Shown here: piece after piece, positions 1 to 64,000 of the stretch | Position numbering within the stretch: position 1 is the first letter of the stretch | How the letters are laid out: every line of letters starts with the position of its first letter | Assembly (NCBI GenBank): GCA_015484555.1 | Contig: WFMZ01000030.1 | Location: forward strand, 18,547 to 82,546 | Reading direction: 5' to 3' | Source of the DNA: Hydrogenovibrio sp. | Lineage (GTDB): Bacteria > Pseudomonadota > Gammaproteobacteria > Thiomicrospirales > Thiomicrospiraceae | Length of the DNA stretch: 64,000 bases | Notes under the pieces: generated by a model | The model's database searches: none | The model's input: the letters and a program-made list of their open reading frames with translations, nothing else | Told to the model about the DNA's origin: nothing | Program-made: the position numbers and the translations under genes

Positions 1-335
1 CTTCGGTGCTTTAGTTTAGGCAAGTTTTTTAACTGTCTTGCTATCTTATCTCGCATCCATTTCTTAGCCCTCATAGATTTAAAGAGATCTTTTTAATATA
101 AGCTTCGCCCAATCCAGATTAAAAGTAGTTTTCCCTAGGTTTTTAATGTTTTGAGGCACAGCATAATCTCTAGCATTGCTTCTATTTTTTGGATGAAGTT
201 TTACTACCTAATAAGACAAATTTTAAGTCAATTAGACCTGTTTTGAATAAAAATAATAATAATACATTTTACTTTCGTTAAAAACTAAGAAAGTCCTCTA
301 GGGCTTTTAAAAATATGACTTCAACAATTTAATGC

Positions 336-1310
336 TTAATATAAGTCATAAGTCTCATTTGGGTCATTGTCTGCCCATGATTTTAATATTGTACGTGCGT
401 AAGGCTTTTGAATAGGTCGGTTATTTTCACCCAATAACTTCATCATTTTGGCGATTTGTGAGGCCGAAGCTTCTAAAGGACGTTGAAAGACCATCCAATA
501 GACACCTTGTGAACAAGGTGGCGTGGTTAAAGAACCGCTGTATTTATAGAAACGTTTTTCTAAAGGAAAAAACTTATTAGCATTAATTTTTGTATTTTCA
601 TAAATATGTTGTTTACCCACCTCTTTTGGTAATTTTTCTAGTATTTTTTGTAAAGCCATGTTGGGACGTCCTTCTCTAAAGATGACACCAATAACAGCTA
701 AATTTCCTTCTGCATCTTTATGTACCATATGCATTTCCATCGGGTAGTTAAAACCGTTTAACTGATGCTCTGATGGCGTATGAAAGTGAAACTGCAATAA
801 TTCATAACGGTGTTCATTAATGGTAATAAAACTACCCAGTGGATAATTAATTTGTACCGTATGACCATTATTAATGATTTTCAAAGGCGTATCTCTATAA
901 CGGACATCGAAGCCAGGTAGGCTAGTCGTACCGACCCCCGTTTGTTTTGACAGATTGACCGGTGATTGATTTTTACCCGTTTTACAGGTTGAATAATCTG
1001 CCGTAAGCTCACCCCAATAAGCAGGACCTTCTGCACCCGCATAGCTCCAATGAGGTTTATGTACCTTGTCATGCCCCACCTGTTTTTTATGTTTCTCAAC
1101 CTTTTTCTCCGCCTGTAGCGTGGCTTGCTTAGCTTGTACTTCTTTTTTTTCTTTTTTCATTTCACCGCCCAAATCTAACAAGGCAGATCCATTAGAAACC
1201 GTTTTCTTATGTGGGGGGGCACCATGGGCATCAGATGAAGCATAGACTGAACCATGACCCAGTAAAAATAAACTGGTGAATATGGCCAATAAAAAGTGTG
1301 TCAATTTCAT
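336..1310 (-). CDS. Alpha-type carbonic anhydrase, secreted, with charged Lys/Glu-rich N-terminal linker
   Basis: Signal peptide; WSYAGAEGPAYWGEL, FHFHTPSEH, MHMVHKD and SGSLTTPPCSQGVYWMVF motifs of alpha-CAs. Confidence 0.93.
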   Translation of the reverse strand: MKLTHFLLAIFTSLFLLGHGSVYASSDAHGAPPHKKTVSNGSALLDLGGEMKKEKKEVQAKQATLQAEKKVEKHKKQVGHDKVHKPHWSYAGAEGPAYWGELTADYSTCKTGKNQSPVNLSKQTGVGTTSLPGFDVRYRDTPLKIINNGHTVQINYPLGSFITINEHRYELLQFHFHTPSEHQLNGFNYPMEMHMVHKDAEGNLAVIGVIFREGRPNMALQKILEKLPKEVGKQHIYENTKINANKFFPLEKRFYKYSGSLTTPPCSQGVYWMVFQRPLEASASQIAKMMKLLGENNRPIQKPYARTILKSWADNDPNETYDLY

Positions 1311-1368
1311 GTTATTTTCGTTCCTAAAAATTCGATATACAGTGAGCTAAGCAATTAATAAACCAATG

Positions 1369-2301
1369 TTAAGCATTCATTCGGCTGTCTAACAATTCCT
1401 GAAAAACATCTAATTCTGATTTTTGAATGGCAAATACGCCTTCGCCCCCATTCTCAAAACCGAACCAATACAAAGGTAGTTCAGGGTAAACCTGCTCCAT
1501 AAAATATTGTGATACACCTACCTCGACAATTAAGGTACCTTGATCGGTTAAATGCTCTGCTGCTTGTGCCAAAATAATGCGCACCAAGTCCAGACCATCA
1601 TCACCCGCAGCCAAGCCCATTTCAGGCTCTTGCTGAAACTCTTCTGGCAAGGCATCCATTTCAATCTTATCGACATAAGGTGGGTTAGACACAATCAAGT
1701 CGTACTTTTTACCTTTCAACTCGGTAAATAAGTCTGACTCAATCACAGTGGCAACCTCTTCTAAATGATAGTGTTCAATATTTTGCTGAGCAACCATCAA
1801 GGCATCTGCCGATAAATCGACTAAATCAACCTGTGCATTTGGGCAAGCCTGTAAACTGGCAATACCAATACAACCTGAACCCGTACACATATCTAAAATA
1901 TACGACACGGCTTCTGGCTTAACCCAAGGCTCGTAGTTGTGGGCAATTAATTCTGCAATAGGAGAACGAGGCACTAAGGTGTTTTCATTTACCTTAAACT
2001 TCAACCCTGCAAACCAAGCCTCACCCGTTAAATAAGCGGTGGGTTTACGGCTTTCAATTCGTTGCTTAAACAGTTCCGTAATACAGTCTTTTTCAAAATG
2101 GGTTAACCTAGAGGAAAATAGATATTCAGGCGACTCACAAGAAAGGTTTAAGGCAAAAAATACCAGCGTTTTAGCCTCATCAAAGGCATTATCTGTACCA
2201 TGCCCAAAAAATAAATTACCTTGCTGGAACAAAGTGCCGCCCCAACGAATGAAATCGGTAACACTTTCCAAACCTTCGTATTGATAGTTAATGTTTGACA
2301 T
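1369..2301 (-). CDS. prmB: Ribosomal protein L3 N5-glutamine methyltransferase
   Basis: SNPPYVD motif, LDMCTGSGCIGIA, PrmB-like N-terminus and length. Confidence 0.88.
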   Translation of the reverse strand: MSNINYQYEGLESVTDFIRWGGTLFQQGNLFFGHGTDNAFDEAKTLVFFALNLSCESPEYLFSSRLTHFEKDCITELFKQRIESRKPTAYLTGEAWFAGLKFKVNENTLVPRSPIAELIAHNYEPWVKPEAVSYILDMCTGSGCIGIASLQACPNAQVDLVDLSADALMVAQQNIEHYHLEEVATVIESDLFTELKGKKYDLIVSNPPYVDKIEMDALPEEFQQEPEMGLAAGDDGLDLVRIILAQAAEHLTDQGTLIVEVGVSQYFMEQVYPELPLYWFGFENGGEGVFAIQKSELDVFQELLDSRMNA

Positions 2302-2325
2302 GTTTTATTTCTCTCTCAGCAAATT

Positions 2326-2871
2326 TTAGCTAGGTTTTTTGGCATGTTTAGGGCGAAAAGCTTTCACAAACTGTTCATCTGTTTCTAGGTAGTCGCCTTC
2401 AATTAAATCAATACAATAAGGAACGGCAGGGAAAACAGCTTCTAAACACTCCCCAATAGCCGAAGGCTTACCAGGCAAGTTAATAATTAAAGCACTACCA
2501 CGTGTGCCCGCAATTTGACGAGACAAAATGGCGGTGGGTACATATTGTAAAGAAACCGCACGCATTTGCTCTGCAAAGCCATCTAACACCTTATCGCAAA
2601 CCGCTAAGGTAGCTTCTGGTGTCACATCTCTTTTTGAAGGGCCCGTTCCGCCCGTGGTAACCACCAGGCAGCAACCTTCGTTATCAATCAAATCAATCAG
2701 CGTTTTTTCAATGGTGGCTTGGTCATCTTCAATTACATGAGCAACGGGTGTCCAGTCACTGACCAATGCCTTGGCTATCCAAGCTTGCATAGCAGGTCCA
2801 CCTAAATCTTCATATTCACCACGGCTGGCTCGGTCTGAAACGGTTATAAATCCAATTTTTGCGTTGCTCAT
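2326..2871 (-). CDS. mog: Molybdopterin adenylyltransferase (MogA/MoaB family); start taken at MSNAKIGFITVSDRAS, downstream of the ORF start
   Basis: IGFITVSDRASRGEYEDLGGPA and TTGGTGPSKRDVTPEAT motifs. Confidence 0.88.
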   Translation of the reverse strand: MSNAKIGFITVSDRASRGEYEDLGGPAMQAWIAKALVSDWTPVAHVIEDDQATIEKTLIDLIDNEGCCLVVTTGGTGPSKRDVTPEATLAVCDKVLDGFAEQMRAVSLQYVPTAILSRQIAGTRGSALIINLPGKPSAIGECLEAVFPAVPYCIDLIEGDYLETDEQFVKAFRPKHAKKPS

Positions 2872-2978
2872 ATCACTTCCTTTTATCATTGCGGTAATTT
2901 TAGCTGAATTTAAAATGAAATGGGCAGAATGCATGGCTTTTGCCAAGAGCAGGTATTCCTATCGACGTGAAAAGCTTT

Positions 2979-3006
2979 TCAAACCTAAAAATCGCCAGGG
3001 GTGGGT
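2979..3006 (+). repeat. Dispersed repeat copy
   Basis: aaacctaaaaatcgccaggggtgggta in the divergent mog/HD-GYP intergenic region. Confidence 0.92.
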
Positions 3007-3077
3007 ATAAGATTTGACTCAATGTTTTCTGAACGCTAAAGTACACTATTCCTCTAAATAGATTAACAAGGTTAAAT

Positions 3078-4325
3078 ATGCCTAACATTCATCAAAATAT
3101 AGAGCAGAAACTACTAAAAATAGTATTATTTGCCACTCTTCTGATTTCACTTATTACAGGAACAGCTATTTTCTTTTATGAGCGGGAAGCATTAGAAGAC
3201 AAAGCCATTCAAATTACAGATACCTTGATTCATAAAACCTTTGAAAATGGTCATGTACAAGGGTTAATTCAGAATAAACAACAACTGAAAGCATTTTTAA
3301 ATAAAACGGTAAAAGGTCAATTTAAGTATATAGAAATTTATGATAAAAAAGGGCGAAGTCTTGCCGAGTCCATTAGCACAGATGACTCTGTTCCGACTAT
3401 CCTTCAAAACTATCAAGAAGATAAAAACAATCATGATATAAATCGGGCTACTCGCTACCGGACTTACTATATTGGCGATGATATGTATGTTCAAATTTTC
3501 GTCAATATATCATACGGTCATGCAGAAGTTATTTATGAGATTCCAGAATATATTTACCAGCTAATGCAACAGAGTATTATGCACTCTATTATTATTGCTA
3601 TTCTAGCGGTTCTCTTTACGGCCATGATTCTTTACCCTTTGGTCAAGCAGCTTGTAAACAGCATTCAACAAAATGAACAAGAAATTTTACAATCTAACGT
3701 GGACATGCTGTCCTTAATTGGAGCCGCCATTGCCAAAAGAGATTCTGATACAGACGAACATAACTTCAGAGTAACCCTCTATGCCTTAAAATTAGCGGAA
3801 GCACTTAAACTGCCCAAAACAGATTGCCAAGAACTTATCAAAGGAGCTTTTGTACATGACATCGGCAAAATAGCCATTCCTGATGCCATTTTATTGAAGC
3901 CTGGTAAACTCGATGAAGCTGAATTTGAAATAATGAAAAGCCATGTTTCGGAAGGGGCTGACATTGTACGAGAGGTTAAGTGGTTAGAAAGTGCACAAAA
4001 TGTAGTGCACTACCACCATGAAAAATATGATGGCACAGGCTACCTAACAGGGTTAAAGGGAGAGGAAATCCCTCTATCAGCTAGGATTTTTACCATTGTA
4101 GATGTTTTTGATGCATTAAACTCCAACCGCCCATACAAAAAAGCATTTACACTGGAAGAAACTATTCATATTTTAGAGGAAGGAATCGGCTCGCACTTTG
4201 ATCCTAAGCTGATTCAGATTTTCTTGCCTATGACGCCTGATTTGTTAACTCGCTATGGCTCTATTGAACGTCCAGCCCTACGCTTAGAGCTCATAAAAGA
4301 AGTTCAACACTACTTTAAAGCTTAG
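3078..4325 (+). CDS. HD-GYP domain protein with N-terminal membrane sensor region (putative c-di-GMP phosphodiesterase)
   Basis: HDIGKIAIPDAILLKPGKLDEAEFEIMKSH and HHEKYDGTGYLTGLKGEEIPLSARI motifs; two TM segments. Confidence 0.9.
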   Translation: MPNIHQNIEQKLLKIVLFATLLISLITGTAIFFYEREALEDKAIQITDTLIHKTFENGHVQGLIQNKQQLKAFLNKTVKGQFKYIEIYDKKGRSLAESISTDDSVPTILQNYQEDKNNHDINRATRYRTYYIGDDMYVQIFVNISYGHAEVIYEIPEYIYQLMQQSIMHSIIIAILAVLFTAMILYPLVKQLVNSIQQNEQEILQSNVDMLSLIGAAIAKRDSDTDEHNFRVTLYALKLAEALKLPKTDCQELIKGAFVHDIGKIAIPDAILLKPGKLDEAEFEIMKSHVSEGADIVREVKWLESAQNVVHYHHEKYDGTGYLTGLKGEEIPLSARIFTIVDVFDALNSNRPYKKAFTLEETIHILEEGIGSHFDPKLIQIFLPMTPDLLTRYGSIERPALRLELIKEVQHYFKA

Positions 4326-4460
4326 TTAACTTTAAACACTCATACTAAAGCCATTAGCATTTACTTATACCCTTGATAAAATTAATGCTAAACGCCTGGC
4401 ATTATTTAATGGATAATGTGCGCATTAATAAAAAGTTCATTTGTAGAACAGGGTGATGAC

Positions 4461-5651
4461 ATGTATTTTTTCCATAGAGCTTTCCGTCCATTTTTCTTAG
4501 GGGCCACCCTATTATCAGTTATTTTGATGTTTGTTTGGTGGATAAGCTTTAATACCATGATGATGCCTGGCAGCCCTGTTTTGTTTAAGTTTTCAGGTGT
4601 TTCACCTGTTAATTGGCATGCTCATGAAATGATATTTGGCTATGCACTAGCTACCGTCTCAGGATTTTTACTCACCGCCGTTTTAAACTGGACGCATCAA
4701 AATACCGCTTCAGGCAAGCCATTAGCTTTAGTTTTTATTTTATGGCTAGCCGCTCGCATAGGCTTTATTGTTGATCTACCTTTAGAGTGGGTTGCTATAC
4801 TAGATTTGGGCTTTACCTTGGGCTTATTTTTACTTTTTTTTATACCTATTTATATTGCTAAGGAATGGAAGCAACTAGGCTTAGCCTCTAAATTCTTACT
4901 ACTGGTTATCACTAACACCTTGTTTTATGCGAATAGTTTAGACTTACTACCTGCTAGCTGGGGCGATATTGGCAAGCAAACCTTAATTGCCAGCTTATTC
5001 TTAGTGCTGGCCATTAACATCACCATGTTAAGGAGACTTACGCCATTCTTTACCGAAAAAGCTTTAGGCCTGCCCGCCTTTAAAGCTAGCAAGCTATTAG
5101 ATGGCTTATCTTTATTTGGTTTTTTCTTTTTACTCGTTGCCATTGTATTTTTGCCTAACAGCTTACCCGTCGCCATTTTGGCATTTTCGCTTGGGCTAGT
5201 GCATGTTATTCGCTTAAAAAGCTGGTATCACGCTAAAATTTGGTCGGTTATTTTACTGTGGCCATTGCATGTTTCCTATGCCTTCTTCGCTCTCGGCATG
5301 TTTTTATACGGCTTTGTTAATTTACACTGGTTAGATGAAAGCATTGCGTTACACAGCTTAGCGGCCGGAGGGGTTGGCTTATTGTGCTCTTCCATCTTGG
5401 CTCGTATTTCTTTAGGGCACTCTAATCGTAACGTCTTCAATCCACCTAAAGGAGTGGTTTTGGTGTTTATTTTGCTCACTATCACCGCCCTTATTCGAAT
5501 CATTATGCCCGTCATTTCACCCGAGCACTATACACTTTGGATCAACCTAAGTCAGGGAGGGTGGTTAATCAGCTTTACCTTACTCAGCATCCTGTATTTT
5601 AAGATACTGGCTTGGCCGCCTGAGCCTAAACATAATGGTAACTTCTTTTAG
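4461..5651 (+). CDS. nnrS: NnrS family membrane protein
   Basis: MYFFHRAFRPFFLGATLLSV and NWHAHEMIFGYALATVSGFLLTAVLNWT, typical NnrS N-terminus; multi-TM. Confidence 0.9.
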   Translation: MYFFHRAFRPFFLGATLLSVILMFVWWISFNTMMMPGSPVLFKFSGVSPVNWHAHEMIFGYALATVSGFLLTAVLNWTHQNTASGKPLALVFILWLAARIGFIVDLPLEWVAILDLGFTLGLFLLFFIPIYIAKEWKQLGLASKFLLLVITNTLFYANSLDLLPASWGDIGKQTLIASLFLVLAINITMLRRLTPFFTEKALGLPAFKASKLLDGLSLFGFFFLLVAIVFLPNSLPVAILAFSLGLVHVIRLKSWYHAKIWSVILLWPLHVSYAFFALGMFLYGFVNLHWLDESIALHSLAAGGVGLLCSSILARISLGHSNRNVFNPPKGVVLVFILLTITALIRIIMPVISPEHYTLWINLSQGGWLISFTLLSILYFKILAWPPEPKHNGNFF

Positions 5652-5713
5652 TTTAGGCTTGCCCTTGAAGAAATAAAATTTGCCCTCATATAGCTCTTTC
5701 AAAATAATAAAAA

Positions 5714-8422
5714 ATGAGCACTATGAGCGACCAAAACACACAACTTGACCCTGAAGATATTGAGCTAATTGAAGTTAAAGAAACACAACCTTCAACTGAC
5801 TCGCCTAAAGAAGATCAAGTTGACTCACTGGAAATATTAGAAACCCTAAATACTGAAACCACAACGCCTACTGAAGCGGATGCTATTTCCCAAGCAAATG
5901 CAGAGGATAGTGGCCCGCTAGACAATACGTTTGATGGAGGTCCTATTGAAATTATTGTCGATGGCGAATTGACTATTGATAAAGAAGCGCTGGCGGCTAA
6001 AATTGAACAAAGTATTGGCGACTTAATTAAAGTTAAAAAAACCAACCCTACCCAACTCTTCTTACTACCTGTGAAAGATCGCCCTTTCTTCCCTGGCCAA
6101 ACCTTACCTGTGATGCTCAATAAAGAAATGTGGGAAAAAACCATTCGCAAGGCCATAGACACTAAACAAAAGTTTATTGGTATTATTTTTGTCAATACCG
6201 AGGATCACCATTTAGCCACTACCGATGACTTTGCTAAAACAGGAACACTGGTTCGTATCCATGATCCAAAATTCAAAGAAGACCACATTCAAATCATTGC
6301 AGAAGGGATTGCACGCTTCCAAATTAGCGACTGGATTTCAGATGAAGAACCTTATCAAGCCAAAGTAACCTACCCTAAAAATATTGAAACGGGTTCGGAA
6401 ACAGAAAATAAAGCTTATGCCTTGGCGATTATGAATGCCTTTAAAGAGCTATTGCCTTTAAACCCGCTTTACAGCGAAGAGCTAAAGTTTTTCTTAAACC
6501 GTTACAGCGCAACCGATGCGGAGCACCTGGCTGATTTTGCTGCCAGCTTAACCACCGCTGACAACCATAAGTTACAAGATGTTTTAGATACGTTAAACCT
6601 AATTGAACGTTTGGAAAAAGTGCAAAAACTCTTCCAAGAAGAACTAGAAGTCACCAAAATTCAATTCAATATTCGTGAACGTGTCGACATTAAAATAAGT
6701 GATCAGCAACATGAATACTTTTTGCGCCAACAGTTGAAAGAAATTCAAAAAGAATTAGGCATCACAAAGGATGACCGAACCGCTGATGCAGATAAATTTC
6801 AAGAACGTTTACAGAAACTAACCCTTAGCGATGAAGCACAAAAGAAAGCCGATGAAGAGCTCGATAAAATTTCAGTGCTTGACCCACAATCGCCAGAATA
6901 TGGTGTGGCTAGAAACTGGCTAGACTGGTTAAGCCAATTACCTTGGCAACAGTTTTCAAAAGATAAGCTCAACCTAAAACGTGCTAAAAAAATACTAGAC
7001 AAAGGCCATGATGGGCTAGACGACGTAAAAAATCGTATTTTAGAATTCTTAGCCGTCGGTGCTTTAAAAGGTGAAATTTCAGGGTCTATTATTTGCCTAG
7101 TGGGACCACCAGGGGTGGGTAAAACTTCTATCGGTAAATCTATTGCCGACACCATGGGGCGTAAGTTTTACCGTTTTTCAGTAGGTGGCATGCGAGATGA
7201 AGCCGAAATTAAAGGGCACAGACGCACCTATATTGGCGCCATGCCAGGTAAATTCATTCAAGCATTGAAGGGCTGTCAAACGGCCAACCCCGTTATTATG
7301 CTAGATGAAATTGATAAAATTGGCTCTTCTTACCAAGGAGACCCTGCATCAGCCTTGCTTGAAGTGCTGGACCCTGAACAAAATAATGAGTTCATAGACC
7401 ATTACATGGACGTTGGCTTTGACCTTTCTAAAGTGGTTTTTATTTGTACGGCGAATACCTTAGATAGTATTCCTGCACCTTTATTAGACAGGATGGAAGT
7501 CATTCGTTTGTCGGGTTACATTACGGAAGAAAAGGTGCAAATTGCCAAGCATCACTTACTGCCAAACTTATTAGATGATGTGGGGCTGACCAAGCAACAA
7601 ATTAAATTTACACCCGCAACCATCAAGCACTTAATTGACGGCTATGCTCGTGAAGCGGGTGTGCGTAATTTAAAGAAACAGCTGGCTAAGATCATTCGTA
7701 AATTAGCCGTTAAATTTGTGACCAAAAATTTAAAAGAAAAAACGGTTCATGTTAATGACTTAGAAAATTTATTAGGGCAACCACGCTTTACCCCTGAAAA
7801 AACCAACCAACAGCTAGGCACCGTTACCGGCTTAGCTTGGACATCAATGGGAGGCGCAACCCTGACCATTGAAGCCAGCAGAGTACATACGCATAGCCGT
7901 GGTTTAAAGCTTTCAGGGCAACTGGGCGATGTCATGCAAGAGTCTGCCGGCATTGCCTACAGTTTTCTTACCGCCAACCTAAGCAAGTATAAAGCGGACC
8001 CAAACTTTTTCGATAAGGCATTCGTTCACCTACACGTACCTGATGGCGCTACACCAAAAGATGGCCCTAGTGCAGGTGTCACCCTTGCTACCGCCCTACT
8101 ATCTTTGGCTAGAGGAGAAGCTATTAAGCAACCCCTTGCCATGACGGGAGAGCTTAGCTTAACTGGCCAAGTTTTACCTGTTGGCGGTATTCGTGAGAAG
8201 GTCATTGCGGCTAAACGTATTGGTATTAAAATGTTGATTATTCCAGAAGAAAATAAGAAAGATTTTGATGAATTACCTGACTATCTAAAAGAAGGCATGA
8301 ACATGCACTTTGCTAAACATTTTGATGATGTGGCCAGGTTAACCTTTAATGTGCGGAGCCAATCGCCTGCTCTAAAATTAGCGCAAGACTTACAAAAGCA
8401 GGAAAAAGAGAGCAAGTCTTAA
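5714..8422 (+). CDS. lon: ATP-dependent protease Lon (La) with long acidic N-terminal extension
   Basis: Walker A GPPGVGKTSIGKSIA, DEIDKIG, protease motif PKDGPSAGVTLATALLSL. Confidence 0.97.
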   Translation: MSTMSDQNTQLDPEDIELIEVKETQPSTDSPKEDQVDSLEILETLNTETTTPTEADAISQANAEDSGPLDNTFDGGPIEIIVDGELTIDKEALAAKIEQSIGDLIKVKKTNPTQLFLLPVKDRPFFPGQTLPVMLNKEMWEKTIRKAIDTKQKFIGIIFVNTEDHHLATTDDFAKTGTLVRIHDPKFKEDHIQIIAEGIARFQISDWISDEEPYQAKVTYPKNIETGSETENKAYALAIMNAFKELLPLNPLYSEELKFFLNRYSATDAEHLADFAASLTTADNHKLQDVLDTLNLIERLEKVQKLFQEELEVTKIQFNIRERVDIKISDQQHEYFLRQQLKEIQKELGITKDDRTADADKFQERLQKLTLSDEAQKKADEELDKISVLDPQSPEYGVARNWLDWLSQLPWQQFSKDKLNLKRAKKILDKGHDGLDDVKNRILEFLAVGALKGEISGSIICLVGPPGVGKTSIGKSIADTMGRKFYRFSVGGMRDEAEIKGHRRTYIGAMPGKFIQALKGCQTANPVIMLDEIDKIGSSYQGDPASALLEVLDPEQNNEFIDHYMDVGFDLSKVVFICTANTLDSIPAPLLDRMEVIRLSGYITEEKVQIAKHHLLPNLLDDVGLTKQQIKFTPATIKHLIDGYAREAGVRNLKKQLAKIIRKLAVKFVTKNLKEKTVHVNDLENLLGQPRFTPEKTNQQLGTVTGLAWTSMGGATLTIEASRVHTHSRGLKLSGQLGDVMQESAGIAYSFLTANLSKYKADPNFFDKAFVHLHVPDGATPKDGPSAGVTLATALLSLARGEAIKQPLAMTGELSLTGQVLPVGGIREKVIAAKRIGIKMLIIPEENKKDFDELPDYLKEGMNMHFAKHFDDVARLTFNVRSQSPALKLAQDLQKQEKESKS

Positions 8423-8592
8423 CTGGCACTCCTTTTTTCATCAACTTTCATTAAGTACAATTACGTCAGAAAATCTTTGTAGTTGCTTTATATCAATCAA
8501 AGCACTGAATTTTAGGCTTATCAGTTGGATAGACAGGCTAAATCCCTTAGAATAGCGACATTATTTTTCATGCTCGAAGAGACTCAAAAAGA

Positions 8593-9390
8593 ATGACTTT
8601 GTTTAAATACCCCGAAGACAAAATTCCCGTGCTCATTATCTTAGCTTTCAGTGCTTTAGATTTCACTCTGTATTTTTTAACCGATAATGCCTGGTTACTA
8701 GCTGGCTACTGGCTATTAATGATAATTCCTAAAGGCGTTATTTCTGCATGGAACCACCACCACCAACATTGCCATGTATTTAAGCAAAAGCCATTAAATA
8801 GAATTTTAGAATTTTTCTACGCATTGCATACGGGTGTGACCACCAATTTATGGGTACTACACCATAATTTAGGCCACCACCGACACTTTTTAGATCAAGC
8901 GAAAGATGAAAGCCGATGGAAACGTAAGTCTGGCAAAAAAATGGGACGTTTAGAATATACTTTAAGCGTCACGCTGACAGCTTACTATCGTGGCTTTATA
9001 GTCGGCAATCAGTTTCCAAAACTACAAAAAGAATTTGTGGTGTATAGTTTAATTACCCTAGGGATTTTAATTGCTTTAACGATCTACAACCCAGTAGGCG
9101 CTTTATTTTTATTTATACTACCAATGATAATGAGCCTACTATTTACCTCTTCAGCAACCTATAACCACCATGTGGGTTTAGATACACAAGACCAGTTTGC
9201 AGGGTCATACAATGTCACAGCTACTTGGTACAACCTATTAACGGGTAACCTGGGTTACCATACTGCACATCACTTCAAACAAGGCGTGCATTGGGCAAAG
9301 TTACCCGAGTTACATGCAAAAATTGCCGATAAAATTCCAGAACATTGTTACACCAATTCGAAGTTTGATGTGCTTTCTAATAAGCTATAA
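8593..9390 (+). CDS. Fatty acid desaturase family membrane protein
   Basis: His boxes HHHQHCH, HHNLGHHRHF, HTAHHF and TM segments. Confidence 0.85.
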   Translation: MTLFKYPEDKIPVLIILAFSALDFTLYFLTDNAWLLAGYWLLMIIPKGVISAWNHHHQHCHVFKQKPLNRILEFFYALHTGVTTNLWVLHHNLGHHRHFLDQAKDESRWKRKSGKKMGRLEYTLSVTLTAYYRGFIVGNQFPKLQKEFVVYSLITLGILIALTIYNPVGALFLFILPMIMSLLFTSSATYNHHVGLDTQDQFAGSYNVTATWYNLLTGNLGYHTAHHFKQGVHWAKLPELHAKIADKIPEHCYTNSKFDVLSNKL

Positions 9391-9439
9391 AGTTATTATA
9401 AGGTGAAACTGCTATGCTTTAGCTTCACACTAGTTCTCC

Positions 9440-9464
9440 AAACCCTAAAACCGCCAGGGGTGGT
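9440..9464 (+). repeat. Dispersed repeat copy
   Basis: aaaccctaaaaccgccaggggtggt between convergent desaturase and oleate hydratase genes. Confidence 0.92.
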
Positions 9465-9469
9465 TCTCT

Positions 9470-11059
9470 CTACCGACCAATTGCCTTCAAAGCACCTAGT
9501 AAATATTTAGGGTTATGAGCGGAGTCATACATGGGCTGTACTTCTTTGTCCGACTCAAACAAGCCATAAACAGCCATCTGTGCTGTTCTTACCGAGTATT
9601 CTACGGTAAAAACACAATCTTTAGGCGCTTCAGCAAACTGCCCCAAAAATGCAAAGTTTGTCGACCCTTTTGGTAGAACATCTGGTCTATCGCCTAAAGT
9701 TCTGGGCATAAATAAACTATCTACAAATGGCATGGCAACCGGAATACAGTTAATCTTACCGGCTTTCGTAATCGGTTCCATAAGGTCTTGAATTTTTAAA
9801 TGGTAATATAGCTCTTCAAGCATTTCAGCACCTGTACACTCTGCCATCGTCTTATCGACATAATTTCCTTTTCTATCTGGGTACAACCCATAACCCCAGA
9901 AAATTTTGATATCTTTAGGTTGGTTTGGAAAATGGGGCTGTCGAGCAATGACGATAGACATCAACCAATTAGAATCGGTCATTGTGACCAAACCGCCCGT
10001 ACCATCAACGTTTCCTGAAAAGTTTTCCATATAATCATGAAAGGTAGAATCATGAAGCGTTGCGGTAAAGGAATACCACTTTTGCAAATCAATATTGTCA
10101 CAAAATGGGCTAGGGTTACCAAAAGCTTTATCTTTCTTAGCCAGTTTTTTCCACAGTTTCCAAGAGCCTGACTCGGTAATACCTTTTAGTTTAGCAGGCG
10201 TATTCCAATTACCGTTATCGGTACTATCAGTAATAGAGCCATTGGTTATAAAGACATAGCCATGTTCACCCAATATAATTTCTTCACCATTTTTTAGGTG
10301 TAGCACCGAAGCCTGCTTTTGATCTGCCGACAGGTTAAAGTCAATATCAATGACCTCTTTACCCATTTCAAACTGAACACCACGTTTTTCTAGGTAGGCT
10401 TTAATAGGTAAAACAACCGAATCATATTGGTTATATTTAGTTCGCATCACGCCCCCTAAACGATAAAGGCCATCGACTAGGTGAATGAAACGTTTCATAT
10501 AGCGACGCATTTCTGCCAAGCTGCTCCACTTTTGAAAAGCAAACATAGAGGTCCAAATATACCAAAAGTTGGTTTCAAAGAAGTCATGGTCAAACCAGTC
10601 TTCAATACGTTTGTTTCCTAAAGATTTCTCTGAAACAAACGTTAACTTTAAAAAGTCAGTTTGTTGCTTTAAAGATAAGCCATAGCTTGAAACATCTAGT
10701 TTTTTTCCGTCTTTTAACAGCCTAGCTTGTCCATTGGAGACAAACCGTTCATTAAATTCGAATGATTCATCTCTAACCGAAATGGCTTCATCTTCTAAAG
10801 AAGGAATATAAGACAGCAAATCCCAATAACATTCGTAGTGCATTTCATGCATTCTGCCACCACGCACCACATAGCCTTGCTCTTTGGTGCCTGCGCCATC
10901 TGTAGCACCGCCAGGGATACTATCTTTTTCTAAAATGTGAATGTTTTTGCCAGGGATGCCCGCATCTTTTTCCAAGTACACAGCACTGGCTAGGCCTGCA
11001 ATACCACTGCCTATAATGTAAATATGAGTTTCTTGTAAGTGTTTAGATTGAGAAGTCAT
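9470..11059 (-). CDS. ohyA: Oleate hydratase (MCRA family, FAD-dependent)
   Basis: GSGIAGLASAVYL dinucleotide fold; EKDSIPGGATDGAG and RGGRMHEMHYECYWDLL are characteristic of the family. Confidence 0.87.
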   Translation of the reverse strand: MTSQSKHLQETHIYIIGSGIAGLASAVYLEKDAGIPGKNIHILEKDSIPGGATDGAGTKEQGYVVRGGRMHEMHYECYWDLLSYIPSLEDEAISVRDESFEFNERFVSNGQARLLKDGKKLDVSSYGLSLKQQTDFLKLTFVSEKSLGNKRIEDWFDHDFFETNFWYIWTSMFAFQKWSSLAEMRRYMKRFIHLVDGLYRLGGVMRTKYNQYDSVVLPIKAYLEKRGVQFEMGKEVIDIDFNLSADQKQASVLHLKNGEEIILGEHGYVFITNGSITDSTDNGNWNTPAKLKGITESGSWKLWKKLAKKDKAFGNPSPFCDNIDLQKWYSFTATLHDSTFHDYMENFSGNVDGTGGLVTMTDSNWLMSIVIARQPHFPNQPKDIKIFWGYGLYPDRKGNYVDKTMAECTGAEMLEELYYHLKIQDLMEPITKAGKINCIPVAMPFVDSLFMPRTLGDRPDVLPKGSTNFAFLGQFAEAPKDCVFTVEYSVRTAQMAVYGLFESDKEVQPMYDSAHNPKYLLGALKAIGR

Positions 11060-11158
11060 CGGGTGTTTCCTTTATTATCTATGGTCTATTCATAACCGTT
11101 TATATATTTACTATACTGAATTTTGTAATAAAGTTCCTGTCTTTAACTTTAACCAGAT

Positions 11159-11178
11159 ACCACCCCTGGCTTTATGCC
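11159..11178 (-). repeat. Dispersed repeat copy, degenerate
   Basis: accacccctggctttatgcc; only the GCCAGGGGTGGT part is conserved. Confidence 0.65.
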
Positions 11179-11244
11179 CTTTAGGGTAGATTTTTGGCTT
11201 TCGCACAGCTTAAGCTATCACAGCCAGCAGATAATCTAACGCTT

Positions 11245-14200
11245 TTACTCTTGATCTATCAAATCAGTTTTATCTTCAACGGTCTTGCCTTGTATCACAT
11301 CTAGTTTTAAACCTTTATCAATAATTTCAGGTTTTTGTAAGCTACCTTTTACTTCATATCGATAAGTGACCAGGTCTTCATTAATACTAGGAATGGCCTT
11401 TAAAAAGACATAGGCTGCTAACCCTGCAATAGGTGTCGCAATGCCTGTTAATAAAGCGAGAGCAGGCAAGGTACTGCCAATAACAGGGGTAATTTCTGCA
11501 TAAAGATTTAGTTTTTCTTTAACCAAGTTTATTTTACCAAAAATATTCGCATCTGCGGATGGCGCAGTGAGCTCTAGCTTGTCAATCGTAAATATCCCTC
11601 TAGAAAAGTTCCCATTGCCTTCAATTTTATTAAACACCATACCCGACTCTGGAACCTCTGAAGTCTTTAGCTGTAACCTCCTCGCTAAAGATTCAAAACT
11701 AAGCAAGCTTAGTATACGAGCAATACCTGGATCAGCATTTTCAATACTGCCTTCTTTTAAAGAGTAATTAATACCACCTTTTAATTTAAACTTAGAATAA
11801 CAACGCATTGGACCTGGCCAGGAAACTTGACTGTTGATTTTTAATTTATTCCCCTTTAAACCTTTATTGACACCAATAAATGCCAACACACTCTCTATAT
11901 TCTCAGACATAATAGCCGCTGCCAAATGACTTTTCTGGTTTTTTTTATTATAAAAATAAGTCCCTGTCAGCTTCCCTTTACCTGCTTTTAACTGCATGAC
12001 AAAGGACTTTACCATTAACTGCTTGTTAGAATCTTTTAGGTGAAAATCTAACTTGGAAAGAAAGCGTTTACCCACCTGTATATTTTCTCCTTTAAAGAAA
12101 ATTTCAGGTAATTCCATCACCTCTTTCGGGATATTACATTGGGTTGTTTTTTGTACCTTACTGGGCTGATTTGGCAAGGAACCCTTCTGGATTTCTGAAT
12201 GCTTATCTGATAAATCTGCAATATTTAATCTCGTCAGATTGACAGCATAACTATCTGATTTAGTGGCAATTAAGTCTACCTCTCGAGAAGTAAGCTTTAA
12301 AGCAACAACTGTTTTAGCTTGTTCTTTCACCTCACGCCAATGAACATCAAGGTTATGAAATTTTCGCCCTAACAAGGTCATTTCTCTAACGGAAAACTTA
12401 GAGGGTTTCCATCTTGTGGCTGGTTGCTTAAATGATTCTGATTTCGATTTTGTCCAGAGAGCCAGCCAACCATCAACGTCTAGTCGGTCTAAAGCTACAT
12501 CAATATAATAACCTTTTTGCAATTTGGGCACGTTAGGCTTAGACGTAGAAATAATGAGCTTAGTAGGATAACCATCTTTCCTATCCCCGCTAGCCAAACC
12601 ATACACCTTTCCAAACCCTGTGACAGCTAAATCCATTTTTTGACCGTTCAAGTTAAAATCAAGCGCCACTAAGCGATTCGGAAGTGTTTTAAAATTGTTA
12701 AGAGGGCTAGGAAGACGGCTAATTGCATGGGTTAAATCGGCTTGAGCAGTAATATGTATTTTACCCGAACCCGCTAAGGGTAAGCTTGCCACTGCCTGCC
12801 ACTTCTGTTTACCCGCAATAATATCATTGTCAGCCTTTGCTAACCCTGCCGCCTTAATAATTAGTACGCTCTTATGCGAGCTTAAATTAATAGCCGCATG
12901 CCCTGATTCAACCAGCCCTTGTAAGGCTCGTTTGGTTTTAACCTCTCGTTCGGTAAAATAAATATGGCCTTTGAGCTGCTCAGTTTTCACAAGCTTATAT
13001 AGCGTTAAATCTACCCCTTTTAAGGCCACATCACCAGCCACTTCAATTTCTTTGCCCGCATAGCCATTGATAGGAATCCATATTTTGTTCAAGTTAACGT
13101 TCAAATCTCCCGTTGCTAAAACATGATCTGCCACAAAATCTTCTACCCCTAAATACTTTAATAAGGGCGTTTTTGCCAAGTAAGTTAAGGCTTCTGTAGC
13201 ATCAGCTTGTGCCTGTCCTGCAATATTGACAGCGATATCATTTTTGTCTAAATTAGGAATAGTGACCAGAATATCCCTAGCTACCACGCCTCCTAAATTT
13301 GCTTTATCCGAGGTAATGGTCAAACCATAGGGCTTAAATGAAATACTCGCTTTAGGTGAAGTAATCGCTGGCCAATCCGGTTGAAACTTTAAGTTAAGAG
13401 CTTCAACATCAGCAGAGGCCACAAAAATACCTTCTCTATTGTTAAAGGGAAAATCAGCAGGCTTACCCGTAAACCTTACCTTTCCTTTTATACGCTCGCC
13501 TCCCACTAAGGCCATGTTTAGCCATGTAGATAGATCCTCTCCCATTAAACGATAAGGCAAATAACGTTTCACCACCGCCATATTATGAGCCTCTAAATCC
13601 AGCGATAAATCTAGCACGCCAGATTTTTTTAAAGATCCTTCCGCTTGAATCAACACCTCTCCCATCATTAACTTTGTTTTAGGGAGAATCCATTGACTCA
13701 TTTTTGAGTCAAAAACAAGATCTAACGCTCCTAGCGGTTGAAAATGGAAAGCCTTTTCATTAAAGATACGGCTGGTAATATATAGCCCTGTTGGCGCCTT
13801 CGCTTTAAAGCCTTGAGGCGTTAAGCGGACACTTAAGTTAGCGACTCTTAACCCAGGAAAATAATCACCCTGCAATAAATTTAACTTTGGAATACGAAAG
13901 CTTAATTGCTCTAGTGAAAGCTTTTTAAGATTAAAGTGCCCTTTTAAATCCTCGATAACAAGCTCTTTCAATCCATTGCCAATATTTTGAAAGTTAAAAG
14001 CATTGACGAATACCTTAAACAACGGATGAATGGCAACCAAATCAAACTGCTTTGCTTGAAGATAAAATTGATTATAGTTTTTAACCCTTAAATTAATTGA
14101 AGATATATTTTTAAGATAATTTCCATCAATATGAATTTTCTTTAAATCGAAATTCCACTCCGAATCCTTACCATAAATATTCTTTACCCCAGAGTTTAGT

Positions 14201-15054
14201 TGTAAGGTAAAACCAAGGCTTTGTGGTAAGGAGGGATTATTTTTAAGCCAAGTTAAATCTTGTGCACTAATCGCTATTTGTAAGTCTTCCAATCTATTTT
14301 TTGAAATCTGGAGTTTTAAGCTCCCCACTAAATTTCCCTCCGGCAGCTTGCGGGAGACCACCTTAGGTAATAACGTATATAGGCTTTGTAAAATAATCGG
14401 CTTAGTGGCCAAGAAATTGACTTCACCATCTGAAGGTAAATTCCAAACATTAGTCGAAAAATCTCCTAAATATTGAAAGCTACTACTTTCTTCATGGTCT
14501 ACTTGAAATTCAGAAACGCCAGCAAAAGTAAACTTTAACCCTATATAAGACCGAAACGTTTTAATACGGAACTTATATTGATGATCTCGTTTTACACTAA
14601 GCTCTATATTAGACAGCTTAACTGACTTCCATATTTTTTGAATAGGCCAATCCTGTGGCGCTAAAATAAGAGACTGGAAATCTAGGTTTTTAGAGGAGCT
14701 TGTTACCAATGGAAGTTGGTCAATGTGAACATTACTCGCTTCAAAATAGCTGCCGTATTTTAAATAAGGTAGCCAAGGTGCAAAAAAGTTTACATCAAAA
14801 GCAACTTTTTCGGCTTTAAGTTGAGTATCCTTATCTTTATATTGGAGATGATGAATTACAAAATGTCCGCCTAACCAAGTCTGATCTATCTCAATATCTT
14901 CAACTGAGACGGTAGCGTTGGAAATAGTTTCAACAAAACTTAAAAAGCCATTAGGGGAATATTGCACCCAAGAAATAGCCCCTCTCACAATTAACAGATA
15001 ACCTGAAAATACGATCAAGATAACAAGTGAAAGCTGATAAACCTTGTGCTTCAT
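11245..15054 (-). CDS. yhdP: AsmA-like/YhdP family envelope protein (large TamB/AsmA-type)
   Basis: About 1270 aa, N-terminal TM, AsmA-like C-terminus; immediately upstream of rng-maf in the conserved order yhdP-rng-maf. Confidence 0.85.
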   Translation of the reverse strand: MKHKVYQLSLVILIVFSGYLLIVRGAISWVQYSPNGFLSFVETISNATVSVEDIEIDQTWLGGHFVIHHLQYKDKDTQLKAEKVAFDVNFFAPWLPYLKYGSYFEASNVHIDQLPLVTSSSKNLDFQSLILAPQDWPIQKIWKSVKLSNIELSVKRDHQYKFRIKTFRSYIGLKFTFAGVSEFQVDHEESSSFQYLGDFSTNVWNLPSDGEVNFLATKPIILQSLYTLLPKVVSRKLPEGNLVGSLKLQISKNRLEDLQIAISAQDLTWLKNNPSLPQSLGFTLQLNSGVKNIYGKDSEWNFDLKKIHIDGNYLKNISSINLRVKNYNQFYLQAKQFDLVAIHPLFKVFVNAFNFQNIGNGLKELVIEDLKGHFNLKKLSLEQLSFRIPKLNLLQGDYFPGLRVANLSVRLTPQGFKAKAPTGLYITSRIFNEKAFHFQPLGALDLVFDSKMSQWILPKTKLMMGEVLIQAEGSLKKSGVLDLSLDLEAHNMAVVKRYLPYRLMGEDLSTWLNMALVGGERIKGKVRFTGKPADFPFNNREGIFVASADVEALNLKFQPDWPAITSPKASISFKPYGLTITSDKANLGGVVARDILVTIPNLDKNDIAVNIAGQAQADATEALTYLAKTPLLKYLGVEDFVADHVLATGDLNVNLNKIWIPINGYAGKEIEVAGDVALKGVDLTLYKLVKTEQLKGHIYFTEREVKTKRALQGLVESGHAAINLSSHKSVLIIKAAGLAKADNDIIAGKQKWQAVASLPLAGSGKIHITAQADLTHAISRLPSPLNNFKTLPNRLVALDFNLNGQKMDLAVTGFGKVYGLASGDRKDGYPTKLIISTSKPNVPKLQKGYYIDVALDRLDVDGWLALWTKSKSESFKQPATRWKPSKFSVREMTLLGRKFHNLDVHWREVKEQAKTVVALKLTSREVDLIATKSDSYAVNLTRLNIADLSDKHSEIQKGSLPNQPSKVQKTTQCNIPKEVMELPEIFFKGENIQVGKRFLSKLDFHLKDSNKQLMVKSFVMQLKAGKGKLTGTYFYNKKNQKSHLAAAIMSENIESVLAFIGVNKGLKGNKLKINSQVSWPGPMRCYSKFKLKGGINYSLKEGSIENADPGIARILSLLSFESLARRLQLKTSEVPESGMVFNKIEGNGNFSRGIFTIDKLELTAPSADANIFGKINLVKEKLNLYAEITPVIGSTLPALALLTGIATPIAGLAAYVFLKAIPSINEDLVTYRYEVKGSLQKPEIIDKGLKLDVIQGKTVEDKTDLIDQE

Positions 15055-16541
15055 TAAGATATCACAACATCAAACTGCTCGACAAAATAGCCACTTTCTG
15101 CTTGAAAACGAATAGTTTTGTCTAAAAAAGTTTCTAGCTCCGCTACTCGTCCAGAGGCCTCATCTAAGATATAAGAGACAACCGTTTCTGAAGCAATCAC
15201 CCTATATTTCTTAGCTTCAAATTGCTTTGCCATACGAGTAATTTCTCTAAATACTTCAAAAGAAATAGTTTCTGCTGTTTTGACGCTACCACGTCCCTGG
15301 CAAACTACACAGGGTTCACATAAAATCTGTTCTAAGCTCTCTCGTGTACGTTTACGGGTCATTTCAACCAAACCTAAGCTAGAAATTTCGGTAATCGTGG
15401 TTCTTACCTTATCTTTGCTTAACGATTTTTTTAGCGAGCTATACACGGCTGCACGGTGTTCTTGGTCATCCATATCAATCAGATCCAGGATAATAATACC
15501 GCCCAAATTTCTTAAACGCAGTTGACGGGCAATGACTTGTGTTGCTTCCAGGTTAGTTCTAAAAATGGTCTCTTCTAAATTCTTATGTCCAACAAAACCA
15601 CCCGTATTCACATCAATGGTCGTCATGGCTTCCGTTTGGTCAATTACCAAATAACCACCCGACTTTAAATTAACTCGTTTTTTTAAGGCCTGCTGAATTT
15701 CTTCTTCTATATTGTATAAATCAAAAATGGGACGTTCGCCAACATAATGCACCAAGCGATCAGATAGTTCCATAACATAAGATTCTGAAAAGGCCTGCAT
15801 TTTTCTATAGGTTTCTTGAGAGTCTACCTGGATTTCATTCATTTTATCTACGGGGATATCGCGCAAAATCTGTAAATGTAAGGGTAAATCTTCATACAGT
15901 AATGCGAATTTTTTAACCTGTTTTTGCTTCTCATTAATCACCGCCCACAAACGCTCTAGGTAAAGAATATCCGCCCGAATCTCATGAAAACTAGCCGCTT
16001 CTGCAACAGTACGAACAATAAACCCTCCCGTTGAATTTTGCACTTCAGGAATACTCTTTACCAAGGCTCTTAAACGTTCTCGCTCTGCACCATCATCAAT
16101 ACGCTGAGAGACGCCCACCATTTTTTCTCTAGGCATATACACCAGTAAACGAGAAGGAATAGTGACATGCATAGTCAACCTAGCCCCTTTAGAGCTAAGC
16201 GGGTCTTTAACCACTTGCACCATCACCTTTTGACCTGCATACAAAAACTTGGTAATATCGTCACACTCTTCTTCCACCTCTTTACCAACGGCTTTAGAAC
16301 AAATATCAGAAACATGTAAAAAACCCGTTCGTTCCAGCCCAATATTAATAAAGGCCGCCTGCATACCAGGTAAAACTCTTTCTACTTTTCCTAGGTAAAT
16401 GTTGCCCACTAGACCACGCTTATTGGCACGTTCAATCCAAACTTCCTGCAATACCCCATTTTCAACCCAAGCCATACGTGTTTCCGAAGGCGTCATATTG
16501 ACTAGGATTTTTTCTTCATTAGTGGTTACTTTAGTGTTCAT
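15054..16541 (-). CDS. rng: Ribonuclease G
   Basis: S1-like NIYLGKVERVLPGMQAAFINIGLERTGFLHVSD; DVNTGGFVG; CEPCVVCQGRG zinc link. Confidence 0.94.
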   Translation of the reverse strand: MNTKVTTNEEKILVNMTPSETRMAWVENGVLQEVWIERANKRGLVGNIYLGKVERVLPGMQAAFINIGLERTGFLHVSDICSKAVGKEVEEECDDITKFLYAGQKVMVQVVKDPLSSKGARLTMHVTIPSRLLVYMPREKMVGVSQRIDDGAERERLRALVKSIPEVQNSTGGFIVRTVAEAASFHEIRADILYLERLWAVINEKQKQVKKFALLYEDLPLHLQILRDIPVDKMNEIQVDSQETYRKMQAFSESYVMELSDRLVHYVGERPIFDLYNIEEEIQQALKKRVNLKSGGYLVIDQTEAMTTIDVNTGGFVGHKNLEETIFRTNLEATQVIARQLRLRNLGGIIILDLIDMDDQEHRAAVYSSLKKSLSKDKVRTTITEISSLGLVEMTRKRTRESLEQILCEPCVVCQGRGSVKTAETISFEVFREITRMAKQFEAKKYRVIASETVVSYILDEASGRVAELETFLDKTIRFQAESGYFVEQFDVVIS

Positions 16542-17109
16542 AAAATCCTGCTTCGGTTAGTAATTGGTTTAGTTCAAATAAGGGTAATCCCATTACCGCA
16601 GAATAGCTACCCTCAATTGATTTAATAAAGCTCGCTGCCAAGCCTTGAATAGCATAGCCACCCGCCTTACCTTCAAACTCACCTGTATTTAAATAGGACT
16701 CTACTTGCTCCGTTAATAAGGGAGCAAAGGTTACTTCGGTAATACATTTTTCAGAATAGGTTGTCCCTTCATTTATCAAGGCAACAGCAGAAAGAACTTG
16801 ATGCGTTTTACCCGATAATTGAGATAGCATCTTGCTAGCTTCCATTCTATTTTTAGGCTTACCAAATACCTTTCCATCACAAACAATAATGGTATCCCCC
16901 CCCACCACATAAATACTCTCACCTTCCAAACGATTGTAACCCGCATGCGCTTTTTCGACCGCCATGCGAACTACAAATGAAACAGGGGGTTCATTAGGTA
17001 AAGCAGTTTCTTCAATCGACGCTGAAACAACACTAGGAGATAAGCCAAGTTGCTGCATTAAAGTTAAGCGACGGGGAGAGGAGGAAGCTAAATATATTTT
17101 TTTCGGCAT
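16531..17109 (-). CDS. maf: Maf family nucleotide pyrophosphatase (YhdE-like)
   Basis: YLASSSPRRLTLMQQLG, VVGGDTIIV, GGYAIQGLAASFI motifs. Confidence 0.93.
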   Translation of the reverse strand: MPKKIYLASSSPRRLTLMQQLGLSPSVVSASIEETALPNEPPVSFVVRMAVEKAHAGYNRLEGESIYVVGGDTIIVCDGKVFGKPKNRMEASKMLSQLSGKTHQVLSAVALINEGTTYSEKCITEVTFAPLLTEQVESYLNTGEFEGKAGGYAIQGLAASFIKSIEGSYSAVMGLPLFELNQLLTEAGFYEH

Positions 17110-17183
17110 AAGTACGACTTAATAGTAATTTCTGTTATTCTAACGGAAATAGAATGCAGACAGAAAAAAAGGCATGAGAAACC

Positions 17184-17582
17184 ATGGATATTATTGTGAC
17201 AGACCACTCGGTCGAAAACCTTGAGGCCAAATACGAAAATAAACACCTGTACACCACAAAAGACTATTCGCTTATGTGTGAAGAAACGGTGATACCTTGG
17301 TTACAAATTATCCCTAATCGTTCTTTAGCGGAAGACACAGAGTATGCTGCTTTTTTATACAAAGAAGCACATGACATAGCAAACAAACTGGTTAAAGAGG
17401 GCTTCCCGAAACACATTAACATTGCCAAAATCGGCAACAAGTTACCTTATTACCATATTCATATTGTCTTCAGAGAAGAGGGAGATGAGGCTTGGCCAGA
17501 ACCAGTTTGGTGCCCAAAAATTCTTTTAACAAATAAAAATCAGGCTGTTCTATTCAAGAATAGTTTTATAGAAACCTATTAA
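17184..17582 (+). CDS. HIT domain protein
   Basis: YYHIHIVFREEGDEAWPEPVWCP resembles the HIT hydrolase motif region. Confidence 0.7.
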   Translation: MDIIVTDHSVENLEAKYENKHLYTTKDYSLMCEETVIPWLQIIPNRSLAEDTEYAAFLYKEAHDIANKLVKEGFPKHINIAKIGNKLPYYHIHIVFREEGDEAWPEPVWCPKILLTNKNQAVLFKNSFIETY

Positions 17583-17635
17583 ACAGCCTCAGAACTTTTA
17601 GCATCATTTACTAAAAACTATCTAACTGATTGTCA

Positions 17636-17976
17636 TATGGGTTCTGCGCTCAACTCCTTCATGCACTCAAGATCATTTGGGTATTGAACTTATACAAATA
17701 GCAAGGACAACAGGGAAGCTCATCATTGATAAAAACTTTATGGTGGCCGTTGTGAACAGGGAATGTTAATTTAAGCGGTGAAACATTAAATAATGCGAGA
17801 ACATGAGGTTTCGCTAGGGCTAATGCCAGATGTATAAACCCAAATTCTGGGCCAACAACAAAATTAGCTTTATCCATAATGGCCGCTGTTTGAGTTACTT
17901 GGTGAGTTTGTACCAAAACATCACTGAGTCCGGTTTCATTTGATTCATTTGATTCATTTGATTCATTTGATTCATT
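17636..17976 (-). pseudogene. Degraded glycosyltransferase family 9 (heptosyltransferase-like) C-terminal remnant, truncated and frameshifted
   Basis: VVGPEFGFIHLALALAKPHVLALFNVSPLKLTFPV...CPCYLY parallels the intact paralogue at 20767..21846; after YLYKF the homology continues in another frame (YPNDLECMKELSAE vs CPYDLRCMKELGAD). Confidence 0.8.
17937..17976. repeat. 9-bp tandem repeat (TTTGATTCA)x4 plus partial unit
   Basis: Read directly: tttcatttgattcatttgattcatttgattcatttgattcatttta. Confidence 0.9.
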
Positions 17977-17999
17977 TTAAAAACCTTAACAAGGTCATT

Positions 18000-18676
18000 T
18001 TATTTTTCATTCAAAAATTTTCTCTTAACCACTTTAAATTTTTTGTAACACGCAATATCTTTAACCGATGAGACCTGGCTTACAAAAACGTGTATATTTT
18101 TATATTCTAATTTTTTCAGGTATTTTACAGGTACATTCCACCATTCGCTTTTTAATAGAAGCTCTATTTTAATCTTATCAAAGCGAAAACGAATATGTCG
18201 TGCAGGGTTACCTGCAACAATTTCATACGGTAATACATCTTTTGTAACAACAGAATTTATACCAATAACTGCTCCGGTAGCAACCTCAACCCCAGACATA
18301 ACCACTGCCCCTTGGCCTATCCATACATCATGACCTATTCGACTGCTTAATGACTTAGTTTTATGCTGTATATAAACCTCAGGACTTGTTGTCGCCCACG
18401 TTAAGGGATGTCTTTGTTTATCCATTCCAAGCATCACATTATTCCCGATAGAGCAATATCGACCTATTGAAGAAACAAGATGAATCTCCCCCCCCTTATA
18501 TAAGAGTGAGCGCCAATATGACATACACCATTATCAAAATTAGGAAGAACTCTTGTTTCCTCAAGATCAACATGCGCTTCTAAAATTAGCCGAGCTTCTC
18601 TGTGAATATTTTCAAAATTTTTAATCTTGACATGATTAAATCTAGCTTTTTTTACATAAAAGAAATTACTTAACAA
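18000..18676 (-). pseudogene. CatB-like left-handed beta-helix acyl/acetyltransferase, frame interrupted at a G8 tract (ORFs 18464..18676 and 18000..18524)
   Basis: SYIRGG|EIHLVSSIGRYCSIGNNVMLG becomes continuous if the G8 tract (18488..18495) gains one G; hexapeptide-repeat motifs and AGNPARHIRFRF in the C-terminal part. Confidence 0.85.
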
Positions 18677-18695
18677 AATATACCTCTAATGCAAG

Positions 18696-19436
18696 TTACT
18701 TAAACCAACAATCTTTAACCCAAGGTGCTTCTTTATATTTATCATAAGGGCCATTCATAACATCTTCAGGGTTGGGTAAACCATGAAATAAAACAATGGC
18801 TGAACTTGGTCGTTCAACATGTCCTTTAGGCAATAAAATTGGAAATAATACTCTTAAAAATCTACCCCAACTACCAAAAGACCATTTTGTCTTGGAATTT
18901 AAATCTATTTTAAAAGAACAAACTAAATCTTTAGGTAAAATTTTAGCGGAAGGCATTATCCTTTCAATCCAATCTTGATCTCCATGAAAATGTTGGACAA
19001 TATAGTCTGACTGTTCCCAAAACGACTCCCACAAGAAATTAAGCGTATTATATTTAAAACACATCACGGAGCTGTTCATTCGATCAATAGAGTCATCAGA
19101 GCTAATCACCAACCGTTCATCGTAAAATAAAATGGGGGAAAGATCATTCAAAATAACGACATCGAGATCTAAATACAACACTAAATCATTCTCAGAAAAG
19201 GGTAAAAACCCATCTTTAAACAACAATAACTTATACCACCAGCCTTGCAACCCTAAATTAGGTAATTCAATGGTACGGACTTCATTACGAAGACCTGAAG
19301 GTGCTTCTGTTAAGCAGTAAAATTCAAATTGACAACCAATATGACTCTCTACCATTTTATAAAGCTTATTGACATAAGAAGCAGCATACTTCTCACCCCA
19401 CTTCAAACAAACTACTTTAACCATTATTCTTTGCAC
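18696..19436 (-). CDS. Putative glycosyltransferase (DLDVV-type, GT8-like)
   Basis: VLYLDLDVVILNDLSPIL and QWIERIMPSAK-like region; located in LPS block. Confidence 0.6.
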   Translation of the reverse strand: MQRIMVKVVCLKWGEKYAASYVNKLYKMVESHIGCQFEFYCLTEAPSGLRNEVRTIELPNLGLQGWWYKLLLFKDGFLPFSENDLVLYLDLDVVILNDLSPILFYDERLVISSDDSIDRMNSSVMCFKYNTLNFLWESFWEQSDYIVQHFHGDQDWIERIMPSAKILPKDLVCSFKIDLNSKTKWSFGSWGRFLRVLFPILLPKGHVERPSSAIVLFHGLPNPEDVMNGPYDKYKEAPWVKDCWFK

Positions 19437-20676
19437 TCCGAATGCGTTTACTAGCCCAAGAAATTAAACTACTTACTACCAACATATACGCTATGGTTGT
19501 GTAGGTATAAGTAAACAAAGCGCCAAAGAACATCACTATGTACACCCCTCCCATCATGCCAATAGAAACCCAGGCTTGCAAAGGGTCCACCTTTAACCAT
19601 TTAATAAATACAAATAAAGGGTAAAGTAAGAAAACTAACAATGAAATCAAACCAAAGATACCGGAAAGCACCCAATCCATTAAATACTGGTTATGCAATT
19701 GAGTAAAACTTTTCAATAAACTTTTACCCCCCTCTGGAAAACTCAGACTATCGACATAGGGCCATAAGCCATATTCCTTATAATAACCCGGTCCCCAGCC
19801 TAGCAACGGTTTTTTCTTGATAAGATCTACGCCTATTTCTGCCATTTGGTACCTTAGACCCAGTGATGTCATAAGGTTTCCTTTATCTACAGCCTGGTTA
19901 TAATCAGTTACAACCTGTTTTATCGTATCTCTTTGTACCCATGCAGCGCTTGTTACAAGAAGAGCGAACACAACAACAATGGTAATTTTTTGCTTCATTT
20001 CAAGAAACTTTGCATGAAAAAAGGCCCAACCTACAAAACCAAATAAGGTCACAATATACATAACCAAAGGTGTTCTTTTTTTAATCAGCAAGACTAAAAT
20101 CAACCCGACAATAGCCATGAGCCACCAAAACTTTTGATTTGAATTACGACTAGCCAATACCAGTGCAATTGCCGCACCTAAAGGGATGATAAACCCTGTC
20201 GCACCATAATCTGCATAAAGAGAACCTAGCTTATAACTGCTATCGAATATGTCTTGAGCATGAGCAAGCATAGTCGACTCAACAAGCAATATTAATAGAC
20301 CGAGGGAGATAATTGAAAATGCCACTATTTTTAAAGAGAGGCTTTCAAAGCCATGTTTGATTGAAATAAAAAACCAGCCTGATAATAACACAATAAATAA
20401 TGGCGAAGATATCCGCCAAATACCGTCATTGGTATAAGGCATTCTTAATAAAAAGCTCAATAAAAATACACCTGCATAAGCCAATGACACCCAGAGCCAG
20501 CCTTTATCAAAATAGGTTAAAGAAATTTCTTTATGCTGCCTCGACTTGTACCCTAAATAAATATAACAAACAATAAATATCAAAAATGATATTTGAATCA
20601 TAGATTCGATCAATATCGCCACGATGGCCATAAAGGTCATAATGACAAATATATTTCTTTCAGACAGTTTAAACAT
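19417..20676 (-). CDS. O-antigen ligase family protein (WaaL-like)
   Basis: Polytopic membrane protein with periplasmic loop and LGWGPGYYKEYG...LHNQYLMDWVLSGIFGL motif. Confidence 0.85.
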   Translation of the reverse strand: MFKLSERNIFVIMTFMAIVAILIESMIQISFLIFIVCYIYLGYKSRQHKEISLTYFDKGWLWVSLAYAGVFLLSFLLRMPYTNDGIWRISSPLFIVLLSGWFFISIKHGFESLSLKIVAFSIISLGLLILLVESTMLAHAQDIFDSSYKLGSLYADYGATGFIIPLGAAIALVLASRNSNQKFWWLMAIVGLILVLLIKKRTPLVMYIVTLFGFVGWAFFHAKFLEMKQKITIVVVFALLVTSAAWVQRDTIKQVVTDYNQAVDKGNLMTSLGLRYQMAEIGVDLIKKKPLLGWGPGYYKEYGLWPYVDSLSFPEGGKSLLKSFTQLHNQYLMDWVLSGIFGLISLLVFLLYPLFVFIKWLKVDPLQAWVSIGMMGGVYIVMFFGALFTYTYTTIAYMLVVSSLISWASKRIRSAKNNG

Positions 20677-20766
20677 TTTATATATCTCTATTATTTTAAA
20701 ATTTAAATTAACAACCCAGAATATTTTCTAAACCAAAAAAGAATTAAAAACTCTTAGCCCTTTTAG

Positions 20767-21846
20767 TTATAAGAATTTCTTTATCGCATCCAGTACCGTG
20801 TCAGCACCTAGTTCTTTCATACAACGTAAATCATACGGGCACACATCTCTAGAACGATACAAATAACAGGGTGCACAAGACAGGTCATTTTTTATAAGCC
20901 CAATATGCCTAGCATCACCAACAGGAAAGGTTGAACGAACAGGCAAGACATTAAAGATTGCAACTACATTAGGTTTGTTAGCCCCTAAGGCCAAATGAAC
21001 AAACCCTGATTCGGGTCCCATAACAATATCTACCTGAGCTAAAATTGCTGCTGTTTTAGTAACACTATAAGACTGAACTGCAATTGACTCTTGTGACCAG
21101 GTTTTCAATAATTTTTTAGCCTCAACGACTTCATTTGGTGCGACCATCATAATCGGTAACACATTCAGTTCTTGTAAAGCTTGTAGTAATTTAGTCCACC
21201 CTTGGTTCGTCCAACGTCTTTTAGGATCTGTTGAAAAAGGATTAAAAAGAAAAATCTTTTTACCTAGCTGCCTATTTTCTTTGTTCCAATTTTCCGCATA
21301 CTGTTGATCTTGTTGAGAAAACCAATTTTCACGCTCATAAATATTGTTAGGCGAAACCCCTACGGCTCTTAACATATCAAAGATATTTTCTGGACGGTAT
21401 CGAGAAGAAAACTGCTGGTGTAGCTGAACAGTTAATAGTGGAGCAGTACCATCTTCATCATAACCAACACGATTAGGAATGCCAGCCAAGAAAGAGATTA
21501 ATGCAGTTCTTAATGTACCTGAAGCCAAAAAAGTAATATCAAACTTCGCTTCACGCACTTTTTTAATTAGCTTAAAACTTTCTTTTTTATTAAAAAGCCA
21601 TGCTTCATCAATATAGGGACAATTCTGCATTAATCCCAAGGTTAAAGGGCCCACTAAATTGACAATAAAGGCATTTGGGAAAGCCATTCGTAATTCTCTA
21701 AAAAAGGGGGTACTCATCGCTAAACCACCAAGTTGGTCAATGCCCTGAACCAATATTCTATTTACCTGTTTAATATCAAAATCTTTTTTAATATTTAAAC
21801 GCTGATTTGGTTCCAGAAAATTGGCATCTACTTTAATTTGTTTCAT
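20767..21846 (-). CDS. Glycosyltransferase family 9 (heptosyltransferase-like)
   Basis: MGPESGFVHLALGANKPNVVAIF and CAPCYLYRSRDVCPYDLRCMKEL. Confidence 0.87.
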   Translation of the reverse strand: MKQIKVDANFLEPNQRLNIKKDFDIKQVNRILVQGIDQLGGLAMSTPFFRELRMAFPNAFIVNLVGPLTLGLMQNCPYIDEAWLFNKKESFKLIKKVREAKFDITFLASGTLRTALISFLAGIPNRVGYDEDGTAPLLTVQLHQQFSSRYRPENIFDMLRAVGVSPNNIYERENWFSQQDQQYAENWNKENRQLGKKIFLFNPFSTDPKRRWTNQGWTKLLQALQELNVLPIMMVAPNEVVEAKKLLKTWSQESIAVQSYSVTKTAAILAQVDIVMGPESGFVHLALGANKPNVVAIFNVLPVRSTFPVGDARHIGLIKNDLSCAPCYLYRSRDVCPYDLRCMKELGADTVLDAIKKFL

Positions 21847-22969
21847 TATTTACCCTCTTCACAACCACTTCATTAAACTCATTCACCACATTGATATTCA
21901 TTCCCTCAATCATCGTAATAAATTGACACTGATAGGAATCCTGCTTAGATAAAACTGCGAATAATGAGAGATCTGGGCGCAACCATTTGCAAGTTAACAA
22001 GGCCGTACAAACATCCCCTACGACAGCACATTGTTCATCTAATAATGGCAATATAAACTCAGATGCTAATGCCGAGGTAACAACCTTAAAAGCGCCTGCG
22101 TCACAAAGCAAAAAAGGGTCATACTCTTGAACAATAGGGTGATACTTTACCGCTACATTGATGCCGCTTTCAGCTTGAATTCGAATAAATTCTGTTACTT
22201 TCGCTTGGTACCCGGTCATTTTTTCGACATCATGTGGGTGTGCGATAAAAATAAGCAATTCAATATCCTGATACCCTTCCGTATCCTCTCCACACTCGTC
22301 TAGCAGCGCACTACTCAAGGCTAATATACGGCTGTCTGTAAACATCTGCAAAGGTAACTGACAAACAGCTTTTCCTGTCACAATTTCTTTTAAAGCCTGT
22401 TCAGGTTGAAATAAATAAAGCTGCTTTATTTTAGAACTACCGCCCACAAAATAGGGCTCTTCCCACCAGAATCCATAAGATATTTTCTTTAAAAAACTAT
22501 TCAGTTTATCTTTATACCAAACCGACTCTCTACCTTGATAACTATATAAACCATCATCTAAATAACCCCCAACCACGTTAGGAGCACAAGATTTAAGAAT
22601 ATTTAATATATATTGAAATTCAACTCGACGATCACTACCGGTTAGGACATAATTTGGACTAAAGCTTTGTAATAATTGTTTAATTTTAAAAAAATTTTGC
22701 TTACGTTCTGCGAGTTTTTTTATCCCCTTTACGGAACCTGCAAAAATTTGTACTGAAGAAAATGGGGAGCCGATCCAGCGTTGTAAGACCTGATAATAGA
22801 AATTATTCTCTGTTATCTTTTGATCAACCAACCAAAGTTGTTTTTCACCTGCCTCACTCGCCATTAAAGCGTGAGTACAAGCCACTAATATATTCAAAGG
22901 CGTTGAAACAACATACAAAATAGTCTTTTCTTTAAACTCTTTACCCGAACAGGCTTGGAAATTATTCAT
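21833..22969 (-). CDS. Putative LPS glycosyltransferase (sialyl-/polysialyltransferase-like fold)
   Basis: LYVVSTPLNILVACTHAL N-terminus, GGYLDDGLYSYQGR and VKYHP motifs; overlaps GT9 genes. Confidence 0.45.
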   Translation of the reverse strand: MNNFQACSGKEFKEKTILYVVSTPLNILVACTHALMASEAGEKQLWLVDQKITENNFYYQVLQRWIGSPFSSVQIFAGSVKGIKKLAERKQNFFKIKQLLQSFSPNYVLTGSDRRVEFQYILNILKSCAPNVVGGYLDDGLYSYQGRESVWYKDKLNSFLKKISYGFWWEEPYFVGGSSKIKQLYLFQPEQALKEIVTGKAVCQLPLQMFTDSRILALSSALLDECGEDTEGYQDIELLIFIAHPHDVEKMTGYQAKVTEFIRIQAESGINVAVKYHPIVQEYDPFLLCDAGAFKVVTSALASEFILPLLDEQCAVVGDVCTALLTCKWLRPDLSLFAVLSKQDSYQCQFITMIEGMNINVVNEFNEVVVKRVNNETN

Positions 22970-23985
22970 TTACATAACAACCTATAAACAGCCGCCACGC
23001 TTAAACATTGCAAAGACTGCTTTTTTTGCTCTTTACTGGTAAATTCTTTAATATAATCTTGTGCCAAAGGAGACGCCAGTTGAGTTACCTTGTTTCCTTT
23101 TGCCCCTACTTTTTTAGGATCTGTGACCCGATAGAGTACAACCATCGGCACATCAAGTGCGGCTGCGACGTGAGATAAACCCGTATCAACCGACACCACA
23201 AAACTAGCATACTTTAAACAAATAGCCACTTCATTTAAACTCATTTTGTTTTCAGGTACCCACCCCTGGCGATTTTTGCCTTTCAAACGTTCTGAACGTG
23301 CCTTTTCTTCCGCATTTCCCCAAGGGTACACAATGGTTAACCTACCTTCATATTGTTGTTGAAGTTGCTCTGCCAGCAAAACCCAATGTTCTTCTGGCCA
23401 ATATTTGGTTGGCCAGGTTGTGCCGTGTAAAAATACGGCATAAGGCTGTTGGATATTAGCTAACGGTTGCCAGCTATCCGTTGCTAAACCATATTGAATA
23501 TGTTCTTCTTCCTGTGCTTTATTAAGCGGATAACCAAGCACTTTTGCAAACAATTCTCTTAAGCGCCAAATAGCGTGTTGCTGCTTATCTACTTTTATTT
23601 TTCGAGTATAAAATAAAGACGCTAAGGGTTCGCGTGCGCTACTCCAATCTAGTCCGGCTTTAACATTGGCATTTATTTTTCGCACCACCCAGGCACTTTT
23701 TAGTAAGCCTTGTGCATCAATCACTAAATCGTACTGTTGCTCATTAATAGCTTGAAAAAAAGTTCGAATGGCTTTTCGAGAACGAAAAGGATGTTTACGC
23801 CATGCTCTTAACTCAATTGGCCAAACAGTCTTAACGGCTGGATGCCAAGTGGGAATTTCTGCGAAGTCTTTTTCTACTACCCAGTCCACTTGCAAATTAG
23901 GGATGCGTTGCATAGCATCACTCAACGCTGGAAAGGTATGAAACACATCTCCCATTGAGGACATTTTGATCAGCAAAACTTTCAT
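22966..23985 (-). CDS. waaC: Lipopolysaccharide heptosyltransferase I
   Basis: MKVLLIKMSSMGDVFHTFPALSDA, LHGTTWPTKYWPEEHW, VSVDTGLSHVAAALDVP; contains one copy of the dispersed repeat. Confidence 0.9.
   Translation of the reverse strand: MKVLLIKMSSMGDVFHTFPALSDAMQRIPNLQVDWVVEKDFAEIPTWHPAVKTVWPIELRAWRKHPFRSRKAIRTFFQAINEQQYDLVIDAQGLLKSAWVVRKINANVKAGLDWSSAREPLASLFYTRKIKVDKQQHAIWRLRELFAKVLGYPLNKAQEEEHIQYGLATDSWQPLANIQQPYAVFLHGTTWPTKYWPEEHWVLLAEQLQQQYEGRLTIVYPWGNAEEKARSERLKGKNRQGWVPENKMSLNEVAICLKYASFVVSVDTGLSHVAAALDVPMVVLYRVTDPKKVGAKGNKVTQLASPLAQDYIKEFTSKEQKKQSLQCLSVAAVYRLLCK
23258..23279 (-). repeat. Dispersed repeat copy inside the waaC coding sequence
   Basis: tacccacccctggcgatttttgc; coding strand GCAAAAATCGCCAGGGGTGGGTA = KNRQGWV. 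Confidence 0.93.
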
Positions 23986-23988
23986 TAT

Positions 23989-24957
23989 TTATTTTTTAAA
24001 ATTCAATGTATGAGGATTTTCAGTTAGCCATTGAAGGTATTTTTGGACACCCTCTGCGACAGTGTGAAATGGTTGCTCATAGCCTGCCTTTCGTAACAAG
24101 CCATTATCTGCCTGTGTAAAGCTTTGATAAGCACCCTTTAAAGATTCAGGGAACGGAATGTATTCTATTTCCCCTTTTTTATGAAACTGAATTACTGCAT
24201 CAGCAATATTTTGAAAAGGTTCCGCCGCTGCTGGCCCTAGATTAAAAATACCCGATTTTTCAGGGTGATCCATAAACCATAGATTAACCTTAACCACATC
24301 TTCAATATAGACAAAATCTCTGGTTTGTTGACCCGCTTCATAACCATCATAAGGGCCAAATAACTTTAACTTCTCTCCCGCTAAAATTTGGTTATGCAAT
24401 TTAAAGGCCACGCTGGCCATATCGCCTTTGTGCTGTTCTCTTGGACCATAGACATTAAAATATCTAAACCCAACTATTTGGCTTTCTGCTTCTGGCAAAA
24501 TTTGACGGACATATTGATCAAACTGGAACTTAGAAAAACCATAAACGTTTAACGGCTTTTCATATTGACGTTCTTCAACAAAAGTAGGGCCATCGCCATA
24601 GGTTGCGGCAGAAGATGCATATAAAAAAGGGATTTTTCGACGCAGACAGTAGTCCAATAGGTCTTTAGAATATTCATAATTATTATTCATCACAAACTTG
24701 CCGTCCCACTCAGTGGTGGCAGAACAAGCACCTTCATGAAAGATACAGTCTATTTTTGGCAGGCCTTCTTCTGCAAAAATACGAGATTGAAAGTCATCTT
24801 TATCTAGGTAATCTGCAAAATCACAATCCGCTAAGTTAATGAACTTTTTGCCATTTTTTAGGTTGTCGACCACCAATATGTCAGTGCGCCCTTGTGCATT
24901 CAGGGCTTTCACTATATTAGAGCCTATAAAGCCTGCACCACCTGTAACAACAATCAT
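23989..24957 (-). CDS. hldD: ADP-L-glycero-D-manno-heptose-6-epimerase
   Basis: [57 protein letters not shown]. Confidence 0.95.
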
Positions 24958-25070
24958 CTTAGCCCCTAACTTTAGTATATTAAAGGCTAGATTTTAGCAT
25001 TATTCCTGAATAATTTTCATAAAAAAGGTAAAATCAGGCGTTGTTAACAAATTACAGGCAAAGCCAAAAA

Positions 25071-25733
25071 ATGGAAAGACTCAATACAAAATCAGGCCGA
25101 TTCATCGCTCACCTACAAGCTTGGTTTATTGACCATGAAATTCTTAGAGTTTTATTCCGTAATTTTTACGCGCTTTCTGCTGATGCTTATCGCAGCAACC
25201 ATCCTTCTCCTCGTTTTATCAAAAAACTAAAAAAAGAAGTCGGCTTAAACACCATTATCAGCATGAGAAGAGCTGACAAAACGGGACAGTATCGCCTAGA
25301 AAAAGAAGCCTGTGATAATTTGGGCATTACTTTGGTTCACCTAACCATGTCATCGAGAAGCTTTCCTGATGTTGAGAATATTTTAAAGGCAAAAGAAATT
25401 CTGGAAACCGCTACCTACCCTATTTTAATCCATTGTAAATCAGGGGCAGACAGGGCGGGGTTAATGAGTGTTTTCTACAAACACTTCATTTTAAAGCAAC
25501 CAATTAAACAAGCCTTATCAGAACTCAGCATGAAGTACGGTCACTTTCGCTGGGCAGACACGGGCAAGCTAGACTATTTCTTTGATGATTTCCTACAGTT
25601 TGAATCACAACACCCTGAAATTACTTTTTTAGACTGGGTAGAAAATCATTACAACAAAACTGATTTAGATCAAAGCTTTAAAGCCGAAGGCTGGGCAAAC
25701 ATTGTTGTTAACAAAATTTTACATCGCGAGTGA
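25071..25733 (+). CDS. Dual-specificity/tyrosine phosphatase-like protein
   Basis: ILIHCKSGADRAGLMSVFY phosphatase P-loop (HCxxGxxRxG); adjacent to msbA and LpxL-like genes. Confidence 0.75.
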   Translation: MERLNTKSGRFIAHLQAWFIDHEILRVLFRNFYALSADAYRSNHPSPRFIKKLKKEVGLNTIISMRRADKTGQYRLEKEACDNLGITLVHLTMSSRSFPDVENILKAKEILETATYPILIHCKSGADRAGLMSVFYKHFILKQPIKQALSELSMKYGHFRWADTGKLDYFFDDFLQFESQHPEITFLDWVENHYNKTDLDQSFKAEGWANIVVNKILHRE

Positions 25734-25741
25734 TCTTTTAA

Positions 25742-27499
25742 ATGTTAGATAAAAAATCCATTCAACTTTACCGCCGCTTATTGCGTTATATCTACCCTTA
25801 TAAAACAGCCATTGCAACTGCATTGGTGATGATTGTTATCATCGCCACCATGGAGCCGATGGCTGCAGCCATTTTAGGGCAACTGATTGACAAGAGTTTG
25901 ATCGAAAAAGACCCTAGCACCTTTATGCTATTACCCGCTCTATTAGCCGCTGTTTTTGTTGTTAAAGGTATTGCTGAATATTTCAGTACCGTACTTAGCA
26001 CTTGGATTGCCGAAAAAGCCATCCTAAATATTCGCGGCGACCTTTACCGAAAAATACTGCATTTGCCACAAACAGACTATAACGAAACCTCTACCGGCAT
26101 ACTCATGTCTAAAATCACCTACGATGTTCAGCAAACGGGTACGGCACTATCTGAAGCATGGATTATTATCATTCGTGACTCTTTAATCATCTTAGCCTTG
26201 TTAGCCACACTTATTTACTATTCATGGCAATTAACTTTGGTGATGCTGGTAGTGGGTCCTATTGTTGCCTTCTTTATCGACCAAGCTAGTAAGCTAATGC
26301 GAGCTTCCAGCACCAACATGCAACAAGACATGGGCACCTTAACTCACCGCTTAGAAGAAGGTATTAAAGGTATTCGCGATGTAAAAATTTATGGCGCAGA
26401 AAACTATGAACAAAATCGCTTCCATGAGGCCGCTGAATCTTTAAGACAAAATACAATGAAGGTAGTTAAGGTCTCTGCCTTAAATGTGCCGTTGGTACAA
26501 GTCTTAGCAGCTATTGCACTGTCTATCGTGGTCTATATCGCTATACAGATGGTAAACAAAGGTGAAATGTCACCAGGGGACTTAATTACCTATGTGACAG
26601 CGATGGGACTTATCTTTGAACCTATTCGTCGCATTACCAATATCAACCAAACTATCCAAAAAGGGCTGGCAGCAGCGGAAAGTATATTTGCCATGCTAGA
26701 CAAGGGCAATGAACCTAACCCTGGCTCACGCGCTTTGACAAATTTTAAAGGCGGGATTCAGTTTAAAAATGTTGATTTCAGCTACCCAAACAGCAATAGC
26801 AGTGCTTTAACTAACTTTAACTTAAGTATCCCCGCCCATAAAACGACCGCATTAGTTGGAGAATCTGGTAGCGGAAAAACAACCATTGCCAACTTAACCG
26901 CACAGTTTTACCGCCCTTGTGCTGGCTCAATTCATTTTGATAAAATGGATACCCAAGATATTGAGCTGAATAATTTAAGAGAACAAATTGCTTATGTTGG
27001 GCAAGACATCGTTTTATTTAATGACACGCTTGCTGCAAATATTGCCTATGGCCAAACACAATACAATACGAAAGAGATTCAAGCCGCAGCCGAATCAGCC
27101 CACGCGTGGGACTTTATCTCCGCCCTACCAGAGGGGCTTGATACTATTATTGGTGACAATGGTACTTTACTTTCCGGCGGACAACGCCAACGGATTGCCA
27201 TTGCTCGAGCCTTTTTAAAAAATGCACCGATCTTAATCATGGATGAAGCCACTTCTGCATTAGACAACCAGAGTGAACATAAAATTCAGCTTGCCATACA
27301 AGCACTACAAAAAGATAAGACCGTTCTCATCATTGCTCACCGTCTCTCAACCATTGAAAAATCAGATAACATTATTGTCATGCAACAAGGTCAAGTTTTA
27401 GAACAAGGTGCTCATGTCAGTTTACTCGCACTGAAAGGTGCCTATTACCAGCTATATAACCAGCACACGCAATCTGGCACAATACCAAACCATGAATAA
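25742..27499 (+). CDS. msbA: Lipid A export ABC transporter permease/ATP-binding protein (MsbA-like)
   Basis: ABC exporter TMD plus [39 protein letters not shown]. Confidence 0.87.
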
Positions 27500-28406
27500 T
27501 TCATTTCAAAAACAGTTTTTATGCCCTAGATACTGGGGGATTTGGCTGTTATTTTCACTATTAAAACCTTTTGCCTACCTACCTTATACTTGGAATAAGG
27601 CTATTGGAAAAGGGCTTGGAAATCTACTTTTCATACTTGCTACACGCCGTAAAAAAATTGCGCTTGCGAATATAAAAATTGCTTTCCCTGATAATTCTGA
27701 ACAACAAAATAAGTTACTTGCCAAACAACACTTTCAGGCATTAGGCTTTAGTCTATTTGAAGAAAGTATGGTCAACAGAATCAAAGATAAAAACCCTTCC
27801 CAAGTCAACTTTAGTAAACGTATTAAAATCAATGGCATTGAAAACCTACAGCATGACAATGAAACCGGATTAATTATTATTATTCCCCACTTTACAACCA
27901 TTAATGTGACCGGCTACGCGCTTTCTCTTGCCTTAGCTTGCCGAGCCATCTATCGAAAGCATGATATGGCTTTAATGGACTATTTGATACTAAAGGGTAG
28001 AACCATTCAATCTGAAGATGGCCGCCAAGCGAATCCTATTGCCAACACGGAAACCCGTCAAATCGTCAAAACGCTTAGACAGGGTGGTAACATTCTTATT
28101 TTACCAGACCAACGCTATCGAGCTAAAGGGAGTATTCAAGTACCTTTTTTTGGGCAAAAAGTACCAAGTAACCCAGGAGTCAACAAGTTAAGTAAATTAG
28201 GAAAGGCAAAAGTGGTTGTTTGCTTTACTCGACAAGAAAAAGGACATTACTCGCTTAACATATCCACACCCTTAGAGAATTTTCCAAGTGGTGATGACTT
28301 ACAAGATACCCAAAGACTACACAAGCTATACGAGCAAGAAATCAGACAAAACCCTAGTCAGTACCTTTGGGTGCATGACCGCTGGGACATCAAAGATCAT
28401 CTCTAA
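27492..28406 (+). CDS. Lysophospholipid/lipid A acyltransferase family protein (LpxL/HtrB-like)
   Basis: [16 protein letters not shown] variant HX4D-like region, [16 protein letters not shown]-terminus. Confidence 0.8.
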
Positions 28407-28489
28407 CTATTCCCAAGGACAAACCCCTCTTGTCATGCTATAATTACTAGTTGGATATAAAATTTTTAATAAACGAATACGGAAAATTT

Positions 28490-31279
28490 ATGGCTAAGGA
28501 ACTGCGCGACAAACAACTTAGATCTCGAGTAAAACTACTGGGGACTTTGTTAGGAAAAGTCATTGAAGAACAGGTTGGAAAATCTATTTTAGATGCGGTT
28601 GAAAAACTCCGACAGGGGTATATCCAGCTTCATGAACAGAATGACCCTGAACTTAGAAAAGAGCTTCAAGATTTTATTGATGCGCAAACGCCAGACGATC
28701 TATCTTTAATTATTCGTGCTTTCAACCTTTATTTCAGCCTCGTTAATCTGGCCGAAGAAGAGCACCAATTCCATGAGCGTCAAAGCCAGCTTCGTTCAGA
28801 TGGCCCGCTTTGGATGGGTTCAGTTTTAAATACCATTGGCGACTTCAAAAAAGAAGGCCTATCTGCCGATGAAGTGCAAACCATTATCAATGAACTTGAA
28901 TATGTCCCCGTTTTCACGGCTCACCCAACTGAATCAAAGCGTCGTGCTGTCATGGACAACCTTCGCAAAATATTCTTAACACTGGGCGACTATAACGAAG
29001 CAGAAACTTATAAGAATCCCTACGCGCAAGAAGAAGTGATTAAGAAACTACAATATCAGCTTCAAATCTTGTGGAAAACCGATGAAGTTCGCCGTACTAA
29101 GCCGACGGTTCAAGATGAAATTCGTAATGGTATCTACCACTTTCGCCAGTCTTTATTTACTGCCGTACCACAAACATACCGCTACATGGAACGTGCGCTA
29201 GCACGTTATTATCCAAATGCAGACATTCAAACACCAGAATTCTTAACATTTGGCTCCTGGATTGGTGGTGACAGAGATGGTAACCCTTTTGTTACCCATG
29301 AAACCACGGTTAATGCATTATTAATGCAAACTCGTGCTGTTTTATATGAGTATGAGCAGCGTGTATTTCAGTTAAGCAATCAACTCACTCAGTCTGTATT
29401 TATTGCTAACATTAGCCAAGAAGTACTGAATAAAGCAACAATTATTGATAGTGAATTTCAAGAAATGGTTTTCCACCGTCGTTCAGAACGACATAAAGAT
29501 GAACCTTATCGTCGTTTCTTATCGCTTATTCGCGGCCGTCTGCAATTAAATTTAAAATATGTCGAAGACCAGTTAAATGGTGTTGCTACAGATAAATCTC
29601 CATTTAGTTACTCATCTGAAGATGACTTTCTAGAAGACCTTGAGCTTATTTACACCTCTCTATGCAGTCATGGCGATGAAATTGTGGCAGATGCTGATTT
29701 AAAAGATTTAATTCGTTTGGTTAAAACCTTTGGTTTCTACCTAATGCGCTTGGATATTCGTCAAGAATCAAACGTACACTGTGATGCAGTAAGCGACTTA
29801 CTGTCTTACCTAGATATTGACTACAACAGCCTATCAGAACCAGAGAAACTAGACTGTTTAGCCGCACAAATTACGGCACCTACCATCATTGATACCTCTC
29901 ACTTAAACCTAGAGCCAATGACAGTTGAAGTACTTGAAGTTTTCCACGTAATGAAAAAAATGCGTGCCGAAATTAGCCCCAAAGCCTTTAACAACTACGT
30001 TATTTCCATGACACACGAAGCTAGCCACGTTATGGAAGTACTTTTCCTTGCTCACCAAGCTGGGCTTGCAGGTTACAACGCTGGCCAACCTTATTGTGAT
30101 ATTCGTGTTTCCCCTTTATTTGAAACCATTATTGACCTAGAACATATTGTGCCAGTGACTTCTGCTTTGTTTGACAACAAAACTTACATGGAGTTGCTCG
30201 CTGCCTCAGGCAACATGCAAGAAATTATGTTGGGTTATTCAGATTCAGCCAAAGATGGTGGCAACCTGTCTTCTTCTTGGACGCTGTATCAAGCACAGCA
30301 ACAAATTATGGCTTTGGCCGATGAATATGATATTGACTGTCGTTTATTCCACGGTCGTGGTGGAACAGTTGGCCGTGGCGGCGGCCCTACTCACAATGCT
30401 ATTTTGTCACAGCCTACCGGTACGGTACGTGGCAAAATTAAGTTTACAGAGCAGGGAGAAGTCTTGTCGTTTAAGTACAGCAATGCTGAAACAGCCATGT
30501 ACGAACTATCGTTAGGTGTCACAGGCCTAATGAAGGCTTCTAAATGCCTTGTGCGTAAGCAAGAAGCTGACAAACCTGAATACTTAAGCGCCATGCAAGA
30601 ACTTGCGAAAGAAGGTGAAAATTCCTTCCGTGAATTAACCGATGATACCCCAGGGTTCTTCGATTTCTTCTATGCGGCAACGCCGGTAAATGAGATTGGT
30701 TTATTAAATATTGGTTCAAGACCTTCTCACCGTAAAAAAGGGAATTTATCTAAATCCTCTATTCGTGCGATTCCTTGGATATTTGGTTGGGCACAAGCCC
30801 GCCTAACCTTCCCCGCATGGTACGGAACGGGAGAAGCGTTCAGTAACTGGATCCATGCCAAATCTGATGCACAGCTGAAAGAAATGTATGAAAACTGGCC
30901 TTTCTTTAGAGGGCTCGTCAGCAACATTCAGATGGCTTTATTCAAAACCGAACTGTCCATTGGCAAAGGTTATAGTGCTATTGCAGATGACCAGGAAACT
31001 GCCCAGAAAATTTACAGCATGATTGCGGCTGAACATAAACGCACCGTAGACTGTAATCTTCAAATCAGTGGTAATGAGTACCTAATGGCTGACACACCAC
31101 AACTGGCATTATCGCTACAACGACGTGAACCTTATTTAGAGCCTTTGAATAACATTCAAATCTCTATCTTAAAGCACTATAAGAATGAATCTTTATCGGA
31201 AGAAGAGAGAGACATTTGGTTAGCACCGTTACTGAACAGCATTAATGCTATTGCAGCAGGCATGAGAAACACTGGTTAA
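28490..31279 (+). CDS. ppc: Phosphoenolpyruvate carboxylase
   Basis: VFTAHPTESKRR, GSWIGGDRDGNPFVT, LFHGRGGTVGRGGGPTHNAI, NTG C-terminus. Confidence 0.97.
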   Translation: MAKELRDKQLRSRVKLLGTLLGKVIEEQVGKSILDAVEKLRQGYIQLHEQNDPELRKELQDFIDAQTPDDLSLIIRAFNLYFSLVNLAEEEHQFHERQSQLRSDGPLWMGSVLNTIGDFKKEGLSADEVQTIINELEYVPVFTAHPTESKRRAVMDNLRKIFLTLGDYNEAETYKNPYAQEEVIKKLQYQLQILWKTDEVRRTKPTVQDEIRNGIYHFRQSLFTAVPQTYRYMERALARYYPNADIQTPEFLTFGSWIGGDRDGNPFVTHETTVNALLMQTRAVLYEYEQRVFQLSNQLTQSVFIANISQEVLNKATIIDSEFQEMVFHRRSERHKDEPYRRFLSLIRGRLQLNLKYVEDQLNGVATDKSPFSYSSEDDFLEDLELIYTSLCSHGDEIVADADLKDLIRLVKTFGFYLMRLDIRQESNVHCDAVSDLLSYLDIDYNSLSEPEKLDCLAAQITAPTIIDTSHLNLEPMTVEVLEVFHVMKKMRAEISPKAFNNYVISMTHEASHVMEVLFLAHQAGLAGYNAGQPYCDIRVSPLFETIIDLEHIVPVTSALFDNKTYMELLAASGNMQEIMLGYSDSAKDGGNLSSSWTLYQAQQQIMALADEYDIDCRLFHGRGGTVGRGGGPTHNAILSQPTGTVRGKIKFTEQGEVLSFKYSNAETAMYELSLGVTGLMKASKCLVRKQEADKPEYLSAMQELAKEGENSFRELTDDTPGFFDFFYAATPVNEIGLLNIGSRPSHRKKGNLSKSSIRAIPWIFGWAQARLTFPAWYGTGEAFSNWIHAKSDAQLKEMYENWPFFRGLVSNIQMALFKTELSIGKGYSAIADDQETAQKIYSMIAAEHKRTVDCNLQISGNEYLMADTPQLALSLQRREPYLEPLNNIQISILKHYKNESLSEEERDIWLAPLLNSINAIAAGMRNTG

Positions 31280-31302
31280 GGTAAAACAGCTTTAATCATG
31301 TG

Positions 31303-31323
31303 ACCCACCCCTGGTGATTTTTA
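31303..31323 (-). repeat. Dispersed repeat copy
   Basis: acccacccctggtgatttttaa between ppc and panD (one mismatch in the core). Confidence 0.85.
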
Positions 31324-31346
31324 AGCCCGCTTGATGCGGGCTTTTA
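31323..31346 (+). terminator. Terminator of ppc
   Basis: AAGCCCGCttgatGCGGGCTTTTactttt. Confidence 0.85.
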
Positions 31347-31412
31347 CTTTTGGCCAATAAATAAGTATAATACGGCGCTTATTTATTTGAACTACGGACA
31401 CTTGTTTAGCTT

Positions 31413-31808
31413 ATGCAAATTACTCTGCTAAAATCCAAATTACATAGAGTCACCACCACCCATTCAGAACTAGATTATGAAGGCTCCTGTGCGATTGACG
31501 GGCTCTTACTAGACTTAGCTGGCATTCGTGAATACGAGCAAATTCAAATTTATAACATCAACAATGGTGAGCGTTTTACGACCTACGCTATTCGCGCTGA
31601 AGAAAATACGGGCATCATTTCAATCAATGGTGCAGCTGCTCATAAAGCTAATCCAGATGATTTATTGATTATTGCCACTTATATTTCGATGAATGAAAAA
31701 GAGGCCGATACCTTTAAACCTGTCATGGTTTACTTTGAAGGCGGGCGTGAAAACAAAGTCTCTCACACCCGTAATAGCATCCCTGTTCAAATGCAGAAGC
31801 AAGCTTAG
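31413..31808 (+). CDS. panD: Aspartate 1-decarboxylase
   Basis: Processing site [26 protein letters not shown]; length about 131 aa. Confidence 0.93.
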
Positions 31809-31840
31809 CGTTTAACCCCCTTAAATATTAAGATCCATAC

Positions 31841-31880
31841 TAAAAAGGCGTCATATGATTTTTCATATGACGCCTTTTTT
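31841..31880 (+). terminator. Terminator of panD
   Basis: AAAAAGGCGTCATATGAttttTCATATGACGCCTTTTTT. Confidence 0.92.
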
Positions 31881-31920
31881 GTTAAAAACAATAAATATAA
31901 AAACAGCCTACTGTATTGCC

Positions 31921-33207
31921 TTAAGCTGCTGTTAACTGGCAACTAAATACAGAGCCAACACCATATTGACTAGATACGTTCAAGCTAGTGCCATGTCGTT
32001 CTAAAATATGCTTCACAATAGCCAACCCTAGCCCTGTACCACCTGTATCTCGTGAACGAGCGTCATCTATTCGATAGAAGCGTTCGGTGAGCCTAGCGAG
32101 ATGTTCTTGTGCGATACCCATACCCCAATCTTGTACTTCGAAGTTCACCATACCTTTTTTCAAATACAACCTTATCGCAATATTACCCCCATTTGGGCTG
32201 TAACGAACAGCGTTGGAGATTAAATTGGTAAACACACTCACTAAAGGGGTTTTAAAGCCTTCTACAAACAAGCTTTCTTCAATATCAAAGTTAAACTGGT
32301 GCTGCCCGCTACTCAGCTGTTCTGATGATAACGTTAAGCTTGCTAATAACTCGCTAACATTAATTTTTTCAGGCTTACCGACCAAGGCTTCAGATTCTAA
32401 TGCTGACAGACTTAATAACTCATTCAAAAGAGACTGCATTCTTAATGACTGCTGATGCATCTGCTCTAAAGGCATCTGCCAACGTCCCTCATTGGCTTCC
32501 ATATCTATCATGGTTTCAACATATCCCCTAATGACCGTTAAGGGCGTGCGTAACTCGTGAGAGGCATTGGCAATAAAATCTTTACGGATTTGTGCACTAT
32601 TATAAAGTTCATGAATGTCTTTAAAAATAATAAGCTTATGCTGTTTATAGTAGTTAGACACTTCAACACTAAAGGTTCTGGGAATGCCCTGTAAGCTTTT
32701 TAAGATAAGTGGTTGTTCATAGTTTTCGTCATGTAAGTATTGAATAAATTCTGAAATACGTAAATGGTATTCTAACTTCATACCGATATCTGCATGAGAT
32801 AGCTTTAGCTTTTGTTCGGCGGACTGGTTAAACCATTCTACCTGCCTTTTTTCTCCAACTGAGATAATGGCATCATCAAGCGCCATGGCAGCCGCTTTAA
32901 ATTGTTCAGATTTATATAACTGAATATCAGCATGTTTTTCTAAAGATCGTTGCTTGCGTGAAACCAAATGCCCCACCTCTGCCCACAAACCAGAGGTTGG
33001 TGGATAGTGCACGCTGCCATCGCCTTTCAGCCACAGTTCAAACTTGCGCATACTTAAAATTTGGCGAGCAACATAAAAGCAAAAATAGAATATTAAAGCC
33101 AGCCAAATATCACCCACCAACCAACCTAAAAATAAGGCTAACCAAAGGGTCGTGACCAACCATGTTAGCTCTCGCAACACACCTGCTGAAAGAAACTTTA
33201 TTTTCAT
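31921..33207 (-). CDS. phoR: Phosphate regulon sensor histidine kinase
   Basis: SHELRTPLTVIRGYVETM H-box; DDARSRDTGGTGLGLAIVKH; downstream of phoB. Confidence 0.93.
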   Translation of the reverse strand: MKIKFLSAGVLRELTWLVTTLWLALFLGWLVGDIWLALIFYFCFYVARQILSMRKFELWLKGDGSVHYPPTSGLWAEVGHLVSRKQRSLEKHADIQLYKSEQFKAAAMALDDAIISVGEKRQVEWFNQSAEQKLKLSHADIGMKLEYHLRISEFIQYLHDENYEQPLILKSLQGIPRTFSVEVSNYYKQHKLIIFKDIHELYNSAQIRKDFIANASHELRTPLTVIRGYVETMIDMEANEGRWQMPLEQMHQQSLRMQSLLNELLSLSALESEALVGKPEKINVSELLASLTLSSEQLSSGQHQFNFDIEESLFVEGFKTPLVSVFTNLISNAVRYSPNGGNIAIRLYLKKGMVNFEVQDWGMGIAQEHLARLTERFYRIDDARSRDTGGTGLGLAIVKHILERHGTSLNVSSQYGVGSVFSCQLTAA

Positions 33208-33903
33208 TTAATCCACCGAGAAGCGATAACCCACGCCCCGAACCGTTTGAATGGTATCTTCAGCATCGACTTCTTTTAGTAACTTCCTTAAACGCCTAAT
33301 ATGTACATCAACCGTACGCTCTTCTACAATAACACTGGTCCCCCAAACTTGGTCTAACAGCTGTGACCTAGAGTAAACTCGGTTTGGGTTGGCCATAAAA
33401 AACTGTACCAATTTAAATTCAGTAGGTCCTAGCTTTAGCTCCGTTTTATTCACTTTAAAACGGTAGCTGTTTAAGTCTAAAGAAAGGTGTCCTATTTTGA
33501 TGACCTTACTCACCACCTTTTCAACAGATGATGAACGTCTTAGCAAGGCCTGGCACCTTGCTACCAAAGCGCGCGGAGAAAAAGGCTTCACCACATAGTC
33601 ATCCGCCCCCGCATCAAACCCCACTACCTGGTCGGCCTCTTCTCCCTTAGCCGTTAGCATTAAAATAGGCGTGTTAGCCACCACTTCATATTGCCGAACT
33701 TTCTCACAAAATTGAACTCCGCTCATGCCTGGCAGCATCCAATCTACAATTACGCCATCTGGCAAATGGTCTTGTAACAATGCCCAACCCTGCTCAGCAT
33801 TAGGCGCTTCAATAATGGCAAAACCCGCTACAGAAAGCGTGAACTTCAACATATCTCGAATGGCAGTTTCATCTTCAATAATGAGTATGGTTTGAGCAGA
33901 CAT
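33208..33903 (-). CDS. phoB: Phosphate regulon response regulator
   Basis: Receiver domain (IVDWMLPGMSG, LTAKGEE) and winged-helix (VDVHIRRLRKLL...TVRGVGYRF). Confidence 0.94.
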   Translation of the reverse strand: MSAQTILIIEDETAIRDMLKFTLSVAGFAIIEAPNAEQGWALLQDHLPDGVIVDWMLPGMSGVQFCEKVRQYEVVANTPILMLTAKGEEADQVVGFDAGADDYVVKPFSPRALVARCQALLRRSSSVEKVVSKVIKIGHLSLDLNSYRFKVNKTELKLGPTEFKLVQFFMANPNRVYSRSQLLDQVWGTSVIVEERTVDVHIRRLRKLLKEVDAEDTIQTVRGVGYRFSVD

Positions 33904-33950
33904 TTTAGGCGACATCCAAGTTAAAATAAGGGTTAAAACATACGTTAGTG

Positions 33951-34691
33951 TTATTCAGAAGCTTCCATATTTTGAAACAGTTTAACCACCGCCTCTTTAT
34001 CCATGACACGAATATCTTCACCATTAATTAAGTAAACCAGGTTTTCGATAATATTACGAACATGGTCAGAAACTCTTTCTACCGCTCTTACAGACAGTAA
34101 TAGCTGCGCAATACATTCTACTTTATCAGGCTGCTCTTTAAAGCCTTTTATAATTTCTGCATAGGCTTCTTTATAAATGGCATCTATGACCTCTTCTTCT
34201 GTAATTACCGCTAGCGCATCTTTAATGGTTAATTTAGCGAAAGCATTTAAAGTAGCATTTAACATTTGTTCGGAACGATACGCCATGTCCAACAACTTTG
34301 AATAGCCTGGAATATCATCACAAGGTTGTTGTCCCAGTTTAATAAAAACCTTAACCATTTTAGCTAACTTGACCACTTCATCGCCAATACGCTCCAAATC
34401 AATCGCAATACGAATTGCGGCAATGGTTAAGCGTAAGTCAGCCGCCGCAGGTTGTTGACGTGCTAAAATATTAGCACACAGACGTTCTATTTCAAATTCA
34501 GCCATATTGACAGCCTTATCTAAAATAATCACTTCTTCAGCACGATTCACATCACCATGGGTTAAAGCTTCTAAGGCATTAGATAACTGGCTTTCAGCCA
34601 AACCACCCATTTCTAAAATTTGATTAAACACACCTTCAAGACTGTCATTTAATCGCCCTGAAATATGAGAGGTAAATTCTTGCTTTTCCAT
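33951..34691 (-). CDS. phoU: Phosphate transport system regulator PhoU
   Basis: DLRLTIAAIRIAIDLERIGDEVVKLAK; RVSDHVRNIIENLVYL; operon context. Confidence 0.94.
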   Translation of the reverse strand: MEKQEFTSHISGRLNDSLEGVFNQILEMGGLAESQLSNALEALTHGDVNRAEEVIILDKAVNMAEFEIERLCANILARQQPAAADLRLTIAAIRIAIDLERIGDEVVKLAKMVKVFIKLGQQPCDDIPGYSKLLDMAYRSEQMLNATLNAFAKLTIKDALAVITEEEVIDAIYKEAYAEIIKGFKEQPDKVECIAQLLLSVRAVERVSDHVRNIIENLVYLINGEDIRVMDKEAVVKLFQNMEASE

Positions 34692-34748
34692 ATGTAATTC
34701 CTTTTATATTTTGTATCTCTCATCCTGAGATGAGTACGAAAAATGCCC

Positions 34749-34773
34749 AAACCCAAAAATCGCCAGGGGTGGT
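34749..34773 (+). repeat. Dispersed repeat copy
   Basis: aaacccaaaaatcgccaggggtggt between phoU and pstB. Confidence 0.92.
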
Positions 34774-34797
34774 CTATTCAAATAACCATTTTAATGT

Positions 34798-35568
34798 TTA
34801 GCCATAACGCCCTGAAATATAGTCTTCTGTACGCTTTTGTTGTGGTGCCGTAAATAAGCCATCTGTATCAGAATATTCAATTAAATCACCCATATACATG
34901 AAGGCCGTGTAGTCAGAAACCCTGGCGGCTTGTTGCATATTGTGTGTCACAATTAAAATAGTAAATTCTTTTTTTAGCTCAAAAATAAGTTCCTCAATCG
35001 CTAGGGTTGAAATAGGATCCAGTGCCGAAGTGGGTTCATCTAACAACAGCACTTCGGGTCTAATGGCAATCGCCCTGGCAATGCATAATCTTTGCTGTTG
35101 TCCGCCAGACATGCCAAGGGCATTTTCATCTAAACGATCTTTCACTTCCTCCCAAAGACCAGCCCCTTTTAAAGCCCATTGCACTTCTTTATCTAGCATA
35201 GCCTTGTCACGAATGCCTTGTAGCCTTAAACCATAACAAACATTTTCATAAATAGATTTAGGAAAAGGATTGGGCTTTTGAAATACCATGCCAACACGTC
35301 GTCTCAACAAAGAAACATCCATTTCTTTGGCGTACATATCATCACCATATAAAGTCATATCACCGGTAACACTCACCGAATCAATTAAATCATTCATTCT
35401 ATTAAAACAGCGTAATAAGGTCGATTTACCACAACCAGACGGACCAATAAAAGCTGTTACCTTCTTCTCTGGCAAGGACATACTGATGCCGTTAAGAGCT
35501 TTTTTCTTTCCATAAAATAATGCCCAGTCCTTAACTTCTATGGCTATGTTTTCATCTTCTAAATTCAT
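34798..35568 (-). CDS. pstB: Phosphate ABC transporter ATP-binding protein
   Basis: [45 protein letters not shown]-terminus. Confidence 0.96.
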
Positions 35569-35643
35569 GCTAACACTCTCTTTTCTTGTCTACATTTAAC
35601 CGAATGATATCGGCTATTTTAATCGCTTATGCCGTATGTCTCG

Positions 35644-37299
35644 TTAATGACTTAACGATTTATATTTTTCTCGCAAGCGATTTCTAATGATGATGGCACC
35701 CACGTTAAGCGACACAATAATCACAATTAATAATAAAGCCGTTGCATAAACCAATGGCTGTGAAGCTTCAACATTAGGGCTTTGAAAGCCCACATCGTAA
35801 ATTTGAAATCCTAGGTGCATAAACTTTCGGTCTAAATGAACAAACGGGGCATTAAAATCAATGGGTAACTCGGGTGCTAACTTCACTACGCCCACTAACA
35901 TCAATGGAGCAACCTCTCCTGCGGCTCGTGCAACGGCCAAAATAAGCCCCGTCATAATGGCTGGCAAAGACATAGGGAGAACAATTTTCATAATCGTTTC
36001 AGACCGAGTCGCCCCCAGCGCAAGCCCGCCTTCACGCAAAGACATTGGTACACGAGAAAGACCTTCTTGGGTTGAGACTATCACCACAGGCAAAGTAAGC
36101 AAAGCCATGGTTAAAGAAGCCCACAACAATCCTGGCGTACCAAAAGTCGGACTAGGCTGCGCATAGGAATAGAAGAGGTCATCAATGCTACCGCCTAATA
36201 TATACACGAAGAAGCCTAGACCAAAAATACCAAACACGATAGAAGGCACGCCCGCTAAGTTATTAATAGAAATTCTAACCAGCCGAAGTAAAAAGCCCTC
36301 TTTTGCATATTCCGACATATAAACTGCTGCAACCACCCCTAATGGCATTACAAAGATCGTCATTAAAATAACCATCGTAATCGTGCCGATAATGGCAGGG
36401 AAAATACCCCCTTCTGTATTGGCTTCACGTGGATCATCAATTAAAAAGTGCCCCATAGATTGAAAGAAGAATGATAACTCTTCTAACAAGCTCATTTCAT
36501 TGGGCTGCCAAAGCTTGACAATGTTTTTAATTTGAACGTGTACTTTCTGACCCCCTGCAATGGTCAGCACCACTTCACCCAACGCTTTTCTTTGACTATA
36601 TAAAACGGTTAGTTGCTTTTGAAACTGCTCAAACTGCTTATTTAATAATTGGGATTGTTCTGCAAACTCCGCTTGCTTATCAGTGGTAAATGAACCGGTT
36701 AACCTAAGTTTTTTCTTATCCAATCTAAGCCTTTCAAGATCATAATTAATACTACCAATATCCATTTTTTCAATATGCTTAATTTTGCCTCTAAGTTGCT
36801 GACTTTTTGCTAAGGTCTTTTTCACCAGCGTCATATTTTGAGCATTAACAGGATATTTATGACCATTTATTTGAATATAATTTAATTTCCCATAAACATT
36901 TCCCCACTCATATCGTTCAAGCACAAAAATATTGTCTGCTTTTTTTAGCGTCTGTGAGACTAGGTCATTTGCACTAATCCACCTAAAATCAATACCATAA
37001 ATATCACGGTTACCCACCTTAATTAAATATTGCTTCACTTGAGCTTTATGGGCTATTCCAGCCTCATCCTGGTAAGACACCTCTTTATATTTAGTGTCAT
37101 ATATTTCACCAACCACCTGCTCTACTGAGCCCTGGTTATTTAAGTTGAATTCATATACCGCATGAGGCCAAAAATGTGCCAAACCTTTGTAGGCAATCAT
37201 CAGCACCAAGCCTACGACCAATACGACACTAATACTCACTGCTGAAGCACTGAACCAAATCCAGTGTTCGCCTTTTTTAAACCAATTAATCATCGTCAA
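35644..37299 (-). CDS. pstA: Phosphate ABC transporter permease (extended periplasmic domain)
   Basis: C-terminal PstA permease (NNLAGVPSIVFGIFGLGFFV; LALGATRSETIMKIVLPMSLPAIMTG); about 250 aa extra loop. Confidence 0.9.
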   Translation of the reverse strand: MTMINWFKKGEHWIWFSASAVSISVVLVVGLVLMIAYKGLAHFWPHAVYEFNLNNQGSVEQVVGEIYDTKYKEVSYQDEAGIAHKAQVKQYLIKVGNRDIYGIDFRWISANDLVSQTLKKADNIFVLERYEWGNVYGKLNYIQINGHKYPVNAQNMTLVKKTLAKSQQLRGKIKHIEKMDIGSINYDLERLRLDKKKLRLTGSFTTDKQAEFAEQSQLLNKQFEQFQKQLTVLYSQRKALGEVVLTIAGGQKVHVQIKNIVKLWQPNEMSLLEELSFFFQSMGHFLIDDPREANTEGGIFPAIIGTITMVILMTIFVMPLGVVAAVYMSEYAKEGFLLRLVRISINNLAGVPSIVFGIFGLGFFVYILGGSIDDLFYSYAQPSPTFGTPGLLWASLTMALLTLPVVIVSTQEGLSRVPMSLREGGLALGATRSETIMKIVLPMSLPAIMTGLILAVARAAGEVAPLMLVGVVKLAPELPIDFNAPFVHLDRKFMHLGFQIYDVGFQSPNVEASQPLVYATALLLIVIIVSLNVGAIIIRNRLREKYKSLSH

Positions 37300-37305
37300 T
37301 TTTCC

Positions 37306-39597
37306 TTAAAGTGAGCCATATCGTTTACGCATTCTTTCTCGAACCACTTCTGCAATCGAGTTAAAGATAAAGGTAAAAATAAATAACAGTAATCCTGACA
37401 AGAATAAAACGCGATAGTGTGTGCTGTACAACTCTGCTTCACCCATTTCAACCGCCAGGTTGGCGGCTAGCGTTCGCATACCTTCAAATAAGTTTGCATC
37501 CATTAAGGGAGTATTACCAGATGCCATTAACACAATCATGGTTTCTCCCACGCCTCGACCGAATCCCAACATAATGGCCGAAAAAATACCCGGACTAGCG
37601 GTAGGCAATACCACGCCCACAATGGTTTGCCAACCACTAGCACCCAAAGCCAAAGAACCATTAACCAAGTAAGCTGGCACGTTGTACAACGCATCTTCTG
37701 CAACAGAGAAAATAGTAGGAATAAGGGCAAATCCCATCGCAAACCCAATCACCATGGCATTACGTTGGTCAAAGTCGATACCTGCCGAAGCCGTTAACCA
37801 GTGGCGCATATCACCATGAAAAAATATTTCTTGCAAAGGATTATTTAATACCATTGCCAGCCAACCTAAAAATAGTACTACCGGAATCATTAATAAGGAT
37901 CTTGCTCCCATAGGAACCCATAATTTCAAGCGGTCAGGCAACTTAGAAAAACCAAACCCTACCAAAAGAATACCAAGAGGCAAGATGAAAAAAATGGCGA
38001 AAAAACCGGATAAATGCGCTTCCATATAAGGTGCTAACCAAAGGCCCGCTAAGAACCCTAGAATAACTGTTGGCAAGGCTTCAATTAATTCAATGATAGG
38101 TTTGATATAAGCACGAGACTGCTTGTTCATAAAAAATGCAGTGTAAATAGCCGCTAAGATAGCAATAGGAATGGCAAATAACATCGAATATAACGCCGCT
38201 TTCAAGGTACCAAAAGTAAGCGGTACCATTGAAAATTTGGGTTCATAGTCAGCACTGGCTGAAGAAGACTGCCAGACATAACTAGGCTTGTCATAACCTT
38301 CATACCAAACCTTATCCCACAGACTATAAAATGATACTTCAGGGTATTCATTTTCAATATCAAAAAAGATAATTTGACCATTTTTTTGTTCAACCAACGC
38401 GCCATCTGACCGAGGGGATAATTCAATTAAGTTAGCCTCCGAATCCAGAGGAACTGTCGCCATTTTTCTTTCAGAGGTTGAATAAAATAAAGTAAAATTT
38501 TGATCAGCATCAATCGAGACGAACCCTTTACGATTGTGTTCAATATTTAACCCTTCAATGGCTGAATTAGCATCAAAATGTCTAATCTCTTGCAAACGAG
38601 ATAAGTTATCTGAACCGCGTACTGGAAACCATTGAATTACTCGTCCTTGATTGGTTCCAATCATCAAGGAAAAGGAACCTAGCAAAAACTTAACACTGGT
38701 AATCCTTTCATTTTTTGCCGCATTGGTTAGTTGAACCGTTTGAACTGGCTCAATATGTTCAGTGTTGGCAATATTGTAAAAAAAAGTTTTACCTGAAGCG
38801 GTTATTAAATATAGGTTTTTGCCTTGACCACCCAAGCGTAGCCATTTAATATTATTAGGAGCCTCAATACTGCCTTCAGCACTCAGCTCCAACGATACAT
38901 CGTCAGACATAAAAGAGTCAGTTTTTTCAAACTTCTTCACCAAAATAGAGTTTGAGCGAGCATCTTGCATGACAAGGGTTAACTCTGACTCATCTAATCT
39001 CACGGCTAAATGTTGAATAGCCGAGTTTGAAACCTCAAGCCCCTCCTTACCAAATGGATAGGTCAAGTGAACGCTCACTAAACGCTTATCATTAGGATAG
39101 GTTAAGGTATAGCCAAATTTTATGATTTGTACTTGACCGTTAGACAAGCCAAAGGCCATTAGTCTTTCCGAATCTTCTATCTGAGTAAAGCTGGTAATAG
39201 AGGCGCCTGAAAAATTTAATTTAGCTGAAAACAACACCTTACCCGTTTGCACATTAAAACCCGTCACCACACCCGACTGGCTAACCCGTATACCCGTTTC
39301 TTTATATTCATCTAACTCATAAAATAAGGTGGGCGAATCTGCTGGGCCAGGTATCGCATAACTTGCCTTTTCGGACACAGTAGCAGGAGCAAATAAAGGC
39401 ACGACCACATACATTAAAAAGAACATAATCAACATAACGAATACAATTACCCCTATCCCGCCAATACTAATGACATAACGCCAAGCACGGTCTACATTAT
39501 TTCTATAGTGGATACTTCGCCCGAATGTTAAGTTGGCAAGCATCGCTTTCACTTTTCCCAACCCAAACTTTGTTTTCAGACTTTCTGAATTTTGCAT
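37306..39597 (-). CDS. pstC: Phosphate ABC transporter permease (extended N-terminal soluble domain); start moved to MQNSESLKTKFG
   Basis: ELIEALPTVILGFLAGLWLAP; LALGASGWQTIVGVVLPTASPGIFSAIMLGFGRGVGETM; predicted -10 lies downstream of the longer ORF start. Confidence 0.88.
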   Translation of the reverse strand: MQNSESLKTKFGLGKVKAMLANLTFGRSIHYRNNVDRAWRYVISIGGIGVIVFVMLIMFFLMYVVVPLFAPATVSEKASYAIPGPADSPTLFYELDEYKETGIRVSQSGVVTGFNVQTGKVLFSAKLNFSGASITSFTQIEDSERLMAFGLSNGQVQIIKFGYTLTYPNDKRLVSVHLTYPFGKEGLEVSNSAIQHLAVRLDESELTLVMQDARSNSILVKKFEKTDSFMSDDVSLELSAEGSIEAPNNIKWLRLGGQGKNLYLITASGKTFFYNIANTEHIEPVQTVQLTNAAKNERITSVKFLLGSFSLMIGTNQGRVIQWFPVRGSDNLSRLQEIRHFDANSAIEGLNIEHNRKGFVSIDADQNFTLFYSTSERKMATVPLDSEANLIELSPRSDGALVEQKNGQIIFFDIENEYPEVSFYSLWDKVWYEGYDKPSYVWQSSSASADYEPKFSMVPLTFGTLKAALYSMLFAIPIAILAAIYTAFFMNKQSRAYIKPIIELIEALPTVILGFLAGLWLAPYMEAHLSGFFAIFFILPLGILLVGFGFSKLPDRLKLWVPMGARSLLMIPVVLFLGWLAMVLNNPLQEIFFHGDMRHWLTASAGIDFDQRNAMVIGFAMGFALIPTIFSVAEDALYNVPAYLVNGSLALGASGWQTIVGVVLPTASPGIFSAIMLGFGRGVGETMIVLMASGNTPLMDANLFEGMRTLAANLAVEMGEAELYSTHYRVLFLSGLLLFIFTFIFNSIAEVVRERMRKRYGSL

Positions 39598-39627
39598 CTC
39601 GTCCAACCTCATATATTGACAAGAAAG

Positions 39628-39692
39628 ACTATACCCACGCAAAATGACAACGAGATGACGTTTACAAGAATTTTATGACACTTTTGTGACAA
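39628..39692 (-). promoter_or_regulatory. PhoB-dependent pst promoter: two Pho boxes (39675..39692 and 39644..39661) and -10 TATAGT (39628..39633)
   Basis: Minus strand TTGTCAC-AAAA-GTGTCAT and ACGTCAT-CTCG-TTGTCAT (7-4-7 direct repeats); 10 nt from the proximal box to TATAGT as in classical Pho promoters. Confidence 0.8.
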
Positions 39693-39722
39693 GACGATCA
39701 AGCATCCTATTTTAGGGCGACT

Positions 39723-39739
39723 TGCACTAAAATGTAGCA
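39723..39739. promoter_or_regulatory. Candidate NtrC enhancer site upstream of glnA
   Basis: TGCACTAAAATGTAGCA vs consensus TGCACCAAAATGGTGCA; about 110-125 bp upstream of the sigma54-like promoter. Confidence 0.5.
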
Positions 39740-39847
39740 TAACTAAAAGAAGACATTTACCCACAGACTAGAAATTATTCAGGCACTTTTACCAACAAAC
39801 CTACCATTTTCAACAGCTTGTATTTAGCTTAAAAATGATTGGATTTT

Positions 39848-39863
39848 TGGCATGATTCAAGCT
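39848..39863 (+). promoter_or_regulatory. Candidate sigma54 promoter of glnA
   Basis: TGGCATGATTCAAGCT: GG and GC elements with exact 10-nt separation; 50 bp upstream of glnA ATG. Confidence 0.6.
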
Positions 39864-39912
39864 ATTATGACAATGTTAATTATTAATATATTTAAAACGA
39901 AAAGGGATAAAC

Positions 39913-41322
39913 ATGTCACAACAAGCTATCTTTGACCTAATTAAAGAAAATGATGTTAAGTGGGCCGATTTACGATTCACCGATACACACGGTAAAGAAC
40001 AACACGTCACCATTCCAGCGGCCAGCATTGATGAAGATTTCTTCGTTGATGGTGAAACATTTGACGGATCTTCTATCGAAGGCTGGAAAGGCATTAACGA
40101 TTCTGACATGCTGCTTATTCCTCAGACGGACGGTTTCGTTATGGACCCATTCACTAACGATCCTACGATCATTATTCGTATGATGATCGTATCTCCTGCA
40201 ACCATGGAATCTTATGAAAAAGATCCTCGTGGTATTGCTAAGAAAGCAGAAGCTTATTTAGCCTCTACGGGTGTTGCCGACGCAGCATTCTTTGGCCCAG
40301 AGCCTGAATTCTTCGTATTTGATGACGTTAAGTGGGGAGCAGACATGTCTGGTTCTTTTGTTAAGGTTCACTCTGGCGAATCTGTTTGGGAAAATGAACG
40401 TGAAGTTGAAGGTGGAAACACGGGACACCGCCCTAAGTTAAAAGGCGGTTACTTCCCAGTTCCTCCTGTTGATCAGTTACATGAAGTACGTGCAGATATC
40501 TGCGCAATGGCTGAGTCAATGGGGCTTAAACTAGAAGCACACCACCATGAAGTAGCCGCTGGTGGACAGTGTGAGCTAGCCGTATCGGGTAACACTTTAA
40601 CTGCCAAGGCTGATGAAGTTCAGATCCTTAAGTATGCTGTTCACAACACTTGCCACGCTTTAGGTAAAACAGCGACATTTATGCCCAAGCCAATCGTTGG
40701 TGACAACGGTTCTGGTATGCACATTAACCAATCACTTTCTAAAGATGGCAAAAACATCTTCGCTGGTGACGTTTACTCTGGTCTTTCTCAAGAAGCACTT
40801 TGGTATATCGGTGGTTTAATGAAGCACACTCAAGCACTAAACGCATTCACAAACCCAGGTACAAACTCTTACAAGCGTCTTGTCCCAGGATTTGAAGCAC
40901 CAGTATTAGTTGCTTACTCTGGTAAAAACCGTTCTGCTTCTATCCGTATTCCTTATGCACCTTCTGAGCGTTCACGTCGTGTTGAACTTCGTTACCCAGA
41001 TGCGATTGCTAACCCTTACTTAGCATTCTCAGCTTCGCTAATGGCTGGTCTTGACGGAATTCTGAACAAGATTGACCCAGGCGAGCCTGCTGAAAAAGAT
41101 TTATACGATCTTCCTCCTGAAGAAGAAGCAACTTATGATACCGTTTGTGCATCGTTAGAAGAAGCGCTAGATGCACTTTCTGCGGATCGTGAGTTCTTGA
41201 AAATGGGTGGTGTATTCACTGACGAAGCAATTGATTCTTACATCGAACTTAAGATGGAAGAAGTCACTCGCTTAAGAGCGACTACTCACCCTATCGAATT
41301 TGATATGTACTACTCTTCATAA
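39913..41322 (+). CDS. glnA: Type I glutamine synthetase
   Basis: [42 protein letters not shown]. Confidence 0.97.
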
Positions 41323-41359
41323 TATCAAGTTCACTGCCGTTTAGTTAAGGCAGTCTTAT

Positions 41360-41397
41360 AACCCACTAAAACTTCATGTTTTAGTGGGTTTTTTTTT
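41360..41397 (+). terminator. Rho-independent terminator of glnA
   Basis: ACCCACTAAAAC-ttcat-GTTTTAGTGGGT followed by T8. Confidence 0.92.
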
Positions 41398-41446
41398 GCC
41401 TATCCGTTAAGCTACTCACTTCAAATTTTTAAGCGGGTGATCCATT

Positions 41447-42439
41447 ATGTTGAAGTGTTTCTTTGCCACTAAAGAATGGGCTCTATGGGCTTGGGGCGGG
41501 CTTACCTTCCTATTTGCCATTACTTGGCTACAAGTTTACCTAACTGTATTGTTAAACAGTTGGTATGGTACCTTTTATGACATTCTACAAAAAGCAGATG
41601 ATGTCAATGCTTTCTGGCAAAGTATGGTCGACTTCACCTATATTGCGATACCTTATATTTTTGTGGCGATGCTAGCATTCTACTTTGCCCAGCATTACTC
41701 CTTCCGCTGGCGTCAAGCCATTACCTTTCATTATTTGCCTCATTGGGAAAAAACCGAAGGCAATATTGAAGGAGCCTCACAACGTATCCAACAAGACACT
41801 TATGAGTTCGCTAAATACTTAGAAAGCTTAGGCCTAGGCCTATTCAAAGCGCTACTTACCCTTATCGCGTTCATTCCTATTCTTTGGGAATTATCTTCTA
41901 AAATTGGTTTACCTATTATTCGTGATATCGATGGCTCTTTAGTTTGGATTGCACTCTTAACCTCGCTAGGAGGAATTGTTATTTCTTATTTTGTAGGCAT
42001 TCACCTACCTGGACTAGAATATAACAATCAACGGGTAGAAGCCGCTTACCGAAAGCAATTGGTTTATTCAGAAGATGATAAAAAATTTGCTGAAATCGTT
42101 AGCCTAACCGAACTCTTTACCGGTTTAAGAACCAACTACTTTAGAATATTTAACCACTATTCTTATTTCTCTTTATGGAGCAATCTATATGGCCAGGTAA
42201 TGATTATTTTGCCTTACCTACTGATGGCGCCCTCATTGTTTACAGGGGCCATCACATTAGGGATCGTCACCCAAACGGGTAATGCCTTTGGCAAGGTAAA
42301 TGACAGCTTCTCTTACCTAATCGATCGTTGGACGGACATTACCAAATTCTTATCTGTTATTAAACGCCTGAATGAATTTGAAAAACAATTAATTCCTTGT
42401 CAGAACAACGTACAACAAACGACAACCTTAGATAAATAA
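41447..42439 (+). CDS. SbmA/BacA-like peptide transport membrane protein
   Basis: SbmA-type TM architecture; WRQAITFHYLPHWEKTEGNIEGASQRIQQDTYEFAK. Confidence 0.82.
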   Translation: MLKCFFATKEWALWAWGGLTFLFAITWLQVYLTVLLNSWYGTFYDILQKADDVNAFWQSMVDFTYIAIPYIFVAMLAFYFAQHYSFRWRQAITFHYLPHWEKTEGNIEGASQRIQQDTYEFAKYLESLGLGLFKALLTLIAFIPILWELSSKIGLPIIRDIDGSLVWIALLTSLGGIVISYFVGIHLPGLEYNNQRVEAAYRKQLVYSEDDKKFAEIVSLTELFTGLRTNYFRIFNHYSYFSLWSNLYGQVMIILPYLLMAPSLFTGAITLGIVTQTGNAFGKVNDSFSYLIDRWTDITKFLSVIKRLNEFEKQLIPCQNNVQQTTTLDK

Positions 42440-42466
42440 ACCAAACGAATTCATTTAAGTTATTTC

Positions 42467-42527
42467 AACCCCAAAAATCGCCAGGGGTGGTGTCTTAGCC
42501 AGACCACCCCTGGCGATTTTTGGGGTT
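42467..42527. repeat. Dispersed repeat, inverted pair: perfect 25-bp inverted repeat with 11-nt spacer
   Basis: AACCCCAAAAATCGCCAGGGGTGGT-gtcttagccag-ACCACCCCTGGCGATTTTTGGGGTT. Confidence 0.97.
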
Positions 42528-42546
42528 TAGGGTAATTTTTGGCATT

Positions 42547-42570
42547 AAAAAACCCTCTTTCGAGGGCTTC
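42547..42570 (-). terminator. Rho-independent terminator downstream of zinc-finger gene
   Basis: Minus strand AAGCCCTCGAAAGAGGGTTTTTT. Confidence 0.85.
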
Positions 42571-42598
42571 TATTATCTTGCCGTACAAACGCTAGTAA

Positions 42599-42790
42599 CT
42601 AGTGCGCAATATGGTTCGGATCAAAATCCGTTAACTCATATTCTGTGCCACAATAAGGACACTTTGCTTGGCCAGTTTTTTCAATAGGCAACATCACTTT
42701 TGGGTGAGAGTCCCATTTTGAATCTGTAGGCATTGGGCAAGCTAAAGGGGTATCAGCATAAGTCACTTGTACTTTTTTAACATCAGACAT
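42599..42790 (-). CDS. Zinc-finger domain protein (zf-CHCC type)
   Basis: LACPMPTDSKWDSHPKVMLPI...KCPYCGTEYEL. Confidence 0.8.
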   Translation of the reverse strand: MSDVKKVQVTYADTPLACPMPTDSKWDSHPKVMLPIEKTGQAKCPYCGTEYELTDFDPNHIAH

Positions 42791-42801
42791 ATCTAAATTC
42801 C

Positions 42802-43728
42802 TTATTTAACCTGGGTTAACCAATCAAGGTGTTCTGCTGAACGGCCATGAACAATATCAAAATACTTAGTTTGTAGCTTTTCAGTAATTGGCCCACGAGA
42901 ACCACAACCAATTGGACGACCATCTAATTCACGAATAGGCGTTACTTCTGCAGCAGTTCCCGTAAAAAAAGCTTCATCAGCAATATAAACTTCATCGCGC
43001 GTAATGTCTTTCTCGACTACATCTATGCCAAATTCTTTTGCCATTTGCATAATCGTTTTACGCGTAATACCATCTAAAGCACACTTCAACTGAGGCGTAA
43101 AAATAACACCGTCTTTTACCAAGAAGAAGTTTTCGCCAGATCCTTCAGAAACATAACCGTCCACATCTAACAATAAAGCTTCATCACAACCGTGGCTAAT
43201 CGCTTCTTGTAGTGCCAACATAGAGTTCATGTAAGCGCCGTTCGCTTTGGCCTTGGTCATGGTAATATTTGGGTGATGACGTGTATAGGATGAGGTGGCA
43301 ACCTTAATACCACGTTGCAAGTTCTCTTCACCCATGTAAGCGCCCCATTCCCAAGCAGCAACCATAACATGTGTTTTTAAGTTATCTGCACGTAGTCCCA
43401 TGCCTTCAGAACCATAAAACACCATTGGGCGTATATAGGCCGACTTTAAGTCATTAATCGCCACTGACGCACGCTGCGCTTCGTTAATTTCGTCTTTCGA
43501 AAAAGGCATGCTCATGTTCATGATTTTAGCGCTGTTAAATAAACGGTCTGTATGCGCTTCTAGCTTAAAAATAGACGTGCCCTGCTCTGCTTCATAAGCG
43601 CGAACCCCTTCAAACACGCCCATACCATAGTGTAAAGTGTGTGTTAGAACGTGGGTTTTGGCTTCTCGCCATTCAACCATTTCACCATCTAGCCAAATTT
43701 TGCCATCGCGATCACTCATTGTTTGCAT
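42802..43728 (-). CDS. ilvE: Branched-chain amino acid aminotransferase
   Basis: THTLHYGMGVFEGVRAY; SGENFFLVKDGVIFTP; AEVTPIRELDGRPIG; AAGGA upstream of MQTMSD. Confidence 0.94.
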   Translation of the reverse strand: MQTMSDRDGKIWLDGEMVEWREAKTHVLTHTLHYGMGVFEGVRAYEAEQGTSIFKLEAHTDRLFNSAKIMNMSMPFSKDEINEAQRASVAINDLKSAYIRPMVFYGSEGMGLRADNLKTHVMVAAWEWGAYMGEENLQRGIKVATSSYTRHHPNITMTKAKANGAYMNSMLALQEAISHGCDEALLLDVDGYVSEGSGENFFLVKDGVIFTPQLKCALDGITRKTIMQMAKEFGIDVVEKDITRDEVYIADEAFFTGTAAEVTPIRELDGRPIGCGSRGPITEKLQTKYFDIVHGRSAEHLDWLTQVK

Positions 43729-43924
43729 GAACAGTCCTTCATTTAGTTTCATTTATAATGGATGGAATTATAGCTGAAACCAACCCTGAACAACACTAAA
43801 AACGCCTCCAACTTAACTTTTAATTTCAGTTAACGCTTATAAATCAATCTACTTATTTAAAACCAATCAAATGAAAATGCTTGTGTTTTGTCATAAGATG
43901 ACTAAAATAATTCTTTTGAAAGGC

Positions 43925-44003
43925 AAGTATAAATAGACAGTTTTTATACTTCATAAATATTCAAAAAAGCAATCCAAAGCCTTGCGCTTTCGATTGCTTT
44001 TTT
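43925..44003 (+). promoter_or_regulatory. argD leader with 9-bp inverted repeat (43925..43951) then terminator-like hairpin (43963..44003)
   Basis: AAGTATAAA...TTTATACTT; AAAAAAGCAATCCAAAGccttgcGCTTTCGATTGCTTTTTT ending about 20 nt before the ATG. Confidence 0.65.
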
Positions 44004-44022
44004 AGTTTTAGCGAGACAGAGA

Positions 44023-45198
44023 ATGACAAGCAACCACATTATGAACACCTATGCTAGATTACCTATTAGCTTTAAAACTGGCAAAGGCGCGACCTTGTTT
44101 ACTGAAGATGGTACCGCCTATTTAGATGCGGTCAGTGGTATTGCTGTTTGTAGTTTAGGGCACGCTCATCCCGCTATTTCAGACACTATTTGCCAGCAAT
44201 CAAAGCAACTACTGCATACCTCAAATTTATACAATATTGACCAACAAACACAACTGGCCGACGAGCTATGTGAGTTGTCTGGCATGGATGAAGTTTTCTT
44301 CACCAATTCGGGTGCAGAAGCCAACGAAGCTGCTTTAAAAATTGCCCGTAAAGTGGCCAACCAGAAAGGCATTCAAAACCATAAAGTGATTGTGATGAAT
44401 GGCAGTTTTCATGGCCGTACCTTAGCCACATTATCTGCCACAGGTAATGAAAAAGTTCATCAAGACTTCACCCCTTTAGTGGATGATTATATTCGGGTCA
44501 ATTTTGATGACATTGAAGCCATTCAAGCCCATGCCAGCAACCCTAATGTGGTGGCTATTTTAGTAGAACCTATTCAAGGTGAAGGTGGCGTACATGTGCC
44601 CTCTGACAACTACTTAACAGAGTGTCGTCGCATTTGTGATGAAAATGACTGGCTATTAATGCTTGATGAAGTACAAACCGGCATTGGCCGAACCGGACAA
44701 TGGTTTGCCTTCCAACATGAAAATTTATTGCCCGATGTGATGACCCTTGCCAAAGCATTGGGAAATGGCATGCCTATTGGCGCTTGCTTAACCGCAGGAA
44801 AAGCCAATGCTGTCTTAGTACCAGGAAATCATGGCACCACATTTGGCGGTAACCCGCTTGCTTGTGCCGTGGCACTCAGCGTATTAAAGGTGATTAAAGC
44901 CGAGAACTATATTGAAAAAGTCGCCCAACAAGGCCAAGCCATACGTCAGCAGTTTCAAGACAAGCTAGCCAACAACCCACACGTGGTTAATATTCGTGGC
45001 AAGGGTTACATCATGGGAATTCAGCTAGACAGCCCATGTGCAAACTTAGTCGCCGAAGGCTTAGCGCAAAACTTACTAATTAACGTCACTCGTGGCGATA
45101 CCATTCGCTTGTTGCCTGCATTTGTAATGCAAGCTGAACAACAAGCCGAACTTATTCAAAAGGTCGTGGGTTTAATCAATAAACACACAGGCCAATAG
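44023..45198 (+). CDS. argD: Acetylornithine aminotransferase
   Basis: [52 protein letters not shown]. Confidence 0.93.
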
Positions 45199-45206
45199 GA
45201 CAGATT

Positions 45207-46103
45207 ATGAGACATTTTTTAACCCTAAAAGACTTAACGCCAGCAGAATGTCAGCAGTTAATGACCCGTGCCACTGAATTAAAAGAAATTCAAAAGTCGG
45301 GTGAAATTTTCGAGCCTTTAAAAAATAAAACACTGGCAATGATTTTTGAAAAAGCCTCTACCCGCACACGTGTATCCTTCGAAATCGGCATGACTCAATT
45401 AGGTGGCCACGCACTATTTTTATCGCCACGTGATACCCAACTGGGTCGTGGCGAACCTATTGAAGACAGTGCCCGTGTTATTTCTAGCATGGCCGATGGC
45501 ATTATGATTCGTACCTTCGGGCATGATATTGTCAAAACCTTCGCGGCCAACTCAAGCGTGCCAGTTATCAATGCCTTAACCGATGATTTCCACCCTTGCC
45601 AGTTACTAGCAGACATGCAAACTTATCAAGAAAACCGTGGTTCTATTCAGGGTAAAACCGTAGTGTGGGTAGGCGATGGCAACAACATGTGCCATTCCTA
45701 CATCAATGCAGCAGCACAATATGGCTTTAACTTAAGAATTGCCGCGCCAGAAGGCTATGATCCTAATATGGATTTACTCAATGCCAATAAGCATTGTGCT
45801 GAAATTATTCGCGACCCAATGGAAGCTTCAACCGGTGCCGACTTAATTGTGACTGATGTTTGGGCGAGTATGGGACAAGAAGATGAGCAAAAGAAACGCG
45901 AAGTGGCTTTCAAAGACTATCAAGTTACTCAAAAAATGATGGCACAAGCAAACAAAGAAGCCGCCTTCCTACACTGCCTACCCGCACACAGAGGTGAAGA
46001 AGTGGCAGCAGATGTAATTGATGCCAAAGACTCCCTTGTCTGGCAGGGCGCTGAAAATAGACTACATGCCCAAAAAGCATTGCTTGAATTTTTAATGGCG
46101 TAA
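45207..46103 (+). CDS. argF: Ornithine carbamoyltransferase
   Basis: [41 protein letters not shown]. Confidence 0.96.
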
Positions 46104-46136
46104 GCCATTTAAGACTTTGACTGACATACCCCAAAC

Positions 46137-46163
46137 AAAAAAAGTGCCATAGGCGCTTTTTTT
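46137..46163 (+). terminator. Rho-independent terminator of argD-argF
   Basis: AAAAAAAGTGCCataGGCGCTTTTTTT. Confidence 0.8.
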
Positions 46164-46198
46164 GTAGCTAAACAATCTACCGTTACCAGATTTTAAAG

Positions 46199-46789
46199 TT
46201 ATTTTCGACCCGCAAAAGCCTGCCCGAGTGTCCCGCTATCAATATATTCTAACTCACCGCCCATCGGAATACCTTGTGCTAGGCGCGTCACTTTAATATC
46301 TAACTTTATTGCCATATTCTGTAAATAATAGGCGGTTGCTTCACCTTCAACCGTTGGGTTAGTCGCTAAAATAAGCTCACTGAAACTTTCATTTACCAAT
46401 CTAGTTTGCAGCTTTTCTAGCCCCAATTCTTCTGGGCCAATGCCATCAATCGGTGATAGATGGCCTTTTAGTACAAAATAACGGCCTTTAAAAATACCTG
46501 ACTGTTCGATAGCTAACACATCCGATGGCGATTCCACCACACACAGCTCATCATTATTACGACGTTCTGAGGTACAAAGATGACAAACTTCATATTCTGT
46601 TAAGTCTTGGCATTTTTGACAGCTGTTAATTTTCTCTAACGATTCTGTCAGCTTATTGGCCAGCATATGCCCACCTTTTTTATTTTTTTCTAATAAAAAA
46701 TAAGCCATACGTTGTGCAGACTTTTGCCCCACACCAGGCAAGACTTTAAAGCTTTGAATGAGTTCTTGAATTAAAACACTTTGATTCAC
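46199..46789 (-). CDS. recR: Recombination protein RecR
   Basis: LPGVGQKSAQRMAYFLL; CQKCQDLTEYEVCHLC zinc finger; Toprim VVESPSDVLAIEQSG. Confidence 0.96.
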   Translation of the reverse strand: MNQSVLIQELIQSFKVLPGVGQKSAQRMAYFLLEKNKKGGHMLANKLTESLEKINSCQKCQDLTEYEVCHLCTSERRNNDELCVVESPSDVLAIEQSGIFKGRYFVLKGHLSPIDGIGPEELGLEKLQTRLVNESFSELILATNPTVEGEATAYYLQNMAIKLDIKVTRLAQGIPMGGELEYIDSGTLGQAFAGRK

Positions 46790-46794
46790 GTTTC

Positions 46795-46819
46795 AAGCCC
46801 TAAAATCGCCAGGGGTGGT
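46795..46819 (+). repeat. Dispersed repeat copy
   Basis: aagccctaaaatcgccaggggtggt between recR and ybaB. Confidence 0.92.
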
Positions 46820-46835
46820 CTCGTTAAAAATACCA

Positions 46836-47165
46836 TTAAAATGGCATCTTTATGCCGTCGGGTAAATTCATCCCTGCGGTTAAACCGCCCATTCTTTCTT
46901 GTGATGTTTCTGCTACTTTACGTGCAGCACTATTAACCGCGGCAGCAAACAAATCTTCTAACATTTCTTTGTCATCCATTAAGCTATCATCAATACTCAC
47001 ATTAATCAGTTCATGACGCCCACTCATTTGAACCTTAACCATGCCACCGCCGGCTTCGCCTTCTACGGTCATATTGGCAAGCTCTTCTTGCGCTGCTTGC
47101 ATATTTTTTTGCATTTCTTGAGCTTGCTTCATCATGTTGCCCAAACCACCTTTTCCACCGAACAT
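46836..47165 (-). CDS. ybaB: YbaB/EbfC family nucleoid-associated protein
   Basis: [29 protein letters not shown]. Confidence 0.95.
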
Positions 47166-47199
47166 AAGCTTTCCTTCTTTTGATTTATAGTTAATAGTT

Positions 47200-49301
47200 T
47201 TACGTTATTGATAGCGATTTAATCGAACGCTCAATGACCCGCATATTTAATATTTGCATAAAATCTTGTACTTGCTGATCATTATAAATACTTTGGTAAG
47301 CGGTATTATTTTGCTGATCTAACCTTTGCTTACTTAAAAAGGCAGGCGTACTGTAATCAAACTGCCCTTTTACAAATCTTAAAGAACAACCCAGCGCTTG
47401 TTGTAACGACGCGGCTAATTTCTCGACTGACCGATCTGTTTTGGCCATCGCTTGCATAGGATCGACACTTAACACACACTCTTGCTCATTTAGTTCAATC
47501 AGAATAGCTTGATTGGCTAGCTCAGCTTCCATGCCCTTCAATTTCAATTGTACAATAATCTGCTGCCAAGGCAGAGCCGATAAGTCTCTCGCACTCAGTT
47601 TTACTTCCTGACAAACAAATGCTTCTTCAGGTAAATCAGGCTCAAGCCCTTCAACGATTGGAACTTCTTGAATCGTTGAAATAATGTCTAGAGATTGTAC
47701 CTGCTCGTCTATTTCCCAAGGCGGACTGCTATCCAAATCAGGCGAATGTTCCATCTCTGATGTAGCTGTGTTTCCTACCGGTTCAGGTGATAAAGGCATT
47801 GCCTCTACGTTAGAGTTAGCAGGTAAAAGTTGTTCCGCCTGTTTTCCTAACTCAACTAATTTTTCAGTTGCTGAAAGTGCTTGGCTATCATTTTGAACAA
47901 TAACCGGTTCTGTAACAAGGCCCTTTTCAGGGCTTAGGGCTTTCCCAGAGTATTTTCATTTAACCCTCCCATCATCGCTTTCACGGTGTCTAAATAAACT
48001 GCTTCCGACTCTGACACGATAGGTTGATTATTCGTAGGCGCAACGGACTGTTCAGTATTTAGGAGCACCTTCTGTTGCGGTATCGCTTCAACCTGTACGG
48101 CTTCTGCAGAAGATTGTATCGACGCAGCGATACTGGCAAAACTCACCGCTTCGCCCGTATTTTCAGCGACTAAGTTTGTTTGTGTTCCTGACTCAGAGCC
48201 TGTAAAAGCAACGCTGCTGGTCGCATCAAAAGCTAACATACGTAGCAAAGCCATTTCAAAGCCAATTTTAATATCAGGAGCGAAGCGCATATCTTGCTTT
48301 GCCAATAATGCAATTTGGTAGAGTGCTTGAATCTTATTCGCATCAATATGTTGTGCTGTTTGGGCAAGCACCTGCTCATCGACCACGGCAGCTTCGGTTA
48401 AGCTGCCCAGTATTTGTAACATTTGAACCTGGTGAAAAATTTCACTTAACTGGTCGACTAAGGCTTCATAGTTAACCCCAATAGACGACAGGTTAATCAT
48501 GACCTGCTTAATACCCTCTGCCGACTGGTTTATCAAGGCTTCTAATATATGCACAGCATGTTGCTGATCAACCAAACCTAACATAGTTTGTACTGGCGTA
48601 AATTGTACTTCTCCACCGCCATAGGCAATGGCTTGGTCTAAAATACTTAAGGCGTCACGAGCAGAGCCATCGGCACTTTTGGCGATTAATGCCAAGGCCG
48701 TTTCATCAAATGGAATTTTCTCTTGGTCTAGAATAAAGCTTAAGTGATCTTTAATTTGCAACTGCGTTAAACGCATTAAATTAAACTGTAAGCAACGAGA
48801 TAAGACGGTAATAGGTAGTTTGTGAGGATCGGTAGTGGCCAGCAAAAACTTAACGTGCTCTGGTGGTTCTTCTAGCGTCTTAAGTAGTGCATTGAAACTA
48901 CTTTTCGACAGCATGTGCACTTCATCAATTAGGTAGACTTTAAAACGACCTTGTACTGGCGCATACTGTACATTTTCTAACAACTCACGCGTATCTTCTA
49001 CTTTGGTTTTAGAGGCCGCATCAACTTCTATTAGGTCAATAAAGCGCCCTTCATCAATACTTTTACAAATCGAACACACGCCACAAGGGGTTGAGCTAAT
49101 ACCCTCTTCGCAGTTTAAAGCTTTTGAAAAAATACGGGCAATGGTGGTTTTACCCACACCCCGTGTGCCAGTAAACAAGTAGGCATGGTGTAAACGCTGT
49201 TGATCTAAAGCATTGGCCAATGCTTGCATGACATGCTGCTGACCAACCAATTCTGAAAACTTTTTAGGACGCCACTTTCGGGCTAAAACGACATAGCTCA
49301 C
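47200..49301 (-). CDS. dnaX: DNA polymerase III subunits tau/gamma: gamma = 47934..49301; tau (about 700 aa) by -1 frameshift into the 47200..47940 frame
   Basis: [37 protein letters not shown], zinc cysteines, [16 protein letters not shown]; second ORF opens in the -1 frame with no stop between slip site and 47200. Confidence 0.9.
47915..47947 (-). promoter_or_regulatory. dnaX programmed -1 frameshift signal
   Basis: Minus strand CTG GGA AAG CCC TAA GCCCT-GAAA-AGGGC: slippery G GGA AAG, 0-frame stop, 5-bp stem with GAAA tetraloop 6 nt downstream. Confidence 0.82.
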
Positions 49302-49372
49302 AACAGATTTCTACTTAAAATAATAATATTCTATTCTACCTTTTTCAAACACCATAAGAGGCGAAAAAAAGT

Positions 49373-49858
49373 TTATAGATGCTTTTTTTGAATATCCGCT
49401 AACAGACCTTCCGAGGCAGAGGTCACCAAATCAAACACATGATTAAAGCCCTCTGCGCCACCATAGTAAGGATCAGGTACTTCAGTTTCGCTAAAGCCGG
49501 TCGCGTAATCTAAAAATAATTGAATTTTAGAATTATATTCAGGCAATGATAGGTCTATTAAATCGGCATAGTTAGCATCATCCATTGCCAAGACATAATC
49601 AAATTCAATCATATCGCCCAAGTTAACTTGCCTAGCTCTTAAATCAAGCATATCAATCCCTCTATTTCGTGCGGTTTGAATAGAGCGAGTATCCGCAGGT
49701 TTGCCACTATGCCAAGCCGCCGTGCCAGCAGAATCAATCCTAATTTTATCAGCCAAGCCTGCATCTTGAACTAGCTGGCGAAAAACACCATGTGCAGTCG
49801 GTGAACGGCAAATATTGCCCAAACAAACAAAGAGAACAGATACTTTTTGGGTCATCAT
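49373..49858 (-). CDS. Low-molecular-weight protein tyrosine phosphatase
   Basis: VLFVCLGNICRSPTAHGVF; VPDPYYGG. Confidence 0.93.
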   Translation of the reverse strand: MMTQKVSVLFVCLGNICRSPTAHGVFRQLVQDAGLADKIRIDSAGTAAWHSGKPADTRSIQTARNRGIDMLDLRARQVNLGDMIEFDYVLAMDDANYADLIDLSLPEYNSKIQLFLDYATGFSETEVPDPYYGGAEGFNHVFDLVTSASEGLLADIQKKHL

Positions 49859-49955
49859 TTTTTCCTTTTAAAAGGCTTATATAGTAAAGCGCCTGCACAA
49901 AGCCGTCGCTTAGTCGTAAAATAACCTCTATTCTACGAAAAAATTAGAGTCTGCA

Positions 49956-50630
49956 ATGGCCATTTTAAGACCCAAACCGACAATTAAGCTGATTCCTTTT
50001 TCACCCAATTGGTTGCTTTATGAAGACGAGCAAGTCATTGTCGTGAATAAGCCCAGTGGATTATTATCTGTCCCTGGCAAAGATGCCAACCCGGCCGCCT
50101 CTTTAATAGGCCAGGTGCAAACCTATTGCCCTAGCGCTTTGATCGTTCACCGTTTAGACATGGATACATCTGGTATTATGCTGCTGGCAAAAAATGCTGA
50201 TGCACATCGTATGTTAAGCCGCCAGTTTCAAGACCGACAAACCCAAAAACAATACCAAGCAATTTGTGCCGGCAAACCCTCTCAGCTAAAAGGCGTTATT
50301 AACCAGCCTATGCGTTGTGACTGGGAAAGGCGCCCCTTGCAAATGATAGATTTTAAACAAGGCAAGTTTGCACAAACCTACTGGCAAGTTGAAGACCAAC
50401 AACCGAACCATTTTAAAGTTCTACTACGCCCTATTACCGGCCGTTCTCACCAGCTTCGCTTACACATGAAGCAACTGGGTCACCCCATATTAGGCGATAA
50501 TCTCTACGCAGATCCTATCAGTTTACAAGCCAAAAATCGATTAATGCTACACGCAGCACAACTCAGTTTTACCCTGCCCAGTAATGACGAACCAATGACT
50601 ATTCAACAAGATGCCGACTACTGGGCATAG
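49956..50630 (+). CDS. rluA: RluA family pseudouridine synthase
   Basis: VNKPSGLLSVPGK; IVHRLDMDTSGIMLLAKN; GRSHQLRLHM. Confidence 0.88.
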   Translation: MAILRPKPTIKLIPFSPNWLLYEDEQVIVVNKPSGLLSVPGKDANPAASLIGQVQTYCPSALIVHRLDMDTSGIMLLAKNADAHRMLSRQFQDRQTQKQYQAICAGKPSQLKGVINQPMRCDWERRPLQMIDFKQGKFAQTYWQVEDQQPNHFKVLLRPITGRSHQLRLHMKQLGHPILGDNLYADPISLQAKNRLMLHAAQLSFTLPSNDEPMTIQQDADYWA

Positions 50631-50714
50631 CAAATAAAATAAAGTTTAGCTGGCATAAATAGTGCTTTATAGCCAGTAGCTAAAATTAAATTCCGAGAGA
50701 ACAGAGGAAATATC

Positions 50715-51965
50715 ATGTCTGCAGAACTAGAAAAAGATGACCAAGCCACCCTTGAAATGTTAGAAATGATGGGAGAAACAATCGATGACGCCAGCACAGA
50801 CGAGCTGGGAACCGACGGTCTGCTAGATGCCCTTGAAGAATTGGATGACATGGAAAGTCATGATGATATTTTAGCCACGGTTGCAGACACAAGCGTACAG
50901 GGACAAGAGCTACAAGCTGCCCTAGCCGACACAAATGATGTTGGAATAGCAAACTTAGACATGACCGACTTACCAGAAGATATGGACTTAGGCGACATAG
51001 AAGGCTTAGGTGACCTTGATGGCTTAGGTGACCTTGATGGCTTAGAAGACCTAGATAATTTAGAAACCAAAATTGAAAATATTGAACCTGAACTATCTAC
51101 TGAAGCAGAAGAAATTGCCCTTGAACCCGCTGAAGAGCTTGCAGATGAAACCACTGCAGCAATGCCTGTCGAAGATTTTGAAGACGTTACTGCTGATTTA
51201 GAAACAGAGTTACCCGAAAGTAATGATGCCTTAGATTTAGACATGGCCAATTTAGAAATGGACTTGCCTGAAGAAGCCACTATTCCAGAAGTAGAAGCTG
51301 ATGATGACTTAGCCATGCCCGAAGAGGAGGCTGCTAACATGAACAACATTCTAGATGAAGTCGCTGACCTTTCTGAAATACCAGAGGAAGTGGCAGATGA
51401 AACAATTGAAGACTTGGCTGATTTGGATATAGGGTCAAATATGGACGACTTAGACTTACCAGAAATTGAAAACGTTTCCCTAGCCGAAGACCCTTTAACT
51501 GAAGACCTAAGTGCCGAACTAGGTGAAATGGAAGTAGAAGCAGCTGAAATAGATGCACCTTTAGATAAAAATATCCCTGATAACGATGATCTTGATTTAA
51601 GCAATGCTGAAAATTCAGTAGATGCAATGGAAACCGCTGTTGAAATAGACTGTGAAATTAAAGATATGGCACTTAAAGCCTCTCAAACAGCAAAAGAAGC
51701 AACGGCTTTAGCACTTGAGGTAAGTGCACAAGCCCAGGCTTCGGCAGCCAAAATGCAAGCAGCCATTGTTGCCACCTTCAATGCAACAGAACGCGCATTT
51801 GAAGCGGCTAAAAAAGCAGACTATGCTATTAATATCTCGGCTTTAAGCACACAGGAAAGTGCTGAACACCTCCAAAGTAAAATTGAAGAAATCAAACAAC
51901 AAAATGAAAGCCTGAAATCTGTAAATCAAGAACTGTCTAGCAAGATACAACAATTAACCAAATAA
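50715..51965 (+). CDS. Uncharacterised highly acidic protein with Ala-rich C-terminal coiled coil
   Basis: Asp/Glu/Leu-rich with GLGDLDGLGDLDGLEDLD repeat; KASQTAKEATALALEVSAQAQASAAKMQAA coiled coil. Confidence 0.8.
   Translation: MSAELEKDDQATLEMLEMMGETIDDASTDELGTDGLLDALEELDDMESHDDILATVADTSVQGQELQAALADTNDVGIANLDMTDLPEDMDLGDIEGLGDLDGLGDLDGLEDLDNLETKIENIEPELSTEAEEIALEPAEELADETTAAMPVEDFEDVTADLETELPESNDALDLDMANLEMDLPEEATIPEVEADDDLAMPEEEAANMNNILDEVADLSEIPEEVADETIEDLADLDIGSNMDDLDLPEIENVSLAEDPLTEDLSAELGEMEVEAAEIDAPLDKNIPDNDDLDLSNAENSVDAMETAVEIDCEIKDMALKASQTAKEATALALEVSAQAQASAAKMQAAIVATFNATERAFEAAKKADYAINISALSTQESAEHLQSKIEEIKQQNESLKSVNQELSSKIQQLTK
51003..51056. repeat. 18-bp tandem repeat (ggcttaggtgaccttgat, 2 exact plus 1 degenerate copy)
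   Basis: ggcttaggtgaccttgat ggcttaggtgaccttgat ggcttagaagacctagat, coding GLGDLD. Confidence 0.9.
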
Positions 51966-51970
51966 AGGCA

Positions 51971-53290
51971 ATGGCCATGAGCGAAGCAAACCAAAATCAA
52001 GACCATGATTATCGTGATGACTTGCTAGATGAACTAGAATTTCTAGACACTTCAACCGACAACCTAGCCGCCGATGTAACCTCGACTGAGGCACTAAAAG
52101 CTACTTATGAAAAACAGGATTCTGCTCAAACCATTGATGCGGCGACACTTGCGTTACAAACGGCACAAATTGTTCAAGAGTCAGCTAAGGACATTCAAAA
52201 GGCAACCCAAACAACCCTGAAGCTAGCTTATGACCATCAGCAACAAACTACAGCGTTAAGTGATGCTAATTTTTCATGGCGACATAGCGTTAATACAGCC
52301 ATAAAAGGCATTGATTCAGCTAAAACATCTATCTTAACCATGATGATTGTCAGCATTGTTTTCAGCAGTTTATCTATTGCTGCAATGGGATATTTATACT
52401 ATTCTATTAACCATAAAATTGAGATGGCAAAAGGAGATGTTCTAGATATTGTCACCACTGAAAACTTGCTAGCCAATAAAAAGTATCAGTTAAAACTAGA
52501 CCAACTATATTCTCTTATCGAGTCCATGTCTGCAAAAGGTGAAGGGTTTTCACAAGCTATTCCAGCCAAAGTCTCTCAAGCAATCGTGGCTGAAAAGCAC
52601 TCTGTTGCTAACCATACAAATGAAGCCACTAAATCAGGAAAATATAGTCAACATGATGCTCATGATATGCATATCAACCATCTAGAACATGAGATACAAG
52701 AAGCACCACACGCTGTAAAATCGGTGGTTAAGAAAATTTATAAGCAAGAGACTAAAGCGGTTAAGCCACCTAAACAGGCCATGGTTCAAGAAAAAATTCA
52801 AGTCGTGCCTTTGAAAACAACCATTATTATTGATGATTCAAAAATTCAAAACCAAATTAAGGCCTTTGCCAAGATTCAAAAGAAGCAAGTGCATAAAATT
52901 TCTCAGCTAATGAAAAAGCTAGAAAAGCAACTGGCACATAAAGATCATACTGCCACTAACAAGCACTCAAGCGTACCTACAGGCTTAACCGTTGAACAAT
53001 TGAAGAAGTTAAATGGTATTTCTTGGGCAGTACACCAACAAGGTAAACAGCTAAAGAGCATTCAAAAGCAATTGGCAATGCCTTTGCCTAAACAAGCTAT
53101 TGTGCAGAAAGAGTCCGCAACCGCGACTGAGTTGAAAGGTATTTCGCAGTCACTCAGAACCTTAAAACAAAAAATGATAGCCTTGCAAAATCAACAAGCA
53201 CAAATGCAAAAAGAAGTGCAATCTTTAAGTAATGTAACCGAAGGTTTAACAAAAAAACCCAGACCTTACCGTTATGAATCAAAGAACTAA
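51971..53290 (+). CDS. Uncharacterised coiled-coil protein with one central TM helix
   Basis: TM SILTMMIVSIVFSSLSIAAMGYLYY; flanking Ala/Gln and Lys/Gln-rich heptads; 5 bp after the preceding gene. Confidence 0.8.
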   Translation: MAMSEANQNQDHDYRDDLLDELEFLDTSTDNLAADVTSTEALKATYEKQDSAQTIDAATLALQTAQIVQESAKDIQKATQTTLKLAYDHQQQTTALSDANFSWRHSVNTAIKGIDSAKTSILTMMIVSIVFSSLSIAAMGYLYYSINHKIEMAKGDVLDIVTTENLLANKKYQLKLDQLYSLIESMSAKGEGFSQAIPAKVSQAIVAEKHSVANHTNEATKSGKYSQHDAHDMHINHLEHEIQEAPHAVKSVVKKIYKQETKAVKPPKQAMVQEKIQVVPLKTTIIIDDSKIQNQIKAFAKIQKKQVHKISQLMKKLEKQLAHKDHTATNKHSSVPTGLTVEQLKKLNGISWAVHQQGKQLKSIQKQLAMPLPKQAIVQKESATATELKGISQSLRTLKQKMIALQNQQAQMQKEVQSLSNVTEGLTKKPRPYRYESKN

Positions 53291-53317
53291 CTTTATTTAA
53301 GCAAAGCACAAAGCAAC

Positions 53318-53373
53318 CTTAAAAATCGCCAGGGGTGGGTATATTCAAGACCACCACCCCTGGCGATTTTAAG
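53318..53373. repeat. Dispersed repeat, inverted pair (near-perfect, one-A indel)
   Basis: CTTAAAAATCGCCAGGGGTGGgtatattcaagacc(a)CCACCCCTGGCGATTTTAAG. Confidence 0.95.
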
Positions 53374-53384
53374 TTTTGAAAGGG

Positions 53385-53723
53385 TTAGTCTGAAGTAATC
53401 ATTTGATAAGGGCGAGCCATATTATCTATCACTTTTTGTAAACTAAAGGTTCTTACTTCTTCAATAAATTTTTGGCCGCCAAAGAAAACTTGAAGCGTCG
53501 GCAAACTAAGCACACCTTGTTGTGCACCTAATTCTGGCGTAGCATGGCAATCGATGTAGGCTATGGTCGCTAAAGGGTAGTGTGCTGCCATCAAACCGAT
53601 TAGCTTAGGCTTAATCGCATGACAAACACCACATTCTTTTCCACCAAATAAGACCAATAACACATCTTTAGATTGTTTGAGTTCGAGCAAAGTACCTTCT
53701 GTTTCAACCACGACCATATTCAT
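53385..53723 (-). CDS. Thioredoxin family protein
   Basis: VLLVLFGGKECGVCHAIKPKL (CGVC site); LSLPTLQVFFGGQ. Confidence 0.88.
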   Translation of the reverse strand: MNMVVVETEGTLLELKQSKDVLLVLFGGKECGVCHAIKPKLIGLMAAHYPLATIAYIDCHATPELGAQQGVLSLPTLQVFFGGQKFIEEVRTFSLQKVIDNMARPYQMITSD

Positions 53724-53741
53724 TCCTTTAAATTAAAAGCG

Positions 53742-54641
53742 TTATTCCAACCAAGCAGCGCCTCTAACACCACTTGAATCGCCCCACTTTGCTTGCACCA
53801 GTTGAGTATCAACTTGATCGCTAAAGACCCATTGTTGCCAAAGTTGAGGCACTCTCTGATAGAGGTAATCCATATTAGAAAGCCCACCACCTAGCACAAT
53901 AACATCTGGGTCTAACACGTTAATAACCGATGCTAAGGCTTTGGCTAACCATTGAGCATAACGATCTAAATAGACTTGGGCTTCACTGTTATTTTGAGCT
54001 TGGGCTTGCTCCAGCAGTTCTGGCACCGTTAGTTGTTGGCCTGTGCCTAAGCGATATTGTTCTTGAAACCCTGGGCCTGATAAAAATGTTTCTATACATC
54101 CCACTTGGCCGCAGTAACAAGGAACTTGGCCGTCTGGTGCATCAGCATAAGTCATATAGGGTAAAGGGTTATGCCCCCACTCTCCCGCAATAGAATTTTT
54201 ACCTTGAATAACTTGGCCATTAACAACAATCCCGCCACCACAACCTGTACCGATAATAACGCCAAAGACAACCGTTTGATTTTTTGCCGCACCATCCAGT
54301 GCTTCTGACAAGGTAAAACAGTTAGCATCATTGGCTAAGCGAACCGTTAAAGCTAACTTCAGCTCAAGATCTGATTGAAGGGATTCACCAATTAAACAAG
54401 TGGTATTAGCATTTTTAATTTTACCCGTTACATGAGATACGGCACCCGGAATACCAACACCAACTTTCGTTATATTAGGGTATAAATCTTGAACCTTCTG
54501 TACCAATAGAACAATCGCATTCACAATATCTTGATAACTATTTTTTGGCGTGATAACCCTTTCCCGAAAAAGAGTACGACTGGCATCATCTAGCACGACA
54601 ATTTCTATTTTAGTGCCTCCTAAATCAATGCCTACTTTCAT
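53742..54641 (-). CDS. ROK family sugar kinase (fructokinase/N-acetylhexosamine kinase-like)
   Basis: KVGIDLGGTKIEIVVLD; GTGCGGGIVVNG; AGEWGHNPLP; CYCGQVGCIETFLSGPG. Confidence 0.92.
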   Translation of the reverse strand: MKVGIDLGGTKIEIVVLDDASRTLFRERVITPKNSYQDIVNAIVLLVQKVQDLYPNITKVGVGIPGAVSHVTGKIKNANTTCLIGESLQSDLELKLALTVRLANDANCFTLSEALDGAAKNQTVVFGVIIGTGCGGGIVVNGQVIQGKNSIAGEWGHNPLPYMTYADAPDGQVPCYCGQVGCIETFLSGPGFQEQYRLGTGQQLTVPELLEQAQAQNNSEAQVYLDRYAQWLAKALASVINVLDPDVIVLGGGLSNMDYLYQRVPQLWQQWVFSDQVDTQLVQAKWGDSSGVRGAAWLE

Positions 54642-55276
54642 TTTGGCACCTTGGTTAAAGTCAGGGTAAAGTCATTGGGAAGGTAGTCTTTATTAAGTGT
54701 GACACTAGGACAAAGTGTTTGGCAAAAAAGAAGCATTTCATCTGGCGAAAATGACTGTAAATCTGATCGTTGCTCTGTCCAAGCTTCTTCTTGGTTCAGC
54801 AGGTTAAAAACCAATCCTTTTTTAGCAACACGCAGCATTTCGACAATGATATAGCGCGCATAGTCGCCATGACTATCAACCACTTCATTCAAGGCACCAG
54901 ATAGCACCACATAGTCAAAAGTATTTGTTTTAAATTTAAAATCGGGTAGCTCACCTTCACGTAAATCAATTCCTTTATACTGGCAACTACCTGCAAAAAC
55001 CATGTCAGGGGAAACATCAATACCGGTATACCTAACAGAGCAATTTTGCTGCGCTAGATAATTTTTTAAGTCTCCAAACCCACAGCCAACATCCAATAAG
55101 CTAGCTGACTCGTCTTTGTCCAGCTTAGGTTTAATATAGTTTACAAATTGTTGAAACCTAATTTCTTGAACCGCTTGGCTACTCCAAAATAAGGCAGTTG
55201 GCTGATAACCTTTTTGTTCAATAGAGGTTCTATGACGCGTCATAATTCTTAGTTTTTCTTTTTCTGATAGCCACAT
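54638..55276 (-). CDS. Class I SAM-dependent methyltransferase
   Basis: SLLDVGCGFGDLKNYL; YTGIDVSPDM. Confidence 0.85.
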   Translation of the reverse strand: MWLSEKEKLRIMTRHRTSIEQKGYQPTALFWSSQAVQEIRFQQFVNYIKPKLDKDESASLLDVGCGFGDLKNYLAQQNCSVRYTGIDVSPDMVFAGSCQYKGIDLREGELPDFKFKTNTFDYVVLSGALNEVVDSHGDYARYIIVEMLRVAKKGLVFNLLNQEEAWTEQRSDLQSFSPDEMLLFCQTLCPSVTLNKDYLPNDFTLTLTKVPK

Positions 55277-56091
55277 TAGTAAGTTATTCCTTGCTCAATA
55301 GAGCGCAGCCATTCAATTTCAGCTGTTGAAAAACCTGCTTCTATTCTGGCTTCATAGTTAAAGGGGCCTCTTAGATTTCCATGAAAGTATTTATCCACCG
55401 TTTCTTGAAAAGTACGAACAGGAGACTTGCTTTGCTGTTCACACAAATAATTAAACCAACGAGAACCCACGGCAACATGCCCTATTTCATCATGCAGTAG
55501 AATTTTTAAGATTTCTACGCCTCTCTTATCGCCAATAGCTTGCAACTTCTTAATCATCGGAGGGGTAACATCTAGCCCCCTAGCTTCTAGCGTTCTGGGA
55601 ACTAATGCCATTCGGACTAGAGGGTCGTGGGCAGTTTCATAGGTGGTCACCCATAAACCATTGTGAGCACTAAAAGAACCGTAGTCATAACCAAGAGAAC
55701 ACAAATGCTCTCTAATCAACTGAAAGTGATAAGACTCTTCAACAGCCACCCCTAACCAGTCATCATAAAAAGCATAGGGCATCTCTTGAAAGCGATACAA
55801 AGCATCTAAGGCGAGGTTAATGGCATTAAATTCAATGTGTGCAATAGAGTGCATTAACGCAGCATGCCCCTCTTTAGAGCCTAATTTTCGTTTGGGTAAC
55901 AATTTAGGCGCGGTTAATATTGGCTGTACAGGCCTACCTGGATTGGGTATTTTTTGAATTTCATCCGTCGTAGATAGGCTAAATAATCCTGATAGCCAGC
56001 TTTCTTGAATGTCTTGTAACTGTGTTAACTTTGCTTCAACATTCTTTTCCTGTAAGCAAGTTAAAATGGTTTCAAAAAAATTAGCTGACAT
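55276..56091 (-). CDS. DUF455 family ferritin-like protein
   Basis: MHSIAHIEFNAINLALDALYRF; EESYHFQLIREHL; LHDEIGHVAVGSRWF. Confidence 0.88.
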   Translation of the reverse strand: MSANFFETILTCLQEKNVEAKLTQLQDIQESWLSGLFSLSTTDEIQKIPNPGRPVQPILTAPKLLPKRKLGSKEGHAALMHSIAHIEFNAINLALDALYRFQEMPYAFYDDWLGVAVEESYHFQLIREHLCSLGYDYGSFSAHNGLWVTTYETAHDPLVRMALVPRTLEARGLDVTPPMIKKLQAIGDKRGVEILKILLHDEIGHVAVGSRWFNYLCEQQSKSPVRTFQETVDKYFHGNLRGPFNYEARIEAGFSTAEIEWLRSIEQGITY

Positions 56092-56120
56092 CTCTGACCT
56101 TTTCCATAGTTTTTAAAAAC

Positions 56121-56145
56121 AAAAAAACCGGTAAAAACCGGCTTT
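56121..56145 (-). terminator. Rho-independent terminator
   Basis: Minus strand AAAGCCGGTTTTTACCGGTTTTTTTG. Confidence 0.85.
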
Positions 56146-56167
56146 AAAATTGGTAAATAAGCTCCAA

Positions 56168-56524
56168 TTAACGGTAGTAAACACCCATTAGATATCTTGT
56201 ACCACGATATTGCTTATAGTCAATCGCACTAAACAATTTAGACCAAGTTACACGATCTTTAGGTGTCATAAAATAAGAAGGATTACGACCTTTAATTTTA
56301 TCGCCATACTTAGCTTCAATTTTTGTTAGCTCGGCATAACACTGGCGAACAGAAACTTTCTGATCAATTGCTTGTGCAGCAGTTGATCCCTTTTCTTTAC
56401 CCGTTTTTAAAACCAAATCACCATCGGCAATACATTGGTCATAGACAGACACTGATGCCTGTACATTTAAAGATAAAGCTGCAACTGCAGAAATGAATAA
56501 TGCTTTTAAAGTTAATTGTTTCAT
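56168..56524 (-). CDS. Small secreted protein of unknown function
   Basis: Signal peptide MKQLTLKALFISAVAALSLNVQA; two Cys in the mature protein. Confidence 0.75.
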   Translation of the reverse strand: MKQLTLKALFISAVAALSLNVQASVSVYDQCIADGDLVLKTGKEKGSTAAQAIDQKVSVRQCYAELTKIEAKYGDKIKGRNPSYFMTPKDRVTWSKLFSAIDYKQYRGTRYLMGVYYR

Positions 56525-56655
56525 TCAACTACTCCGAGATATAAGGATTTAATTATTAACTCCGCTATTCTTAACTTTTTGCCTTTAAAAAGCAACCTTT
56601 AAACGCTGAATAATAACTAAAATAAATTAAGAACAGATAAGAAAATTTTATGGGT

Positions 56656-57102
56656 TTAAGTTTTACTGGTTTTTATCGTCTGTATTAAAGCCAAAATCAT
56701 CACGATCAATAAAACTATTAAAAATAAAAATTGGGAGACTCCGTGTATCTCGGCAAAAGACCATTTTGCCCCTAAAGCCCAAGCAATACCTTGGGTTTTA
56801 GTTTCAATAATTAACTGACTAATCCAGGTAGCATTCATAAACTGTAAACTTAAAGCAAGCAAGACTAAACCATAAGAGATCGCCTTACCTTTAAAGGTAA
56901 GCCAATAGGTACCAAAAAGTAGACAAACCAATAATATAAAATTAGTAATCGCAATATTTTGTAGCAACACTGCCATAATATCACCTGCCACAGAGCTAGG
57001 TAGCACCGTAAATAAGGTACTGGCTACGCCATAGCCTACAGCAATATTCAAGGTAATAAAAATAATGGGTATAACCGTGGTGAACAAGCTTGATCTAAAC
57101 AT
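56656..57102 (-). CDS. Membrane protein (DUF4149-like)
   Basis: Four TM segments; position immediately after greA. Confidence 0.6.
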   Translation of the reverse strand: MFRSSLFTTVIPIIFITLNIAVGYGVASTLFTVLPSSVAGDIMAVLLQNIAITNFILLVCLLFGTYWLTFKGKAISYGLVLLALSLQFMNATWISQLIIETKTQGIAWALGAKWSFAEIHGVSQFLFLIVLLIVMILALIQTIKTSKT

Positions 57103-57579
57103 TTAAATGTATTCGATTGTTAAAATTTCGTAATCTGTATTGCCTTTAGGTGCCACAACCGTCGTTTCATCGCCTTCTTCTTTACCAATTAAAGCACGGG
57201 CAAAGGGAGAGTTAACTGACAATTTATTTTGAGCAATATCAGCTTCTTCATGCCCCACTATTTTATAACGTGATTCTTCATCAGTTTCCACATTGGCAAT
57301 GGTTACCGTTGCCCCAAACACAACCTTTCCATTAGGAGAAAGTTTAGTGACATCAATAACCTGCACATTACCTAAAACACCTTCTACTTGTGCAATACGT
57401 GCTTCAACCAAGCCCTGCTCTTCTTTTGCAGCATGATACTCTGCATTTTCTTTTAAATCACCATGCTCTCTAGCTTCAGCAATAGATTGTGAAATAGCTG
57501 GACGCTTAACCTTCTTAAGCAGATCAAGTTCTTCTTGAAGGGTATCAGCCCCTTCTTTTGTCATAGGATGTTTTTGCAT
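57103..57579 (-). CDS. greA: Transcription elongation factor GreA
   Basis: [52 protein letters not shown]. Confidence 0.97.
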
Positions 57580-57601
57580 AATTTTTCTCTTTGAGGTAAA
57601 C

Positions 57602-57629
57602 AAAAACGCCGAAGATAACTTCGGCGCTT
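57602..57629 (-). terminator. Rho-independent terminator of carAB
   Basis: Minus strand AAGCGCCGAAGttatCTTCGGCGTTTTTG. Confidence 0.88.
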
Positions 57630-57650
57630 AAATTAGTTTCATTCTGACGG

Positions 57651-60600
57651 TTAAATATCTTGTAAACGAGTTACTTTATCGTTGTCCATAAAGTCCATAG
57701 AAGCCACCATTGCCATCGCACCAGCCATAGTAGTGGTGTAACAAACTTTCTTCATTAAGGCTTCACGACGAATACCAGAAGAATCTTTGATACTCACTGA
57801 ACCATCAGAAGTGTTCACAATAAGTGCCACGTCTCCGTTTACAATTGAATCCACAATATTAGGACGACCTTCGGTCACTTTATTCACTACTTCACAAGTA
57901 ATGTTAGCTTCTTCAAGTGATTTAGCGGTGCCTCGTGTCGCTGAAATAGTAAAGCCTTTCGCAATAAGCTGTTCTGCTAAAGCAATGACTTTCACTCTAT
58001 CTGCTTGACGAACACTTAAGAAAGCTACACCAGAGGTTGGCAAGATTGTGCCTGCCCCTAACTGTGCTTTATGATAAGCTTCGGCAAAAGTATCACCGAT
58101 ACCCATTACTTCACCCGTTGACTTCATTTCTGGCCCAAGAATAGGATCTACGCCTAGGAACTTAATGAATGGAAAAACGGCTTCTTTAACAGAGTAATGT
58201 GTTGGCACAATCTCTTTGGTAAAGCCTTGATCGGACAGTTTTTGTCCAACCATACAGCGTGCGGCAATCTTAGCCAAAGGCTGACCCATTGCTTTTGAAA
58301 CAAAAGGGACGGTTCTAGAAGCTCTAGGGTTAACCTCTAATACATAAATATTTTCACCTTGAACAGCAAACTGAGTATTCATTAAGCCGACCACACCTAA
58401 AGCTTTAGCCATTTTAACAACTTGACTACGAATCTCATCTTGAATGTGCTTTGGGATACTGTAAGGCGGTAAAGAACAAGCTGAATCACCCGAGTGAATA
58501 CCGGCTTGTTCAATATGCTCCATCAGACCACCAATAACCACATCTTCGCCATCACAAACAGCATCAACATCTAGTTCAATCGCGTCATCTAAGAAGCGGT
58601 CTAGCAATACAGGAGAGTCATTAGAGACCTTAACAGCTTCAGTCATGTAACGAGATAAGTCCGAATCGGTATACACAATTTCCATTGCACGACCACCTAG
58701 TACGTAGGAAGGTCGGACTACGAGTGGGTACCCAATTTCATTGGCTAACACAATCGCTTGCTCTTCATTACGAGCCGTTCTATTAGGTGGTTGCTGTAAA
58801 CCAATTTCATCTAGTAACTGCTGGAAACGCTCTCTGTCTTCTGCTAAATCGATTGAGTCTGGCGTGGTACCAATGATAGGAACACCTGCTTCTTCAAGGT
58901 CTTCTGCTAACTTAAGGGGAGTTTGACCACCATACTGAACAATGACGCCTTTAGGCTGTTCAACAGCAACAATTTCCAATACATCTTCAAGCGTTAAAGG
59001 CTCGAAATACAAACGATCTGAAGTATCGTAATCGGTTGAAACAGTTTCTGGGTTGCAGTTAACCATAATGGTTTCATAACCATCTTCACGCATTGCCATG
59101 GCAGCATGAACACAACAGTAATCAAATTCAATTCCCTGCCCAATACGGTTAGGACCGCCACCCAATACCATGATCTTATCTTTCGTCGATGGATTGGCTT
59201 CACACTCATCTTCATAAGTTGAATACATATAAGCTGTTGAGGTTTCAAATTCAGCAGCACAAGTATCTACACGCTTGTAGACAGGGCGAACATTTAGGGT
59301 ATGTCTAAACTTACGAACTAATGCTGCATCTGTGTTTAATAAAGTCGCTAGGCGGTTATCAGAAAAACCTTTGCGCTTTAAGTTACGTAAGTAGGTTTCA
59401 TCTAAAGCATCTAACCCTTTTTGCTTCACATCATCTTCAAGATCAATCAGTTCTTTAATTTGAGATAGGAACCAAGGGTCAATTTTTGAAATATCAAATA
59501 CAGTTTCAATATCCCAACCGGCACGGAATGCATCGGCAACATACCAAATACGCTCATCACCTGCAGCACGCAGCTCTTGACGCAAGGTATCTTTAATTTC
59601 TTTTTCATCCATTGTTGCCAACGGCATGATTTCATCAAAACCATCTTTACCTGTTTCTAGGCCTCGCAAGGCCTTCTGCAATGACTCTTGGAAAGTACGA
59701 CCCATGGCCATAACTTCACCCACTGATTTCATTTGCGTGCTTAAACGCTTATCAGCCTGCGGAAATTTTTCGAATGTGAAACGAGGTATCTTAGTAACAA
59801 CATAATCAATAGTTGGCTCAAAAGAAGCTGGTGTTGCGCCACTGGTAATATCATTTTGAAGTTCATCAAGCGTATAACCCACAGCCAATTTAGCAGCAAT
59901 TTTTGCAATTGGGAAACCGGTGGCTTTTGAAGCCAAGGCTGATGAACGAGAAACACGAGGGTTCATTTCAATAATAATCATACGACCCGTTTCAGGGTTG
60001 ATAGAAAACTGTACGTTAGAACCACCCGTTTCAACACCAATCTCACGTAATACAGCCAAAGAAGCATTACGCATGATTTGATATTCTTTATCCGTTAGAG
60101 TCTGTGCAGGCGCAACCGTAATAGAGTCCCCTGTATGAATTCCCATTGGATCTAGGTTTTCAATAGAACAAACAATGATACAGTTATCATTTTTGTCTCT
60201 AACCACTTCCATCTCATATTCTTTCCAACCTAGAATAGACTCTTCCACCAGTAGTTCAGAGGTAGGAGACATTTCTAGGCCGAACTTACAAATATCTTCA
60301 AATTCTTGTTTGTTATAAGCAATACCACCGCCTGATCCACCTAATGTGAATGAAGGGCGAACAACAGTTGGGAAACCAACTGTTTCTTGGATAGCCCAAG
60401 CTTCTTCCATGTTATGTGCCACATCAGATTTTGGCATATCCAAACCAATTTTAAGCATGGCTTTACGGAAACGATCTCTATTTTCTGCTTTGTCAATTGC
60501 ATCAGCATTGGCACCAATCAACTCTACATTAAACTCTTCTAGCACACCTTTTTCATCAAGCTCTAACGCACAGTTTAAAGCGGTTTGACCACCCATTGTT

Positions 60601-60863
60601 GGTAAGATTGCGTCAGGACGTTCTTTTGCAATAATGTTACGAACTGTTTTCCATTCAATAGGTTCAATATAGGTAGCATCAGCCATTTCAGCATCAGTCA
60701 TGATAGTAGCGGGGTTAGAGTTTACTAAGATAACTCGGTAACCTTCTTCTTTTAATGCCTTACACGCCTGTACACCAGAATAATCAAACTCACAAGCTTG
60801 ACCAATAATAATAGGACCTGCACCAATGATTAAAATGCTTTTTAAATCTGTTCTCTTTGCCAT
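57651..60863 (-). CDS. carB: Carbamoyl-phosphate synthase large subunit
   Basis: [37 protein letters not shown]; duplicated ATP-grasp halves. Confidence 0.98.
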
Positions 60864-60875
60864 TTTAAGATCCTA

Positions 60876-62009
60876 TTATTTGTTTTTAGAGTGTTTAATG
60901 TTTTTGATAAATTTATCAAAAAGTGGTGCTACGTCGTGCGGACCAGGACTTGCTTCTGGGTGACCTTGAAAGCTAAATGCAGACTTATCGGTACGTTCAA
61001 TGCCTTGTAAAGAACCATCAAATAAAGAATGGTGGGTGGCTTTCAAATTATCTGGCAGACTATCGCCATCAACTGCAAAACCATGATTTTGTGCCGTAAT
61101 CATTACTTTCTTAGTCTCTACATCTTGTACTGGGTGGTTACCACCGTGATGGCCAAACTTCATTTTTAATGTTTTAGCACCAGATGCTAACGCCAATAAC
61201 TGGTGACCTAAGCAAATTCCAAATACTGGAATGTCTGTTTTCAAAACTTCTTGAATAGCAGTAATAGCATAGTCACATGGTTCCGGATCACCTGGACCAT
61301 TAGATAAGAAAATACCGTCTGGAGCCAAAGCTAATACTTCTTGTGCTGTCGTTTTAGCCGGAACTACCGTTAACTTACAACCACGGTCAGCCAGCATTCT
61401 TAAAATATTTTTCTTAATACCATAGTCAAAAGCCACTACATGGAATTCAGATTTTGCATCACAGCTTTCAAAACCATTACCAAGAGACCAACTGCCATCT
61501 ACCCAAGTGTAAGCTTTCTTAGTAGTCACTTCTTTGGCTAGATCTAAACCTTTTAGGCCAGAGAAAGATTGTGCCGTAACAACTGCTTTCTCAGCATCAA
61601 TACTGTCACCTGTGATAATGACACCAGACTGCGCGCCTTTTGTCCTTAAAATACGAGTCAACTTACGGGTATCAATATCAGCAATAGCAACAACATTTTG
61701 TTCTTTTAGATAATCAGGTAAAGACTTCTGTGAACGGAAGTTACTTAATAGAGTCGGACAATCTCTAACGATTAAGCCTTGCGCCATAATAGAGCCAGAC
61801 TCATCATCTTCTTCATTGATACCGACGTTACCAATATGTGGGTAAGTTAAGGTAACCAACTGCTTATAATAAGAAGGGTCTGTTAGGATTTCTTGGTAAC
61901 CCGTTAAAGAAGTATTAAAAACCACTTCCCCTACTACTTCCCCTTCTGCACCTAGGGATGTCCCCCAAAAAAGCGTGCCATCTTCTAGCGCTAATAAAGC
62001 CTGTGTCAT
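60876..62009 (-). CDS. carA: Carbamoyl-phosphate synthase small subunit
   Basis: [44 protein letters not shown]. Confidence 0.98.
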
Positions 62010-62064
62010 AATCCGTTCCGTCCAAGATTGTTGAGTCTTAATAATTGTTTTTAAATGCTAGATA

Positions 62065-62110
62065 CAAAAAAACGGTGATATTTCCGCAAGGGAAACACCA
62101 CCGTTTTTTT
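62065..62110 (-). terminator. Strong terminator-like hairpin in the carA leader (possible attenuator)
   Basis: Minus strand ACGGTGGTGTTTCC-cttgc-GGAAATATCACCGT-T7: 14-bp stem with two G-U wobbles, 55 nt before the carA ATG. Confidence 0.8.
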
Positions 62111-62257
62111 GTTTATAAAAATGACAATTGGCCATCTCTTATTCATACTCCAAGTATTTAATTGCAACATTCAGCTGTAATTTATATTAAGGGAATTCTA
62201 CTTGAAAATCGAGTTACTGTCTATAAGCATTTGATGTTACAGAAGTATATTTTAGCT

Positions 62258-62288
62258 ATAAAAAAACCCCGACAAAGCGAGGTTTTAG
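62258..62288 (-). terminator. Rho-independent terminator downstream of tRNA-Thr
   Basis: Minus strand AAAACCTCGctttgtCGGGGTTTTTTT. Confidence 0.85.
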
Positions 62289-62292
62289 AATA

Positions 62293-62368
62293 TGGTGCCG
62301 AAAATAGGACTTGAACCTACAACCTACTGATTACAAATCAGTTGCACTACCAGTTGTGCTATTTCGGC
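62293..62368 (-). tRNA. tRNA-Thr(TGT), CCA encoded
   Basis: GCCGAAATAGCACAACTGGTAGTGCAACTGATTTGTAATCAGTAGGTTGTAGGTTCAAGTCCTATTTTCGGCACCA folds as cloverleaf; anticodon TGT. Confidence 0.96.
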
Positions 62369-62389
62369 TAATTGCGCGTATTATAAGGG

Positions 62390-63148
62390 CTACGGTTTTC
62401 TTGTCAATACCTTATTTTCACTTTCGATCATTTTCTTCATGCCTTCAAATATTAACAAGGGGCATTCCAATGAATTTACGTCTAGTAAAGGCTGTATTTG
62501 TGAAAACCCTCCACCTGACCCCAGCACCATAAAATCGCATTCAAACTGCTGCTGACTATCATTTACTACTCTATTAATAGTAGAAATTAACATTAATAAA
62601 GCACCATTTTGAATACAGTCCTGCGTAGATACTCCTAGTGAGATTGAATTTTTAGAGTTTACTCCAACCTTCTGGAGACGAGCCGTACTTGAATGCAAAC
62701 TTTCTATTTGTAGTTGTATCGAGGGGACAATATAGCCACCTTGGTGTTTTTTATTAAACACCACATCAATCGTAACCGCAGTACCAGCACTCACCACAAT
62801 ATAATTACTAGCATAATTAGTAGCCCCTATCATGGCAAGCCAACGGTCTACCCCTAGCGCTTTAATATCTTTATAACCATTAGTAAAACCACAGCATGCA
62901 TCCTCCACTTTAACAATATGCACCGAAGATGTTATATGTTTGTTGAAATACTGAATCAATTGCTCAGAATATTCAGCACTCACAACAGAAGAAATCCAAA
63001 CCTCGTTAATATCATCAGATAAAGTGGCTAAAAAAGGGTCTCTAAATAAGCTAGCGTTATCAATGGCTACCAATGAAGTAATAACCCCCTCTGATAAGCG
63101 TACAAACTTGCAACGGGAGTTCCCCATATCCACTAAAATCTGACTCAC
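62390..63148 (-). CDS. coaX: Type III pantothenate kinase
   Basis: ILVDMGNSRCKFVRL; GVDRWLAMIGA; VVSAGTAVTIDVV. Confidence 0.92.
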   Translation of the reverse strand: MSQILVDMGNSRCKFVRLSEGVITSLVAIDNASLFRDPFLATLSDDINEVWISSVVSAEYSEQLIQYFNKHITSSVHIVKVEDACCGFTNGYKDIKALGVDRWLAMIGATNYASNYIVVSAGTAVTIDVVFNKKHQGGYIVPSIQLQIESLHSSTARLQKVGVNSKNSISLGVSTQDCIQNGALLMLISTINRVVNDSQQQFECDFMVLGSGGGFSQIQPLLDVNSLECPLLIFEGMKKMIESENKVLTRKP

Positions 63149-63255
63149 GACTCCGCTCTTTTTAATAACTTATTCATAATAAAGACCATCATAAACGATT
63201 TAAAGTTTTCAAAACCACCTCTCTCCTCTAACACTCTCTAATCCCTAAATTTTGA

Positions 63256-63296
63256 GCAAAAAAAACCGCTATCTAATTAAAGATAACGGCTTTCAG
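63256..63296 (-). terminator. Terminator of the rRNA operon
   Basis: Minus strand AAGCCGTTATCTTTAATTAGATAGCGGTTTTTTTT. Confidence 0.85.
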
Positions 63297-63303
63297 AATA
63301 TAA

Positions 63304-63420
63304 GCTTGGGGATGACCTACTCTCACATGGGAACTCCCACACTACCATCGGCGCAGAGACGTTTCACTACTGAGTTCGAAAAGGGATCAGGTGGTTCCAT
63401 CTCGCTATGGTCCCCAAGCA
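63304..63420 (-). rRNA. rrf: 5S ribosomal RNA
   Basis: Reverse complement TGCTTGGGGACCATAGCGAG...GTGTGGGAGTTCCCATGTGAGAGTAGGTCATCCCCAAGC. Confidence 0.95.
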
Positions 63421-63631
63421 ATTGGGTACTATAGCCAGTCTTTCAACTGTCTACGGAATTTTGGATATATCTAAATCGATTATTGTTATTTTATTCTTAC
63501 TTCGACTATATTCTTCTGTTTGTCGGTTTATGTATCATAAACTCAAGCTAAACATGTCTATAAACTTTTAGTGACGCTTCAAAGCTTTATTATCTTTTCT
63601 TTCAAAAAGCATAAGTTATCTTTGAATTGTA

Positions 63632-64000
<369 letters not shown>

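Follow-up and report, generated by a model that had tools for sequence, protein, structure and literature searches.

The window, by which we mean the whole 64,000-nucleotide stretch of DNA analysed, carries a short dispersed repeat. At up to two mismatches its core ATCGCCAGGGGTGG was found 12 times, compared with a mean of 0.14 and a maximum of 1 in 100 dinucleotide shuffles. The initial annotation of this DNA had described a dispersed repeat well above chance, which these counts bear out, and every copy that it listed was recovered by the same search. The copies were said to lie almost always between genes; among those listed, the one at 23260 alone is within a gene. The features of the window are the following.

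2987..3004, + strand: uptake-like word AAAAATCGCCAGGGGTGG, intergenic, between divergent genes
9447..9463, + strand: one-mismatch copy AAAACCGCCAGGGGTGG, intergenic, with convergent gene ends on either side
11160..11202, - strand: degenerate composite copy, the GCCAGGGGTGG core split from AAAGCCAAAAATC by a stretch containing CCCTAAAGGG
23260..23277, - strand: copy in the LPS heptosyltransferase I gene (22966-23985, - strand), translated as KNRQGW
31305..31322, - strand: one-mismatch copy AAAAATCACCAGGGGTGG, intergenic
34755..34772, + strand: word copy, intergenic
42473..42490, + strand: first arm of an inverted pair, at convergent gene ends
42504..42521, - strand: second arm, partner of 42473..42490
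46802..46818, + strand: word copy, intergenic, adjoining recR
53321..53338, + strand: first arm of an inverted pair, at convergent gene ends
53354..53370, - strand: second arm, partner of 53321..53338

An additional match at 7105-7118 encodes a portion of the Lon protease motif GPPGVGKT, is devoid of the A-tract and was counted as chance. No Rfam match was obtained at the repeat. The copy placed at 11159 by the initial annotation is degenerate, as stated there. In its composite form, a CCCTAAAGGG hairpin (TACCCTAAAGGGCATAAAC) stands between AAAGCCAAAAATC and GCCAGGGGTGG, and about seven such cases were seen in 464 kb (window 11160-11202 (-), L045:3718, L052:18783, L054:5054, L054:15260, L056:1613 and L049:16981). 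The window also contains, at 17935-17979, about five intergenic tandem copies of a 9-bp repeat, TTCATTTGA.

The initial annotation had proposed counting the word across the genome and in relatives, measuring its intergenic enrichment and the spacing of its inverted pairs, and looking for RAYT transposases and competence genes. The assembly scanned (1.92 Mb, 73 contigs, 94% complete) contains 282 copies at one mismatch or fewer, against none for the reversed word used as a control, and the repeat is not confined to the window. Its presence on both strands, already reported, proved near-equal, with 139 forward and 143 reverse copies. Consensus and context statistics were derived from a 464-kb sample made of the window and twenty 20-kb stretches. 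The extended consensus of 70 copies reads TTSAAAgSYaAAAATCGCCAGGGGTGG, then TCT or GTA; its near-invariant core of about 11 bp (CGCCAGGGGTGG) has an A-tract directly on the 5′ side, a further AAA about 9 bp upstream, and TCT/GTA after it. Cores lie between genes in 46 of 64 cases (72%) and within genes in 18, though coding sequence makes up 90% of the sampled DNA, an intergenic enrichment of about 7-fold. Since greedy ORF calling overextends some starts, a few of the in-gene copies close to gene starts may be intergenic. The 100 exact copies listed include 11 close pairs, each of them inverted, with a spacing of 27-49 bp. Folded as RNA, the window pair 42473..42490/42504..42521 reaches -50.2 kcal/mol (z = -11 versus shuffles) and the pair 53321..53338/53354..53370 reaches -34.1 kcal/mol (z = -7.1). 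Two single intergenic copies folded no better than shuffles. The RNA structure first suggested as a function thus holds for the inverted pairs, as terminator-like hairpins, and not for these single copies.

The exact word of the studied genome is at chance level (0-2 copies) in each of eleven congeners. However, in k-mer analysis of a 95-100 kb sample per relative, most of them proved to possess a dispersed word of another sequence. The dialects found in these samples are CCAGGCTGGG in G004, CCAGGTTGGG in G001 and G011, CCAGGCCTGG in G005, G009, G014 and G016, a relaxed form, CAGGCCTG, in G022, and ACCGGCCGGT in G032; no word was detected in those of G008, G017 and G019. Whole-genome counts of CCAGGCCTGG are 367-677 in seven congeners, 346 in G014, 263-815 in all nine g6 species and up to 856 in g3, compared with 0-8 in many other genomes, the studied one among them. 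Those of AATCTRCCAGGYTGGG are 284 in G004, 283 in G011 and 337 in G001, and at most 1 elsewhere. Since CCAGGCCTGG occurs in g1, g3, g4 and g6, it may be the ancestral word. The dialects have a common inner part, CCAGG followed by GGTGG, CTGGG, TTGGG or CCTGG, with ACCGGCCGGT of G032 as the outlier, and the commonest, CCAGGCCTGG and ACCGGCCGGT, are palindromes. In a three-protein tree with a weakly supported backbone (54-63%), G001, G011 and G004 group together and the studied genome stands with G008 on another branch. The G016 genome, a single contig of 1,932,455 bp with 47% G+C, matches Thioalkalimicrobium (Thiomicrospira) cyclica ALM1, of the Piscirickettsiaceae (PMC4891895). The word of this strain is CCAGGCCTGG. 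G032 (L200-L204) is a family member without CCAGG words, in which the palindrome ACCGGCCGGT(A) is dispersed, with 31 copies in a 100-kb sample, possibly as an unrelated dialect. About 96 tandem copies of a repeat that includes AAGGCAGCTAAGAAA, probably a coding repeat, are found in a single stretch of G019 (L174-L178).

The words located within genes were compared with the orthologous genes of relatives, which had been fetched by similarity to the studied genome's own sites, so that the test is conditioned on its words; the null was drawn from the same alignments. At the codons aligned to these words, the relatives carry their own word in 22 of 49 comparisons, for 0.5 expected (random positions; maximum 5 in 10,000). 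When each site was counted once, 7 of 11 were shared, versus 0.34 under the null (maximum 3 in 5,000). The offset between aligned words is 0-1 nt in nearly all matches. The seven shared sites are in fliO, an aminotransferase, an ABC-type solute-binding protein, a DnaJ-domain-like protein, prmC, hemD and the window heptosyltransferase, the names of those outside the window being read from the sequences. At the heptosyltransferase site (23260..23277), CCAGGCCTGG occupies the aligned codons in six relatives. In hemD, the words of G001, G011 and G004 are in the opposite orientation. G008, which has no word, gave 0 of 6 at aligned sites. The peptides encoded by the word (NRQGW, NHQGW, KSPGV and others) align with native residues of the congener orthologues, in variable stretches of the proteins, and no consistent change of length was observed. 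An empty site in relatives, as left by a MITE, was not seen at the coding sites tested; the word there replaces other sequence in register. The inverted pair of prmC had at first the appearance of an insertion, which was rejected: its word is in register with those of G002 and G007, and therefore the extra sequence consists only of the second arm and the linker. These in-register words at orthologous codons are our strongest result and strongly support the uptake-like function that was among the options of the initial annotation, as do the dialects themselves.

The repeat is thus likely to be the DNA uptake sequence of this species, a 'self' word comparable to DUS and USS, and one dialect of a family-wide system, since known uptake sequences share the replacement of dialects in place, the strand balance, the intergenic enrichment and the inverted pairs with a terminator-like fold, and an intact ComEC is in keeping with them. 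ComEC/Rec2 of the studied genome (878 aa) scores 344 bits for a cut-off of 190, and ComEC is above the cut-off in each word-bearing genome of the family that was searched. In genus g2, ComEC matches are below the cut-off only, and the three words counted genome-wide are not above chance. Against the uptake reading, ComEC is also above the cut-off in G008, G017 and G019, in whose samples no word was detected. The PilQ model found a single secretin in the studied genome, MshL (above its own cut-off), within an MSHA-type operon. Matches of the canonical PilQ type (E ~1e-55 class) are absent from the studied genome, G001, G004, G011 and G005, which weighs against the uptake reading and leaves the usual T4aP route putative at most; one may therefore speculate that an MSHA-type pilus serves for uptake. 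Contig C27 carries several prepilin-like genes. Dedicated receptors are ComP in Neisseriaceae and, as proposed, ComN/PpdA in Pasteurellaceae. GspH/FimT (PF12019) was considered as a candidate receptor and rejected, as it is absent throughout the genus.

From these patterns we infer a receptor-based preference in uptake and a resulting drive. During natural transformation, a receptor borne by the pilus would bind the word on free double-stranded DNA, and word-bearing DNA would be preferentially imported, with ComEC as the inner-membrane channel, and then recombined. Word-bearing alleles would be recovered more often, so that words would accumulate, by point mutation or recombination, at places where they are tolerated, such as gene ends and variable protein loops. 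A shift in receptor specificity would lead to conversion of the words in place to a new dialect. The inverted pairs at gene ends are predicted from their fold to double as bidirectional terminators.

In Pasteurellaceae USS, AT-rich tracts stand at a fixed distance from the core. The word resembles USS in its core of about 9-11 bp with such tracts, its occurrence on both strands and its in-gene copies; however, its A-tracts are on the 5′ side, and the USS core (AAGTGCGGT/ACAAGCGGT) has no sequence relation to CCAGG-NNNGG. Cyanobacterial HIP1 (GCGATCGC) is likewise a very abundant dispersed palindrome but a different word, and it is not known to have species dialects at the same codons. The likeness to Neisseriaceae DUS lies in a hyperabundant word of about 10-12 bp, a mostly intergenic location, terminator-like inverted pairs and species dialects built on a common inner core. 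The sequence is different, the host is gammaproteobacterial and the major dialect is palindromic. A point against the uptake reading is that the numbers reached in this family (about 260-860) are several-fold below the 943-5918 copies reported for Neisseriaceae, where dialects act as barriers (Frye et al. 2013, PMC3630211). Inverted DUS pairs also act as terminators in Neisseria, and the origin of DUS by recombination or by point mutation is debated (PMC2397512). Membership in either sequence family was rejected, as the consensus has neither the inner core CTG of DUS nor the GCGG of the USS cores AAGTGCGGT/ACAAGCGGT, both as quoted in PMC12616744. Neisseriaceae and Pasteurellaceae are the two families with uptake words that this 2025 paper names, and we found no report of such words for Piscirickettsiaceae in the open-access literature. 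It is conceivable, though we put it forward tentatively, that a third system of self-DNA recognition evolved independently in the sulfur-oxidising Piscirickettsiaceae. Such a system would comprise at least five dialects, its main word would be a palindrome without a reading orientation, and the DNA would be captured by a pilus of the MSHA type instead of the PilQ type. If true, a third family would join the two with uptake words, and self-DNA labelling would have evolved repeatedly, also beyond animal-associated bacteria. Closely related species use different dialects and yet keep their words at the same codons, which would make this family a ready test system for shifts in uptake specificity. 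It would also be suited to testing whether words spread by drive or by selection, and to finding receptors by co-variation of pilins and dialects.

The alternative that fares best, though we consider it unlikely, is that the word is bound across the genome by a chromosomal protein involved in nucleoid organisation, segregation or repair, whose specificity has drifted between species. A co-evolving DNA-binding protein could also yield dialects, and the palindromic form of CCAGGCCTGG and ACCGGCCGGT is that expected for dimeric proteins. However, selection would have to act on each of hundreds of sites, many of them in codons, to convert them in place; uptake-linked recombination supplies a drive that a plain binding site does not, and the near balance of strands also speaks against it. 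That the word is a family of intrinsic terminators and nothing else is very improbable: at convergent ends, the inverted pairs with their A/T tracts give strong folds, and many G009 copies form perfect terminator-like hairpins, but the majority of copies are single, the two single ones folded are no better than shuffles, and 18 of 64 cores lie within genes. Termination as the sole function is contradicted by the single and in-gene copies, and a secondary role of the pairs is retained. We give equally little credence to a by-product of restriction-modification or of mismatch-repair bias at Dcm-type CCAGG/CCTGG sites. CCAGG is present in every dialect of the CCAGG type, but the conserved unit of 11-18 bp with A-tracts extends far beyond a 5-bp site, ACCGGCCGGT of G032 has no CCAGG, and restriction selects against sites. 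Methylation could still be part of word recognition.

Least credible is a mobile repeat, either a MITE or a REP/BIME moved by a RAYT, which would explain short, dispersed, mostly intergenic repeats with inverted pairs in a genome encoding two Y1 transposases (RAYTs, L061 and L062), but the word does not flank these genes, and at the coding sites tested its copies were substituted in place, with different words at the same codons in relatives. The REP/MITE option of the initial annotation is contradicted on both counts; of the genes it had suggested looking for, both RAYTs and ComEC are present. A palindrome of its own, GGGACGCTACCC, bounds the first RAYT, and the closest word copy to the second is about 1.3 kb away. 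The GGGACGCTACCC-bounded element (L061 1140-1970, G000:C27) adjoins the prepilin-like gene cluster, and it appears to have landed within a word copy. A viral origin was rejected, the two matches to viral contigs both being isolated within unrelated DNA. Finally, a contig of an 'Alteromonadaceae' MAG (L093, WGGB01000097.1) shares 6.8 kb at 96% identity with contig C11 of the studied genome, word copy included, and is probably a misbinned contig from a close relative or the product of a recent transfer.
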